Of a stretch of 64,000 bases of DNA, positions 1-64,000 are shown in pieces. Positions within the stretch are counted from its first letter, which is position 1. Every line of letters starts with the position of its first letter. The position numbers and the translations under genes are program-made. The DNA is taken from contig OZ038433.1 of the NCBI GenBank assembly GCA_964036275.1, positions 10,903,009 through 10,967,008 on the forward strand, read 5' to 3'. A model generated the notes under the pieces. The model did no database searches. It had not been told where the DNA came from and worked only from the letters and a program-made list of their open reading frames with translations. The stretch comes from Litoditis marina (lineage: Eukaryota; Nematoda; Chromadorea; Rhabditida; Rhabditidae).

Positions 1-157
1 CAAACTTATATCAAAATAGTAGTTTTGATAAACGTTTTGATAACTCTTAAGCTTCAAAAGGCATTTTCTTCAGCCTAAAGACCAAGGAGTAGTGTCAACA
101 TTGAACTTTGGTAAGGTTAGTTTTTTTTTCACTAAAAAATAATCTCCTGTATTGCAG

Positions 158-3100
158 AAGGAAGTGCCGATGTATCGCTGTTGGAGACAGATGTCTCATT
201 GTCCGATAAACATCCTTCCGTGAGTTTTGATTTATTTCAACTCTCTTGTAGCTTCTTCTATCCGAGTTAGGACTCGTTTTATTTTCGGAAACTTTTGAGT
301 AAAAACGTAACAAAGTGATTTTCTGCTAAACTACGAATTTTTTTTCTCGATTCATTCTCTGTTGCTGATCACCAAACGGAAATAATTTTATTTGCAACAA
401 CTCTATGAAAAAGTGGTTGAAAAGAGATAAAAACATCTGGAGGGCAGTCAAGGAACACCATCTCGAAACGATATGAAGTGAACTAGACAACTCTTGAATC
501 TTGAATCTATTATACATGATTGTTTTCCAGGTGTTCATAGCCCCTCCCGAGCCGATTGTGGACTCTGAGACGGGGAAGGAACGCGAGTTCGTCTACACTG
601 GCTTCCCCACCAAACTGGACACCTCGCTGTTCCAGTTGAATCAGTTGAATCTCAGTCAGAATCTCGACTCTCAGAGGGTCCCCGTGCAACATGGTTAGTT
701 TTCAATGTGTATACATAATACAATACAATACAAGCTTTATTTTTCTCCCGTATCACAGGATGTTGTGTGAAGGTGTTGTTGGCGTCAAAAGGGCGCTTTT
801 ACATCATACGCTATAAAGACGTATAAGAACATGTTTGGATATTAGAAAAAGATATTAGACGCTTGAATCAGAGAAGCGACAGTGCAAATTTAGCGAAAAC
901 AAACGCTGGTATCTGCAATGGTTTTCTGTAGGAAATATGTACTACGTCAGATTTGGACTAATATTCGTAAGACATGATTCCGATATATAACTCAGCTTTT
1001 AAAAACAAACGTTGGTATTTGCAATGGTTTTCTGTAGGAAATATATACTACGTCAGATTTGAACTAATATTCGGAAGACATGATTCCGATATATAACTCA
1101 GTTTTAGAGCCAAATGGACCCCCATCAAATTATGTGATCATGCGGTTTTAATCTGGAGTGAATAACTAAGGAAAGAAGGGCAATGTTACAGTCTCCTACT
1201 TGCAGAGATGTCTCGCTGCGCGGCTGTCCGCACGAAGCCTGAGATTCGCTCCTCGCACCTGGCTGCTACCAACGCCACCCGGGTCAATGTACTTCATTGG
1301 CCCAAGATTGTGCTGTTCTACGCATATTCAGCATGGTTCATGCAGTTGCCCAGTCTGTTCTCAATTGCCCCGAACAAGAAGAAGATACTACTGCTCGCGT
1401 TCAATGTGGGTTTTATGCATACAAAAATGAAGAAAAACCACCGTTTATCTGCCAAGTTAGGGAAGATGATCTCATTTTTCTTGCGAAAACATGGAAGTGC
1501 TCAGTCTCTTTTCAATCCCGCCGATTAAGGAGAAAACACCGCTGCTGGCGCTCCATGTTGGTTAAAACAAAATTTGAAAAAAAAAACGGGCTTTTCCCCG
1601 TCAAAATCATGTAAATTGGCTGGAATGTGGATCACGTTTCACGTCCGGAGTTGTGATTATAGGTCATGTTTTTACCATTAAACTGTTCTCATCAAACTCT
1701 CTTCTTTCAGGTTCTGGATCGACTGGAGCAGTCTGGTGTTCCCCTGCTCGACCAGGTCTGCTACCGAATTCTCATCCAATTGTGCGGAGAATGTCAGCAG
1801 CCGGCCCTGGCTGTCAGGGTGCTACAGGTAAATCGATAGAACCGGCGGTTTATAGTACCAATTGCCCAATTTATTGTACCTATTAAAGAAAACCGGAAAG
1901 AGAACTTGTGAAGTACGAGAAATCCGACTTAATTTCTCACTGTTCCACTAGTGGCATCGTTCAACTGTTTTAAAAAAGTGCTCCATAGTTTTCTATCATT
2001 CAAAGTGTTTCTCTCAGGCGATGCAACGTGCCGGTCTGGAGCAGAATGCTGTCACGTACGGAATCTATCATCGAGCAGTTGTGGACGCGGAATGGCCCAC
2101 CGAGTCACGACAGACGGCTATTAGGGCATGGACACGACTTAGGTAGGCGAAAGACGATGTTTTGGACTATACACATTATGGCATTGTGAACCACACACCA
2201 GTTAGGTCGTTAGGTGTGACTTTTGCACCAAAGAAAGCCCGTTTTGGTTAAAAGTACACGAAATGGAGGATATATGCATCGAAAATATACCGATTTTCGC
2301 GAAAAGAGAGCCAGTTCTGGGACTATGGCTTCAACATGGACGTGTTGTTTCACAGAACAGTCCAACGTATCTGGAGACAAAACTAAACCATATCTAATTA
2401 TGGAGGAAGAATAGTCTAGGACAGTGACGTACTTTTCAGGCTGGTCGTTATCGGTGTCTCTCAGTTCAAACGCGGATTCGTACTTCAAAACAGATCGACA
2501 CCGGATGTGCATTCGATCAATAGTATGGAGAAGACGGATGCTGAGAAAGAGGTGAATAATAATATTAAAATAAACGTTTATTGTGCATAGTTCATAACAA
2601 AGTAAATAATTGCTTACAAAATATTGACTTCACAAACAGTAAAACAGTAACTTATCAACGTTGAGAAGTCATTGTAGAGAAACAGGAAAAGTGAAAATAG
2701 AAGGATGAATGAGATACCAGACTTTATATAAACCTTTGATAACGACTCTACAAGAACCTCCGATAAGTGCATATATAGTTGCCGCGCACTATTTGGTATT
2801 TCAACGAAATACTGAAAATAAATCTCATGTTTACTCAAAGCGATTTAAAAGCAAAAGTTATGTAAGCTGTGTTGACAGTTGTATATTGACAGCCTTGCAG
2901 GCGTACACCATTTCCTACCATTCGCTCGATGGCGAAACGAACCAGATGGAAAATGGACAGCTGGAAGGAGCCGCAGAGGTGGGATCTTGAGATTTCTGCT
3001 GCAGGAAGCATGTCGAACTAGTAAAAAAACAGAAATGTATTCTTTTTTGTTCAGTCAGTTTGTTTTCGACGAAATTTGGCTAAATGGGGTAAGCTGCCCG

Positions 3101-6100
3101 TAACTGAGTGAGAGGGGGGCTAAATTTGTTAATATCTTCATATTTACCTCAACTAAACTCCCCAAAACGAATTTTAAATTTTTGACTATGCAGTGTTCTA
3201 TCTTCAGACAGATCCACTAAAGGCAGCTGCAAACGGGTCCGCGGATCCATTGGGAGCCCTGACAGAGGAAGACGGAGGAGACACAGATGAACAGGTTGGG
3301 TACAGTAATCGTTTTGTCGACAAAATCATTCAGATGTGCTCATGCCTCTCAAATGAAGACACGTTTCAGTGTGAATTGAGGACTTTTCTCTCCTACTTTT
3401 ACGGACGTATTAGTCGTATGTGTGTTTCCGTTTGTTTTGATTGATTTTGATTGCAAAAGTGACAGGCATGTTGACCTTAGTTGGGCCAATTCTACAACTA
3501 ACCGGGTTTTCAGGTAACCTAACCCTTTTTTGGTAACCTCTTTTTCAGGTTACCTTGGTAGGCAACCTGGAAGTAACCTGAAACTAAAATCCGGTTACTG
3601 TCCGAACTAACGGTAAAAACAACATTTTGCGTTAGAAAAACAGGTAACCGGTTTTTCATTTCAGGTTACCAACCGGTTACCTACTGAGGTAACCTGAAAA
3701 ATAGGTTACCGAAAAACGGTTAGGTTACCTAAAAACCCGGTTAGATATAGAATTCACCCCTTAGTTGTCATCGCATTGTCTTGGTACCAGCCACCGTGAA
3801 CCGTATTTTCGGTTTAAGCCGATTTCCGTACGTTTCCATGTAACTTAATGCCTATTCAGATTGCTCGGATGACCATGAGTCCTAGTCGGGCGAAGTTCCT
3901 GGCCGAACACGAGTCTACTCCCTTCTCCAATGAAATCACGCCGAAACAGGAACGAAAGGTGGGAATTACATGATTGTTCGTACAAGCGTTTGTAGAATAT
4001 TCTAAATTTTTTAGTTTTTTCTTCATATTTAATGATTAGGTAGAAGTACTAAAATGTTGTTACCTTGTACTTCTCGGATTTGGTCGTTGTCGAGTTTCTC
4101 ATGAAGTGATTGTGAGTGTAATACAACGTGTTGTTGAATTTCTTACAATTTCGCTAAAAAGTAATCTACTGTTCGGCTGTGAGCAACTGTTGGGAATGGT
4201 TGATTAGTTTATCTGGAAGTATCATAGTTATCTAAAATTGTTATTCTGATGTTGTACGACAAAATCTTTATGCCCACTGTTTTCAGGGTAGTTTCCGCGG
4301 TGGTTGGCTGAAGGGCATTTCGAACAGTCCTCTCATGAAGATGCTCAGAAGTCAGACTTTCGGTAAGTTTTTGTCTGTTTCTCACGTACTTAGCCCTCAA
4401 TCGACTTGAAATAATGAATACATGTCTTTGTCACTTTCATGACGCTGAGACCAACAGTTGGGGCAGTTGTCGAAAATGTAGCCTTACGCTGTACATTCGA
4501 ATGAACTTATTCAAGGAAGGGCGTGTAATGCTCATTTTAAAGAAAGTTTCGCGACGTTGAATTCTATGTTTTGGATTGGGTTCATTTTTGAAATGAAATG
4601 CCATAATTTATAGTTTTTTTCTACGTGATATTCATATTTTCGTGCTATGCGAGCAGCTGGCACCAGCTTCTGGCGGACTTGGTGGTCCAGTCAGTCCACC
4701 TATCAGTTTTTTTTTCTGTTTTCGCGCAGCGTTCATTCACACTCTTCTCTATTGAGAAAGCTCGAATAATAATTTTATATCATTATTATTATTATTTTAT
4801 GTTAATATTATATTTCTTTCTAGAAAGCCCGAAACCGATGGACAGCAACCCCTCCCTGGATCCCCCGGTGATCACCGTCAGTCCCAGTCTCAACTCATTC
4901 GTCAGTCATATGAGAAAAGGATACGATGACGTCATCAAGGATGGTGAGTGGCAGATAGAGTAGAAAAGTAATAATAATATAGTATCAGACATCCACAACG
5001 TTTATTGACTGAAAAAATGGGAATTTACTGAGAACAATTATTTGCCAATTGCCAAATTTTGGTAGACTCTCAAAAATTGCGCAAATCAGTCTGGTGATAA
5101 ACTGTGTTGGACCCAGTCTCAACTCATTTGTCAGCCATATGAGAACAGTATATGATGACGTCATCAAGGACGTTTTACGAGCTAAATGAAGCCGACGTAT
5201 ACCAATTTTCTCATGCTGACCGGTATTCAGGCGTTTCGTCGAAACTTCGCTCGGGCGTCTCCTCGCTGGTTCACGAAGTTCGTAGTTTGAACAGATCCTA
5301 TGGGGCAATGGGAAGTGGCACGCTATTTGGCACAGATGACTCGGTTAGTATCATTGTTTTGCGTTTTTGATAAGATTTGTATCTTGAAGTCTATCTATTT
5401 AAACTTTGTACGTAATATAAGCTACATTCCGGGCAGTTTTCAAGAGTGGTTGTATGAATCTCGCAGTTTTGCTACTTAGGTTTGACTCGTTTATGCTCTC
5501 TGTTTCGTGTGATAAACATATGTGATATTGATAGGTTTAAAACCTTGAAACAGCGCGAAAGGAAACAATAAATATGTAAATCAATGTATATTTATTACAA
5601 TTCCAGACAGACGGCGATTCTGCGTGTCTGGCGGAGGATGACAGTGCCTTCCAGTTGGATTCCGGCCATACCGGATCGCTGTTGAGCGAGGCATGGTGGA
5701 TGGCTGAGGTTGGTTTTTATGATGATTGTCTCATGAATTAACCGTAACGTAACCGTATTTTTTTGGATCTCCACGAATCGTTCGAGAATAAACACATTTG
5801 TGCAGTCTATTGAATGCCTGGTATGCTAGAGATTGGGCCGTGTGAAAATGGGTTCAGCACACCGTCCTTTATATCGGATGATATGGTTCGTTCGTCTTAG
5901 GTTTTTAACTACAAAAATTGTATTTATTTAGAAGAATAGGCGCCCCATTATCCTTCCAGGTTCTGCAGCAACTGCGTCGCGAGGAGGAGCGGGAGCGTGT
6001 CAGCCAGGCGGCTGCCACGCAGCCGCCCGCGGCAGAGACGGAGGGAGACGTGTCGCCGCCGGACGGGGTGCTGGAGGTGACCCTATCCACTGCCACCCCC

Positions 6101-9100
6101 TGTCCGTTGTGTCACAGAGTAGTCTATGCGGAGGAGATTATGGCAGGGTGGAAGGTACGCGTACTGAAGTGGTCCGATTAGTCAGAAAACGGGATGTCTT
6201 TTCGCCCAAATCGGGAGAAATGACTTATTCATGATGCGAATATTTAATGAAAACCCTGGTGGGAAGGTAGGTGACACACTGACATAGTTTGGCAAAAAAA
6301 TCTTGTACGATAATTGTTGTTGGAATCGGGCATGTTTTATTTCATTATCGGTATAATTTGTCTCAAAGTGTCCCTTTTCAGGTAGACGACCAGAATATGA
6401 ACACGGTGTGTCCACATTGTGCTCCGACGGGATCAGATCCGGCCGAGAACAATGCTGTCAGTTATTTTTTTGATTAGCCAACGTCGAGTTTCGAGTCGTG
6501 TGCTGAGTTCAACTAACAACCCTAGTGCATGAAATTTTTTGAGGTAGTGAGGTAGAGGGGGTTATGAAATGATTCATAAAATGGGAAAAATAACATGACT
6601 GCTTCTCGGTGAAACAGGGGAAACATGGCACATTTGTCCATGTTAACAAGGAAGTATTTGATTTCCTGTTGAAGGTGTGAATGAACCGTAAGCTGCATGA
6701 TATATGTGGTAGACGAGTTGAAAATTGCGATTTGTTGAACTTGAAAATTCGAGTTATGGGTTTGGATCGACTCGAAAGTTTCCGATCTCGTTAGTGTTTC
6801 TCACGTATGTGCACACAACTTATCTGAAATTGGCAAGCAATATTTTGTTGACAGTTAGTGTCTTAGTATTGTATATTTGTTGACTCTGTTTGTTTTTTTA
6901 GGAGTTCGCTCCTCGTCTGACGGTCGAGTTCAAATGGAAGAATTCTGCACAGGGCAGCTGGTACCCGCCGGGTGGACTGGACAGCGACGTGGAGGTCAGT
7001 TGGGGCACATCGTTGGTGAATTCTATATCTAACCGGGTTTTCAAGTAACCTAACTCTTTTTTGGTAACCTATTTTTCAGGTAACCGGTTGGTAACCTAAA
7101 ATGAAAAACCGGGTTACCTGTTTTTCTAACGCAAAATGTGGTTTTTACCGTTAGTTTGAACGACAACGGATTTTAGTTTCAGGTTACTTTCAGGTTACCT
7201 ACCAAGGTAACCTCAAAGTTGAGTTACCAAAAAGGGTTAGGTTACCTAAAAACCCGGTTAATCGTAGAATTGGCCCACATCGTTCTCAGCTACAGCTTTA
7301 TCAAATGTGGAACTGGCGTCCTCGCTTTTGAACGCTCCGCATATGATTCGCGCGAAAATAAGCGCGACAAGCAGCGAAATACAGCTGTGATCAGAACGAA
7401 TTGCAGTGCGATTCAGTGTCCCGCCACGAAAACGTTGTGGACGGAGCTCAATACAAGTTTAATCACAAAAATTACTGCATGCTAGATCACCGTGGGGGGG
7501 TCCAGCAAGAAGTTTAGTCAGAAATCGCCGGGAAAGGGGAATCCATATTCGTAAACTAGACTATTTCTCAACGGTCATTCGCGTTTCCCTCCGTTCCGTA
7601 GCGTTATTGCCAGAGGGCTGTTCGTCTGAAATTTCGGGTTTGAATAATTTCCATACGAAATCATACGACCTCGGCCAAAACAGCGGAAGCGGACCATACA
7701 CCGCCACGGCTCGCACAACGATAGCATGCGGTTTTTAATTGGTACGAAAAAAGCTCATCTGTTTTTTTATTTTTTATTGAGCCGCGCAATCCCTTCCAAA
7801 CCACTAAATTCCAATGAACCGTGTTGTACCATGGATGGTTTCAGGGTCCGCCATCTGAGGTGCCCACGTCACATTCGTGTGATTCTCTCTCGGTTGCCTT
7901 TGTGAATCCCCTTGTGCTCAGAAGAGAACTGGAAACGCTACTTGCGTCGGATCTACACATTATTAAGGTAAAAACATTCTGCAATGTAGTTGTCTGATCA
8001 GTCAAAAATATACAGAAACTGACTACTTTTTGGCAATATTGAGAAAATGTGTTCATTCTTGATGAAAATTCACGGTTTCATGAAGTTTCCCATATTGGAA
8101 TCTTGAAACGGCTTTTTGGGGAAGTTTTTATCTGGCGGGTGTATTGGTAAGGTTGTAGAAGTATTTGATGAGTTCTATTTCGTTTATCTTTGTTTTCCGG
8201 GTGTAATTTTGTGGCTCATCGCTCATTTCTTTATTTCTAGGACAAGGCTCTCATGGAATCTCATCCTATCATTTTCTGGAATCTGATCTACTATCTGAGA
8301 AGACTTGGACTGCCCACTCATCTGTATAGGTTTGTTTTTGTTAGTCTACCGAAACGCACCATCACTGAACGTTCAGCAAATCCGTGTTTTGACAACAATT
8401 ATTTTCATTGCATGATTCGATTTTCTCTAATTTTGTATTTTCTGTTGGAGTTTGTTGGCTTTGCTCGAATAATGTATGTTTAGCAATAAGAAGAGTATTG
8501 ATCCTGTAGTAGAAAATTAGAAAAATGTAGTTTGATCTCTTTCAGTTGGATCGCCCCGCGCCATCATATTCGGTGTGTCTATGACCGTCCGTCTCTGCAC
8601 ACGGAATGCTCTCCGCTCTACTTCTCCAATCCGGATTATGAGGTAAACTTGTAGTTTTATATTTAACAAATGAACAAAATAGAGTTTTGCTTTTCGTCTC
8701 GCTGTCATTCATAGAGATGTACTGATTCGGGACCTCCACAAATGTAACAGTCAATATATCACCCTTTTCATGAAAATTCCGCAACATGGTGTGATTGTGC
8801 TGTAACTCTAATATCTCTGTGCTTGTTAGTAAGCACTTCATTTATCGAGAGCATAGAACATTCTCATAACTCGATAAAATACTCTGTTTGATCTATTTTC
8901 TTTGTTTTGTATTCCAAGGTATTTACAATTCAAGAACATTGTTATAACTGTATAATGAACTATGTTTGATCTATCTCTCTCACTCCTACAATCCAGGGTG
9001 TGCATGATGACTGTCTGTCATGTAACATACTTTTCTAAGAAAAATTAAGGTTAATTGTTATTATTACCTAATAATGTGAAATAAAAATGTAAGGGTAAAC

Positions 9101-10407
9101 AAATATAATAATATCTGCATTCTGTTCCAGGGTGTGCACGACGACTGTCCGAACATGCGATCCTCTGCGGTCTGGCGAAGTGTCACTCTCTCTGTACAGG
9201 AGAACAAACTATTCACCGCCTTGCAGACACTGATCAATGACAGTCGAAGGAAGACTCAGTCGGGACAAGTCACGTTGGGACCACATTTCCCGCTATTCAG
9301 GTAAGAATGGGAATTGGTTTGCAAAACTTGAAAATAAATCAGTCGACACGGACAGTCAGTCGGCAGTCAGTCAGTCGAATCAGTCGACATCATCATCAAA
9401 ATCAAAATCAGTCGACACGGACGAGCTGGAAGCAGTATATAAGCTGTCAACAAATTGCATAGAGCGCCCATCTTTCACAAATGATGTGAAAAATGATTGT
9501 CCTAGTTACCTAAACACAGGTAAAATAGTTCAATGTCAGGGCAACTAAAATGATCTTGCGTAACCCTAAACATGGTCATGATACTTTTGAACAAGTGATT
9601 ATTTATCTTGTTCATTGCGTTTCTGGCACTTTTCACTTCCAAAAATGATCGCAAGTTCCACGAAGATGCCGAAAATGAGCGTGGGTTAGTGCTATTTGGA
9701 CGGGGTATGTTATAGTCTGTTTCTCCAATCGATGTACTCCTACAGTAATCCGTCAATTAATCAAGGGGGTGGTTTCTGATGAAAAAGTCATTACTTTGGT
9801 TTCAAATTGTCAGAATTAGTAGTAGTAAACATGCAGAAGACACTATGAACATTTTGAGGCGTTCTGAATACGCTAATATAGTAAACTTTAACCTGGAAGT
9901 GTTAGCAGATTACTGTAGAGGGTTATAAATGGGTGGAACAAACTATACCTATGTATATAAATGATGAATAACATCTGTAGATGAATAATCTATGACGAAT
10001 GTAAATAATAGATGATAATTCATCGGTATTGGTACAGTTTCATCTCCTTTCAGGGACGTGCAATTCGCCAGCGTGACCAATATAGAGATTAAGGGTCTCT
10101 CTCTCTTCACTTCAGTAAAATACAAGTAACCGTATTTTGGGGAAATACGGTTACTTGTATTTGGTCACTGGTGTGTACCTACTTCACCTAAGATTTGTAC
10201 AATTTATTCTTCTCCAGGGACGTGCAATTCGCCAGCGTGGACATGTTTGGTCGTGCGCTGGTCCGCGACAACCTGGACCGCCAGTACCCGACGGAATTCA
10301 ATCGATTGCCCGTGAGAATTCGCGAGCTGATCCCCGCCCAAGACTATCCGCAGTCCGTTCTTCATAGAGCATGTAGGAAAGTATTCCTGCCTTTGGATTT
10401 GAACTGA
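158..10407 (+). CDS. DENND4 (Crag) homolog: DENND4/Crag-type Rab guanine nucleotide exchange factor, C-terminal part (5' end outside window)
   Basis: Exons: 158-219, 531-693, 1206-1405, 1711-1827, 2018-2142, 2440-2551, 2901-2978, 3208-3294, 3860-3958, 4287-4362, 4824-4943, 5231-5343, 5607-5708, 5960-6154, 6382-6456, 6902-6994, 7845-7967, 8241-8329, 8546-8642, 9131-9300, 10218-10407. All 20 joins keep phase, giving about 827 residues ending in RKVFLPLDLN. DENND4 proteins activate Rab10-type GTPases in exocytic and basolateral traffic. The DENN domains would lie upstream of the window. Visible here are a PPR-like helical stretch (exons 1711-2142: VLDRLEQSGVPLLDQVCYR, then QRAGLEQNAVTYGIYHRA), the SPSRAKFLAEHE motif typical of the family, a probable zinc ribbon (CPLC in exon 5960, CPHC in exon 6382), and the conserved C-terminal region from FAPRLTVEFKW onward. 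Several introns hold foldback repeats. Family assignment is from remembered vertebrate and fly sequences. The first exon is the least certain. Confidence 0.85.
897..1106. repeat. Two-copy tandem repeat, period about 105 bp, in a DENND4 intron
   Basis: The unit starting AAACAAACG at 897 recurs at about 1002 with only scattered substitutions. It contains GTAGGAAATAT and ATTCCGATATATAACTCAG in both copies. It shows no coding potential and looks like a recent local duplication. Confidence 0.85.
3481..3760. mobile_element. AACCGG foldback element, copy 1
   Basis: Ends are inverted: the left end has AATTCTAC followed by AACCGGGTTTT, and the right end has AAAACCCGG followed by ATATAGAATT. The whole element is a near palindrome built from GGTAACC-type blocks, about 280 bp, with no coding sequence. 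It resembles a MITE. It lies in the DENND4 intron before exon 3860. Confidence 0.85.
7014..7276. mobile_element. AACCGG foldback element, copy 2
   Basis: This has the same inverted ends and internal GGTAACC blocks as copy 1, in the opposite orientation. It begins about 20 bases after the splice donor at 6995 of DENND4. Confidence 0.85.
9711..9947. mobile_element. TATAGT-ended 237-bp MITE, copy 1
   Basis: It begins TATAGTCTGTTTC and ends AACAAACTATA. It is the same length as, and highly similar to, the copy at 14675-14911. It lies in the last DENND4 intron. Confidence 0.85.
10118..10162. repeat. Perfect 20-bp hairpin in the last DENND4 intron
   Basis: Left arm 10118-10137 (AAATACAAGTAACCGTATTT) is perfectly complementary to right arm 10143-10162 across a 5-base loop TGGGG. 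It lies between the acceptor-like echo at about 10052 and the true acceptor at 10217. Confidence 0.9.
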
Positions 10408-12021
10408 TCGACCAAACATACGAAAAGGAGTCTATTTTTGTTAAATAGTCGTGTAAAGTCTAGATTTTCCAACAAAAATGATTCAATTCTGCTAATTTTG
10501 GCGAAATCGGCGGCAAGACTAGCCACTATCCGTTCTGCATAGAGCGTGTAGGAAAGTATTCCTGCCGTTGGATTTGAACTGATTGACCAAACATACACTA
10601 GAACGTTATAGTTTTAGGACCTCTTCACACTTTTTTGTCTGCGGCAGATACATAGAGCAAAGTATAATCATTGATTGAGTGCAATGCGTACATAGACACG
10701 ATCTTTAACCATACTTTGCTCGATGTATCTATCACAGGCTAAGAAAGTCATGAAGGGACTCTAACGTGCGTACGTCATTTACATGAACTACTGTACTTTC
10801 CGATTTGTTTTCTATTTTTTCTAGTCTGGAAGGGGTTAATTATTTATTTTTCTACAAAAATGCATTTTTCTAACTGGCCGCTTCTTCAAAAGATTGTAGT
10901 ATGTGTACAATTTTCAGTCCCGTGTTTCCATTATACCTGATGAGTTCAATTGTACCATAATATTTAGCACAGTCATGTTTTTCTACGGTAGCTTTATTTT
11001 AAACAGTGTTGTGTTCTCATATGCTTGTGACCACCCTTCAATGTGATATCGATTTTCCGTGTGTTTTGATCTTCCCTTCACTTTTCCCTTTTCTCTTAGC
11101 GTTTATCGATCGTTTAGTTCACGGCGTTTAAACTCGGCTAAATTTTCGGAATGGGTTGCCTTATGTGCGTCGGCTGGGTTTTGAAATTTTCAAACGCGAA
11201 TTTTTGCGGGAAAGCGCCCATCGCTGACGTGTTTTGCGTGCTAAGCGCTGGTGCGGATTTGGTGCATAAAGAAAAGATCTATAATAAGGAAAAGCTATGT
11301 ATCTTATATAACTCTTATGGTATATATGAAAGCGTAAAATTATTCTTGTTTAAGAGAGGTAAGAATTATATAGAATAATGATCGTCTATCGAAATCACGT
11401 AAATTAAAATTTTGCGGCGCATTGAAATCGCGCTCCATTCGACGCGTTGCGGCGATCGCTTGGTTGCTTGTGACTTCACAGAAACTGAATGTATCGTGTC
11501 AAACGCCGTGAGTTCACTACTCCCTCTTTCCCATGATTTTTGGCAGACACATTTTTAGTTTTGTCTTTTGTTTTCCCGATTGTGGGTTGCTACTCTACTC
11601 ACTATCTCCCTCTTTCTCATGATTTTTGGTAAAAACACCCATTTTTATTTGTCTTTTGTTTTTTCCGATTGTGGGTTACTACTCACTACAACCCCTTTCC
11701 CTAAAATTTGGGAAAAAATACATCTTTAGTTTTGTCTTTTTGTTTTTTCTCTCCCCATTCTCTCTTGAGTTGCCATGTACGAGTCTTTGAGGGTTAATAT
11801 GATGAATTTCTCTAACATTTGATCGAATTTTGTGACCATAGCTAATTGAGATTGTATATGTTTTCTCCAGTAATAAATGAATCTTTTTCTAATCTGTTGC
11901 CGATTGATATTTTGTGTCGTCGATGGTGAAGTATACTTTTGACCCCTTATTCAGTAGGAAACCAGTTAATTATAATTATACGGTGAATTAAATTAATAAG
12001 GTAAATTGGTTTTTGTTAGGT
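10408..12021. other. Spacer between DENND4 and TSEN54
   Basis: Contains an echo of the DENND4 3' end (10524-10595) and T-rich repeats of TTTGTCTTTTGTTTT (11560-11740, three irregular units of about 80 bp). An AATAAA-type sequence lies near 11870. A 225-bp open stretch (11151-11378) has no recognisable family and is probably not a gene. A missed first TSEN54 exon could lie here. Confidence 0.5.
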
Positions 12022-15000
12022 ATGAGTTGGGCAGCCGAAACATCCAAGCCAGACGAGCGAATACGGAACAAGTAAGATTTATCAACTTATTTTAACAATG
12101 AATCGGATATGTACTTAACTTTCGGGTAAAAGTTAAATTTTGGCGAATTCTTTATTTAACCGCGTTTTTTGTTAACCGCGCCAGTTCACCGTTAACCAAA
12201 AAAATGATTAACACTTTTGTTAACCACTTGGTAACCGCGAATTTTGCCCAAAAGACGTTAGAAAAAAGGGTTAACAGAAAAATGGTTAACGGTTAACTGG
12301 CAGGGTTAACGAAATTCGCGGTTCCTTGTGGAATTTGCCTTAAATTTTAGCGCTGTTGTACAGTTAGACGGCGCAACGATTCATGCCGGGTGGTAACAGT
12401 ACACGACAGTCGTTATATTTTCCACTTCCCCACCAAAAGTGGCTGCACAACATCGGCCCTGTTAAATCTGGTTGATCAGAAATAAGAAAACCTTCTCAAA
12501 GTTTGGTATGAGGGTTCGTTACGTGGTTTGAGAAGCGTTAAGTTCATGAATTCAATTTCAGAAACAATTTGATATTGATCAGCTATGACCGACGTTTTCC
12601 TCGATTAAAGGTGGTCAAGAAATGTGTAAGTTTAGAATGTCGTCACTTGTATACTTTTTGCAAGTTTAGCTCCCAAGTAGGGGTAATCTATTGAAGTTAT
12701 TATCAAGGCAGCACCCACGACACAATGTTGCATGCGATATAGATTTGACTTTGAATAAACCTCCTCCCCTGTGGCCGTATCCACCAATATGTTTTTCACT
12801 CCCGGGAGCGTTTTTGGGCTCCCGGGAGAGCAAATTTGGTTGAAATTTTGTATCACGGGAGCCAAAAACGGTCCCGGGAGAGGAAAAACGATTATCTGAT
12901 GTCTATACAGGCATCGTGTTTTGGTGTTATAAGTTGAGTTTCCTGATTTTTCGTCAAATTTAATGTTTTAAGCGTTCGAATCTCGCAACGATGGGAGTTC
13001 CCGGCAGCAAGGGAGAACATTTTGTGTGGCCTGAAGAAGCCGTCTATCTCATGGAGGTCCCGTTTACTTTTAAACATTGCGGTAGTTTAGGTATCGGAAT
13101 GACATGTAAAAAAATTGGCCTTTCGTTCTAGGGTAAACAACATAAATGAATTGACTCTACGAGTAATTTTGGTCTTATTTGATGCATATCATCCTACAAC
13201 ATGAGGTCGATGTAAATACATTGGAATCAATAGTTAGGCGAATTTGTTATTCACAGAAGTTTTCTGATAACGAAGTAAAAACTTGTTGATAAGAATAAAA
13301 ATATGAAATGAAATGTGGGGGAAGTGAAAGTTTGATGAGTCAGAAACTGACTGTTTCGTATATGAACATTTAGGTAATTCAAACTCCCAAACAAAGTCTA
13401 CGTTTCATAGGAACAACTTGTTTGTGAAAAGTAGGGGTCGCGAACTGTCAGCTAACGATTTTCATACAAAATCAGCTATAATCGTACGGAAATTAGTTGA
13501 ATATCGCCGTTTTGGGGGCTCGCGACACGAGAAAACACGGAGGGGTCTCGAGAATTTTGAAGGAATAGGAGGCCCTTGGCGGTGTATGGGAACAAGGAAT
13601 ACATTTTCAGACGTGTTGCGCGCTGGTCTCCGAGGGGTCCCGCCATCTGACCCAATACGAAGGATACCGTATACTGCAGGACAAGAATATACCCTGGCAC
13701 CGGTATATCGTATACGCCACACTCAAAAGGGCAGGATTTGTGGTGGTTCGACCGAGGTGAGTAGCATACATAGTTCGAACGGGAACTTTTGCTAATTTTC
13801 TAGGCTTTTCATTAATTGGGTCTTATTTTTTGATTTTACATATCAACCAGTAATTTTGAGATGATTTAACAGACTCATTCGCTCATACTTCAGAAGACAC
13901 CCTTAAAATGGCCCTGTCCCATACACATCTGTGCCGCTTTTCTGAAACGTTTGGTAATTTGCAGAGGTTTACTGTTTAAAACACTATAAGCGAAAGAAAT
14001 TATCACTTTTGCAGGTCTTTCGTGCTTGTTTTCAAGGTTCTACTCGTTATTGATAGTTTCACTGGCATTTAACCACTTCACTCGAATACTAGAGATTTCA
14101 CTGATTTCAGGCTGGAGGTTCCACAACCTTCCTCCTTGCCGATGGCTGGCTCATCTCAACCGAATGACCTTCGACCTCTTCTCGATAGTTTTCCCAGTTT
14201 CATCAATGTGAGTGGGAGATATGGATGATTCATGAGTCAGTCTGAGTACAAATATCAAATCAGGTATTATATAGTATACCATTTTTCATCAAAAATAGGT
14301 CTAATCTCTCGATTTTGGCGCGAAAGAAGTTCATTTCCGGTTTTTCGGACAAATTTATTGGACAGTGGAAATAATTCTCGTTCTCAGGGCTCCTCTCTCT
14401 CCCTGCCGAAGCTGCACCTAGTGAATCGGCTGGTGCCAATGCAATTGGAGTCTCAGCTGCAGTCACACCCATCTGTACTGGCAATTACACGGGTAGGTTC
14501 TCTCTCCCTCTTTCTCTCTCTATCTCTGTCTCTCTCCCCCCCCCCACCTCTCTATCCCTTTTTATTTTTTGCTTTCTCATCTTGTTCCCTATCTCTTTCC
14601 CTGGTTTTCTTAGTTTCGTATTCTATGAGTTGAGAAAGGGTCGCATTCATCACAGTTTACTGGTTCACCACAGTTATAGTCTGTTTCACCAATCGATGTA
14701 CTCCTACAGTAATCCGTCAATAATTCAAGGGGATGTTTTCTAATGAACAAGTCATTACTTTGGCTCCACTCTTGCAGAGTTAGTAGTAGTAAACATGCAA
14801 AAAACACTATCAAAATGTTGAGGAGTTCTGAATACGCTAGTATACCACAATTTTACCTGGAAGTGTCAGCAGAGTACTGTAGAGGGTTATAAGTGGGTGG
14901 AACAAACTATACTTGTGTATGGTCGGGCCCACACGTGTGGAGGGTCCTTCGTAGGGTTCACAAAATCTCTACATTTCTCAAAACTCGGAAAATCGCAATA

Positions 15001-17857
15001 TTTGAGGGTCAAAACGTGAAAACTCGAATTGATGCCTTGAAAATGTGGAAAACTCCAATCGATTAACTGTATCAATAGAATAGAGTAGAATAGAATAGTA
15101 TCAACTGTATCAAGTCTGTAAATTTTTTCCAGAAGGCTGAGCGTCTGAAGTCGTGTCGTCCCTACTATTATAATAAGGATGATAATAAGTGGATAATAAT
15201 GATAATAATTTATCAATCAGATATTTACAGAAAATTCTAACGGACCATGCTAATCGTCTACGAAGGATGTAGTTCTCAGAGTTGGTTCTTTCCAGAAGGC
15301 GGAGCGTCTGAAGTCGTGTCGTCCGCGCCACCGACCCCAGTTGGATCGACTGTCTAGCACATCGAAGAATTGGGCCGAGTTCAAGGTAGGACATATAATG
15401 ATGAATAGAATGAAAAGTGTATTCGGGATTGGACACGTGTCTTTCCACATTGGTGTATTGGTGTGGTACTCCAATTACATGCTATTGGAGATAGAGATAG
15501 ACGGTAATAGCCGGAAATTCCTAGGTAAATTTACTCCATTACGTGGATTCTAGGTGTTTATATATATTATACTCACCTTAATATTTCATCATCGCGTTAA
15601 CTAGTGTACATTCTAATATATCTTCTCTCCATTCAAGAAACGAAAGACGGAAATGGCACAGAAGGGAACTTGGGCGAGGGGACAGACGACGAATACGCAA
15701 GCTAGGTTTGTTTTGTCGTATGTGTCAATAATAATAAATGTAGTAATAATCATCGGAAATCGTGCTTCCCGGAAAACCCCTGAATTTTCGGGACAATTCA
15801 CTTTTCGGGGAGCGAACGGGGAAACATCGGGTAAAAAGTGAGGAGCAAACCCCGAACGTTTGGGGTTTTTCGGGGAAAAGGTGCGGAATTTGAGCGAACC
15901 CCGAAAATTCCCCGAAAAATATTCTCCTGTGATAATGATGTTGTATAACGCTATATGAACGTGGACAGAACGCGAATCCGCAGACTAGGTCTGTTCTAGA
16001 GTTCTCAATCAAGGTCAGAATTTCAAGGTTCGGAAGTTTACGAACTATCGAGTTTTGAGAATTTCGAGTCAAGTTTCTGAAGAGTTCCAGTTTCCGAAAA
16101 GTTTAGATTTTGAGTTTCGAGTTCGACTTTATTAACCCTAGGTCTGTTCATAGAATACAACAGCACTGTTCTCGTTTTTTTTTGTAATTAGATATCTAGA
16201 ATATCTGTTTTTTTTCTGTATTGCGGGTGTTTTTGTTGAAAAAAAGACAGATTTCCAGGGAAAGATGAGTGGGAATCTCAGTTATAATAGTTTTTTCATA
16301 ATAGTTTCCCTTGCAGAAGTCCTCCTTCCTCTCCACTGTCATTCGTGGATTTCGATGTCTATCTACCGCAGCGGTACACGCATTCTGTCGCCACTCAGCC
16401 CAGTTTCCGCGTCAAATGTTTCGAGTGAGCATCTTTTTTCTAAACTTATTTCAAGTTCTCAAAGTTGTTGGTTGATACATGCATATTGTTTTTAGTGTAT
16501 ATTCAATCGCATTTTACTCCTGCAATGGTTGCTCAGAAAGGCGGGCACCTTCTATGTAAACAATTTTCTTTAGGAAGGTTTATAATTTTGTAATGGTTTG
16601 TAATTAAGTATGTCGGTCCTCTGAAAATCAGTATGTCCAAGCCATTCACTAAGCTAAATGTAAACTTATCCTTGTTTGTTGACCGGTTATTATATTACCT
16701 ATTTTATATTAGTACGTAACCTGGAAGTAGCCTGAAACTAACATCTGGGTACCATCGAAACTAGGGTTGTTAACCTTCTGGTTGTTAATCCACTGTAAAG
16801 ATAAAACCGGCGTTCTACTACAGTAGCGACACCGTACTACCACCGTCTTACTGGTAGTGTTACTGCAGTATCGCTAGCCGTTAAACGGTAGTAGTACGGT
16901 GTCGCTACTGCAATAAAACGCCAGTAAAACTGTAGTTCCACTGCAGTAAAACAGCAGTACAATTATTTCGAATTATCGAATATAAAACACTTAAAAATTA
17001 TTTATTTTATAAAACAAAATTTAATTATCCTTTTATGGCCCTTCTAGTATCTAGTCCCCACGTACTAAATACTGAGCTCGCATAAGAGGTGAAAAGTACC
17101 TCAAACTTGGGTAATTAAACCAAAAACAGCCAGAAGCCTGCAGAGCAGTCTCCCAGACATCCGTATCTAGTATAGGTATCACATCTGGTATTAGATATCT
17201 AGTTCAGTTTTGAAGTTACTTGAGATATATAACCGATTTACTGGTAGTAATCGTCATTCAACGTTACCAGAAGTTTACTACTGAATCGCGGGACGTTTAC
17301 GACCATATCACCACAGTTTAACTATTACTACCGTTTTACCAGTGTCTTAACTGTCGGCTAGAAGTTCCTATGATCGAGTTCAAAATGTCGAGTTTTGGAA
17401 AATTTCGAGTTATTGAGTTTTATGAATTTTCGAGTTTTCGAGTTTTGCGAATTGTGAGAAAATCGAGTCGTCGAGTGTTCGAGTTTCAAAAATCGAGTGT
17501 TTGAGTTTCAAAAATCGAGTGTTCGAGCTTCGAAAATCGAGCTTTCGAGTTGCACAGACAGAAAAATTTCCAGTTTTTTAGTTTCATAACTAAAAATTGG
17601 AATTTTCACATTTTTAGCTTTAACTTTAAAAAACCTTCATTTCTGGAGAAACATAGGGTTGCAAAAAACCCGGTGAGATATAGAATTCACCCAATTTCAG
17701 TGCTCGCAACGGCCCGCTAGATCTGGTGCAGCTGGGATCGACTGGCGACAGTCTGTTGGTGGCAGCCGTGGTGGAACAGGGAAAGACGAGTTTCATTCGA
17801 ACGAGCGGAGAATCGATCGATATCAATCGATATTTGAAGGAGGAAGAAATGAAGTAG
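12022..17857 (+). CDS. TSEN54 homolog: TSEN54-like tRNA-splicing endonuclease structural subunit
   Basis: Exons: 12022-12071, 12562-12625, 12973-13056, 13611-13756, 14111-14207, 14388-14492, 15296-15385, 15638-15705, 16317-16424, 17701-17857. Phases match at every join, giving about 322 residues. Sen54 is a non-catalytic scaffold of the heterotetrameric endonuclease that removes tRNA introns in the nucleus. The N-terminal domain is recognised by LATMG...WPEEAVYLME and YEGYRILQDKNIPWHRY followed by VYATLKRAGFVVVRP (human: FSHLKRLGYVVRRF). The C-terminal fold is recognised by FVDFDVYLP and SLLVAAVVEQGKTSFI (human: IFDVYQAD, PLIFALVDHGDISF). A linker motif SKNWAEFKKRK parallels the human WREYKELLQRRQ. 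The protein is shorter than the human one (about 526) and lacks an obvious basic N-terminus. The chosen ATG sits 2 bases after TTTTTGTTAG, a possible trans-splice acceptor, but an upstream exon cannot be excluded. The donor at 13057 (GTCCCG) is weak. Confidence 0.83.
12150..12330. repeat. GTTAAC-rich foldback repeat related in style to the AACCGG family
   Basis: Inverted blocks of TTAACCGCG, GTTAACC and GGTTAAC form a near palindrome in the first TSEN54 intron. The layout parallels the AACCGG elements, but the sequence differs enough that it may be a separate family. Confidence 0.6.
12799..12882. repeat. CTCCCGGGAG foldback repeat
   Basis: CTCCCGGGAG occurs three times in about 84 bp. The arms CTCCCGGGAGCG plus TTTTTGG and CCAAAAACGGTCCCGGGAG are nearly complementary around an AAATTT-rich centre. 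It lies in the TSEN54 intron before exon 12973. Confidence 0.8.
13424..13565. repeat. 140-bp dispersed repeat, copy 1
   Basis: It starts GTGAAAAGTAGGGGTCGCGA and runs to GAATTTTGAAGGA. It is nearly identical to 43366-43505, with no coding sequence supported. It lies just before the TSEN54 exon at 13611. Confidence 0.85.
14675..14911. mobile_element. TATAGT-ended 237-bp MITE, copy 2
   Basis: This has the same ends and internal sequence (CCTACAGTAATCCGTCAAT, GTAGTAGTAAACATGCA) as copy 1, and the same 237-bp length. It lies in a TSEN54 intron. A 40-bp fragment of the family is seen near 58428-58465. Confidence 0.85.
15757..15935. repeat. Foldback repeat rich in CGGGG/CCCCG
   Basis: TTTTCGGGG and CCCCGAAAA blocks are arranged in inverted order over about 180 bp. 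The right end reads CCCCGAAAATTCCCCGAAAA. It lies in the TSEN54 intron after exon 15638. Confidence 0.6.
16806..16925. repeat. Foldback repeat with TACTACCGT blocks
   Basis: CAGTAGCGACACCGTACTAC on the left is mirrored by GTAGTACGGTGTCGCTACTG on the right, an almost perfect 20-bp inverted repeat about 60 bp apart. Related CAGTA blocks continue to about 17345. Confidence 0.85.
17370..17560. repeat. Degenerate TCGAGTTT satellite-like tract
   Basis: Many irregular repeats of TTCGAGTT and AAAATCGAGT occur in the last TSEN54 intron. Similar shorter tracts are seen near 16062-16130 and 55090-55210. Confidence 0.75.
17664..17692. repeat. Terminal fragment of an AACCGG element next to a splice acceptor
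   Basis: The sequence AAAACCCGG...ATATAGAATTCACCC matches the right end of the AACCGG family. It stops 8 bases before the acceptor of the last TSEN54 exon at 17701. A second decayed fragment lies around 16680-16765 in the same intron. Confidence 0.7.
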
Positions 17858-18996
17858 TGTGTGTTCTCTACTTTGCTGTACAGTGCCACTCATTTTGTGG
17901 CTCATTTAGGCTGCCTAGAGGTTTTCGTTCCTGCTGTTCTCACATTTGTTTTCATGTAAGAGACAGTAGTATATCATTTTAGAATCGTTCGACCGGTGTT
18001 TATCTTACCATGCACATTTGAGAATGTCTTCTGTACAATGCGACTAGATTAGGTGTCTAGTTGGAATCTCTATTTCGGTTGTAGCGTAGTTCTTCAATTT
18101 TTTTTGGTTTACCGGAAAGTTGCAGTAGAATTTTGAACGCTGTTCACTGGTGTTTATATCCCTGTTTTTAGTTGAGAAATTGGTCTCTAACCGGCTACAA
18201 CCACGATCTTTCGGTTTGATGTTTTTTACATTTTCTATAGAAACTCTCCCTCTTCATTCACTTTGTTTTCCATGTTCTCCAAATTTGTCCTTTGCCCATC
18301 CAGCTATTTTCATATTTCACAGTTCCTGTTGAGTTGCATGTTGTTTACAGTGAAAAATAAGCTCTTCCTTCATGCACTTTTTTGTAATTCGCAGTTTTGT
18401 AGTTTGTAATGTAATCAGATTTCGGGAACATTGACTTTTTTGAATTTTGTGTGGGGGGGGGGGGGCGATACTTCAATTTTCCCCAGATTTCGAAAAACAA
18501 ACAACTTTGACATCTAGATTGCCGATCTTTTTTCAAACGTTACTTTTTGTGATAAGTTTTTACTTTGTAGTGTAGTCATACAAACTAATAACTATGCTCT
18601 TTATTGCTGATTTCTAAGTAGTTTGTAAGATTTTGTAGTTTGTAGTGTAGTCAAACGAACAAACAACTATGCTCTTTATTGCTGATTTCTAAGTAGGTTG
18701 TAAGATTTTGTACTTTGTAGTGTAGTCAAAGGAACAAAAACTTTGCTCTTTATTGCCGATTTCTAAGTTGTTTGTAAGATTTTGTAGTTTGTAGTGTAGT
18801 CAAACGAACAAACAACTTTGCCCTATCTTTATTGCCGAGAACGAGACGGAAAAGAACACAGACCATAACCTCATATCACGACAGTTTTATCACGTTACTC
18901 CATTTCACAGGAAAAAGAATGGTTCGAGTGGAAATAGAGTAAGGGTCGTGATAAGAAGTGATAAGGGATGAATAGAGTGAGGAGTCTAATTGGTGT
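17858..18996. other. Spacer between convergent TSEN54 and phosphatase genes
   Basis: Holds both 3' UTRs by position and the 75-bp tandem repeat. I see no other gene. Confidence 0.5.
18564..18860. repeat. Tandem repeat, about four units of 75 bp
   Basis: TTTGTAGTGTAGTCA recurs at 18564, 18639, 18714 and 18788. Each copy is followed by GCTCTTTATTGC or a close variant. It lies downstream of TSEN54, between convergent genes. Confidence 0.9.
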
Positions 18997-21900
18997 CTAA
19001 TGGGAAGGCTGCAGCTCGGACTCCCGCTTCTGCTCCTCCCAGGCAGCCATTATCTTGTCGTAGTTCTTGTCGCGGGGAATGATGCCCTTCTGGAAAGGGG
19101 ATAATTTAGGTCGAAGCTGTCAGAATACTTGTCTCGAGCTTAGCCATTGTAACAATTTTTTAGCCACGATTAGCCATTGTAACAATTTTTCGTAATTCTC
19201 AATCTGTTAGAATCTGCTGCAATGTTTATGAGTATAGAAAAATTGATACATGCATAGTTTTAACAGCTAAGTATTGTGATAAACTTTTTCAGGCCTAGAC
19301 ATCAGTGAGTGTCCGCTGAAAAGCTCTGAACTTGGCTTTGTGAGTAAGATAAGAATTAGAAAAGTTCCTGGAACAATTGTTTTTATCGCCCAAGAAGAGA
19401 ATTCTGGGAAAAAGTAAGAAGAAAGATGGAGAAGGAAGAGAAAAATATGTACCTCAGCCATAATTTCGACCAAGACGACCGTCAACATGACGAATTGTGT
19501 GTCATGCTGGACCATGGAGGCACGGGCTTCGCGCAGGCGAGTCATCACCATTTCCTGCAAAGGGGGGGAGGTCAAATATGGGGATTCGACATTGTAACAA
19601 TTTACATTTACATTTTACATTACAGGTTACATTATAGTTGTAGTTTGAGCTCGATACACGCCCTAACTAACGAATTTCAATCCAACAACAAGGATTAAAC
19701 TACCGACACAGCTAGAAGATAGGAGCTAGAGGATGAAGCCGAATAAGAACTTAGCCTAACGTTTCTAAGATTGTTTCTGAGATCTAAGTTAGTTAATTTC
19801 AAGATGATTCCGTGAAAAACTAAAATTGTGGAATTGAATTGACAAAATGATGATTGTAAAGATTAAGCTTACAGTGTCAAACTTGTGGTCTTCTTTCAGC
19901 ATCGCCATTCCTTCGTAGAGACCTGAGAAAGGAGAATTATGGAATGATGAAACTACAAATGTATAGTCGTCGCCCACGGCAGAGCGGGAAGGTACTGTAT
20001 ATCTCATTTTCCGCTGTGTACGCACACTTGTCTTTGATTCCAAAGCTTGCCTGCTATGTGCTCTAATGGCGCAGTGGTTAACGCCCTGCTACGAAACTTT
20101 TGCTCGCCGGTTCGATTACAGCAAGAGGAGACAGAAATTTATAAATTTGGCACTCACTATAATATAATCTACACGGAATAGTGAAAAGTGGGGTCATAGT
20201 AGAAGTAAAAACCTAACACAGAAAAACTACATAATTTATGTGAGAAGTAACATACGAGTCAATAATAGTGATATTATACATTCGGTCGTTTATTGACTCT
20301 CACCAGCTTAGCTTACCAATGAATGTTCCGGTGCGCCCAACCCCAGCCGAGCAGTGAACACCCAGGGGACCAGAGGTTTCCTGCAATCGTAAAAAAATCG
20401 TAAAACATATGCTCAGTTCAGTTTACCGTTTCGTAATGTTATGTAATGTAATGTTTACAGTTTCGTAATGTTCAGTTTACACATGGAAAGTGTTGACAGC
20501 TGGTTTACATACTGTTGCAGACAACCATGGACTGGCAGTTTGACTCAATTTGAATTTTAGAAAGGAGGAGAGGGTATAATGACAAGAAATTGAGAGGAAA
20601 GAAATTGACCAATTGACAATTCCTATAGTTTCCTGGACAGTTTTCGGCTCAGATTTCGATTACGTGAACAGTCAAGCTGTAACTACAGTATCAGGTTAAA
20701 CTGGACTAGATTAAAATATAGTGCACACTATTCCTACTGAGACTCCTACAGTAACCTTACAAACTTCCCAAAGGCTGTTGTGAAGCTGAAAATGTAGTTC
20801 ATGGAAAATGCTCTCGTATATTACCTGAGAAAGAGAATGAGGTGAGAAAATTGCTCTACCTGAGAAAGAGAATGAGGTGAGAAAATTCAAACTTCTCCGA
20901 TGAAAAGTAAGTGAGCAAGAATGTTGAAATGTTCGAAATCCTACTGTAGGAGTCTCAGTAGGAATGGAAAACACTATACAAAACCAACCATGCCATCTAC
21001 GAGCTCCTTGAGTTCACTGATCTGATGAGGCTCGGGGGGACATCCGTGATCTACCCAGTTCATGTACTGGAGATGTTCTACTATGAACGGAGGCTGCCTG
21101 GAACTGTATAATGGTCAACTAAATTTAAAAGCGTCGTTAAAAAGTATAGCTCTCTTTTGTTTCTCTCAGTGCCTTTTGCAATTTAAAATTTCCAGGTTGT
21201 TCCTGATCATGCTAAAATTATTACATTTTGGACTGATCATTAACATGAATTTTGGACTGATCTGATCATTGGACATGGATTTTGGACTGATCATGCTAAA
21301 GATATTACATTTTGGAAAACCTGCTTCCCTAGCTTGGTCGTAACTTCTTTAAATGAGCAAATGAGTAGTTCAAACGCAAACACGCCGTTATTTGGGATTT
21401 TCGAACGAAAGATCAGGGGATAAAACTACGAAAACAGCAAAATTAAGTAATAAAACACCGTTAATCTTACCCTTCCACGTCGATTTGTAGTTTCCGTTGA
21501 ACGACACCAATGAGAGGAACTCGAACGGTGCTGAGGCAGGTGACAGTAACCGATCCGAAAGTGGCCTTTTCTTCCTCGTTTTCAGGGAAGTAGGGACCAC
21601 ACTTGTCGTTATACTCTAGAAATGTCAGGTTGTTGATATAGACAAATTCACAGTTTGATCTGAACGCTCTTGAAAGTTTAATTGTTTTTGATGATCAAAC
21701 TACAACATCGTAAAATGAAAATTGATATATAGATCTAGTGTAGAGACGTCAGAATTTCAGATAGGTTATCATGTACTTAGCGAACGGAACTCGAACGAAA
21801 GAGAGTTTCAGAATAAATCAGAATAAATAAACAACTAAAGCGACGTGGACACAAACTGAACTAACCTGTAGATGTTTTTGTCTTCTTTTCCTTGAAAAGA

Positions 21901-24900
21901 CAGAGCATGACAATTGCCTTACACTCCTGTTCCTTGAGCATGATCCACGTCTGTTCGATGGTAGAGGGCAGGGGACCCTGGAAAATGGGGAGTTGGAAAG
22001 ATAGTTCGTATAAATAAAAATTAGATAGAAAATTATCTTTGGGGTATGAAAAAACCGTGTTTGTAGTTTGCACGATCTGACAACTTCCGGATTTTCATAG
22101 AAAATCCAAGGAATCCGTGTAGATATGAATAGAAACGCCAAGTCACGCAGAAAAAAAAACAACTTGAGGATACTTGACCTTATAACAGAAACAGAAACTA
22201 ATAATCTTAACAATAACTAACTGAGTAACTAAATAACGATTTCAAATGAGGAATAGTTCTTCACAAACCTGGAAAGCAATGAACTTCTTTCCATCGCAAG
22301 CTGTGAAGTGGTTGGCATGGACGAATTCGCCTCCCTTGCACTTGACTCGAGTCGCTTCTATACAGGGAACGTCGTGGTATCTGAAGATGAAAAAAAAAGT
22401 TATTAAACAGTATAAGAGTGAATCCGATAGTTATGAATGACAAATTAGTATTACGGTACTACACAAGCGAGCAATCGTAGAGCTGATTCATACTGTCTAT
22501 GCTGTTCTGCGTCTCTCCGACCTGCACGCGTGTTCGCCGCTACAGTGGCGGACTGGCTAGCAGTATCCCAAAACCCATATTAAGAGAAAGACTATGGAAA
22601 CATGTTTCTGGTAACAGATCTATAAGTATGTAAGATATTAATAACAGAAGTTTGTGAGCTTAAAACTAACTGAAAACAGAAGAGCTAATGATGATATATA
22701 CCTGAGTGCCTCGCGATCTCCTTGATGTAGTTCTATTTTGGCCTCCTTCAGCTTCTCCTTCACTGCCTTGTGACTGTTCTTCATCGCTTGCAGAATGTTT
22801 TCCTGGAAATTTTATAAATTACATTAATAGGTTAACAGAACTGCAATCCATATCTAAACGTAACGATCAGAAAACGTATTCACTATTCTACTATTCGATA
22901 TCTCGCTTCCTTGCTACTACTTCGATGATACGGTTTTAAAAACAACGACCAAAAACTAAAAAGATGTTAGGTAAAGAAAGTTAGGGTAGAACCCAAGGTT
23001 ATCTGGTTGATCGATCAGTAGGTTACGAATAACTAATTATTTCATTATGTAATGAGGGTAATATAGGCTGGTAATGAGGTCTAACCTGTTCAGCCAGAGC
23101 TGCCACACCGCGTTTGGCACCCTTCTTCATCTGTAATTGAGAATAGTTGTGACTGTTTCTACGTATAAGATATGCAACGACCAACATATACTAGTAACTC
23201 TGCTTTGCTTTGTAAGCATATTTGCTTGAAACAAGCAGTTTCACTGTCGACTGTATCACTGCAATACAAACTTTGTAAACTGAAACTTGCAAGGGTTACT
23301 GTGTACAGCACCATCGTGTATTACTGCCAACTGCACAAACTATATTATTGAACCTTTAACACCACAAAAACGCTAATATAAACAAGTTTTTTGGTTTACA
23401 GTTTTGCGACAGTCCTAATACAAAATACCAATGTTATGTGTCTATTTCATTATGTGTAAGGTAACATCTAAGACTCACCGCTCGTTTACTTCTGTTGCGT
23501 ACAAAGAAGATGATGAAAATCACAATGACAATCAGCAGAAGAACTCCGAGTACCCCGCCAATCACGTAAGTCACGGGGACGCCACTGGAGGAGTCATTTC
23601 CACCAGCAGCGGCAGCAGCTGCAGCAGCCGCGAGAGCTGGGGTCATGGTGGTGGTTGGGGGGTTGACGACCGTGTTCTCTTGCGTCAGTTTGGCAAGACT
23701 GGCATTACTTGGAAACAGCCTAAATCAATTTAGATTTGTTATGAAGTGAGCGAGTAAAACTAAAAGTGAAGCTCATTGATACTGATTCACTGCGTCCCAC
23801 TCCTTCAATGCGGCTTGGTGGGAGCGTGGGAGCATAGAAAGTGCAGACGAAATTGATGATATTTCTTTTGTCCACCATTTTTACAAATAATTCGGAAGAT
23901 CAAATGAAAACATTGCGGTTGGACTACGGACGATGGATGAACTTACTGCGGAAAACGATCCTTCACCGTTACACGCAAAAAATTGAAATCATCACGAAAC
24001 TTGTCGCCGGTTGCACGAATGAAAGCTGTAAAAAAGGGTAAGTCTTATTTTTACCTTTTTAGTTCATATCCTGGGGTTCCAGTGCTACATTTCAGTTGTT
24101 TAGTCATAGCCTAATTTTTCGAATTAATATGTTTTAGCCTCCCGCAGCGGTCATCAAAATTTCTTCAAATAAAAAATTCAAATTTTCAAAAGTTCAAAAG
24201 TTCAAAAGTTCAAATTCAAGTTCAATCTTTTAAATGAAATGAAAGTTGAGTTGATAAAAATAACTTTGTTCAAAACGCCGATAGATTAAAACAGCAACAG
24301 CTCCGGTTTTATGCACATTTGTATGCACTTCTTTCTTCATGCTGAACGGACTAATTTAAGTTAGGGTTTCAGTTATCGAATTAGCAGTATGAAGAATATA
24401 TGGAGAAAACCTCCAACGAGCGAAAAATCACGAACCCGGGATAGAATAGACCTTTTGCAGATCATCCAGGAGACAGTCAATAATGGAATCAGCTGAATTT
24501 TGTTTCCTGAAAAAAATCTCGTTTTACAATTCTCGATACCTGGAAGGAAACCTGTTGACGTTTCAATATTACTAGAAGTATCGAAAGTAAATACAAATCA
24601 GAGTGAATAAACTCGGAAACGGGAATGAAAATAAATAAAATGTGGAGAGTCAGACACTCGGAATGACACTCGGAATGAGAACCACACAGCCGGACAAGTT
24701 GGTCATTTTAGAAAGATATAGTGCAAGCCAAATCTATAAAATATCCGCCTCACGTGAGACTCGAACCGAGCTTGAACCTCTGGGAGGCGCGGACGCGAGC
24801 CACTACACCAAGTGAGCTGATAGCAACTTTATAGACGAATAGTCTATATGTCTTCTTGTACTGCACAACATGAGATATATCGTATGCCCCCGCCTCTCTT

Positions 24901-27313
24901 TAAGCGACAACTATATAGAGAGGTTTTTTCTCCAAGACAGAGTAAAACAGAGAGAAAAATTTGGCAACACTGTCGAGCCTTCCTAGGTGAAGCTAAAAAA
25001 TAGTCCAATAGAGAAGTCCCTAAATTGTATGTTAACTCACGGGATCAAATTCGCAGCAGCATAATCTTCTCCAACGATTTTCCCAGTCCCGTTGATCCAA
25101 TTTATGTAAGAGTAGAGGGCAGTTTCCTAAAATTTTCCAATTAGTTGCAATTAGTCGCAATTTATTGGCACAGTATTGAACTATCTAATTATTGATAGGA
25201 AGGAGGTAGCTGCATCTCAAAGAAGACCGGAGAGCAACATTGTTTCTCGTAAAGCTGCTGTATCCTACTTTTGATTGGACGCGTATGCGTGTCGCGCAGC
25301 ATTGTCATGTGAATTATTATATGAGTTCTAAGTAGGACGATTATGTGGACCGATCCCGACGCATCGGTCCTTTGAACTGAAATTAAAAAGAATGTATTGC
25401 AGTTTAAAGTGGCCAATTCTACAACTAACCGGGTTTTTAGGTAACCTAATCCTTTTTTGGTAACCTTTTTAAGGTTATTTTGGTAAGTAACCTGAAAGTA
25501 ACCTAAAGCTTAAATCCGGTTACCGTTACTAACGGTAAAAACCACATTTTGTGTTGGAAAAACAGGTGACCGGTTTTCAATTTTAGGTTACCAATCGGTT
25601 ACCTACTCGGGTAACCTGAAAAATAAGTTAACAAAAAAGGGTTAGGTTACCTAAAAACCCGGTTAGATATAGAATTCATCGTTTAAAGGACTGGAGCGTT
25701 TCGATTGGACCACATAATCTACTTTAAGAAAATCTACATCTACAATATTCAATTTAAAACATCTTCCTACTCTTTTCTGTAATTTCGAACTAGGAATTGC
25801 ATTTAATGCTTGACCAACACCCCTAATTGATATGCTCTCCCGAGAAGCACATAAATCTTACATATAGCATTCCAGTGGCGAAGTTACAACCAAAACTATC
25901 GCAGACACAAACAGCATGGTCAAACCAGAAAGAACAGAAAGAACCGGTCTGAAATCACTTGAATGAGAAAAGCTTTATTGTAGTAGTTTTACGGAAATGA
26001 ATTATGTTATGAAACGTCACCTTTTCAGTAAGTTCGACAGCATCAAACTCAACGGTGTAGTCACTGGTACAACGTCCTATTTGGATTTGGCCGGTTATAC
26101 GGAACGCGCAATACTTATCCCCCACCTCCTGAAAGCACAGTCATTGATTATAGTGAAAATATACAAATTCCAAAGAGTGTATCTCTCAAAGTAACTCAGA
26201 CAGTTGGTAAAGTAAAGCACTAATTATCCATTAGTGCGAATATGTCAAGGTCTACTTTGTTGCGAGCTCTTAACTCGGAAAGCGCAATACTTATTCCCCA
26301 CTTCTTGAAAGCTTTCATTACACGTTACGATGTATACACGTTGAAACAGTCCGAATTTCGAAGTATCTAAATACCAAATATCAGGCAGTGGGTGTAATTA
26401 AAGTTAGTTAGTAGATAATTAGTTATCAATAAGTGCAAATAGGCGAAGCTCTTCTCCTTTCACAGACTTACATTTCTTATGATCTTTCGATTCGACTGTG
26501 TGCGAAACGGCAATTACAAACAATTAGATTCTATTCAAGTTGGGTTTTCAATACCGAAGAGTACAGCCGGAAAGCTCACTGGGGTAATCACATTTTACGA
26601 GAACTGTGAACGGACGTTAATTGTATCAACTAGAAACCAAGAAAATTAATGTATTACTTTGCAAAATGTTTTAGTATTGTGTAAATTACCGAAACAAACG
26701 CCAACAAACGGTAGTATAATGTATACCTTCAACGTCCCATTTTCCGGTGCATTGGTCACACTCGGTCCACTCTGGGAAATTTTGAGATATTCACCACTGG
26801 TGAGACACTTGTTGACGGCATGAGCTCCAGAAAACGTACTCATGAGAACCATAATCAATACGGGCTGAAAACATGTTATGAAAAACAGTCTTGAACAGGA
26901 TAATGTGCAACCTTACTTAAATATGTATTCGACCTATTTCTTTGAATGAAGAAAAATTACCAGATTTCAATCTTCAAATGCACAATATTTGAGGAAAACA
27001 AAAAACTTTCAAAGCGGAAGCGATTGAAACGGAAGAACTAAACAAAAGTGGAAGGTCAAACTCAAACTAGTTGACAGAACGTTGCAGTTATAAGTCAGTT
27101 TTAAGTCATAAGGTCATAGCTCAGTTATAGGTTAGTTATAAGTGAGTCTAAGTTATAAGTCAGTTATAAGTGCAGTTATATGTCAGTCAATCTCAGAAGG
27201 AAAATGGAATAGAGCTTAGTACGACTAAGATGAAATCTATACTATCTGAGACTAAACAGTATACTCACTGAGAGAGAAGAGGGAGATCCATGACTGAACC
27301 GGGGCAATAGCAT
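18997..27313 (-). CDS. Receptor-type protein tyrosine phosphatase, single catalytic domain
   Basis: Exons in transcript order: 27269-27313, 26727-26864, 26021-26128, 25041-25126, 23479-23719, 23086-23130, 22702-22802, 22269-22380, 21866-21977, 21471-21615, 20989-21097, 20327-20390, 19873-19922, 19453-19554, 18997-19089. Phases agree throughout, giving about 516 residues. A signal peptide (core VLIMVLMSTFSGAHA) is followed by a small ectodomain with NGT and NAS glycosylation sites, an Ala/Thr-rich stalk, a transmembrane helix near residues 176-198 (YVIGGVLGVLLLIVIVIF) and a basic stop-transfer. The phosphatase domain shows a RYHDV substrate loop, the FIAFQGPLPSTIEQTWIML block, a WVDHG loop (Asp about 394; WPD is usual), the catalytic loop HCSAGVGRTG (Cys about 424, Arg about 430) and the Q-loop region MVQHDTQFV. 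All catalytic residues are present, so an active tyrosine phosphatase is likely. The ATG gives a good signal peptide, but no acceptor is seen directly before it. I cannot name an ortholog. Confidence 0.88.
19962..20161 (+). mobile_element. TATAGT-ended element with tRNA-like core, copy 1
   Basis: Ends TATAGTCGTCGCC and GGCACTCACTATA are inverted. The interior holds a tRNA-like segment with an A box (TGGCGCAGTGG, about 20069) and a B box (GGTTCGATTAC). About 100 bp of conserved non-tRNA sequence precede the tRNA-like part, so it is not a simple tRNA-headed SINE. It is not an intact tRNA: no clean cloverleaf is seen. Confidence 0.75.
20717..20978. mobile_element. TATAGT-ended MITE with CCTACTGAGACTCCTACAG arms, copy 1
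   Basis: It starts TATAGTG and ends CACTATA. Inner arms ATTCCTACTGAGACTCC and GGAGTCTCAGTAGGAAT are inverted. An internal 37-bp direct duplication (CCTGAGAAAGAGAATGAGG) is present at 20824 and 20859. It lies in a phosphatase intron. Confidence 0.85.
24717..24915 (-). mobile_element. TATAGT-ended element with a different tRNA-like core
   Basis: The ends are TATAGTGCAAGCC and the inverse of TATAGTTGTCGC. On the minus strand it carries TGGTGTAGTGGCTCGCG (A-box-like) and GGTTCGAGTCTC (B box), with a short CTCAC/GTGAG acceptor-like stem. The tRNA core differs from that of copies at 19962, 52383, 53299 and 59260 while the shell is shared. Confidence 0.7.
25410..25680. mobile_element. AACCGG foldback element, copy 3
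   Basis: This is a full copy with both inverted ends, in the phosphatase gene intron between exons 25041 and 26021. Its left end GGCCAATTCTACAACTAACC matches copies 1, 4 and 5. Confidence 0.85.
27085..27195. repeat. AGTTATAAGTC minisatellite
   Basis: Irregular repeats of GTTATAAGTCA and GTTATAGGTTA occur in the first intron of the phosphatase gene, immediately downstream of its first coding exon. Confidence 0.8.
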
Positions 27314-27989
27314 CAGAAGGCAGAGAAAAGGCAGCAGTCTCGGAAGAAAAATCATCGAAGAATGAAATACGGTCCGGGAGAGACTCTTTTATACGGAAAG
27401 ACTGTAAACGAGAAAACGGGAAATGAACAGTAGTCCACGTTTCCCGTTTTTCTCGACTTTGGTGGGTTTTCCGGAAAGAAACGGGTAAAACCAAGAAGAA
27501 AACTGGCAGTATCGCCAATCTTATTTCTAGATTTCTCTTGGTTTTTCGGGTTGTGGCGAAGATACAATAAGTTTTTAGGCGCTAAAGAGAATAGATTCAG
27601 GGTAATTGCAGCAGAATACCGCTACCGCATAGGTACAGTGTGTACCCATTAGATAATACGTTTCTTCTCAAGAAAATTGTGAAAATATCTGGACAATAAC
27701 TACAGAAATTCTAATTTCCGAGGATTCGTTGTTTTTCAGCTTTTTTTCCGAAATAACTTGAGAGATGAGATTTTTCCTCAGAGATAAAAATACTTTTGCA
27801 ACGTATTTCCATATTTTTTGCGCTTAAAATGGAGAGATTGAAAGAAAGAGAAAGAAACTCAACTATTCGATCTAGTTGATTCGTTTCATATCAAGTTTGA
27901 TATTAACGATCCTACAAAGAAGCTGTGAATAAGCTGCGGCGAAACAAATGGGAATGGCGAGAGGGAAACATAAATATCTGTCAGTTGAA

Positions 27990-28146
27990 GAGAGGCGGGA
28001 GCATACTGTATATCTCAACTTGTGCTGTGTGATAACACACATATACAATTCGTCAGCGGCGTTTCTATCCGCTCAGAGTGGTCGTTTGATCTCGGTTCGA
28101 TTCTCACATGAGGCGGAATTTCTATAAACCTTGGCACGCACTGTAG
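27990..28146 (+). mobile_element. Degenerate element with tRNA-like core
   Basis: It shares ACTGTATATCTCA, GCTGTGTG and a 3' part GGCGGAATTTCTATAAAnnTTGGCACGCACT with the tRNA-like family. It has a B-box-like GGTTCGATTCTC near 28096. Terminal TATAGT is lost. It lies between the phosphatase and GTF2H4 genes. Confidence 0.55.
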
Positions 28147-28377
28147 GGGCTGACGATCTGAAAGAATTCTACAAGAACCATATATGTTCTCTTAGCAACA
28201 AGAAAAGGTTTTTTTTCGCATTGAATATTAACTCTGTTCTCAGACAAAAACTTGTGTCTCTTCTACATCTTTATAAATCGACCGCTCTTACACAGACAGT
28301 CTCCGACAGTTACCACCCGTGATATAATTCGTTTCAACCATTGAAGGAGAAGCCATTTACAGTAAATTCAAGTGGCT

Positions 28378-28545
28378 CAGAGCGATTAGCGCCATTTCTC
28401 TGCAATTGGCCAGCTACAAAAACGAGAGAGCATACAGGTCAATGACGCGCAGACTGGCTAAGACAGTCTGCGTCTCTCTGACCTGCACACTCTCTCGTTC
28501 AGCCAATAAAAACGTGGCTGGCCAATTCGCTGGGAGTTGTCTGAG
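28378..28545. mobile_element. GGCCAGC foldback MITE, copy 1
   Basis: A long imperfect palindrome: CAATTGGCCAGCTACAAAAnCGAGAGA and its inverse, with TCTCTCTGACCTGCAC in the right arm, about 170 bp. It lies between the phosphatase and GTF2H4 genes. Confidence 0.85.
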
Positions 28546-28894
28546 GCGGAATCGAATGTGTTGGAAAGGTTCCGAGGTTTCCAACAGCGACCCAGTCTAA
28601 TCAAAACTGTTGCACAAGCTGGGTATCGAACATAGCTGTGTTAGGTGGCGCGGCGCCCACAAGCAGCCGGTCATCTAATCATGTCGCCAAAACTAAAACA
28701 GTGATATCCAACCATGTTTCATGGACGTTTTCCGTAGCTAATTTTATCGCACAAAAAGTTGTTCAAACTACTCGTCGTATATGTGATAAACTCTTGAATA
28801 TAAAATATATGCAAAAAACTCAAAACAACCATTTTTTGTATTTTTCTTTGTTAGGAAAGTACTGGCAAGCTGCCAGATCAATCGCTCGCATTGC

Positions 28895-29055
28895 TCAGAA
28901 CGATTGGCGCCAATTTTCTTCGATTGGCCAGCTACAAAAGTGAGAGAGTGTGCAGGTCAATGAGGCCGCAGACATCTGGGTCTCTCTGACCTGCACACTC
29001 TCTCGCTCAGCCAATAAAAATGTGGCTGGCCAATTGGCTGGAAATTGTCTGAGAT
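28895..29055. mobile_element. GGCCAGC foldback MITE, copy 2
   Basis: Same palindrome family as 28378-28545, about 350 bp downstream in the same orientation. It has the CAGAACGATTGGCGCCAATT left arm. Confidence 0.85.
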
Positions 29056-29399
29056 GTAGGGTGCGCTCGGCCAGCATGGCTGACTACTATCGATAGTTGA
29101 CACAAACGCAGAAATTCTATTAGTGGGTTGACTGAAGCGGAGCTGTAGTTTGAACCCGCTAAACACTTACCAATGTCGACCAAAAAACCACGTTTTCAAA
29201 CTACAAACACAGCACAAAAACAACGAGAGGAAACTACAACTGAAGTACTTTACACCTCTCATGTAGAAGTCAACCAACTTCTGTCATTCGGAAACATTTA
29301 GTATCCATCTTTTTCAACCGAAAGATCCACTGTAAATGAAGTTTTTTCTCGAGAGGTTGGCAGTAAATACGGTGGTAATAACTCTCGCCTAATCGACAG

Positions 29400-29760
29400 C
29401 TTGTTGTTTTCGAAAAAAAGGGCGGGAACATTGACTTTTTACCCCCCACCTTTTTGAATTTGTATTGCGTTTGGGGAATTGTAGTTTGACCCCCACCCCC
29501 ACCGGAGGGTTATAATTCAATTTATCACCTGCAATAGAAAAGCTTGAGGGCTTGAAATAGAAAAAGTAAACATTTCCGGTATTGTAGTTCAGCCCCCCAC
29601 TCGTTTAAGTTTAACCCCCCACCATTGAAGTTCTACCCCCCGCCACCAAAGAGGGGGGGGGGGGGTAAATAGTAAATGTCGAAGTTGAATTTTGACCCCC
29701 CCCCCTTCTCCTAGATTTTCAGGGGGGGGACTCAATTGAAGTGGGGGGCGATACTCCAAT
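29400..29760. repeat. Low-complexity C-rich/G-rich tract
   Basis: Runs of 6-13 C or G separated by TTGAAGT-like phrases occur here. It lies between the phosphatase and GTF2H4 genes. Similar G or C runs occur at 18450-18465, 34800-34822 and 41170-41187. Confidence 0.85.
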
Positions 29761-30512
29761 TTTCCCAAAGGGGCTATTTCAACGCTTGCAAACTTCAAGA
29801 AATTAGAGAGCTCACGTGATACATTACAAGTTTGCCAAAAATGAGTGTCTTGTTGTATACCTCTAATAATGCAGGACAGTTTAAGCAAAGAAAGTTTGCT
29901 TCATTCTCACCTTTATTTTTTCATGAGGGTTTTGTTCTAGTTGATGTTATTTTAGCTTCTCTTGAACAGTTTATCCACTGAGGGAAAAAAACTAATACAG
30001 AATAATTTTTAATGCAAAAACGACAACAAAAACACAAAAGGTTCTCATGAAAGTACAATTTGAAAACATGCAACGATTTGAGATCCTTATTACTTAACTT
30101 AATTAATTTAATTACGTATAACTTTCAAAGAATCAAAAGTGGCTAACCTTAACTGCATACATTTACGTTATAGATAAGTAAACTATGGAAAATAGACTGA
30201 AAAATGCCCATCAAAGCAAATATTGATGGACAATACTCCAATACCGAACATACACGCTATATCAATGTAAAAACAAATAAACTTCACTTACAAACTAGAA
30301 ACGTGAACAACTCCGAAACAATCTTAAGCTCAACCCGAACAGTCACCGACCTCACAACTTGTTTCCTGGTTTCAAAAAGTATCGATGAAAACCGAGCTTT
30401 CTAGAATTATGATCCACTTAAAAAGGCAGACCTTTAAACAAGTTGTGTTACACTCTCATAGATCATAAAAAATCAATAGTCTATTTTCTTAGATCATAAA
30501 CATCAATACAAT

Positions 30513-33500
30513 CTATTTCCTGTGTTGTCTCCACCATTGTTTGACCATTCCGTGTCCCTCCTCACTCACGATGACCAGCTTCGCCGAACTGTCCGCCCAC
30601 AGCAGAATATTCTCCGATTTGGCAAACTCACAAACGCCTGGAAATAAAAATTGGTGACTTTGTTTGTGGGAATATGATTGTGTGAATCATGTCGAATGAA
30701 TAAAAACGGATGTCTGAGTAAGGGAGACTTCGGCTACAAAATCGCGGCCCTGAAAGAATCCTTTTTGTCCCTTGACTTTTCCCCTGAGATATTAACAATG
30801 AAAACTTTTCTGAGAAGTATACTTGAAGCAGTTCCACCACAAATTTCAAATCACACTGGCTAGAGATCGCCAATTTTGATCAATTCGTTTCGACACACAA
30901 TAAAGGAGATTTGAAAATCCTGATTTCATTCCAAACTACCAGATACCAGACCATTCTTAGGCTAAAATAAAGCATTTTTACATACGTTACATTTTTACAT
31001 ACGTTACAACCCCCACGTCCACCCACCAACGAACTCCTGTTCCGTCTCGAATGTGGAATAGAGGGTGGCATCAGAAAAGGTCAGCCGGTGTCTCTCGTCC
31101 TCCCATAACCGCGTCTGATCCGCTACCTCAAATATCATTTCTCCCAATATTTCTCAAAACCTCGCTCACTCGGTTTTTTTTAGTGAAATCATCAAGTTGT
31201 GAAGCACGGTAGTAAAACTCTTTAGAACATACCCATAATCTAGTAGAGTTATTCAAACAGCCAGAAAAATAAAAAACGAACTGTGCTTTCTGGCTAATAT
31301 TGGAGAAATCGAGATTTCATGCAAAATCATAATAATTCGCGTATTTGGAACAGGAAACTGGTTACTTTTTGTAGTCACACCTTACTAGTGTGAACTTACC
31401 GTAACCGGCAGACAGCGATCATCGGCCAAGCTTTTTGTTCAATAGGTATAAAGTTGTCCACAGTTCTAGACAGCTCCCGCAATTCAAATCCAACCTCACA
31501 ACTTTTCAAGTTTCAAAACATTCACTTTATAGAATAATAAAGCTATCCAAAACTTACCGTAACCGGCAGACAGTTCAGTGGTCCCGACGAAGCCAGACAC
31601 TTCGGATGGGCATTGGCACGGAGGAAGGAGATGATCTGCGCCGCCGTGATACCCACCTGAAAACCAATCATGGGAATCAAAGATCAAAGACTATGATCAA
31701 ATATTTTGTATGTGGACAAAGCCATCCCGGGCGGTTGCAACTTCTTAATAATCGAAATAGGATCGTCTCGACAAAAAGCACACGTAACAAGAATCACACT
31801 TGTGAAATGAGGCATGATATCACCGTCCTGAGTCATTCAATGATACTAAAAACGACTAAGATACTCACCTGTAATGCTCTTCTGACGGATTCTCTGGTCA
31901 AAACACCCACTGACATGTCGTGGAACCTGCAAGTAGTTCCATATAAAATCATTCTACTTTCTCAGAAGTTTCATTAATCCACAACAAATGGACATAAACA
32001 GGTACATTTACGGTTCTGACTGGTTATTAGGTGTTTTTTGTTCTTTTTCAAAAACCATTTACTAGTCGTTTTTTAGTTATGTTCTAGTCGGAGGGATCTC
32101 CTGAAGATGCCTCAACCTCCGACTAGAATTGCATCGTCGAGATTCGGAGGCGAAACGATGCACTAATTTAACCTCTACACTTTACTTAGCACACATTAAC
32201 AACTGACTTCTTCTTTTCTTATTTAGTTAACTAAGAATATATTTACTTTTGAATTACGTCTAAACCTTTCAACATGTACCTATTAACATCACCTATTACT
32301 TGTTTTTCTAATATACATTCTTGAACTAATTCAATAGTCGGATCACGAACTGTTAGTTCGGACAACTACACTCGAGTATAATTTTATCCACAACATTTAA
32401 TCACCTTTATTATACTCACTCAGTTGGTAAAAAAGGTACCGAATCCCTAAATCCCACCCGGGTTCATACTTTTGACTTCGGCGTATTACGCCCGCGTTTT
32501 CTGAACAAAACATAATCATCGAAAAGTGTCGGCGTAATACGCCCACTAAATCAATACTCATGACATTTGTTTTAGGTCGACTTAAAACGCCAGCGTAAAA
32601 GGTACCAGCCGAGTCTTATGCGTCATACTGTTAACACCCTTCAGCTACCAACCTGCAGGTCATATCCGTAAAAGTGTACAGAATTTCCAGCTGCAGACTG
32701 TATTTTTCAGCATACGCCATATTTTAACGTCACGTCATATTACATAATCATATTAATATATACGTCATATTTTACAGGTACCAACCTGTAAGTCATATCC
32801 GTGAACGTGGATAAAATGGCCAGTTGCAGACTGCTATTCGTGTAGGCGTAGAGTCGAAAGTTCGTCTCCACAATAATGTTTCCGCTCTTTCTTTCCTCTG
32901 AGGAAGTGTCAGCCTCATTTCCCGATGAGAGGTGCCATAACAGGGGAGTTAGGAAGAAAACGCTAAATAAATATAAAATAAATTATTATAGTCTATTATA
33001 ATTAGAATAGTTATTTGTGATATGGGGGGACTTTCCACCTTTACCGAGTAGAGATGCCAAAACAGGGGTGTCAGGAGGAACCGAGGAACACGTTAAAACT
33101 ACTTGAGTATAGCCGAAAGATAGTCGAAAAATAGCCGAAAGAATTAAAAACCGCTTTCACGCTATATCAGACAGATGGTTCACTTACTTTCAGTGTAGAA
33201 TCAATCAACGGAGAAATGTATTTCATTGGAGAATCGTCTCACGTTACTGGTAAGCGATTATGATGTGTTCTAACAAAAGACTAGGACACAATACATGATA
33301 TTATATTGTGGTCGCAAGTCGCATTATATTTCCAAAACTTTACGTTACGCATAGCATTAACACATTAGCAGCGATCACTAACCACTTTGAATCTAACATC
33401 TATGAATCACTAACATGAACCACTTTTGAGATTTTGAGTCATTATAAACATACCCATCCTTAGTTTTCCTAATGAAAATGAGTCCGAGTTCCCTGAGATG

Positions 33501-36237
33501 AGCTGTCAGCTGCGTCTGACACTCGGTCCACGTGGTTTCCAGTTGGTACGAACGACGGGCCGGGTCCTCGCCTGAACAAATTGCAAAATCTTCGATAATA
33601 ACTTCAAGATAAAAAAAACTTTAGGGTTAAGAATAATAAAGATGAAGAGAAGATACCGGGTACCGCACCTAATCCTTGATCTTCCAACCACAACCTGACT
33701 CTCATATAATCTAGTAGAATCATTTTCACATACCGGTCAAGCTCTGCAATTTGAGATGTAAGCGCTTCTTCTATTTAACAAATAGGTGAATGGTATTGTT
33801 CAATTTCTTCTCATACAACATGAAGTCACGTGTCTTACCTTTATCAACACAGAGAATAATTCTGATCAACAGATCCATCAGATCGCGGACAGGGATACCT
33901 TGTGATGTCTGGAGCTTCAGATATTCTGCAAAATGACTCATTTCATTTGTAATTTGATGAATTTTCAAAGAACCGTATAGACTTGTTTCGATAAGAGTCA
34001 ATCCAATAACCATCACGTGAAACACGTGAACCGTATACTTATTTTCTAAATACTCAATACGAAAATAACTATTTGTATGTCAAAACATTCCACCCACCTC
34101 TAACATAAGCTCATATCTGTTGTACTGAACGTAGTCAGTGATCCTCAACACAAAAATACCTATTTGTAACTACCCACATAGCACAAACTCAAACACCTCC
34201 ACTCACCCCTAATATAGGTCCACATCTGCTGCACTGGACTGAGAAGCAGAAACTGGAAACCAGTTGACGTGATCTCAATGTCACTATCCACGCCACTCGT
34301 GAATCCGGCACTTCGGAAGACGGCTCGCGTAGAGTCAGAGACCGAACCACGGTTCTGTTCCGACGGCAACGCCAGATATCTGACAAAGCACGGTTGATGG
34401 TCAGGATAAAATTGACAACCAGCTAGAGTCAACTACGAAACCGATTCTCCAGAACTAGTGGAAAACCTTTCAATGTTTTCAGTAACTATGAACTGTCAGT
34501 CTATCACCTCCAATATGACTTCAGAGTGTCATTAACTTCTGAACAACTACCGTTACCCAGTGTTGAGATGACTATACCTAAGTATGCATTCCCATCTTTC
34601 AGCGGCCTTCTTTCCAATCTCCTTGTTCCTCTTTTTCTCCTCAACTTCTTGGGAGACGAAACCCGCACATCTCTTCGCTCCCTTCATTATGGCATTCAGA
34701 TACGTAGAACGGAAGGCTGGCTGGAAATAAAGAATATACGAGATTGAAGAACAGTTTATAGTTTAGAAGTTATAAAGTGTTGAATGAATTATTCATATGT
34801 AAAAAAAAGGGGGGGGGGGGGGAGTATATGAACAACTTTAAAATTATAAGTATAAGGATTGCCGTTGTTAATGTTTAGGAAGTTTAGGGAAGTTAGGAAC
34901 GCGGCTAAGAACTGAAAAACAAGTTTGTTCATTTTCAATTGTTCATTAATTGTTTGGGCTAAAAATATGAAAACGACACACGGTTGGCAGAACTCAACAG
35001 TCGTGCACGCACAACAATCGTGAAGTACAACCAACCCAACTAGTAAAAGTACAACTTTAAAGCAGGCTCACAACCAAAAATAACACCGGATACTACCTAA
35101 TGTCCCTAATGATTATCGAATAAGTTTATCATAAACCAAAAAACTGACACTGATGGCTAGTTTTCCGTTCGTCTGTTTAACGAGATGTAGGGCGGTCAGT
35201 ACTTCCACACAGTTGCTAATCTCGGTCGGATTCTGTTCATGGAGCAGAGAGTCACTGAAAATGGAAGTTCACAGTTCAAAAGTGACATCAATTTAAATGT
35301 TTTTCTTGTTACTTCAAACAAGGTTTTCCTGCGGAAAAACTGCATAAAATTGGTTGTCTTATTTCTTATTCTATTATACTGGAGCTAGATAAATTAATGA
35401 ACGTTATTCGATCGTATGGAGATTTTCAAAGACAACGTGTCAACAGATGTTACACCATCTGTCACCAACACACTAAACGTTTACGAAAGTGTTTGTAGGA
35501 GTACACACCAACAAGAGGCCAATTCTACAACTAACCGGGGTTTCAGGTAACCTAACCGGTTTTTGGTAACCCTTTTTTCAGGTTACATCACAGGTAACCG
35601 GTAGGTAACCTAAAACTAACATCCGGTTACCGTATGAACTAACGGTAAAAACCACATTTTGCGTTGGAAAAACAGGTAACCGGTTTTTCATTTTAGGTTA
35701 CCGACCGGTTACCTACCCCCCAAGTAACCGGAAAAAAGGTTAGGTTACCAAAAAACCCGGTTACATATAGAATTCACCCCAACAAGAACAAACCCAGCAA
35801 AGATTCGAAATAAGCCGAGTAACTCACACAACATTTGAGTTCCAGATGAGTTTCACGGTGACCTGCTGGGCGATTCGCGGCAGGAGTCGGAATATGAAGA
35901 AGGCTGTAAATAACAGGAGCATCAAAACATATAAAACACAATCTGTCCACCATTTCTCAAAAAGACTGTGTTCGTAGAAAACAGTTCGTTAATTAAATAT
36001 TCCACCGCATACTGTAACTGCTCTACCTAAATACTGCATTGTAGTGTTGGCGTCTACTGTTGACAGATAGGAGAAACATATACAGAATAGAATACGTATA
36101 ATACATACAGTTTCTGGTTCGATTACAAGTTCTATTTACTTACCGGACGAGGGAACCTTCTGCAGATGAATAATATCGTCTACCGGCAGCGTTGCCACAT
36201 AATCCAGGAAGATATTCGAATCATCGGTGGCGCTCAT
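30513..36237 (-). CDS. GTF2H4: General transcription factor IIH subunit 4 (p52/Tfb2)
   Basis: Exons in transcript order: 36144-36237, 35828-35903, 35149-35254, 34578-34720, 34207-34379, 33839-33925, 33454-33571, 32786-32962, 31869-31926, 31558-31656, 31027-31126, 30513-30637. All phases agree, giving about 451 residues (human p52: 462). p52 anchors and stimulates the XPB helicase within TFIIH, serving RNA polymerase II promoter opening and nucleotide excision repair. Matches to remembered human p52, in order: FLDYVATLP, PAFRSTYLNAI, AAERWECILR, ITSTGFQFLLLSP, HLRELGLIF, IIVETNFRLYAYT, VLTRESV, GITAAQIISFLRANAHP, DQTRLWEDERHRLTF and GHGMVKQWWRQHRK. A CCTTTTCAG acceptor lies 9 bases before the ATG, suggesting trans-splicing. 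The exon 35149 donor is GTCAGT. Four exon-edge echoes lie in its introns. It is followed on the same strand by no gene close enough to suggest an operon. Confidence 0.93.
35518..35780. mobile_element. AACCGG foldback element, copy 4
   Basis: This is a full copy in the GTF2H4 intron between exons 35149 and 35828. Both inverted ends are present. Confidence 0.85.
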
Positions 36238-37266
36238 AATCGCACCTGAAAAGGGGTCCTCCATGTTGAAGTAGATCCAAGTCTCTTTTTACAAACGTAC
36301 ACCAGTAAGGTCTGACTGAGCGACGAAGAGTAATCCGTTTTTCGATGTAAACACGTGAAAATTTGGGACGTATTGTACACATTGAATAAAGGTTCAGTAA
36401 ACATCACTATTCTTGAATCCACTATAGAACTTCATTTCGAAATAAAGGTTCGCTAATTATATGTCTTACTACCAACAAAAACGAATCCACCCACCAAGTT
36501 TAGGAAATAGCAGGAATAGTGTAGGCTCTCGAACCTATCAAAACGGAACAACTTACAAAACGAAACATCACAGAATGTCCACTTTATTACTTGGCAATAG
36601 AATAATTTGATATGACTCTATAACAACCGGCCGAAATCTTGAGCACACACTGCCGGTATCACCATCAAAACTTGTACTCAAATATAGAACAGACAAAAAC
36701 TATAAAAACTTGAGAACATGAAAAATTTCTAATATTAAAACCACTCGTATAACATGACCACTCTGATATAAGCACGAAGTACAAGTATCTTTCAATCCTG
36801 CCAACACAGCTCTCTATTGGACCATTTTTGTAAATACAAACTAAAAATAGCACAATCAAAGTCAAAAACTACTACTCAAGCTTCGGTTAGCTACTCTATA
36901 ATCCAGGAAAAGCGAAAAAATCGAATAAACATGAACTATTTACATTATTCTTTCTTTCTGCTCGTATTTCATTTGCTAACCGTAACTTGGCTATTTCGTT
37001 AATGGTTGTACAAACGAAAGAAAAAGGCACAAGAGAACAAAATTGAGCTTACAAAACGTTACTTCATATATAAACTACTATGTGACCATGTAAATTTGCT
37101 AGAACCACCCGGCACCTTTATACCACTCTGCATCTCTCGCCATGTTCACTGTTTCGCGCCACTCGTATCCCGACGGAATGTAGGAGTGGAGAAATAGCGT
37201 GTGTTCGAAGAGACACAGGTTGGGCGAGAAAGGCAGGGATGTTCATGAACACGGCCTTGGAATATG
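36238..37266. other. Spacer between CNOT11 and GTF2H4 (same strand)
   Basis: About 1.03 kb. It has a trans-splice-like acceptor at 36247, a partial ACCAGTAAGGT repeat (36300-36370) and most of a diverged CCCGGC element. The distance is longer than normal for a nematode operon. Confidence 0.5.
37095..37256. mobile_element. CCCGGC foldback element, diverged copy overlapping the CNOT11 3' region
   Basis: It has GAACCACCCGGCACC, CTGCATCTCTCGCC and GAGTGGAGAAATAGCG blocks in the same order as the copies at 55338 and 61823. It ends about 10 bp beyond the CNOT11 stop codon. Confidence 0.65.
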
Positions 37267-40200
37267 TTAGCAATGACTGTGTTCTTCCGCCAAAACTTGA
37301 TACAGTAGTGTTGACTCTCGGTGTTGGTTGAACTTGACCACGAATTGTTGAATACTGGTGAACAACTCCTGAAAAAAAAACATATAATACACACAAAATT
37401 AGCTAAATACATATACACCGTCACTGTTGTTGAGTTGATGTGCTGTGCTCATTCATCACTCTTCTCTGTCACTGCGTTCTGTGATTGACTCTATTTCCAC
37501 TTCTCTTTCATTTTTTACGCATTTTAATGAGTGATAGGTTTAGCTCACTCAAAATATACTATACTCAATCGCGGTGTCAAAATTAAGAAATATCTATCCT
37601 AAAATGTTAGTGACACTTCCAGTTTCCCAGCCGCCCAATGCCACCCCATCCCACGTACGATCCAGCTGTCTGTTCGCCTGGGCTACGAAAAACTCCAAAA
37701 GATTAATTTCTAGGTTCATTTCCTTTTACAATAATTGCATTTCCATTGAACCACATTTTCTCATAAAAAAACCCACAACAAATACGAGTTATAAACTATC
37801 ATAATGTCTATATATTGATGAGAAAATGATAAAAACCCACAAAACCCCGAAAATATTACCCTGGTTCTGAACAGTCGCAGCTTGATAAGTGTTGTGATGA
37901 ACACACAGACCAATCTCACTTGGCGAATCTGTTGAGACAACGAGATCTCACTCCGTTCACACGACTCCATCACGTACACAATATACTCGCGCAGCGGAGA
38001 ATCGTCCAGATCCGGGTGATCCTGAACATACATAAGGCGACATTGTTGTCTACAAAAAGTTATTGAAAATCAGGTATTTTATTACGATGAGTAAACTGAA
38101 AAACTCGGTGGAAAATGAGTTTTTAACAGTAAATATCGACAATTGTTGAACTTAGGGTAGTTTGAAATGTCGATTTTGAAGAAAAACGGGTGAATCCATG
38201 AACCATTCAACAAATTCGCCCTGCGTTTGATAATGAATATATATTTTTTTAATTTTAAATCATGACTCCATAACCAAACCCAGGACCAGTTTGTTAGATG
38301 CCCTTTCACCCATTTACCTACACTATTTTACGTAATATTCAGTATTTTCGTTACCCAGGTAAAACATCTGATGTTCAATCGACTTCAGTGTACAACGAAG
38401 TCGCCTCACGTATCAGCATACATCGGCAAGGTTGTCCGAATAGTAAGAAAAGTTCGAAAAACGAACTACTTTTTAGCCGAAAAGATGAAAATCAGTCTAC
38501 TTTTGAGGTTAAATCCTAAATGTTACAGTGTTTACATCAAAAAACGGCTTACTTATTGTCGCTTAGTCGGACCTTACTGGGTTATGCGTATCAGGTATCA
38601 TCATAACTAATAAACCCGACGATTATCGAATTGGTTAATTTCAACTCAAAATTTCTGATCCGACTCAGAATTGGACTAATTGATCTCAAAATCTAAGCGC
38701 ACCATGGACATTCTAGTTTTTTCGTCAACTCGAAACGTTGAAACTCTTTCAAGCATCAAATCCCCGCCAAACTAAGTCAGAAAAACAAGCTCGAGGAAGT
38801 GTGAGTGCTAATTATTTTAACTGTTCTCTTACTGACAGCTGCACATGTCAACACCAGTTTGCAGTCTTTGTTGTTGAAAAGAAGACTAAACGAAATATTT
38901 AAACTCACGGTATAGATAAGTCGTATGAGTTCCATGCAATGTACAGAAATCTCCATTCCCATGCAGACAGACATGTATCTGGAATGGTTTGATAGGCCAA
39001 TTCTACAACTAACCGGGTTTTTAGGTAACCTAACCCTTTTTGTAACCTTTTTTTTAGGTTACCTTAGTAGGTAACCTGGAAGTAACCTAAAACTAAAATC
39101 CGGTTACCGTTCAAACTAACGGTAAAAACCATATTTTGCGTTAGAAAAACAGATAACCTGTTTTTCATTTTAGGTTGTCAAATTGTAGAAACTTGTTTTA
39201 TTGTAGCTGGGTAAGTAATCCCTTGACGGACTACTAGGAAGGCATGACTGTTGTCTACTTTAGAGCGCGTAGTCAACATCCTTTTCCCAGCTAGGGATTC
39301 TATTGTAGTTCTACCACTACTCAAATCCTTTCTCTCTTCGGAACAAGAGATCCTAGATATCGATTACCGATGACGACAGATAGGTAATTGTGAAATTACA
39401 CAACTCCAATTCTTGAATGTGAGTAAGTTTAATAGATGACTTTGATCTCGAATAACTTCAGGATCTCATCTTAGCATTTCGAACCTTTAACACTCCATAT
39501 GCTATCACTGGCGGTTCTCATCAGTAGATGACCAGTGTGTATTCGATTCTTCTTAATCAAATACAGTTAGAGGTTAGAACGCAAAGATTGAGACGCAAGA
39601 CCGTCTTTCATCCAAGCTAACGATCACTCTGATAGAGCGCCGTTCCAACTAGAATGAAAGCGTTCATTTTCCTCTTGAGGTGGCGTTTTGGTTTAAGCCA
39701 CGCCCACTTGGTGCGCTGCCAATATCGATTTCGGCACGTACTGTCTGATTAGACTCAGAGAACGCGCATCAACGATCAAACCATCAAGAATCAAACTAAA
39801 AGACTCAGCAATCTCTTACAACCAACCGGTTACCTACTGAGGTAACCTAAAAAAGAGGTTACCAAAAAAGGGTTAGCTTACCTAAAAACCCGGTTAGATA
39901 TAGAATTCACCGGTTTAATATCATACACCAGCTGACTATTCTGGTTCTAACTTTTACATTTCGGACTCTCGACTATAATACTTACGTGTTCTTATATCTC
40001 GACAACTTCAACTCTAGATGTTTGCGTTTGTTTCTGAATCTTGTTAACTAATACTTTTGATATAACTAGACTATTTACACTTTTTCCCCTACTATACATC
40101 ATTCGGATATTCATGAATTTATCAGCATTCTTTGGGTATTCAAGGTAGATGGTTTCAAGCCTAACCTGGTCAGTTTGCTCCTATCGGCGGCCACGGCTCG

Positions 40201-40420
40201 TCTAGCGATTTCGAGAGCAACCTGAAAATCATTATTCCGTCTGGTTGATGTTGATGATAACTGCTTTTGTGTGATAAACCTAATATTATTATTATTATTA
40301 TAGTATTTGAAGATAATACATAAAAAGAACGAGGCACATATAACATGAGTAGATAGGATACACAAACACCTACAGATGATGTGATGAACATAGAAATAGT
40401 GAAAGGCAGAGGAGAAGAGA

Positions 40421-40489
<69 letters not shown>

Positions 40490-43400
40490 AAGAGGGAGAG
40501 AAAAAATACCTTAAAGTCCTTCTCGAGTAGTCGTGAATACGTAGCTACGGGCATGTCGCACAACATTCGCATGTATGGTACGTCCATGGGCTTTTGGTTG
40601 ACGAATTTGACCATCGACCGCTGCTCGGTGAGACTATAAACATAAAAACTTTGTTTTCTTGCCAATATTAATACTTTTTTCATAATGTATGAGCGACACA
40701 TGTTTCCCAGAACGATCGGCGCCAATTTTTTTGCAATTGGCCAGCTTTAACGCTACAAAAGCGAGAGAGCATGAAGGTCAAATAGGCCACAGACATCTGC
40801 GTCTCTCTGACCTGCACCCTCTCTCGTCTAAGCCGATAAAAAAGTGTCTCGCCAAGTGGCTGGGAATTGTCCGAGTTATATTTGAATGTTTCTAAGAATA
40901 CGAACTAAGAACCGACCACACTCCGGTGAGCATGTGCGAATACCAATTAGTCGGAACAATACAAAAAACGGCCTACTTGTCTGCGAAAAAGTGCCGCCAA
41001 AACTCATCTTTCCGACCCAAAACTATAAACTTAATTTTTTCAAATATCTAACTCTAAAAACGGATTCCTATCGGTAGAATAATCACACATGTATTCTACT
41101 AAAAGCATACCCTAAATGCTCAGCGTTTTGAGAAAAATCCCTTTGTTTTTGGTCCGAAGATTTGGGCATAACCCCCCCCCCCCCCCCCTCAAATTCAGAT
41201 TTAGCGATTTTCTAAATTAAGGGCGAAACCCCCTTGTTTGAAAAAGTCACAACTCTGAGGCATTTAGGGTATGCCTGTATTCTACTAAAAGTACTGGTCT
41301 ATGAAACCGTAACCGACCTGAGCGCGGTGCCTCGAAGTATTTTCTCGACACACATCTTCACCTCGAGCCCGTCGTCCCCTGCCCCGGTACGAGAGAACAC
41401 GTCAGAGTCGGCCTCATCTGATTCGGCAGCCGAACCTAAACACAGTTAAAAGTTCTAAGTCTTCATCGAGGCTTACAGAAGGACACGAGTATGTTGTAGA
41501 AAGTGAAGATAATGTCGATTTCGCGGGATCGTAGATTTAAACATCCCCCATTGAAAACAATCATCATTGGTCTCCTGTAGGAGATTTTCGAAAGTGATGG
41601 TTTTGGTCTCTGATTTCGATAACTTTGATACCCCAAAACCCACAACTATCCTGAGTATCTAATGTGTGTAGTAGATGTACACTTAGAGAGAAACATTTAG
41701 GGAATGAATTGAACCAATTCATTCCCTAATGAGCTATTGTATTGCGATGTGTGGTGATGATAACCCACGACTTGACTGAGTATCCAACGTGTGGTGATGC
41801 TCTCCTTCCTTTCCCTTTTCCCTGCCACAACAACACCGACCGGGCTCTTCCTCCTCCCCCAAATCGCCCATATGCCATCCTTTGATTGCACAACTCTGAA
41901 AAATAGGCAACTTGTGAAAGTTTTATGTAAACTATGTAAGTTTTATGCAAATATAAATTGTAAAATCGTAACAACTCTGAACATAGGCAACTTGTAAAAT
42001 TGTAATATTGCAAATCAGTTTTATTTTAAACTATTTTCACAATACTAAATATTTTTTCATGAAACCTACGTGTGCAACCTCCCTTTCCGTGGAAGGCGTA
42101 ATCGGCAATAGGACGAGAATCGACAACAGATTCTGTGGAAAAACGAAATCGTCCGCGATCGGCTCGCACAGCAGTTTCACCCCAATTCCACACAGAACAT
42201 CCTCGGTTAGCGCCGAACTGAAACTAAATTGTACCAAAAAAACATGTTAAACACAGCAGAACTCGTACAATGACAAAGTGCACGACTCCTCATTAGAATG
42301 CTAACTTTGCGCAACTATTACTTTCACTACTAGTATATAGAAGTGATGATTGGCGACATGTGTGCTAACACGCACCAGTAAGACATGTCTATTCGACAAA
42401 AAAAACAGTTTTCAAAATTTTTAAAATGTGAAACTCGATGATTTTGCATAAAAAATGCGGAATCTTTAATGCGGAATCTCGTTACTGGTATAGCAGTTTT
42501 CATATATGTTCCATTGAGATTAAATCTCCTGTTTTCTCTTACAATCGGAACTCTGAACTATCCCACTTTCAACAATAGTTGCACTCAACCGGTTAAAACC
42601 CAGTCTAGCAATAGGTTATCCAGTTTGGTTACCCAGACAAAACACTTGATATGCATTTAGTTACTGAAAAAAGGCAAGATAATCAACTCACAGATCAATT
42701 GCGCTGGGTGTCTCGTACAACGGATTTCTGACTGACTTAATATGATCATATGGGTTTCTGATGAGCATATGGGTTCAACCAAAACGATCAAAAGCGATAA
42801 GAAGGGTTCCATTTTCGCCAAAATATGAAGAATAGGCCTATTTGTGATTCAAAATGATGAATTTCCACCAATTTATAATGAGAAGCGGGATCCTTTTGTA
42901 GGACAGTCACATTTTACTGGTGTTTGAGTTTAGCAAAACTCACGGATCAATGGCGGTGGGTGTATCATACAACGGATTTCTGATGAAAATGGGTTCGTCG
43001 ACGTTGAATCTAGCCTCCTCCGGCCTATCTTCCAGACACGCATCCACGTAGTTCTTCACGTCAGCGAGGGCAGCCTGCGAAGTAATAAAAACAGTAGATC
43101 ACAGTGTAAATGAAAAGTTGCAGTCATACACCAGTAAGGTTCAACTAAGCGACAAAAAGTAGTCCGTTTTCAGAGGTGAACACGTGAAAATTAAGGATTT
43201 TTCCTCGAAAGTAGACCGATTTTCATCTTTTCGGCTGAAAAGTAGTCTGTTTTTCGAACTTTTCTGACTATTTGGACAACCTTGCTGGTGTATGTTTGCA
43301 GTTGACTCGTGAGAACATACATCGCCAAGGCCCCTCATAAAAGGGGGAGTCGCGAACAAATCCTTGTGAAAAGTAGGGGTCGCGAACTGTCACCTGAAGA

Positions 43401-46350
43401 TTTTCATACAAAATCAGCTATAATCGTACGGAAATTAGTTGAATATCGCCGTTTTGGCGGCTCGCGACACGAGAAAACACGGAGGGGTCTCGAGAATTTT
43501 GAAGGATTGAGAGGCCGTTGACGGTGTATGCGTGAGAAACCACAAACCAGTTAGCGTTGTACCTTGTAGCCTACAATGGACATGAAGCGGTTCGAACGAG
43601 TTCTCGAGCTTACGCACACGTGTGTATCCAAACACCAGTAAGGTCCGACTAAGCGACAAAAAGTAGTCCGTTTTTAGCTTCAAACACGTGAAAATTGATG
43701 ATTTCGCACCAAAATCAGAGAAATTCTACCGTTTTCAGCAAAAAAAGTAGTCCGTTTTTCGAACTTTTCTGACTATTCGGACAGCTTTACTGGTATATGT
43801 GTGCATCATTCCCACTGATACTGGTCGATTTCTCCATTCACCCTACATCTACACACAGCAGTAGGGTTGAGGTGTGACTATTACTTGATAAGAAACAAGT
43901 GTTTCCGTTCAAGCATCGAAAACAGAAAACTTTACCGTAGTATCACAGGTGGGATGCCACGGTCCGCTGACCGGGGGAACCCTTAACTATCTAACAGACT
44001 GGACGAGAGGGGACCTACAACTATTTGACGAACCACACATTTGTGATTTCGTGCCACTGAGCTAGAGAGGGACCTATAACTTTTCGTATTTCTCAGCGGG
44101 AGGGAGGAGGGATCATTAACTCTTTAGACCTCTCTCTAACCAGGACTATCCCACTATCCCACATATGCGTAGTATGCTCGCGTACCTCCCGTTCTCCGTC
44201 GTTCATATCAATTTGGGACAGTTTGTCTAGTGCATCTTCGGGTACCATATCTCCCAATTCCGGGCCCATTCCACAGCAAATCATGGTGGCCAGCTGCTCT
44301 TCCGACTTGGACCGATACACCTTTTCCGCGTCTGAGACCACCTAAACACCAGTAAAGTTTGAGTATTCGGCAAAAAGTAGTCCATTTTTAGTTTGTAACA
44401 CGTGAAAATCAATGATTTTTTGCTAATTTCATGAGAAATCAAGAAATTGTAAGTATTGGATGAGAAAAACGGGCCACATTACGTTGAATATTCACCAACT
44501 CGCCTGAATAGTGTTTCTATTCAATCATTGCCATTCCTGAGAAGAGAACATTGCGAGCGTACAAAAAAATGTCGTTTAGGATCTCATTCTCCGTGTTCGA
44601 TTGAATTCAGGAAATTTGGTGGAGTCTTTTTTAGTTGACAAGGAAATCCTTGGTTGAAACTGTAAACGAACAACTGAGAAAAACTAACCACTGATAGAAT
44701 GAACTCGGTGAAAGGATGTCCAATCATGTTATGGAACTTGTCTGGTTTCCTCTTCAAAACTGGCTCCAAGTCAATTGACCTGAAAAATTATGTTTCTACA
44801 GCGAAAAACACTAATGGAATAGAAACGTAACGATTATTTACTAACAAATAAGACAGATGAACTAGACACTATAGTTACAATACAATTTAGTCCTCAATTC
44901 CTAAAAAGCAGCGTAAGCTGTCGCAAACTTCGAGGTGATCAGTTTGACTTGTTTCGAATATGAGGGACACGTCCTACTGATATGGGAAAACTTTCATTAC
45001 GACGTCAGACCGTAGAGCTCATGAAACGAATATAGCAGTTCTTGTTTGTACCTTTGAACATTATAACATAACAAAAAGGGATTCTACAATCATTTTCATT
45101 TCAATCAAAATAATAACTACAAGAACAAATATAATAACAGGTACGTGAACCTAACCAACCTGTAAATGAGGTAGAGCAGTACGAGTCGGTAGATGACTAG
45201 TTGATCGTCGTGCTTCACGTCCAACTCCACGAGAACTTGATAATACGTCTGAAGAGATAGTCCTATCGAGAGCATGAACCGACCATGAAACACCTGCAAA
45301 ATTATCTGTCATTGTTCACATACGTGAAATAGTTCCATGTGCCGGCGAAAAAGTGAAAGTGAGCATAATCAGCCCCGGGCATTAAACATGTATGTGTGAT
45401 TCAGGAACACAAAATGATTGTGGTTTAACCTAGAATCTGAAGAGTTACACAAAGTCTGACCATATACGATCGAAATCGGGCAAAAGTGAGGATCAGTCAA
45501 GATCAGAATAAGGAAGTACTGATATATGGATGTGATTACTTATTATACCGAAAAAGTTGTGCATACCTCAAGAAAATCAGCTGCTGTTTTTTGCAGTTGT
45601 TTCTTTCGAGCAGAGATGATGAGCCTGGAAGCAGACCATCATAATGTTGAAACAACAACTTGATTCTTGATAATAAATATATAAAGATTTCTACTCTTGT
45701 ACTCGATTTCACTAGCTTGTGTACTTGAAACTCCCGTACTCCAACCAAATCCTAGACACTAGCTTTAGACGGCCACTTCCTGCTAGATCCGATTCTTCTC
45801 AAACCGAGTGGCTCGGTAAGACACGAATCAGCTCCGTACTCGACCAGAATGAAACTCATCCAAAGTTTTGTAGTTGTTCATTCGACTAATTTCTAACATT
45901 TACCACATTAATTGGTCCGGTCCAATCATTGTGGGTCGAATTTAGTTCGGTCCCAGAATGAACCACGTGGTGCGGGAAGAATCGGTTCGCTTTTGGTTCG
46001 AGAAGAGCCGGTTTGCGTGAAAATCCACCACGAACTTTTATCCGAAAGCAGCCGCGACGAGACTGCGAGGTTTTTTTTTACCAAACAACTGTATTTTCAA
46101 ATTAGCTTTGTAAATGAACTGAAGTTCATTAACTGAAACATAGTGAAGAGAAACATGTGACTCAAGAAGTAACTGTATTATTGAGGAGCCGTTTACGTTT
46201 ACATCCTATTCGGCTGTTGTACCTGCTGATTTCTCTGCAATCTGCTACGGAAATAGTGCCATCATCGTCATCCCCTAGAGGTTCCCTTTCAGATTCTACT
46301 TTTCCCGATTTGTTCGACTTGGCAGTCTTCTTCTTCTTTGCTTTTCGCAT
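37267..46350 (-). CDS. CNOT11: CCR4-NOT transcription complex subunit 11
   Basis: Exons in transcript order: 46223-46350, 45567-45624, 45160-45293, 44689-44779, 44186-44341, 42944-43074, 42070-42217, 41841-41895, 41318-41435, 40510-40633, 40166-40221, 38909-38978, 37860-38021, 37267-37368. Phases agree throughout, giving about 510 residues, near the human length. CNOT11 (DUF2363 family) binds the CNOT1 N-terminus with CNOT10 in the cytoplasmic deadenylase complex. The C-terminus is diagnostic: VALEIARR, SVCMGMEISVHCMELI and RLVCVFITTLIKLRLFRTRE parallel human VAIEMLLK, MDMSLHSMEVV and RLVCVFLQSLIRNKI. An N-terminal helical part (LVIYRLVLLYLIYRS, IGHPFTEFIL) matches more weakly. The middle has an acidic linker across exons 41841 and 41318. 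The N-terminus is lysine-rich (MRKAKKKK). GGTTTCAG lies 4 bases before the ATG, a likely trans-splice acceptor. The small exon 41841-41895 is the least sure. The last-but-two intron carries a foldback element with a nested insertion. Confidence 0.85.
38360..38590. repeat. ACCAGTAAGGT...AAAGTAGTCCG repeat family, inverted copy
   Basis: Contains TAGTAAGAAAAGTTCGAAAA, CTACTTTTnAGCCGAAAAGATG and GTCGGACCTTACTGG, the inverse of the copies at 43125 and 43625. It lies in the CNOT11 intron before exon 38909. Confidence 0.75.
38995..39912. mobile_element. AACCGG foldback element, copy 5, split by an insertion
   Basis: The left part (38995-39175) stops inside the internal block TTTTAGGTTACCAACCGG seen in other copies. 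The right part (39821-39912) resumes with ACCAACCGG. The intervening 645 bp belong to a different element (listed separately). This lies in the CNOT11 intron between exons 38909 and 40166. Confidence 0.85.
39176..39820. mobile_element. 645-bp insertion nested in foldback copy 5; possible solo LTR or DNA element
   Basis: The insert begins TGTCAAATTG and ends CTCTTACA, the TGT...ACA ends common to LTRs. A reversed reading of the right end (TGTAAGAGATTG) is also loosely similar to the left end, so a short-TIR DNA transposon is possible. No coding region and no clear target duplication is visible. Confidence 0.55.
40398..40503. repeat. (GA)n tract in a CNOT11 intron
   Basis: About 100 bp of nearly pure GAGAGA, just downstream (in transcript sense) of exon 40510-40633. 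In the transcript this is a CU-rich tract beginning 7 bases after the donor. Confidence 0.9.
40706..40875. mobile_element. GGCCAGC foldback MITE, copy 3
   Basis: Same family, in the CNOT11 intron between exons 40510 and 41318. It is slightly diverged, with a short insertion after the GGCCAGCTT block. Confidence 0.85.
42228..42342. repeat. CACGTGAAACATGTTAAACA repeat family, copy 1
   Basis: Shares ACATGTTAAACACAGCAGAA, CAATGACAAAGTGCACGA and CTCATTAGAATG with copies at 55610, 56040, 57290, 59828 and 63440. It starts at the edge of CNOT11 exon 42070-42217. Confidence 0.8.
43125..43300. repeat. ACCAGTAAGGT...AAAGTAGTCCG repeat family, copy
   Basis: Shares CACCAGTAAGGT, CGACAAAAAGTAGTCCGTTTT and CACGTGAAAATT with 43625-43805, 44343-44460 and 36300-36370. 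The CGAACTTTTCTGACTATT block is shared with 43625-43805. A related inverted copy lies near 38360-38590. Confidence 0.8.
43366..43505. repeat. 140-bp dispersed repeat, copy 2
   Basis: It is nearly identical to 13424-13565 and lies in the CNOT11 intron between exons 42944 and 44186. It includes the palindromic GGGTCTCGAGAATTTT end. Confidence 0.85.
43625..43805. repeat. ACCAGTAAGGT...AAAGTAGTCCG repeat family, copy
   Basis: A fuller copy, with AAAAGTAGTCCGTTTTT twice. It lies in the same CNOT11 intron as 43125-43300. Confidence 0.8.
44343..44460. repeat. ACCAGTAAGGT...AAAGTAGTCCG repeat family, copy at an acceptor
   Basis: Starts at the acceptor side of CNOT11 exon 44186-44341 (TAAACACCAGTAAAGTTTGA). 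The element edge therefore supplies part of the acceptor sequence. Confidence 0.7.
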
Positions 46351-47135
46351 TCTCCTGAAACCAACGTTCATTTGAAATTATGTTTGTCATACTGAGGAAA
46401 TGGTACTCACTCGCTCCACAAACGGGTAGTGAGCAAATTTAATCAAGAACAAGTTGGTTCACACTGTCACTATAATGAATGACGCGATAAGTAAGCGAAA
46501 CGACGTATAATGAAACTTCATTTCAAAAATTCGAAATAATCAAAATTGAACTCGCGCCAAAAAATTGTTCGTTTCATCTGTAAACAGCGTGCACACTTGA
46601 TCTTCAAATATTGATTTTGACCTGTTTTGAGCTTTCAGATTTTGATCTAGTTTCAGTTTAGATCATGAATAACTGATTGAGCAATTATTCGTTTAACAGC
46701 ATGTTATAAAACTCTACTATTACAACTAGGTTAAACTATGATTCATGTGTGATGTTTAACGCGATACTTGAGCGTGCCGGCCCGCCCCATTTATTTATTT
46801 CCCCAAATTTTTCCTTCCCACCCGGTTGTCTCTACTTTTATCATTAATTTCATTGTGTATATTAAACGCTTATCAATGAGTATTGGCTCAATACCAAGAT
46901 CAATTTTGAAAAACACGTTTTTCCTCTAAATTCGCGAAATATGACTATTTTTTTAAGCAAAAAAAATGTCCGTTTTTAAATCCAAAAACAGGTGCTATCT
47001 TGAATAATGGTCCTACCTTATTGCTGTTTGAATGTGGTAGTACTTTTCGGTCTCTTATGGGCGGGACGCACCACTGATGTTTATCACATTTCTTTCGACA
47101 GTCGATTTGTGTTGTTGCAGGGCAAGGTAGAAATA
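46351..47135. promoter_or_regulatory. Shared upstream region of divergent CNOT11 and DHRS4-like genes
   Basis: The two start codons are 785 bp apart on opposite strands, so promoters of both genes must lie in this interval, or in outrons within it. No specific promoter motif could be identified. A short AAATGTCCGTTTTTAAATCC stretch near 46965 resembles the AAAGTAGTCCG repeat family. Confidence 0.5.
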
Positions 47136-50100
47136 ATGGCTGCCGTTCCAGCCACTAAATTTCTCACAGACCGCGTGGCAGTGGTCTCCGCCTCGACGAA
47201 GGTTAGTTTAGTAGTTTTCTATTTTATTCGTAGTTTTGTTAACTTTCGATATCGCGGGGCTCTGCGGAACACAGAAAATTGCGTTTGTCAGTTGCGCGGA
47301 AAAATGAATATAATTTGCACAAACTCCTGCGATCGGAAATTACATGTAATATATCCGCGAAAAGTCAACACGTTGGTCGAATTAAATTTCCAGTTGAGAT
47401 ATTATTTATACTCTAAAATCTTCGAATTTGAGTGTTTTTGTTCGATAACCCGTCATTTTGTTGCTCATAGAAACTGATTATTGCTGCAAAAAACATGTTT
47501 TCATAAGTGGTGGTTCTGTAGTTAAGAACTGCATAGCGCTTTCAGTCGAGTTGTTTTGAACATTCGTTAAATCTTATGTTTTAAGGGTATCGGGTATTCT
47601 ATTGCCAAACGACTAGGCCTTGACGGAGCCTCAGTCGTGGTAAATAGTAGAAAGCCGAAAAATGTCGAGGTTAGTTGGTTAGTGCATTCGTGAACTGCAT
47701 ACAAAAAAGGTGTGTAGACGTCGCAGCTCCAATGTTTAACGTGGGATTTCTCGTGTATTTTTTTTACCCCGACAAACTTGTCCGATTAGCCGAAAATACC
47801 GAGAAACGGGTTACTTTTCTGCGTAACTTGAATTTGTACACTTTTTTGGTTCTCAAATAGAATGAAAGTTTGAAATTTCACGTGTTTTAATTGAAAAACG
47901 GTTGCCGTTGCTGGAAGCATAGTACGATAATACCTAACACTTCTTTCCGAAAACTGTTTTTTATTGATTGTCTTTGTCTTCAGGAGGCGGTTTCCGCCCT
48001 TCGCATGGAGGGTATCGAGGCTTCTGGTGTGGTCGGACACGTGGGAGTTGGAGAGGACAGAAAGAAGCTCATCGACTATGCCGTTGAGAAGTAAGACTTT
48101 CCTGGGGAATACACTGGATTCTGGAAGCAGAAAGCACGTGAATTGGACTGTGGAAAGCACGTGAATACTCGGACCCGAACCGACTACCCCCGTCCATTTA
48201 CGATGTTGTTTATTCTACAAAATCAACGAGACACCATGGTCAGCATTGTCTTACTGTACTCTAGTCCACTTCATGCACCCACTTGTTTTGACTGGTTTTC
48301 TGGGTTTCTCTCGTATAGTTATGACTGAAGGAAGCAATGTTGGTGCATGTTGTTGGTACCCTAAACAGTCATAGGAGAAGTTCTTATTTGTAACCCTTTT
48401 GTTTCCAGATACGGTAAATTGGACATCCTAGTGTCGAATGCTGCCGCCAACCCCCACTACGGAGATATGCTCAGCATCTCTGACGCACAATGGGACAAGC
48501 TGGTCAAGACTAATGTGAGTTTGTGTACTTGCTGTAGTAGAACATAATCATAATCTCGCTCGTTTGGCTTCAAGGACAGTTTAGAGATGAACTTACTGGC
48601 AAGTAGACTTTGTAGTGAAACGGTCATTTTTCTCTATAATTTTAAATCTTATTTGTCATTAGATTTTCAGTAGTTATATACATGTCACCGCACGATCATC
48701 GCAAACATGAGGTCATTGAGTTGTTGTATCTGTGAATAAGTTCTCATGAAAAGGTTTTAATTTTCAGGCAGAGCATCCCTCAGGTGAATTAGAAATTAGT
48801 CCATCTCACATTTTGTTAATTTGCAGGTAAAAGCCTCGCTGGCCCTCTCTCAGGAGGCCGCTCCCCACCTGGAGGCAACCGGAAGGGGGAATGTGGTCTT
48901 CGTCTCCTCCGTTTCCGGATTCGCGCCCATGGACGGACTCGGCGGATATTCCGTAATGAAGACGGCACTAGTGGGACTCAACAAGTCACTCAGTCTCAGT
49001 CTGGCGAGGAAGAACATCAGAGTCAACGCCATTGCGCCGGGTTAGTGGAGCGTTTCATTGTTTTCCATTAAAAATTGGCCAAATTTTTTTAAAGGTGCTA
49101 CATTTTTTTTTCGAAATTGCCAGAATTTCGACTTGTTGAATCTAATATCGGGAATGAGGCATGAATACTGCCCTAGTCGGACTCGAAAACTCACTCAGTC
49201 TCAGTCTGGCCAGGAAGAACGTCAGTCAATGCAATTGCACCGGGTTAGTAAACTTCTGAGACAGGAAAATGTAGATTTGGTCCGATCTCATAGTTATCCC
49301 TAAAAAATTGTCGAGAGGGGGCGTTTCTTCAAATTTCTGCCCTTTTAAAACTTGGTCTACGCGATTTCACCGGATTCGTGGATAAGTGCATATTGTTCCT
49401 GTTTTCCATCAAATTTTGGCCATATTTTCGTGAATTTTAGGTCGGGAAATAGGCTTTCTTAGATTTGCTGGGTGCTTATTCAAGGTACTGATCATGAGTA
49501 CCATCATGATTTACTAGGATTGAAAAGTTAGATGTTAAAAAATGGCTTCAAACTTTACCATTCATATTTTACATTTCAACTTGTACTCAAGATTAAGGCA
49601 TGAATTAAGAATAGTTCCTTAATAGTACAGACACTTATCCATAAACCTCTGAGAATGTGATTACGAAATTCCAACTTCACATCGAATTGTCTTTCAATGA
49701 TTCTCGTGGTCTGATTCTTATCTCTCCATCTTTTGAGTGCGCCCATAAATCTGTCCACATGCGTTGCACGTGAACTACCAGCTAGTCACATGATAGATCT
49801 TTTTGTTGATAGATGAAGCCAGGAAAACAAGTTCTTGCATCATTCGATTATTCGATATAAAGTTTGATCAGGAAATCCATGCAAAGCTCGCATGTTCATT
49901 GCACTAGGGTTACAGTGTGAAAGGGGATTATAATTTTGGAAAAAAGGTGGCTGTTGATGGACGAGAAGGAGCTTGGAGCTTCAGTCTTCATGTATTTGGT
50001 TGAGGTTGAAATTGTAATGAACTGCTCTTGAAAAACGAAATAAGTTTTTGTTGTTCGAATAATAGTCAATTCACATACAATTATGGTATGCCTGTTCTTG

Positions 50101-50908
50101 AAAAATGAGTCCCTTTTCCGTTTTTTGAGCCGAAAGATCTACTTTGCTGATGGGTATTTAAATGCATAAATGGTATTTTGTCAGAATAAGATTCGTTGTG
50201 GAAGTATATTATGAGTGTGGGATATATATATATATATAATATAAAGAATATAATCACACACGTCTCGATGAAATGTTTTTTTTAATCTCAACTGTTCCAG
50301 GCATAATCCGAACGGACTTCAGCGAGGTTCTCTACGCGAACGAGATTGAGCACCAGAACTGGCTGCGACAGATTCCCCTGCGAAGGATCGGAATGGCCGA
50401 CGAATGCGCCGGAGCAGTCTCCTTCCTGGTTAGTTATGAGCACATACCAGTACGATATGATGGCTATTCCACAAAAGGGAGCCTTTTTCTTGAATACGTA
50501 CAACTTTTCGAAAAAATAGGCAATTTTTCCCGATATTTCTGCTCTATCGGCAATATCACATAGCATAAATGTGCAGAAAGAACATTATTATGTCGATAAT
50601 TTCACCAGTGTCCTTTAAATCTGTTTAAAACGAACGACAGACTTGAGTAGCTAGTTCCTCTTTCTCTTGAGAGATGTGATTTAAAACTGCTATATGTCAT
50701 TTCAAGCATTTCCTGGTTCTGATAGTTCAATTAAATTAAAACCATGTTTGATTATGAGGTTATGTGCTCGAACATGGGCGAAGTACTTGAATTTATCGCT
50801 CTAGTTTTCGTTTGTCTTAGGCCAGTCTTCCTTCAGGTGTCAGACGAGGCCTGCTACATTTCGGGCGAGACGATCGGAATCAATGGTGGAATGCAGGCCC
50901 GCGTCTAA
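47136..50908 (+). CDS. DHRS4 homolog: DHRS4-like short-chain dehydrogenase/reductase
   Basis: Exons: 47136-47201, 47586-47669, 47984-48090, 48409-48514, 48827-49040, 50301-50428, 50837-50908. Phases agree, giving about 258 residues. DHRS4 enzymes reduce ketones and retinal using NADPH, commonly in peroxisomes. The classical SDR pattern is visible: nucleotide-binding loop STKGIGYSIAKRLG, NAA-type motif SNAAANP, catalytic Ser about 149 in VSSVSG, Tyr about 162 and Lys about 166 in YSVMK, then NAIAPGIIRTDF and the C-terminal YISGETIGINGGM. The C-terminus reads ARV, not the SRL/SKL peroxisomal signal expected of DHRS4, so location is uncertain. TTGTTGCAG lies 15 bases before the ATG, a likely trans-splice acceptor. 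The start is about 0.8 kb from that of CNOT11 on the other strand, so the two may share a promoter region. The long intron at 49041-50300 begins with a frameshifted copy of the preceding exon end. Confidence 0.92.
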
Positions 50909-52053
50909 CGATCATCATTTGATTGCCTTTTGTGTTCCGTCGAAGAAAAAGTCATAACAAGTTTTAGCAATATTTCCCGCGAAATATGATTCTCCCGATC
51001 GAGTACTGTGTACTGCTTTAGAATATTGTGCCTTCTGTCTGTACCTTTACTCCCCGAGAAGCTTACTGGTCTATTCCCGAATTTAGTTCGGTTGCGCTGA
51101 CTACAATATGATTCGTTCCAATTTTTTAAATGTACTGAGTCTGATGTCTACTCGTCTCCCACACTATCTCTCTCAAAAAAGTCTGTTGCTGGTTTAACAG
51201 GGCATTTTTAGTGAAAACAATGATGTTCTCAGCGAAAAATTGCGCTTAGGTTTTTTGATTCGAACTAGCAAGAATTCAATGTAGTATTTAGGTTATTCAA
51301 TTGAATTCATGCAGTTCGTAGATGTTTTGAACGTGCGACATTATTTGATAAGTATATATGACCTGTTCTTTAGGTCGTTAGTTCATTTTTTGTTTATTTG
51401 TGACCTCAGCTCATTATTTAGAACAGGATATCAAACTATCTATAATAAACATATGAACAAAATACTTTTAAATAAGAAAATTGAGTTTGGGAACTGAAAA
51501 AAAGTAAAGGTTAGGCACTGATTTCTGATTATACACTAGTAATCACCCTCTTATCAAACTGAATGGAATGTTTTCGATACTTGAAGAGAGGACAGGTTTT
51601 AGTTTGCCCTATTGTTTTCATGTCGGCGGTCATTTGTTCACAATAACAGTTTTATCACAGGGGGTTGATAAAGAAACGGAAGTCTTCAAAACATTGAAAA
51701 TCCAATGAAACGCTGAAAATGATTAAGGTTGTCGGAAATATTGGCGGCAACAACCAGAGTATAGTCTTCGTCATTCGTGTGTGGACTCGTACAGTTATTC
51801 GCACTTTTAGCTAATGTTTTTCTCAATGGAAATAACGAGTATTTTAGTAGTTCCTTCGACTTCTTTTCATTATGTGGGTGCACTATCGGTTTTAAAGTTC
51901 TTCAACACATCGTCAGGCGAAAAGCCTCACTGGAAGGTGGTCGACTAATTATGGTATAATTGTCTTGAAAGTTCAGTGAGCTTATTATACTTTATTGCAA
52001 AATACCTCGTTTTATGCTATGGAAGGTCAATAAATGGAATAGATTATACTTTA
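50909..52053. other. Spacer between convergent DHRS4-like and CLEC genes
   Basis: Should hold the DHRS4-like 3' UTR (an AATAAA-like TATAATAAACATATG occurs near 51440) and the short CLEC 3' UTR. No further gene is seen. Confidence 0.5.
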
Positions 52054-55000
52054 TTACACGAATTGATATGCACAGACGGGGAGGAGGGTCTTGTTACAGT
52101 CCGTGTTTATCCAGCTGTCATCATTCAGTACATAGGCTACGCAGTTGGCGCCATCGGCTGGTCGCGGATAACCTGAATTTAAAAATTGAGATCAAACCGT
52201 TGTGGACACCGTACCACCGAAACCACCGATTTTGTAAGGGGCGGGGTTTGGCGAGGGGCCAGCCAGTCTGCGTATCATTGATCTACACACTCTCTCAACC
52301 GCTGGCAAGTAATCAACGATCGCTCGCCCCGCATCGCTCAATCAATCGAACCCTCTGCTGTCTTTATGGGGAAAATGGCGACTATAGTGAGTGCCAAATT
52401 TATAAATTTCTGTCTCTCGCCGGAATCGAACCTGCAAGCAAAAGTTTATAGTGGCAGGGCGCTAACCACTGCGCTATTAGAACACCTAACGGGAGAGCTG
52501 TGAAATTGAAGACATGTGTGCGTACACAGCGGAAAGTGAGATATACAGTACCCTCCCGCCTTTCCGTTGGCGACAACTATATATAAGTAGGTTGAACTGG
52601 AAATTGGATTTTTTGTTTGGTCTAAGAACTTGAATAGAGTAGTTTGCAATTTCTTGAAACTGGATTATGTAGATTGTAGATTGGTTCGGAACTTGGATTA
52701 TGTAGTTAGGTGTTGAACCTAAATTATGTAGTTTGTGTTTTGTTCGTTAACATGAATCGCACAGTTTGTAGTTTGGTTTTGAACTTGGATTATGTAGTTT
52801 GTTCATGATCCGGAATAATATGAAGTGTAGTTAGGTATTGAGCCTGCATTTTGTAGTTGGAACAAAATGGAACCCACCACTTCTCCAATCGGTATAGGAA
52901 GAACTGTCGAATAGCTATTCCCCTGTGTTTGTGAGTTTGACCCCGTTTCTTTTCGATCATCACGACGTGTTTCGAGATCAAACTACAACCCATCCATCGT
53001 GACCCTGTATACCAACCCGCCCTCCAATTGGTATAAGTCGTGTTGTCGAATAGCTGTCCGTCCGCCCAAGTCCATGGGTCATTCTCGGATTTCCTCATCA
53101 GACCGATCCAGAACATTCCATAACTCGTCTCCGCCACCAGACCTGAAGGATGACCAAATAATTCTTGTGGTTTGATCTCATAGGATCGAACTACAAACAC
53201 ATCGGAATAGGGTAACATATACCGTGTTGGGGAATAGGCGAGCTTCGAAAAAAGTTAACCATCTGAATTGCTAGCAATTTGAGTTTGCCGGCGAATTGTA
53301 TAGTGAGTGCCAAATTTATAAGTTTCAGTCTTTCGCCGGAATCGAACCTGCGAGCAAAAGATTCGTATCAGGGCGCTCACCACTGCGCTACTAGAGCACA
53401 TAACGAGCAAGCTTTGGAATCAAAGAGATGTGTGCGTACACAGCGAAAGGTGAGATATACAGTACCCTCCCGCCTCTCCGTTGGCAACGACTATACTGAC
53501 ATACCAGAGGTACCGAGTGCTAGAACTTTCTGGCTCTACAAATATGGTGAAATAACAAACATTGATTTGTTTATGCATGTTGAGAAAAATGACAAAAAAA
53601 CTTGCTCGAAACTTTGCCCATCTCCTCAGAGCTTTGAACCGATGTGAGGGTAACAGTCTTCCGATTAGGAGTTTCCTCGCACACATCCAAGGCCTGCGAA
53701 AAAGTTTTCAGGTCATCGTCAACCTAAAATGAGAAAATCAAAATTTTCATTACGAAAAACTAAGAAAAATTGAAGTTGTTCTCTTGGTTTTTGAATTCCT
53801 GTCAAAAACTCAGAGGAAAGATGAGATAGGAACGGTTTCTTCAAATGTATGATTATACAAAAGCGTTTCAACCACTTTTAAGAAAAATAATTTTGAATTT
53901 TGAGATTTGGAACGAAGTGTGTATTGAGGTTGCGACTCCACCTACCTTGTAACATTTCGAGTTGTCCAAGTCACGATAGGACGTGAAATTTGGAGTGGAA
54001 CATCTGAAATTAGGTTAAATCAACTATCAACAAACTACCATTTGAATTTTTGATTTGATTTTTGAGAAGACTTGAAAATTTTGATAGGAAATTTTTGGGT
54101 TTAGGTCGGTATATAAAGTGGTCACCATTGAATTCATCTTAGGTACACATTATTTTTTCGTAATTCAAACGCAGGATGATGAAACTACAAACTATAGTTC
54201 CGGTCATTCGCACTGAGACTTGGCAGCGTGCCAATGAATATTCCTGGCTATTTTTCACCACTTTTTTCAAAAAACTCCGACTCGTGCGCAGGGCGAAGCG
54301 CTGCGCAGATTAGTTTTTGATTCTAGGTATTGCGGGCTTTGAAAACGGGTCGATTGGAGTTTTCTCCGTTATTTGTGAATTTTTTTATATGAAAGAAGAA
54401 AGAGGTAAATCTCTGTTAGCGGTTGTCCAGTTTCATACCAACACGTAAATATGAAAAGTTTCTGGAAAACTTATGTTAGCTCTTAGAAATATTAATGCAA
54501 AAGTTTTGGCGCAATGCCAATGAGTCTCAGTGCGAATGCTCAGACAACTTCTTGCCAATTAGCAAGCCACTTTTGTAGCGGCCTCAACGAGAGTGTGCAG
54601 GTCAGAGAGACGCAGACTGTCTGAGCCTGTCTGCGGCCTCATTGACCCGCGTGCTCTCTCGCATATGTAGCTTGCTAATCACAGAAAATTGGCGCCAATG
54701 TTTCTGAGTGAAACGAACAATACAATACTATTATATTATAGACAGTTTCACTCACAGCTGATTTTCGAATGCAGGTCTGGTCGGGTTGAGCGGTGTGGGT
54801 GGCACTTCGGAGGGTCCCTGTAATTTAACTAGTAACCACTACGAGTCAAACGTGAGATGATCGCGACAATGTCGTTGACGTCTCAGTTTTGACTGTTGTT
54901 TATCAGCCTGCGTCTCCTCATAACCTATGCTATTTCCATGAGTTAAAGTTGTTACGGCTGGCGACATTGTCGTTGCTGTCTCAATTTCGACTCAGTCGGC

Positions 55001-58000
55001 GGGGGCCGAGCCAGTGAATTCCCAGAGCAGAAGCCGAGCTCACGATTATCCCAACACCTGTGTGTCCTCCGAATCAATCGGTGTACACTAGGGCTGTTAA
55101 TCGAGTTCAAACATTCGAGTTTTCGAGTTCGGCCAAAAGTTTTCGAGTTCGGCTACAGTTTTTAACTGGAAAATTTCGAGTATTCGATTCAAAAGTTTTC
55201 GAGTTTTGCGAAACTCATGCCGTACTCATCAACATCCCACCTTACTGATATCAATTTGCCGTTTCTCAAGTGTGAGCTATTTTTTTCGCGCTCACATCTC
55301 GTAATAGTACAAGTCTCACAGAACTGTTTGCAAAGCAGAGTACGTATGCTAGAAGATCCCGGCACCTCCATTCCATCCTGCGTCTCCCTGCCTCACTATT
55401 TCTCGTCTGACATCCCGGCGGGATGTAAGAGCAGAGAAACAGCGTATGTTTGAGGAGAGGCAGGATGGGATAAAGGGGCCGGGATCTTCTAGCATACGTA
55501 CTCTGGAGGTCGGAAAACGTGAACCAGAAGTTACATTCGTTTTTCTTGTTTCTCACCTCCTCATTATCAATCAACACCGCAATAATGAAGAATGAGCAAG
55601 TTATACTGGAAGTCAGTTGAATAGTCGCGTGATGTTACCATTCTAATGAGGCATCGTGCACATTGTCATTGCACGTTTCTGAGTTCTGCTGTGTTCAACA
55701 TTTTTCACGTGACTGTGAAATTGACTAACAGTATAATATTTGCCGAAGAATCTTCCCAAAACATGAGACCAAAACAGTACCATGCTCTCCTGTTCTGCTG
55801 TGTAGTTTGGTTCCGTTCTATTTAACTCGTAACTCAGAAATTAAGTTGTTGTGTAAATATATCAAACTACAAGTTCCACATAACTTCCCCTTTACCTGAC
55901 AAATAATGTGTCGTTGTGCATAGCAGTCAGTCGGGTGCCACATCTCGTCTTCTGTACTCAGATACGAACACATTTGGGCCGAGTTCGAAATGGCAAAATC
56001 TAAAACGGTTCTCATGTTCAGAAAACGTGCGCAGGAGTATCGCGTAGACTGTTAGTCAATTGGAGAGTCACGTGAAACATGTTAAACACATCAGAACTCG
56101 GAAACGTGCAATGGCAAAGTGTACGATGCCTCATTAGAATGCTCCAGTATATGGCATTTTTTGACCTACGTCTCTTAAATGTACTATTTTCATGGTCGCA
56201 CATCCTGTCGGAATAAGAGAAAACAAATTGGTTAGAATCCGCAGTATTGGCCTACTGTTAATCTACCTCAGAACCGTTGTGCTTGTAGTTTTATTACGTG
56301 AACTTTCGGTGGTTCCATTTCGTTTTCTGGGGCGAATATCACACTACAAAACTTATATAGATATATGTGAAAGTGCTCAGACAATTCCCAGCCAATTGGC
56401 CAGCCACTTTTTTATTGGCTGAACGAGAGAGTGTGCAGGTCAGAGAGACGCAGACTGTCTTAGCCTGTCTGCGCGTCATTGACCTGCATGTTCTCTCGTT
56501 TTTGTAGCTGGCCAATTGCAGAAAATTGGCGCTAATCGTTCTGAGTGCCTAAACATTGCAATTGGCGCAGGCACACACATTTTTTCGACAACTATTGCAA
56601 ATGTTTTCAGGAAACTTCAAATTTCGACTACTATCTAACAGATTTGTGGCTAAACGTTTAGTCTTATAGTAATTCAAAACTAACATATTTGTTGTCTTGA
56701 ACAGTAATGATGACCAAACCTTCTGAGAACAATACCAAAATCGTCTTGAATCAGGATCGAAACGATTTTGAGTGGCACTTGTGGTAATTTTACTAAAGAT
56801 CACATGAAAAGTGTGAAATACTCAGGAAAACCGAAAATGGAGGTTATAATTTTTTTGCACTTTGGCGACTCACACACCATGAAGACCCTTATCCTGTTGG
56901 AATTGTTGGGCATCTTCTTGTTGAGTTTTCGGAACAATGAGCGAGTAGACTTGGTCCACCAGGTTGTCCATTTGGCTGAAGTTGGCCACGTGTAGAAGGT
57001 TGTTTGGAGAGCTGGCGAATCGTGAGAGGGCGAGGGCTGCGAAAAAATTGTATAATTTTTTTCTCTCTCTCTTTTTTTTGCATCTTTCTCTCTTCGCTTT
57101 CTATTTCTCTCTATCATACTGTCGCTCTCTGGCGCTCTCTTTACCTCTCTCTCTACCTCTATCTCTCTCTCTGCTGCAATATAAAATTCTTGACCTAACT
57201 TTACTCAAATTGCTTAGTTACTTATATATCTTTTCTCATATGTCTCTCTCAAAAGTTTGACGACAAACATGGCGTGACTGGTGATCAAAGTGCACAGTCA
57301 CGTGAAACATGTTAAACACAGCAGAAAAACGTGCAATGAAAACGTGCACGATGCCTCATTAGAATGATAAATTTACCTGACTATTCAATTGACTTTTAGT
57401 ATATAGTTCGTTTCATACCTATACCTACTGAGATTTGGCAACGTTTCAATGGGAAAAAGCCGCCTGGAAATTCGGTTGGCACGTTGCCGGTGGTCTCAGT
57501 GGGCATGGCGAGAACTATGTAGTTCGCACACTCAGAACGATTGGCACCAATTTTCTTCGATTGGCCAGCTACAAAAGCGAGAGAGTGTGCAGGTCAATGA
57601 GGCCGCAGACATCTGGGTCTCTCTGACCTGCACACTCTCTCACTCAGCCAATAAAAAAGTGGCTGGCCAATTGGCTGGGAATTGTCTGAGCAGTTCCCAA
57701 CTGGATTTGGGCAGCTTGCCAATGAAATTTCAGGGTTGTTTTTGACCATGTTGAAATACTTCAAAACAATAGAAATTTATGTGAATGGTTCTTCCCCTTC
57801 GTTATAATTCGTATTCAAGGAAACATTCTGAAAAAAGAACATATGTTTTCCCTAAATAACAGTCTCCCAAAGTTTTTGGCACGCTGCCAACGGGTCCAGT
57901 TGGGAAATGTGAGCACTATACCTGAGTTGCCGACCGAAATCCCGACCACAGGCGCATTGGGCAGAGCGGCGATCGGTGGGGCGACATTCAGCGCAGACGA

Positions 58001-61000
58001 GTCACTGCAACAAACGATGGTTATTAGGGTGAATCTAGCTGAATTGTAGTTTGAACTCGTGACAGTTCATAATTTACAAACTCTGAATGAAAAGCTGCTG
58101 GATCAAACTACAGACACAGCGGGGTAGACGAGTCACTGCAACAACAAACGATTACGGGGTTTGTGGACCTCCATGTCAGCGGAGAGTGAACTTACAAACA
58201 TAGTTGAATCCGGTGTTAAAAAATCGCACATGAAAAAATTGTGACGTCTGCGCTTCAGAATCATTGAGCTCTCGAATTATACGGCAGGATCTTATCTCAG
58301 TTGAGTCTTTTCTACTCTTCTACTCACAGATCAAATATTTCGAGCTATGACAGGAAATCGGAAAGATCAAACTACAAACACTCATCAGAGATACAATTTA
58401 CGAATGAGAGCCGAAGGAATGAACTATATAGTCTGTTTCACACAACAATAGCCCTCTACAGTAAGATTGTAAGTCTTTCAAGTAGATTATCCATATCTTT
58501 TAGGTATTATGAATCGTTTAAACTTTGTGATTTTGTTTTATGCATTGGTTACCACAAGCACAGGAAACAGTGAAGCTGAAAGTCGGTTTGTTGGTTAGAT
58601 AAATCTCCTTGAATATTCGAAAGATCACTGTAGAAAGTCACCGATTGGTGAAACGGAGTATAGTCAGTTTAGCTCCAAACTGGACTCGTATCCACCAAAA
58701 CTGTTGCATCTCTGCCACCTCAGACAATTCCCATCCAATTGGCCAGCCACTTTTTTATTGGCTGAGCGAGAGAGTGTGCAGAGAGACTCAGTTGTCTGCG
58801 GCCTCATTGACCTGTACACTCTCTCGCTTTTGTAGCTGGCCAATCGAAGAGAATTGGCGCCAATCGTTCTGAGATCTCGCGCTGCGTGCTGGGCATTTTG
58901 CCAGATCAGACGGAATCATTGCCCGGAGTGTTTGAATGGTTGCCAAGTCATAAGCTCCGTCCTTATTTTCATACAGTGAACGGAGTCCAGATGTGAACTA
59001 AAGAGACTGTAGAAACACAGCCGTCTGCCCCAACGGCCGTCTATAATTTGATCCCGAGAGGCCCATATGGGGTTCACTCTGTCCAGAACCAGTCAATCAT
59101 TTAGATCTGCCTTATACGCTGTGTTTATAGTTCCATCCCGTTGCCTTTCGGCGAGACTTGGTGAATTACGGTGGGTTTCGAAATTTTACTACGAGAAAAT
59201 CAGGTCATTCTCAGTGAAGCGCACGTGACAGAACTAAATATGACGACCTCAAACTAAAATATAGTGAGTGAGAAATATAGTGAAATCTCTGGCCGGGATC
59301 GAACCTGCGAGCAAAAGTTTCGTAGCAGAGCGCTAACCACTGCGCTATTAGAGCACATAACTGACAAGCTTTGGAATCGAAGACACGTGTGCGTACACAG
59401 CGGAAAGTGAGATATACCGTACCCTCTCGTCTTTCCGTGGGCGACGACTATACAGCAGACGGGACAACCCACGTTATGGAGCTGAATACTACGACAGCTT
59501 CATGGGTGTACATCCTCACTCTCGCAAACTTACCGGAATCAAACTACAAGAGATTAAACTACAAACACACAAGAATAGATAACTCACGTGATAGAACTGA
59601 ATATAACAACAGCCTCATGACTATATGCCTTCCTTCTCTCACTGTTCGCCGAATAGTAGTACCACAACACATCGTCAATCGCCCTGAACATTCATGTTCT
59701 GTTTACAACTCAATATTCGTCTATTTTTGTTTGTAAAGAAAAACCATGTTTTAATCTAGCACCATAGATACCATTATGGCGAAAATTTGCCAACTTGCAA
59801 ATATGGATGAGTATCACCGGAATCGAACTATACTGTTAGTCAATTGCAATTGCAATTCCATAGTCACGTGAAACAACAACGTGTAATGACAAAGTGCACG
59901 ACTTATTAGAATGGTAACTTTACGTGAATCTTCAATTCACTCCTAGTATAGTCACCGATGATTCGTTTCCTGAATTGTTATTGTGGGTAGATAGTGGATA
60001 TAGAACAAGCGAATAATCCTAATAAAGCCATAGTGGCTGATACATACACAGATAAGGATCATTAAACCTGTAAACCTCGAAAATAACCCTATTTGAATTC
60101 AATCCAAGTAAAATATGTTGAATTAATAAAATTGAAGTTGAAAAAACTGACTGTCCAAAGGTGTAGGGGTTGGTGCGCAGGCAGGTGTTGACAATGGTTG
60201 TTTTCAGAGTTTGGAGGGTGGTCAGAAATGGCTCCAAAGTAGCGAAACGAGCAGGATTGTTGTGCGACTGAAAAAGGTTGTAATAGAGTTTTTGCTTGAT
60301 ATCTTGTTTTCAGCATTTCAAAACTTTATCATAACTTTTCCTTTCTAATACTCTCATTCAGGCTTATTTTGTCTCCTTATTTCTCTCTCTCTCTCTCCCT
60401 CTCTCTCTCTCTCTCTTTGTTTCTCTCCCTCTCTCTCTAGTTTGGTCACATTGAGATTATTCAGTAATTCAATACTTGGAATTAACCTTATTATCAACTC
60501 ACATTGCATCCAAAATAGAGTATGGCGAACTCTCCATAGCCGAGACTCGAAATTTTCGAGGCAAGTTTCTTTGCGAATACTAGTTCCTGTGAATGAAATT
60601 TTGAATTTTACCAAGTAAGAGTTGTAGTTTAATGTGAAAAAACAAAATTTTCGATTCACGCCAAAAACGTGGCAATCACACTACTATACGGAGAAGCTCT
60701 TGCGAAATTTGCATATCACGAAATGAATTAAATAAATAGCCTAAAAGAAATCGGTTGATTAATGTAATATATTTTATTTCAGAAGTCATAAATATTGAGA
60801 AGTTCGTACAATGTTTGTAGATCCCGTTGCCTTGGTCTCAATTCGTAATTAATGACGTGCATTCAGATCAAACTACAGAAAACAAAGCATGATTCCCTAT
60901 ATAAACTAACATTCATAGTATCCGCGGAGGTAGAATAGATAGAGGAGTCCACCAGTACGGTCACCGAAGTCCCCTGGTGACGCAGCGAGGGTGAGACTAC

Positions 61001-62208
61001 AAAGTGCAGCCATCATTTTTCATTTTATAACTTTTGATTGATTGATTGATTGATTTAATTACATGCAAGCATGTGATATACAAGAGGAGAAATAACATAT
61101 ACAAGGGGAGAAATAAACATAGACAATGACAAAAACATCGAAAACGGGAAAAGGCTCGGAAAATGACAAACATCATTTGGTCGACACAACTGAATGAGAA
61201 AGTAAACCATATGACAATACAGATGAACGAATCACAAATGGAATACATTGGTTGAGCCACACTCACAGGATGAACAAATGAAACAGTAGAAGTCTTATTC
61301 AAATGCATTCACTTAAAGTGGTTTGACTCCGAAGGGGAGTTTGACAACGACAACCACTGACGAGGGCCCCTACCGACATATAGATGTCAAAAGCCCGAAA
61401 TGCCTAGGTATAGTCTTTTTCATCCCTACTGAGACTCCTACAGTAGGATTTTGAAACTTCCAAGCCGGTTTGCTCACTTACTTTTGATCAAAGAAGTTGA
61501 GGATTTTAGTACCTCATTCTCCCTGTCACGTAGAGTAAATATACGAGAGCATTTTCCATGAACCACATTTTAAGCTTCACAACAGCCTTCGCAAAATTTG
61601 TGAGGTTGCTGTAGGAGTCTCAGTAGGAATGGTGTGAACTATAACATGACTTCACACACGTGGATTCTAGGTTTCCTTTGATTTCTTTTGTTTTTACCTA
61701 TACGTTCTATAATTTATTTTATATATCCTCACTTTACAATGTCTTCTCTATATTGCTCTGGAAACAAGTTCTACGTTTACGTGCTATGATTTGCAGTATT
61801 TTTCTACCACGTCAGACCAAAGTACGTATGCTAAAAGATTCCGGCACGTGCATCCCACCCTGCGTCTCTCGCTCTGCCTCACTATTTCCTGTCTCTTACA
61901 TCCCGGCGGGATGTGAGAGCAGAGAAATAGCGTATGTTTGAGGAGACGCAGGATGGGATGAAGGGGCCGGGATCTTCTAGCATACGTACTCAAATAGTTG
62001 AAAATGAACAAACTTGTGGTGGCGCTATGCGGTCCAGGGGAAGTAGCGGGGTAGTTGACTGAAAAGACTTCGGTTCACCAATCGTCAAAATTTTGAGAAA
62101 AGCAAGAAGAGGGAGAGAGAAATAGAGAGAGGTAGAAAAGTGCTTATAGTCACAGAGAAAAAGAGAGAGAGAGATAGGTGCATAGAGAAAAAGAGAGATA
62201 GAGAGAGT

Positions 62209-62243
<35 letters not shown>

Positions 62244-63410
62244 TAGAAAGAGAGAAAACGCACCCAACTGATCGAAGTTCGCCCCGCTTTGGTCGTCCCA
62301 GATCCAGGCGGTTCCGTTGTTGACGAAGCCGATGAACGCCTCACCGGCAGAGTGCTCGTCGATCACCGCTAGAATAACAGAATAGTTGTATTCTTCTCTC
62401 TCTTTTTTCTCTCTCTCTCTTTCTATCTCTTACTCTTTTTCTTTCTCTCACTCTCTTTCTCTCTTTCTCTCTCTCTCTCTCTCTTCTTTCTCTCTTTCTC
62501 CTTCTCTCTCACTATCTCTCTTCTTTCTTCCTGCTTTCTCTGTTCCTTTCTCTCTCTAGCTCTCCATCTCTCCATCTCTCCCTCTGTATCTTTTTCTTCA
62601 TTCTCTCTCTCTCCCTCTAATCCTCCCACCCTTTGCCAAGTCATTCTCCGACCCTACCGTCAAAAAACTCACTTTCTCACAAAAAATCTCACTTTCTCAC
62701 CACTTTTTTCACTTTCTCACCAAAATACCTACTTTCTCATGAAAAATCCTCACTTTCTTACAAAAAATCTTACTTCTGCATACAAAACATCTTACCTTTG
62801 CCAAATCATACTCTGACTCTTTGCAGATAGAAACCATTGAGAGTCCGTTGTGGTCTTTATATTGTTCTTATTTTGTTATATTGTCTTTTATATAATATAT
62901 TATTTTTACATTATATTAATAATTTAAATTAGTTGTCCCCACCTTTGCCAAGTCATTCTCCGATTCCTTGTGAATAGAAACCATCGAAAGTCCGTTGGCG
63001 GTACACAAATTCCATCATCCTCATAGAAAAGCTTACTCCCCCCCCCACGTTCCTCACTTTTTTCAACGAAAATTCTTACTATCTGACAAAAACCCTCACT
63101 TTCTCACAGAAAAACCTCACTTTCTCACAGAAAAACCGCACTTTCTCACAAAAATCCTCAATTTCTTACAAAAAATCTTACCTTTCGCCAAGTCATTCTC
63201 CGACTCTTTGTGAATAGAAACTACCGAAAGTCCGTTGGCGGTGCACAAGTCCCTCCCGTCAAAGTAGTTATTTGGAGGACATAGATAGATACACGAATTA
63301 TTGGTGTAGATCTGGGCAAAACATCTCCCTAAGAGCCCTGAGGGCATCGGACATGACGTCATCAATTGGAATGACGTCATCAGTCCGATCAATACCGATA
63401 GAAGTAACAT
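52054..63410 (-). CDS. clec-like: Secreted C-type lectin/von Willebrand A domain protein (nematode CLEC type)
   Basis: Exons in transcript order: 63182-63410, 62264-62368, 62014-62058, 60911-60996, 60503-60586, 60152-60267, probable exon about 58875-59000, 57922-58004, 56874-57011, possible exon near 56690-56790, 55896-55999, 54756-54817, 53946-54003, 53594-53723, 53017-53142, 52054-52172. A signal peptide (MLLLSVLIGLMTS) is followed by a first CTLD (LCTANGLSVVSIHKES; EAFIGFVNNGTAWIW) and a VWA domain from TVLVDSSIYST to LLHVANFSQMDNLVDQVYS. Next come a CTLD end (MWHPTDCYAQRHIICQ), a Pro-rich linker, and a fuller CTLD (KCYKVDDD, FWIGLMRKSENDPWTWADG, NWRAGYPRPADGANCVAYV, WINTDCNKTLLPVCA). CTCCAG directly precedes the ATG. 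An AATAAA overlaps the stop. Phases agree at both ends but not between 60152 and 55999, where exons are missing or misdrawn and many repeats are inserted. Similar nematode proteins are linked to gut immunity; the ligand is unknown. Confidence 0.75.
52383..52581 (-). mobile_element. TATAGT-ended element with tRNA-like core, copy 3
   Basis: On the minus strand it matches the copy at 19962-20161, including both boxes and the CCGCTGTGTACGCACAC segment. It lies in the CLEC last intron. Confidence 0.75.
52600..52860. repeat. Irregular tandem repeat of TTGGATTATGTAGTTTG
   Basis: At least six variants of AACTTGGATTATGTAGTTTG, spaced about 35-45 bp, in the CLEC last intron. Confidence 0.8.
53299..53495 (-). 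mobile_element. TATAGT-ended element with tRNA-like core, copy 4
   Basis: Very similar to the copies at 52383 and 59260, in the same orientation. It lies in the CLEC intron between exons 53017 and 53594. Confidence 0.75.
54536..54712. mobile_element. GGCCAGC foldback MITE, copy 4
   Basis: Same family, in the CLEC intron between exons 53946 and 54756. The left arm is diverged (GCCAATTAGCAAGCC). Confidence 0.8.
55338..55501. mobile_element. CCCGGC foldback element, copy 2
   Basis: Inverted ends GTACGTATGCTAGAAGATCC and GGATCTTCTAGCATACGTAC are perfect. The centre has ATCCCGGCGGGAT. It lies in the CLEC intron between exons 54756 and 55896. Confidence 0.9.
55610..55740. repeat. CACGTGAAACATGTTAAACA repeat family, inverted copy
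   Basis: Inverse orientation relative to 42228. Contains ATTCTAATGAGGCATCGTGC and TTTTTCACGTGACTGTG. Facing copy 56040-56160, it forms an inverted pair flanking CLEC exon 55896-55999. Confidence 0.8.
56035..56160. repeat. CACGTGAAACATGTTAAACA repeat family, copy
   Basis: Starts near the TGTTAGTCAATTGGA end and runs to CTCATTAGAATG. It pairs in inverse orientation with 55610-55740. Confidence 0.8.
56368..56545. mobile_element. GGCCAGC foldback MITE, copy 5
   Basis: Same family, in the CLEC gene region, with both arms well preserved. Confidence 0.85.
57056..57172. repeat. (CT)-rich tract in the CLEC gene
   Basis: TCTCTCTCT-rich sequence, with spaced CTCT blocks, lies just upstream (in transcript sense) of exon 56874-57011. 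Confidence 0.85.
57290..57405. repeat. CACGTGAAACATGTTAAACA repeat family, copy
   Basis: Contains AGTCACGTGAAACATGTTAA and GATGCCTCATTAGAATG. Lies in a CLEC intron. Confidence 0.8.
57531..57692. mobile_element. GGCCAGC foldback MITE, copy 6
   Basis: Same family, CLEC intron, closest to the copy at 28895. Confidence 0.85.
58720..58875. mobile_element. GGCCAGC foldback MITE, copy 7, abutting a CLEC exon
   Basis: Same family. Its right end (58872) touches the downstream edge of the probable CLEC exon near 58875-59000, where no normal splice donor is seen. Confidence 0.8.
59260..59462 (-). mobile_element. TATAGT-ended element with tRNA-like core, copy 5
   Basis: Same family and orientation as the copies at 52383 and 53299. 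The left end is TATAGTGAGTG with a short extra TATAGTG. It lies in a CLEC intron. Confidence 0.75.
59828..59955. repeat. CACGTGAAACATGTTAAACA repeat family, shortened copy
   Basis: Starts at CTATACTGTTAGTCAATTG. The central AACATGTTAAAC block is mostly lost. Confidence 0.7.
60375..60440. repeat. (CT)n tract in the CLEC gene
   Basis: About 65 bp of CTCTCT, between exons 60152 and 60503. Confidence 0.9.
61032..61315 (-). mobile_element. Possible 3' end of a decayed non-LTR retrotransposon
   Basis: On the minus strand about 280 bp of non-repetitive sequence end in AATCAATCAATCAATCAA, a microsatellite-like tail seen on some CR1/RTE-type elements. No reverse transcriptase remnant is visible, so this is a guess from the tail alone. 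A similar short pentamer tail (ATACA repeats) lies at 715-732. Confidence 0.3.
61409..61642. mobile_element. TATAGT-ended MITE with CCTACTGAGACTCCTACAG arms, copy 2
   Basis: This has the same inverted arms as the copy at 20717-20978 and shared interior (CTCGTATATT-like and CATGAACCACATTTT-like segments in inverse order). Ends are TATAGTC and ACTATA. It lies in a CLEC intron. Confidence 0.8.
61821..61990. mobile_element. CCCGGC foldback element, copy 3
   Basis: Inverted ends AGTACGTATGCTA and TAGCATACGTACT, with the same ATCCCGGCGGGAT centre. It lies in a CLEC intron, 23 bp from exon 62014-62058. Confidence 0.9.
62098..62255. repeat. (GA)n tract flanking CLEC exon 62264-62368, left side
   Basis: About 150 bp of GAGAGA-rich sequence with short interruptions. 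It ends 8 bp from the exon. It is complementary to the CT tract on the exon's other side. Confidence 0.9.
62389..62605. repeat. (CT)n tract flanking CLEC exon 62264-62368, right side
   Basis: About 215 bp of CTCTCT/TTTCTC sequence starting 20 bp from the exon edge. It is complementary in sense to the GA tract at 62098-62255. Confidence 0.9.
62640..63180. repeat. ACTTTCTCAC tandem array in a CLEC intron
   Basis: Many irregular copies of AAAAnCTCACTTTCTCACA occur at 62665-62790 and 63050-63175, with two copies of the end of CLEC exon 1 embedded (62793-62850 and 62940-63011). Confidence 0.8.
63354..63379. other. Two CRE-like palindromes inside the CLEC signal-peptide coding sequence
   Basis: TGACGTCA occurs at 63354-63361 and again at 63372-63379, both encoding part of the signal peptide. 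The octamer is the cAMP-response/ATF palindrome, but codon repetition (MTS twice) is enough to explain it. Confidence 0.35.
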
Positions 63411-64000
63411 CTGGAGAAATCAATAATTTGATATACCAGAAATCAATCGAGGAGTCACGTAAAGTTAGCATTCTAATGAGGCATCGTGCACTTTGTCATT
63501 GCAGATTTCTGAGTTCAGCTGTGTTTAACATGTGTCACGTGACTGTGCATTTGACTAGCAGTATAGTGCGACTTTGTTGGATTGTGGACGCAAACCAGGA
63601 CACCATGAAAGCGGTTATAGGATTCGCTTAGTTTTGAGAGAGAAAAAAATGAGGACTTTAGCATTTGTTTCGAAAACTAGTAGGTGGTTCGGACTATTTT
63701 CAGTTCATTACAATACTTGCATATTACCGAAACTTAGCATTTCGGTCTCTACTGTACAAAATGCGATAAAATTGACATAAAAACAAGGACATTCACAGAA
63801 TCGTATGAAAATGAGATTAACGACGAAACATTGAAGAAAAATAAGTGATTTTTAACCCGTGTTTTCGGTAATAGACAGCAGGGCCGGGCGAAAGAGTGTT
63901 GAATCGAGGAGGGTCCAGACAACCGGAATTCGAGATAAGAAAGCCATAAAAATGTACTGACAGCTACTGTTCGGCTGCCATACATTTGTTATAAAAACAG
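63411..64000. other. Region upstream of the CLEC gene to the window edge
   Basis: Contains one repeat (63440-63567) and otherwise unremarkable AT-rich sequence. It should hold the CLEC promoter. No coding exon is supported. Confidence 0.4.
63440..63567. repeat. CACGTGAAACATGTTAAACA repeat family, inverted copy upstream of the CLEC gene
   Basis: Contains ATTCTAATGAGGCATCGTGC and ends AGCAGTATAGTG. It lies 30 bp upstream of the CLEC start codon, so it may sit in the promoter or outron. Confidence 0.8.

Follow-up and report, generated by a model that had tools for sequence, protein, structure and literature searches.

Introns in parts of this genome contain second copies of one edge of a neighbouring exon, reaching up to and including its splice site; we refer to these copies as echoes. 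They are probably the decaying leftovers of short direct tandem duplications that spanned splice junctions. The window, i.e., the whole 64,000-nucleotide stretch of DNA that was analysed, sits on a 55.7-Mb contig within a 261.8-Mb genome. A CCT4 protein joined by hand from the same genome shares 93% identity with Auanema, 91-92% with several strongylids and 95% with one environmental sequence; judging from these identities, the genome looks like that of a clade V nematode.

The genes concerned were named in different ways. GTF2H4 was named through orthologue alignment. A CNOT11 domain is found at 37869-38027, on the same strand as the echo at 42685-42731, and the exon at 42943-43080 in this region, taken alone, matched no family. 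The DHRS4-like gene is a short-chain dehydrogenase by domain (the label "DHRS4" comes from an earlier, sequence-only reading of this DNA), and a Lectin_C domain was found in the C-type lectin gene. Pfam searches with three exon joins of the window's first gene matched nothing. Elsewhere in the genome, the 10-kb stretch L005 was shown by its domains to contain an EDC4 gene. Except in GTF2H4, CCT4 and the DHRS4-like gene, exons were predicted from codon score, reading frame and splice consensus, with a coding score trained on 1318 codons that included some of the tested exons, and most exon/intron junctions were placed by eye. The echoes of the window and some of their sources are as follows.

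4883..4943, plus strand: 3' end of an exon predicted from codon score and reading frame, the source of the next echo
5112..5172, plus strand: donor-side echo of 4883-4943, 55/61 identical
8992..9022, plus strand: acceptor-side echo of an exon starting at about 9131
10051..10075, plus strand: acceptor-side echo of the exon edge 10215-10239, 25/25 identical
10339..10421, plus strand: predicted exon end with intron, copy 1 of a spaced direct duplication (intron homology z 18)
10514..10596, plus strand: copy 2 of 10339-10421, 90% identical
15123..15161, plus strand: acceptor-side echo of 15286-15324, 37/39 identical
31393..31415, minus strand: donor-side echo of the GTF2H4 exon 10 end (31551-31573), 23/23 identical
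32642..32704, minus strand: donor-side echo of the GTF2H4 exon 8 end (32775-32838)
33046..33094, minus strand: acceptor-side echo of the GTF2H4 exon 8 start (32928-32962), encoding FLLTPLFWHLYS versus FFLTPLLWHLSS
34093..34138, minus strand: donor-side echo of the GTF2H4 exon 5 end (34204-34239), with intron homology
42685..42731, minus strand: donor-side echo of 42937-42983, CNOT11 region
49161..49249, plus strand: donor-side echo of the DHRS4-like exon end 48956-49046, in which 2 nt are deleted
49355..49428, plus strand: second, weaker echo, of 49022-49087, 69% identical, about 45 bp of intron included
52871..52916, minus strand: echo of 53014-53055, C-type lectin gene
62794..62850, minus strand: C-type lectin exon edge, one among several partial copies
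62941..63013, minus strand: further lectin exon-edge copy, best partner 63180-63253 (89%)
1503..1562, plus strand: echo-like copy of 1352-1411, absent from the earlier list, its source being of uncertain coding status

Two further features adjoin echoes in this list. An open frame at 5140-5348 directly follows the echo at 5112-5172 and is a possible next exon after the one ending at 4943, and a 45-bp near-perfect palindrome (10118-10162, 89%) lies within the spacer between the echo at 10051-10075 and its exon and matches nowhere else in the genome.

All 13 echoes listed in the sequence-only reading exist as direct repeats. Each has a direct partner no more than 450 bp away (scores 18-58.8) and outscores every one of its 200 shuffles (z 6.6-35.2), whereas inverted matches of the same 13 score only 7-13. 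A score of at least 20 was reached by 12 of the 13, and by 5.6% (direct) and 3.9% (inverted) of 1200 pieces of 55 bases drawn at random from the window, a background that reflects the repeats the window contains. Self-BLAST recovered most of the listed pairs, and the likeness of the peptides NPLYETPSAID and NPLYDTPTAID was confirmed in the sequence. Further cases are present beyond the earlier list, for example 10339/10514 and 1352-1411/1503-1562. One assignment had to be changed: 33046-33094 had been called a donor-side echo, and orthologue alignment makes it an acceptor-side echo of the GTF2H4 exon starting at 32962. Direct orientation also prevails more widely: 254 kb yielded 32 direct and 2 inverted pairs with offsets below 300 bp and at least 36 bits, overlapping and palindromic pairs (76 and 61) having been set aside, and one shuffled set gave 0 direct and 1 inverted pair in the short-offset search. 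Exon edges had 18 direct and 2 inverted matches, with 0 at a distant control. The offsets of 19 exon-edge cases, entered by hand, range from 51 to 252 bp with a median of 166 bp.

Echoes are concentrated in few places. The sequence-only reading had placed them in every gene and proposed a genome-wide habit; as stated, this is refuted, because only 2 of the 16 scanned loci bear them. A scan of 236 edges of codon-score segments in these loci found echoes at 18: at 11 of the 88 edges in the window (three of them doubtful, 28423 and 28944 being repeat copies and 1202 uncertain), at 7 of the 28 edges of EDC4, and at none of the 120 edges across the 14 other loci. The distribution remains uneven when the three doubtful rows are removed (Fisher p 1.4e-5). 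These rates are lower bounds, since the scan missed the listed echoes 31393, 33046, 52869 and 62794-63013. Six loci had no usable edge in the edge scan; L001, L002 and L024 were excluded from the scans, and L025 entered only the 242-query scan described below and the search for local pairs next to EDC4. Self-BLAST of the CCT4 gene, which has at least 12 coding pieces, detected no direct pair. The 6 kb adjoining the EDC4 stretch contain three local direct pairs with offsets of 139-308 bp; the tendency therefore looks regional, yet two echo-bearing loci are too few as proof. Non-coding direct pairs of similar offset are likewise denser in the echo-bearing loci (13 in 80 kb) than in seven echo-free gene loci (2 in 60.7 kb; p=0.019), a comparison in which both locus lists were picked by hand and 18 near-edge hits were entered where the segment scan gives 17.

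Other repeats were seen as well. Adjacent non-coding tandem duplications within the size range of the echo offsets occur at L016 2916-3272 (offset 177 bp, 91%) and L003 3654-3937 (offset 142 bp, 80%), and in the window a stretch lacking coding score holds a 106-bp tandem duplication at 896-1114, whose two copies are 92% alike. Copies of a palindromic element roughly 270 bp long, which is likely a miniature inverted-repeat transposon, lie at 3483-3759, 7012-7278, 25411-25685, 35517-35780 and 38988-39181, and further repeat families are present at 28376-28545 and 55336-55505.

The position of the echoed block within its exon is highly regular. Whole exon segments were compared with both of their flanks and the best hit per side was kept; 242 queries gave 21 hits, 17 of them usable after the removal of two transposon-like hits and two that link CCT4 exons with each other. 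The block in every one of the 17 lies 0-26 nt from the segment edge facing the echo and 32-137 nt from the far edge, where the smallest distances mean little because segment edges are fuzzy. No source at the far edge or in the exon interior was found among these hits, and none of them extends to the far exon edge, as duplication of a whole exon with both splice sites and an open frame would.

How far the similarity continues into the intron varies. The sequence-only reading had it cover, in almost all cases, only the coding edge and the splice site; this is true of most pairs, but 18-50 bp of intron is shared in others: about 50 bp at 10339/10514, about 38 bp at L005 2529/2699, 18 bp at L005 4549/4715 and about 45 bp, gapped, at 49022/49355 (all with junctions from consensus). 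The L005 stretch 1287-1541, upstream of an EDC4 exon start, holds acceptor-side copies, two clear and one weaker, that share both intron and exon. The intron share of the block averages 27% over 18 entries, which differs from random block ends (KS p=2e-4, with entry 34207 misaligned and some junctions a few bases off). Intron halves could be aligned in 6 of the 17 pairs at p<0.05, where about 1 is expected by chance and where the junction of L005 2592 is about 10 bases off; the homology is colinear for L005 4606 and 8721. In the remaining 11 pairs intron homology was not significant, including the young-looking 10217 (25/25), 31558 (23/23) and 15296 (37/39). Simulated decay at a divergence of 0.33, our own estimate from synonymous counts, gave a power to detect the intron half of 51, 88 or 100%, depending on the indel rate. 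Thus, either indels were frequent and the echoes vary in age, or a different origin or mode of persistence applies to some echoes. Several short near-identical echoes stop at the splice site without intron homology; the blocks 10051, 15123 and 31393 are the hardest cases for tandem duplication.

Echo and exon differ mainly at third codon positions, as the sequence-only reading had noticed: 11, 14 and 48 differences fall at positions 1, 2 and 3 (591 sites in 16 pairs). Synonymous differences number 42.5 and replacements 30.5, with 36 transitions and 37 transversions. The synonymous share, 42.5/73 = 0.58, exceeds the 0.42 expected under a permissive neutral model, in which a neutral echo lies beside an exon changing only synonymously (kappa 2, p=0.005; p 0.0006-0.027 across kappa 1 to 4). 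Therefore, an echo with no coding role would already show some third-position bias, though not all of what is observed, and the excess suggests some constraint on the echoes. On the other hand, at least 3 of the 16 echoes are broken: the one at L005 8343-8442 has an in-frame stop, the DHRS4-like echo has its 2-nt deletion, and another such deletion, read by eye, lies in L005 6636. The GTF2H4 exon 8 echo has replaced three conserved residues, an alanine and a tyrosine that are invariant across the six orthologues shown and a serine shared by five of them. It has an aspartate like the exon of its own species, where the six orthologues have glutamate, and is therefore probably younger than those orthologue splits.

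The DHRS4-like gene offers a view of splicing, limited to one transcript of one gene. An mRNA-derived retrocopy, either a processed pseudogene or a retrogene, lies at L024 1232-2661 (G000:C4:36857232-36858661) and is 90-98% identical to the exons. It fuses exon 48827-49041 straight to 50291-50429, with the echo absent, and the remaining exons are joined too, save for unmatched stretches of about 28 and about 183 nt. Near C4:36857502 the retrocopy agrees, by eye, with the echo against the exon at two third-position bases; thus, some of the differences between echo and exon arose in the exon.

We propose the following course of events. A direct tandem duplication with a unit of roughly 50-250 bp would start within an exon and cross the junction into the intron (donor type), or start in the intron and end within the exon (acceptor type). 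The gene would stay functional, because the intact copy splices and the extra partial exon leaves with the intron. A duplication confined to an exon would disrupt the protein and disappear, and this would account for all the echoes found deriving from the facing exon edge. The extra copy and the duplicated intron would then decay, and the similarity between exon and echo would outlive that between the introns because selection holds the exon copy. The lectin exon and L005 1287-1541 each have an array of at least three copies, with intron included in the case of L005. Among the three options the sequence-only reading had offered, a decayed exon-duplication process fits best: it draws directly on the orientation of the pairs, the scale of their offsets, their near-edge position, the six cases of intron homology, the broken echoes and the absence of the echo from one retrocopy. 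For the other 11 pairs we infer a contiguous unit, and likewise the neutral fate of the copies and the mutational route, namely the type of break repair that produces tandem duplications in nematode germ lines. Against this reading stand those same 11 pairs, the low intron share, the synonymous excess and the mostly greater length of published helq-1 duplications. All in all, the echoes are a real, locally dense case of a mutation that most likely belongs to a known kind, visible where selection preserves exon edges.

A role for the echoes themselves would account for some of what tandem duplication leaves unexplained. As decoy splice sites, poison mini-exons or minor alternative exons, they would keep the exon edge and splice site under selection while the surrounding intron saturates. 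The sharp ends of the short near-identical echoes, the missing intron homology and the synonymous differences agree with this, and 32642-32704 and 42685-42731 can be read by eye as in-phase mini-exons with AG before and GT after. We nevertheless consider it unlikely, as at least 3 of the 16 echoes have a stop or frameshift, the GTF2H4 exon 8 echo has changed residues that orthologues keep, and the DHRS4-like retrocopy skips its echo. These observations also leave without support the suggestion of a new kind of gene structure. A combined version, in which partial exon copies ending at splice sites came from junction-spanning microduplications and were then selected as decoys or poison mini-exons, forming a regional layer of splicing control, seems improbable. 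Some function is still conceivable given the synonymous excess and the sharp splice-site ends seen in the youngest echoes. Alternatively, break repair could have placed a copy of 20-45 bp from nearby in the intron as a short templated insertion, so that a contiguous unit never existed. Short exact blocks with unrelated flanks in non-coding DNA as well (L010 2491, L020 1152) and three inter-copy spacers that match nowhere else in the genome are in keeping with this; however, such insertion predicts interior and far-edge sources, which were not seen, and the intron homology of six pairs also argues against it, so we rate it as quite unlikely. Copy-and-paste into introns was dropped as the main route for the same lack of exon-interior sources among the 17 hits.

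Tandem placement of diverged haplotypes by the assembler, the third option offered earlier, deserved attention, since like exons with unlike introns and a third-position bias are what two diverged haplotypes would show; a homeolog origin was considered on the same grounds. Both the lectin and EDC4 exons have three or more copies rather than just two versions, the 120 edges elsewhere have no echoes, frames are broken, and similar pairs occur in non-coding DNA. Four exon queries gave no further copy in the genome beyond the echoes and one retrocopy, and matches of a chaperonin search group by eye into nine loci, with no second set. Nine chaperonin loci make up one haploid set. Copy number, single-copy loci and non-coding pairs thus led us to drop this origin, and an assembly artefact is very improbable.

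Three further ideas were pursued. A transposon with a long target-site duplication was rejected, as the spacers of the 4943, 10051 and 31393 cases match nowhere else in the genome in searches that skip very common words. A tendency of donor-type echoes to start at an exonic CAG fell from 5/8 to 5/12 (hand count), and the new case L005 5756 does not fit it; a GT near the end was present in both fresh acceptor-type cases, as predicted. Loss of HELQ was approached through the HTH_61 family, a search that should also detect Pol theta; with the domain read exon by exon there was no match, which has no bearing on HELQ loss.

Among the literature matches listed, splice-edge echoes are unreported. If their density extends beyond two loci, this would be a good nematode for watching selection filter short tandem duplications, because duplications that have lost their intron parts survive at exon edges. 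Should echoes turn out to be under selection, splicing regulation would have a new source in them. For annotation they are a warning, since gene prediction may take an echo for an exon when its splice site is good.

Searching with whole annotated exons, Ivanov and Pervouchine (2022, PMC9013439) found that 0.06% of exonic bases in C. elegans have a homologue of at least 80% identity within the same gene. Here, about 3.6% of 15.5 kb of predicted coding bases have a copy at 79% or more (lengths entered by hand), and 2.4% without the window, nearly all from one other locus; as the methods differ, the direction alone of this comparison is meaningful. Like the tandem exon duplications described there, echoes are extra exon copies in introns of the same gene, where such copies are often unannotated; unlike those whole exons, the piece copied here is an exon edge. 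Rogers-model intron gain, in which an AGGT-bearing exon segment is duplicated in tandem, also leaves exon-like sequence in an intron (as outlined in PMC4974935). In our case the junction pre-exists and no new intron is needed, and echoes with known exons sit mid-intron: the other exon is about 180-1040 bp from the echo in five pairs (four in GTF2H4, one DHRS4-like, with exons known from orthologues or the retrocopy). Abutment of the echo on the opposite splice site, as in the Rogers model, is absent in the five tested pairs; in the 4943 case a possible exon follows directly. The 168 new introns reported from Caenorhabditis, with no source identified for them (PMC9169325), are neither for nor against any reading of the echoes.

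The closest likeness is to duplications made by break repair. The tandem duplications that arise in the germ line of C. elegans helq-1 mutants measure about 100 bp to 10 kb (median about 1 kb), and their junctions now and then carry templated insertions (PMC8654963). These and the duplications in mouse and human cells (PMC8355091) are direct head-to-tail copies, as the echoes are; the published ones are fresh mutations, whereas the echoes are decayed, shorter and mostly without their intron half, and would owe their mutational route to such repair by analogy. Set beside these systems, the process looks ordinary in kind and unusually dense in places.
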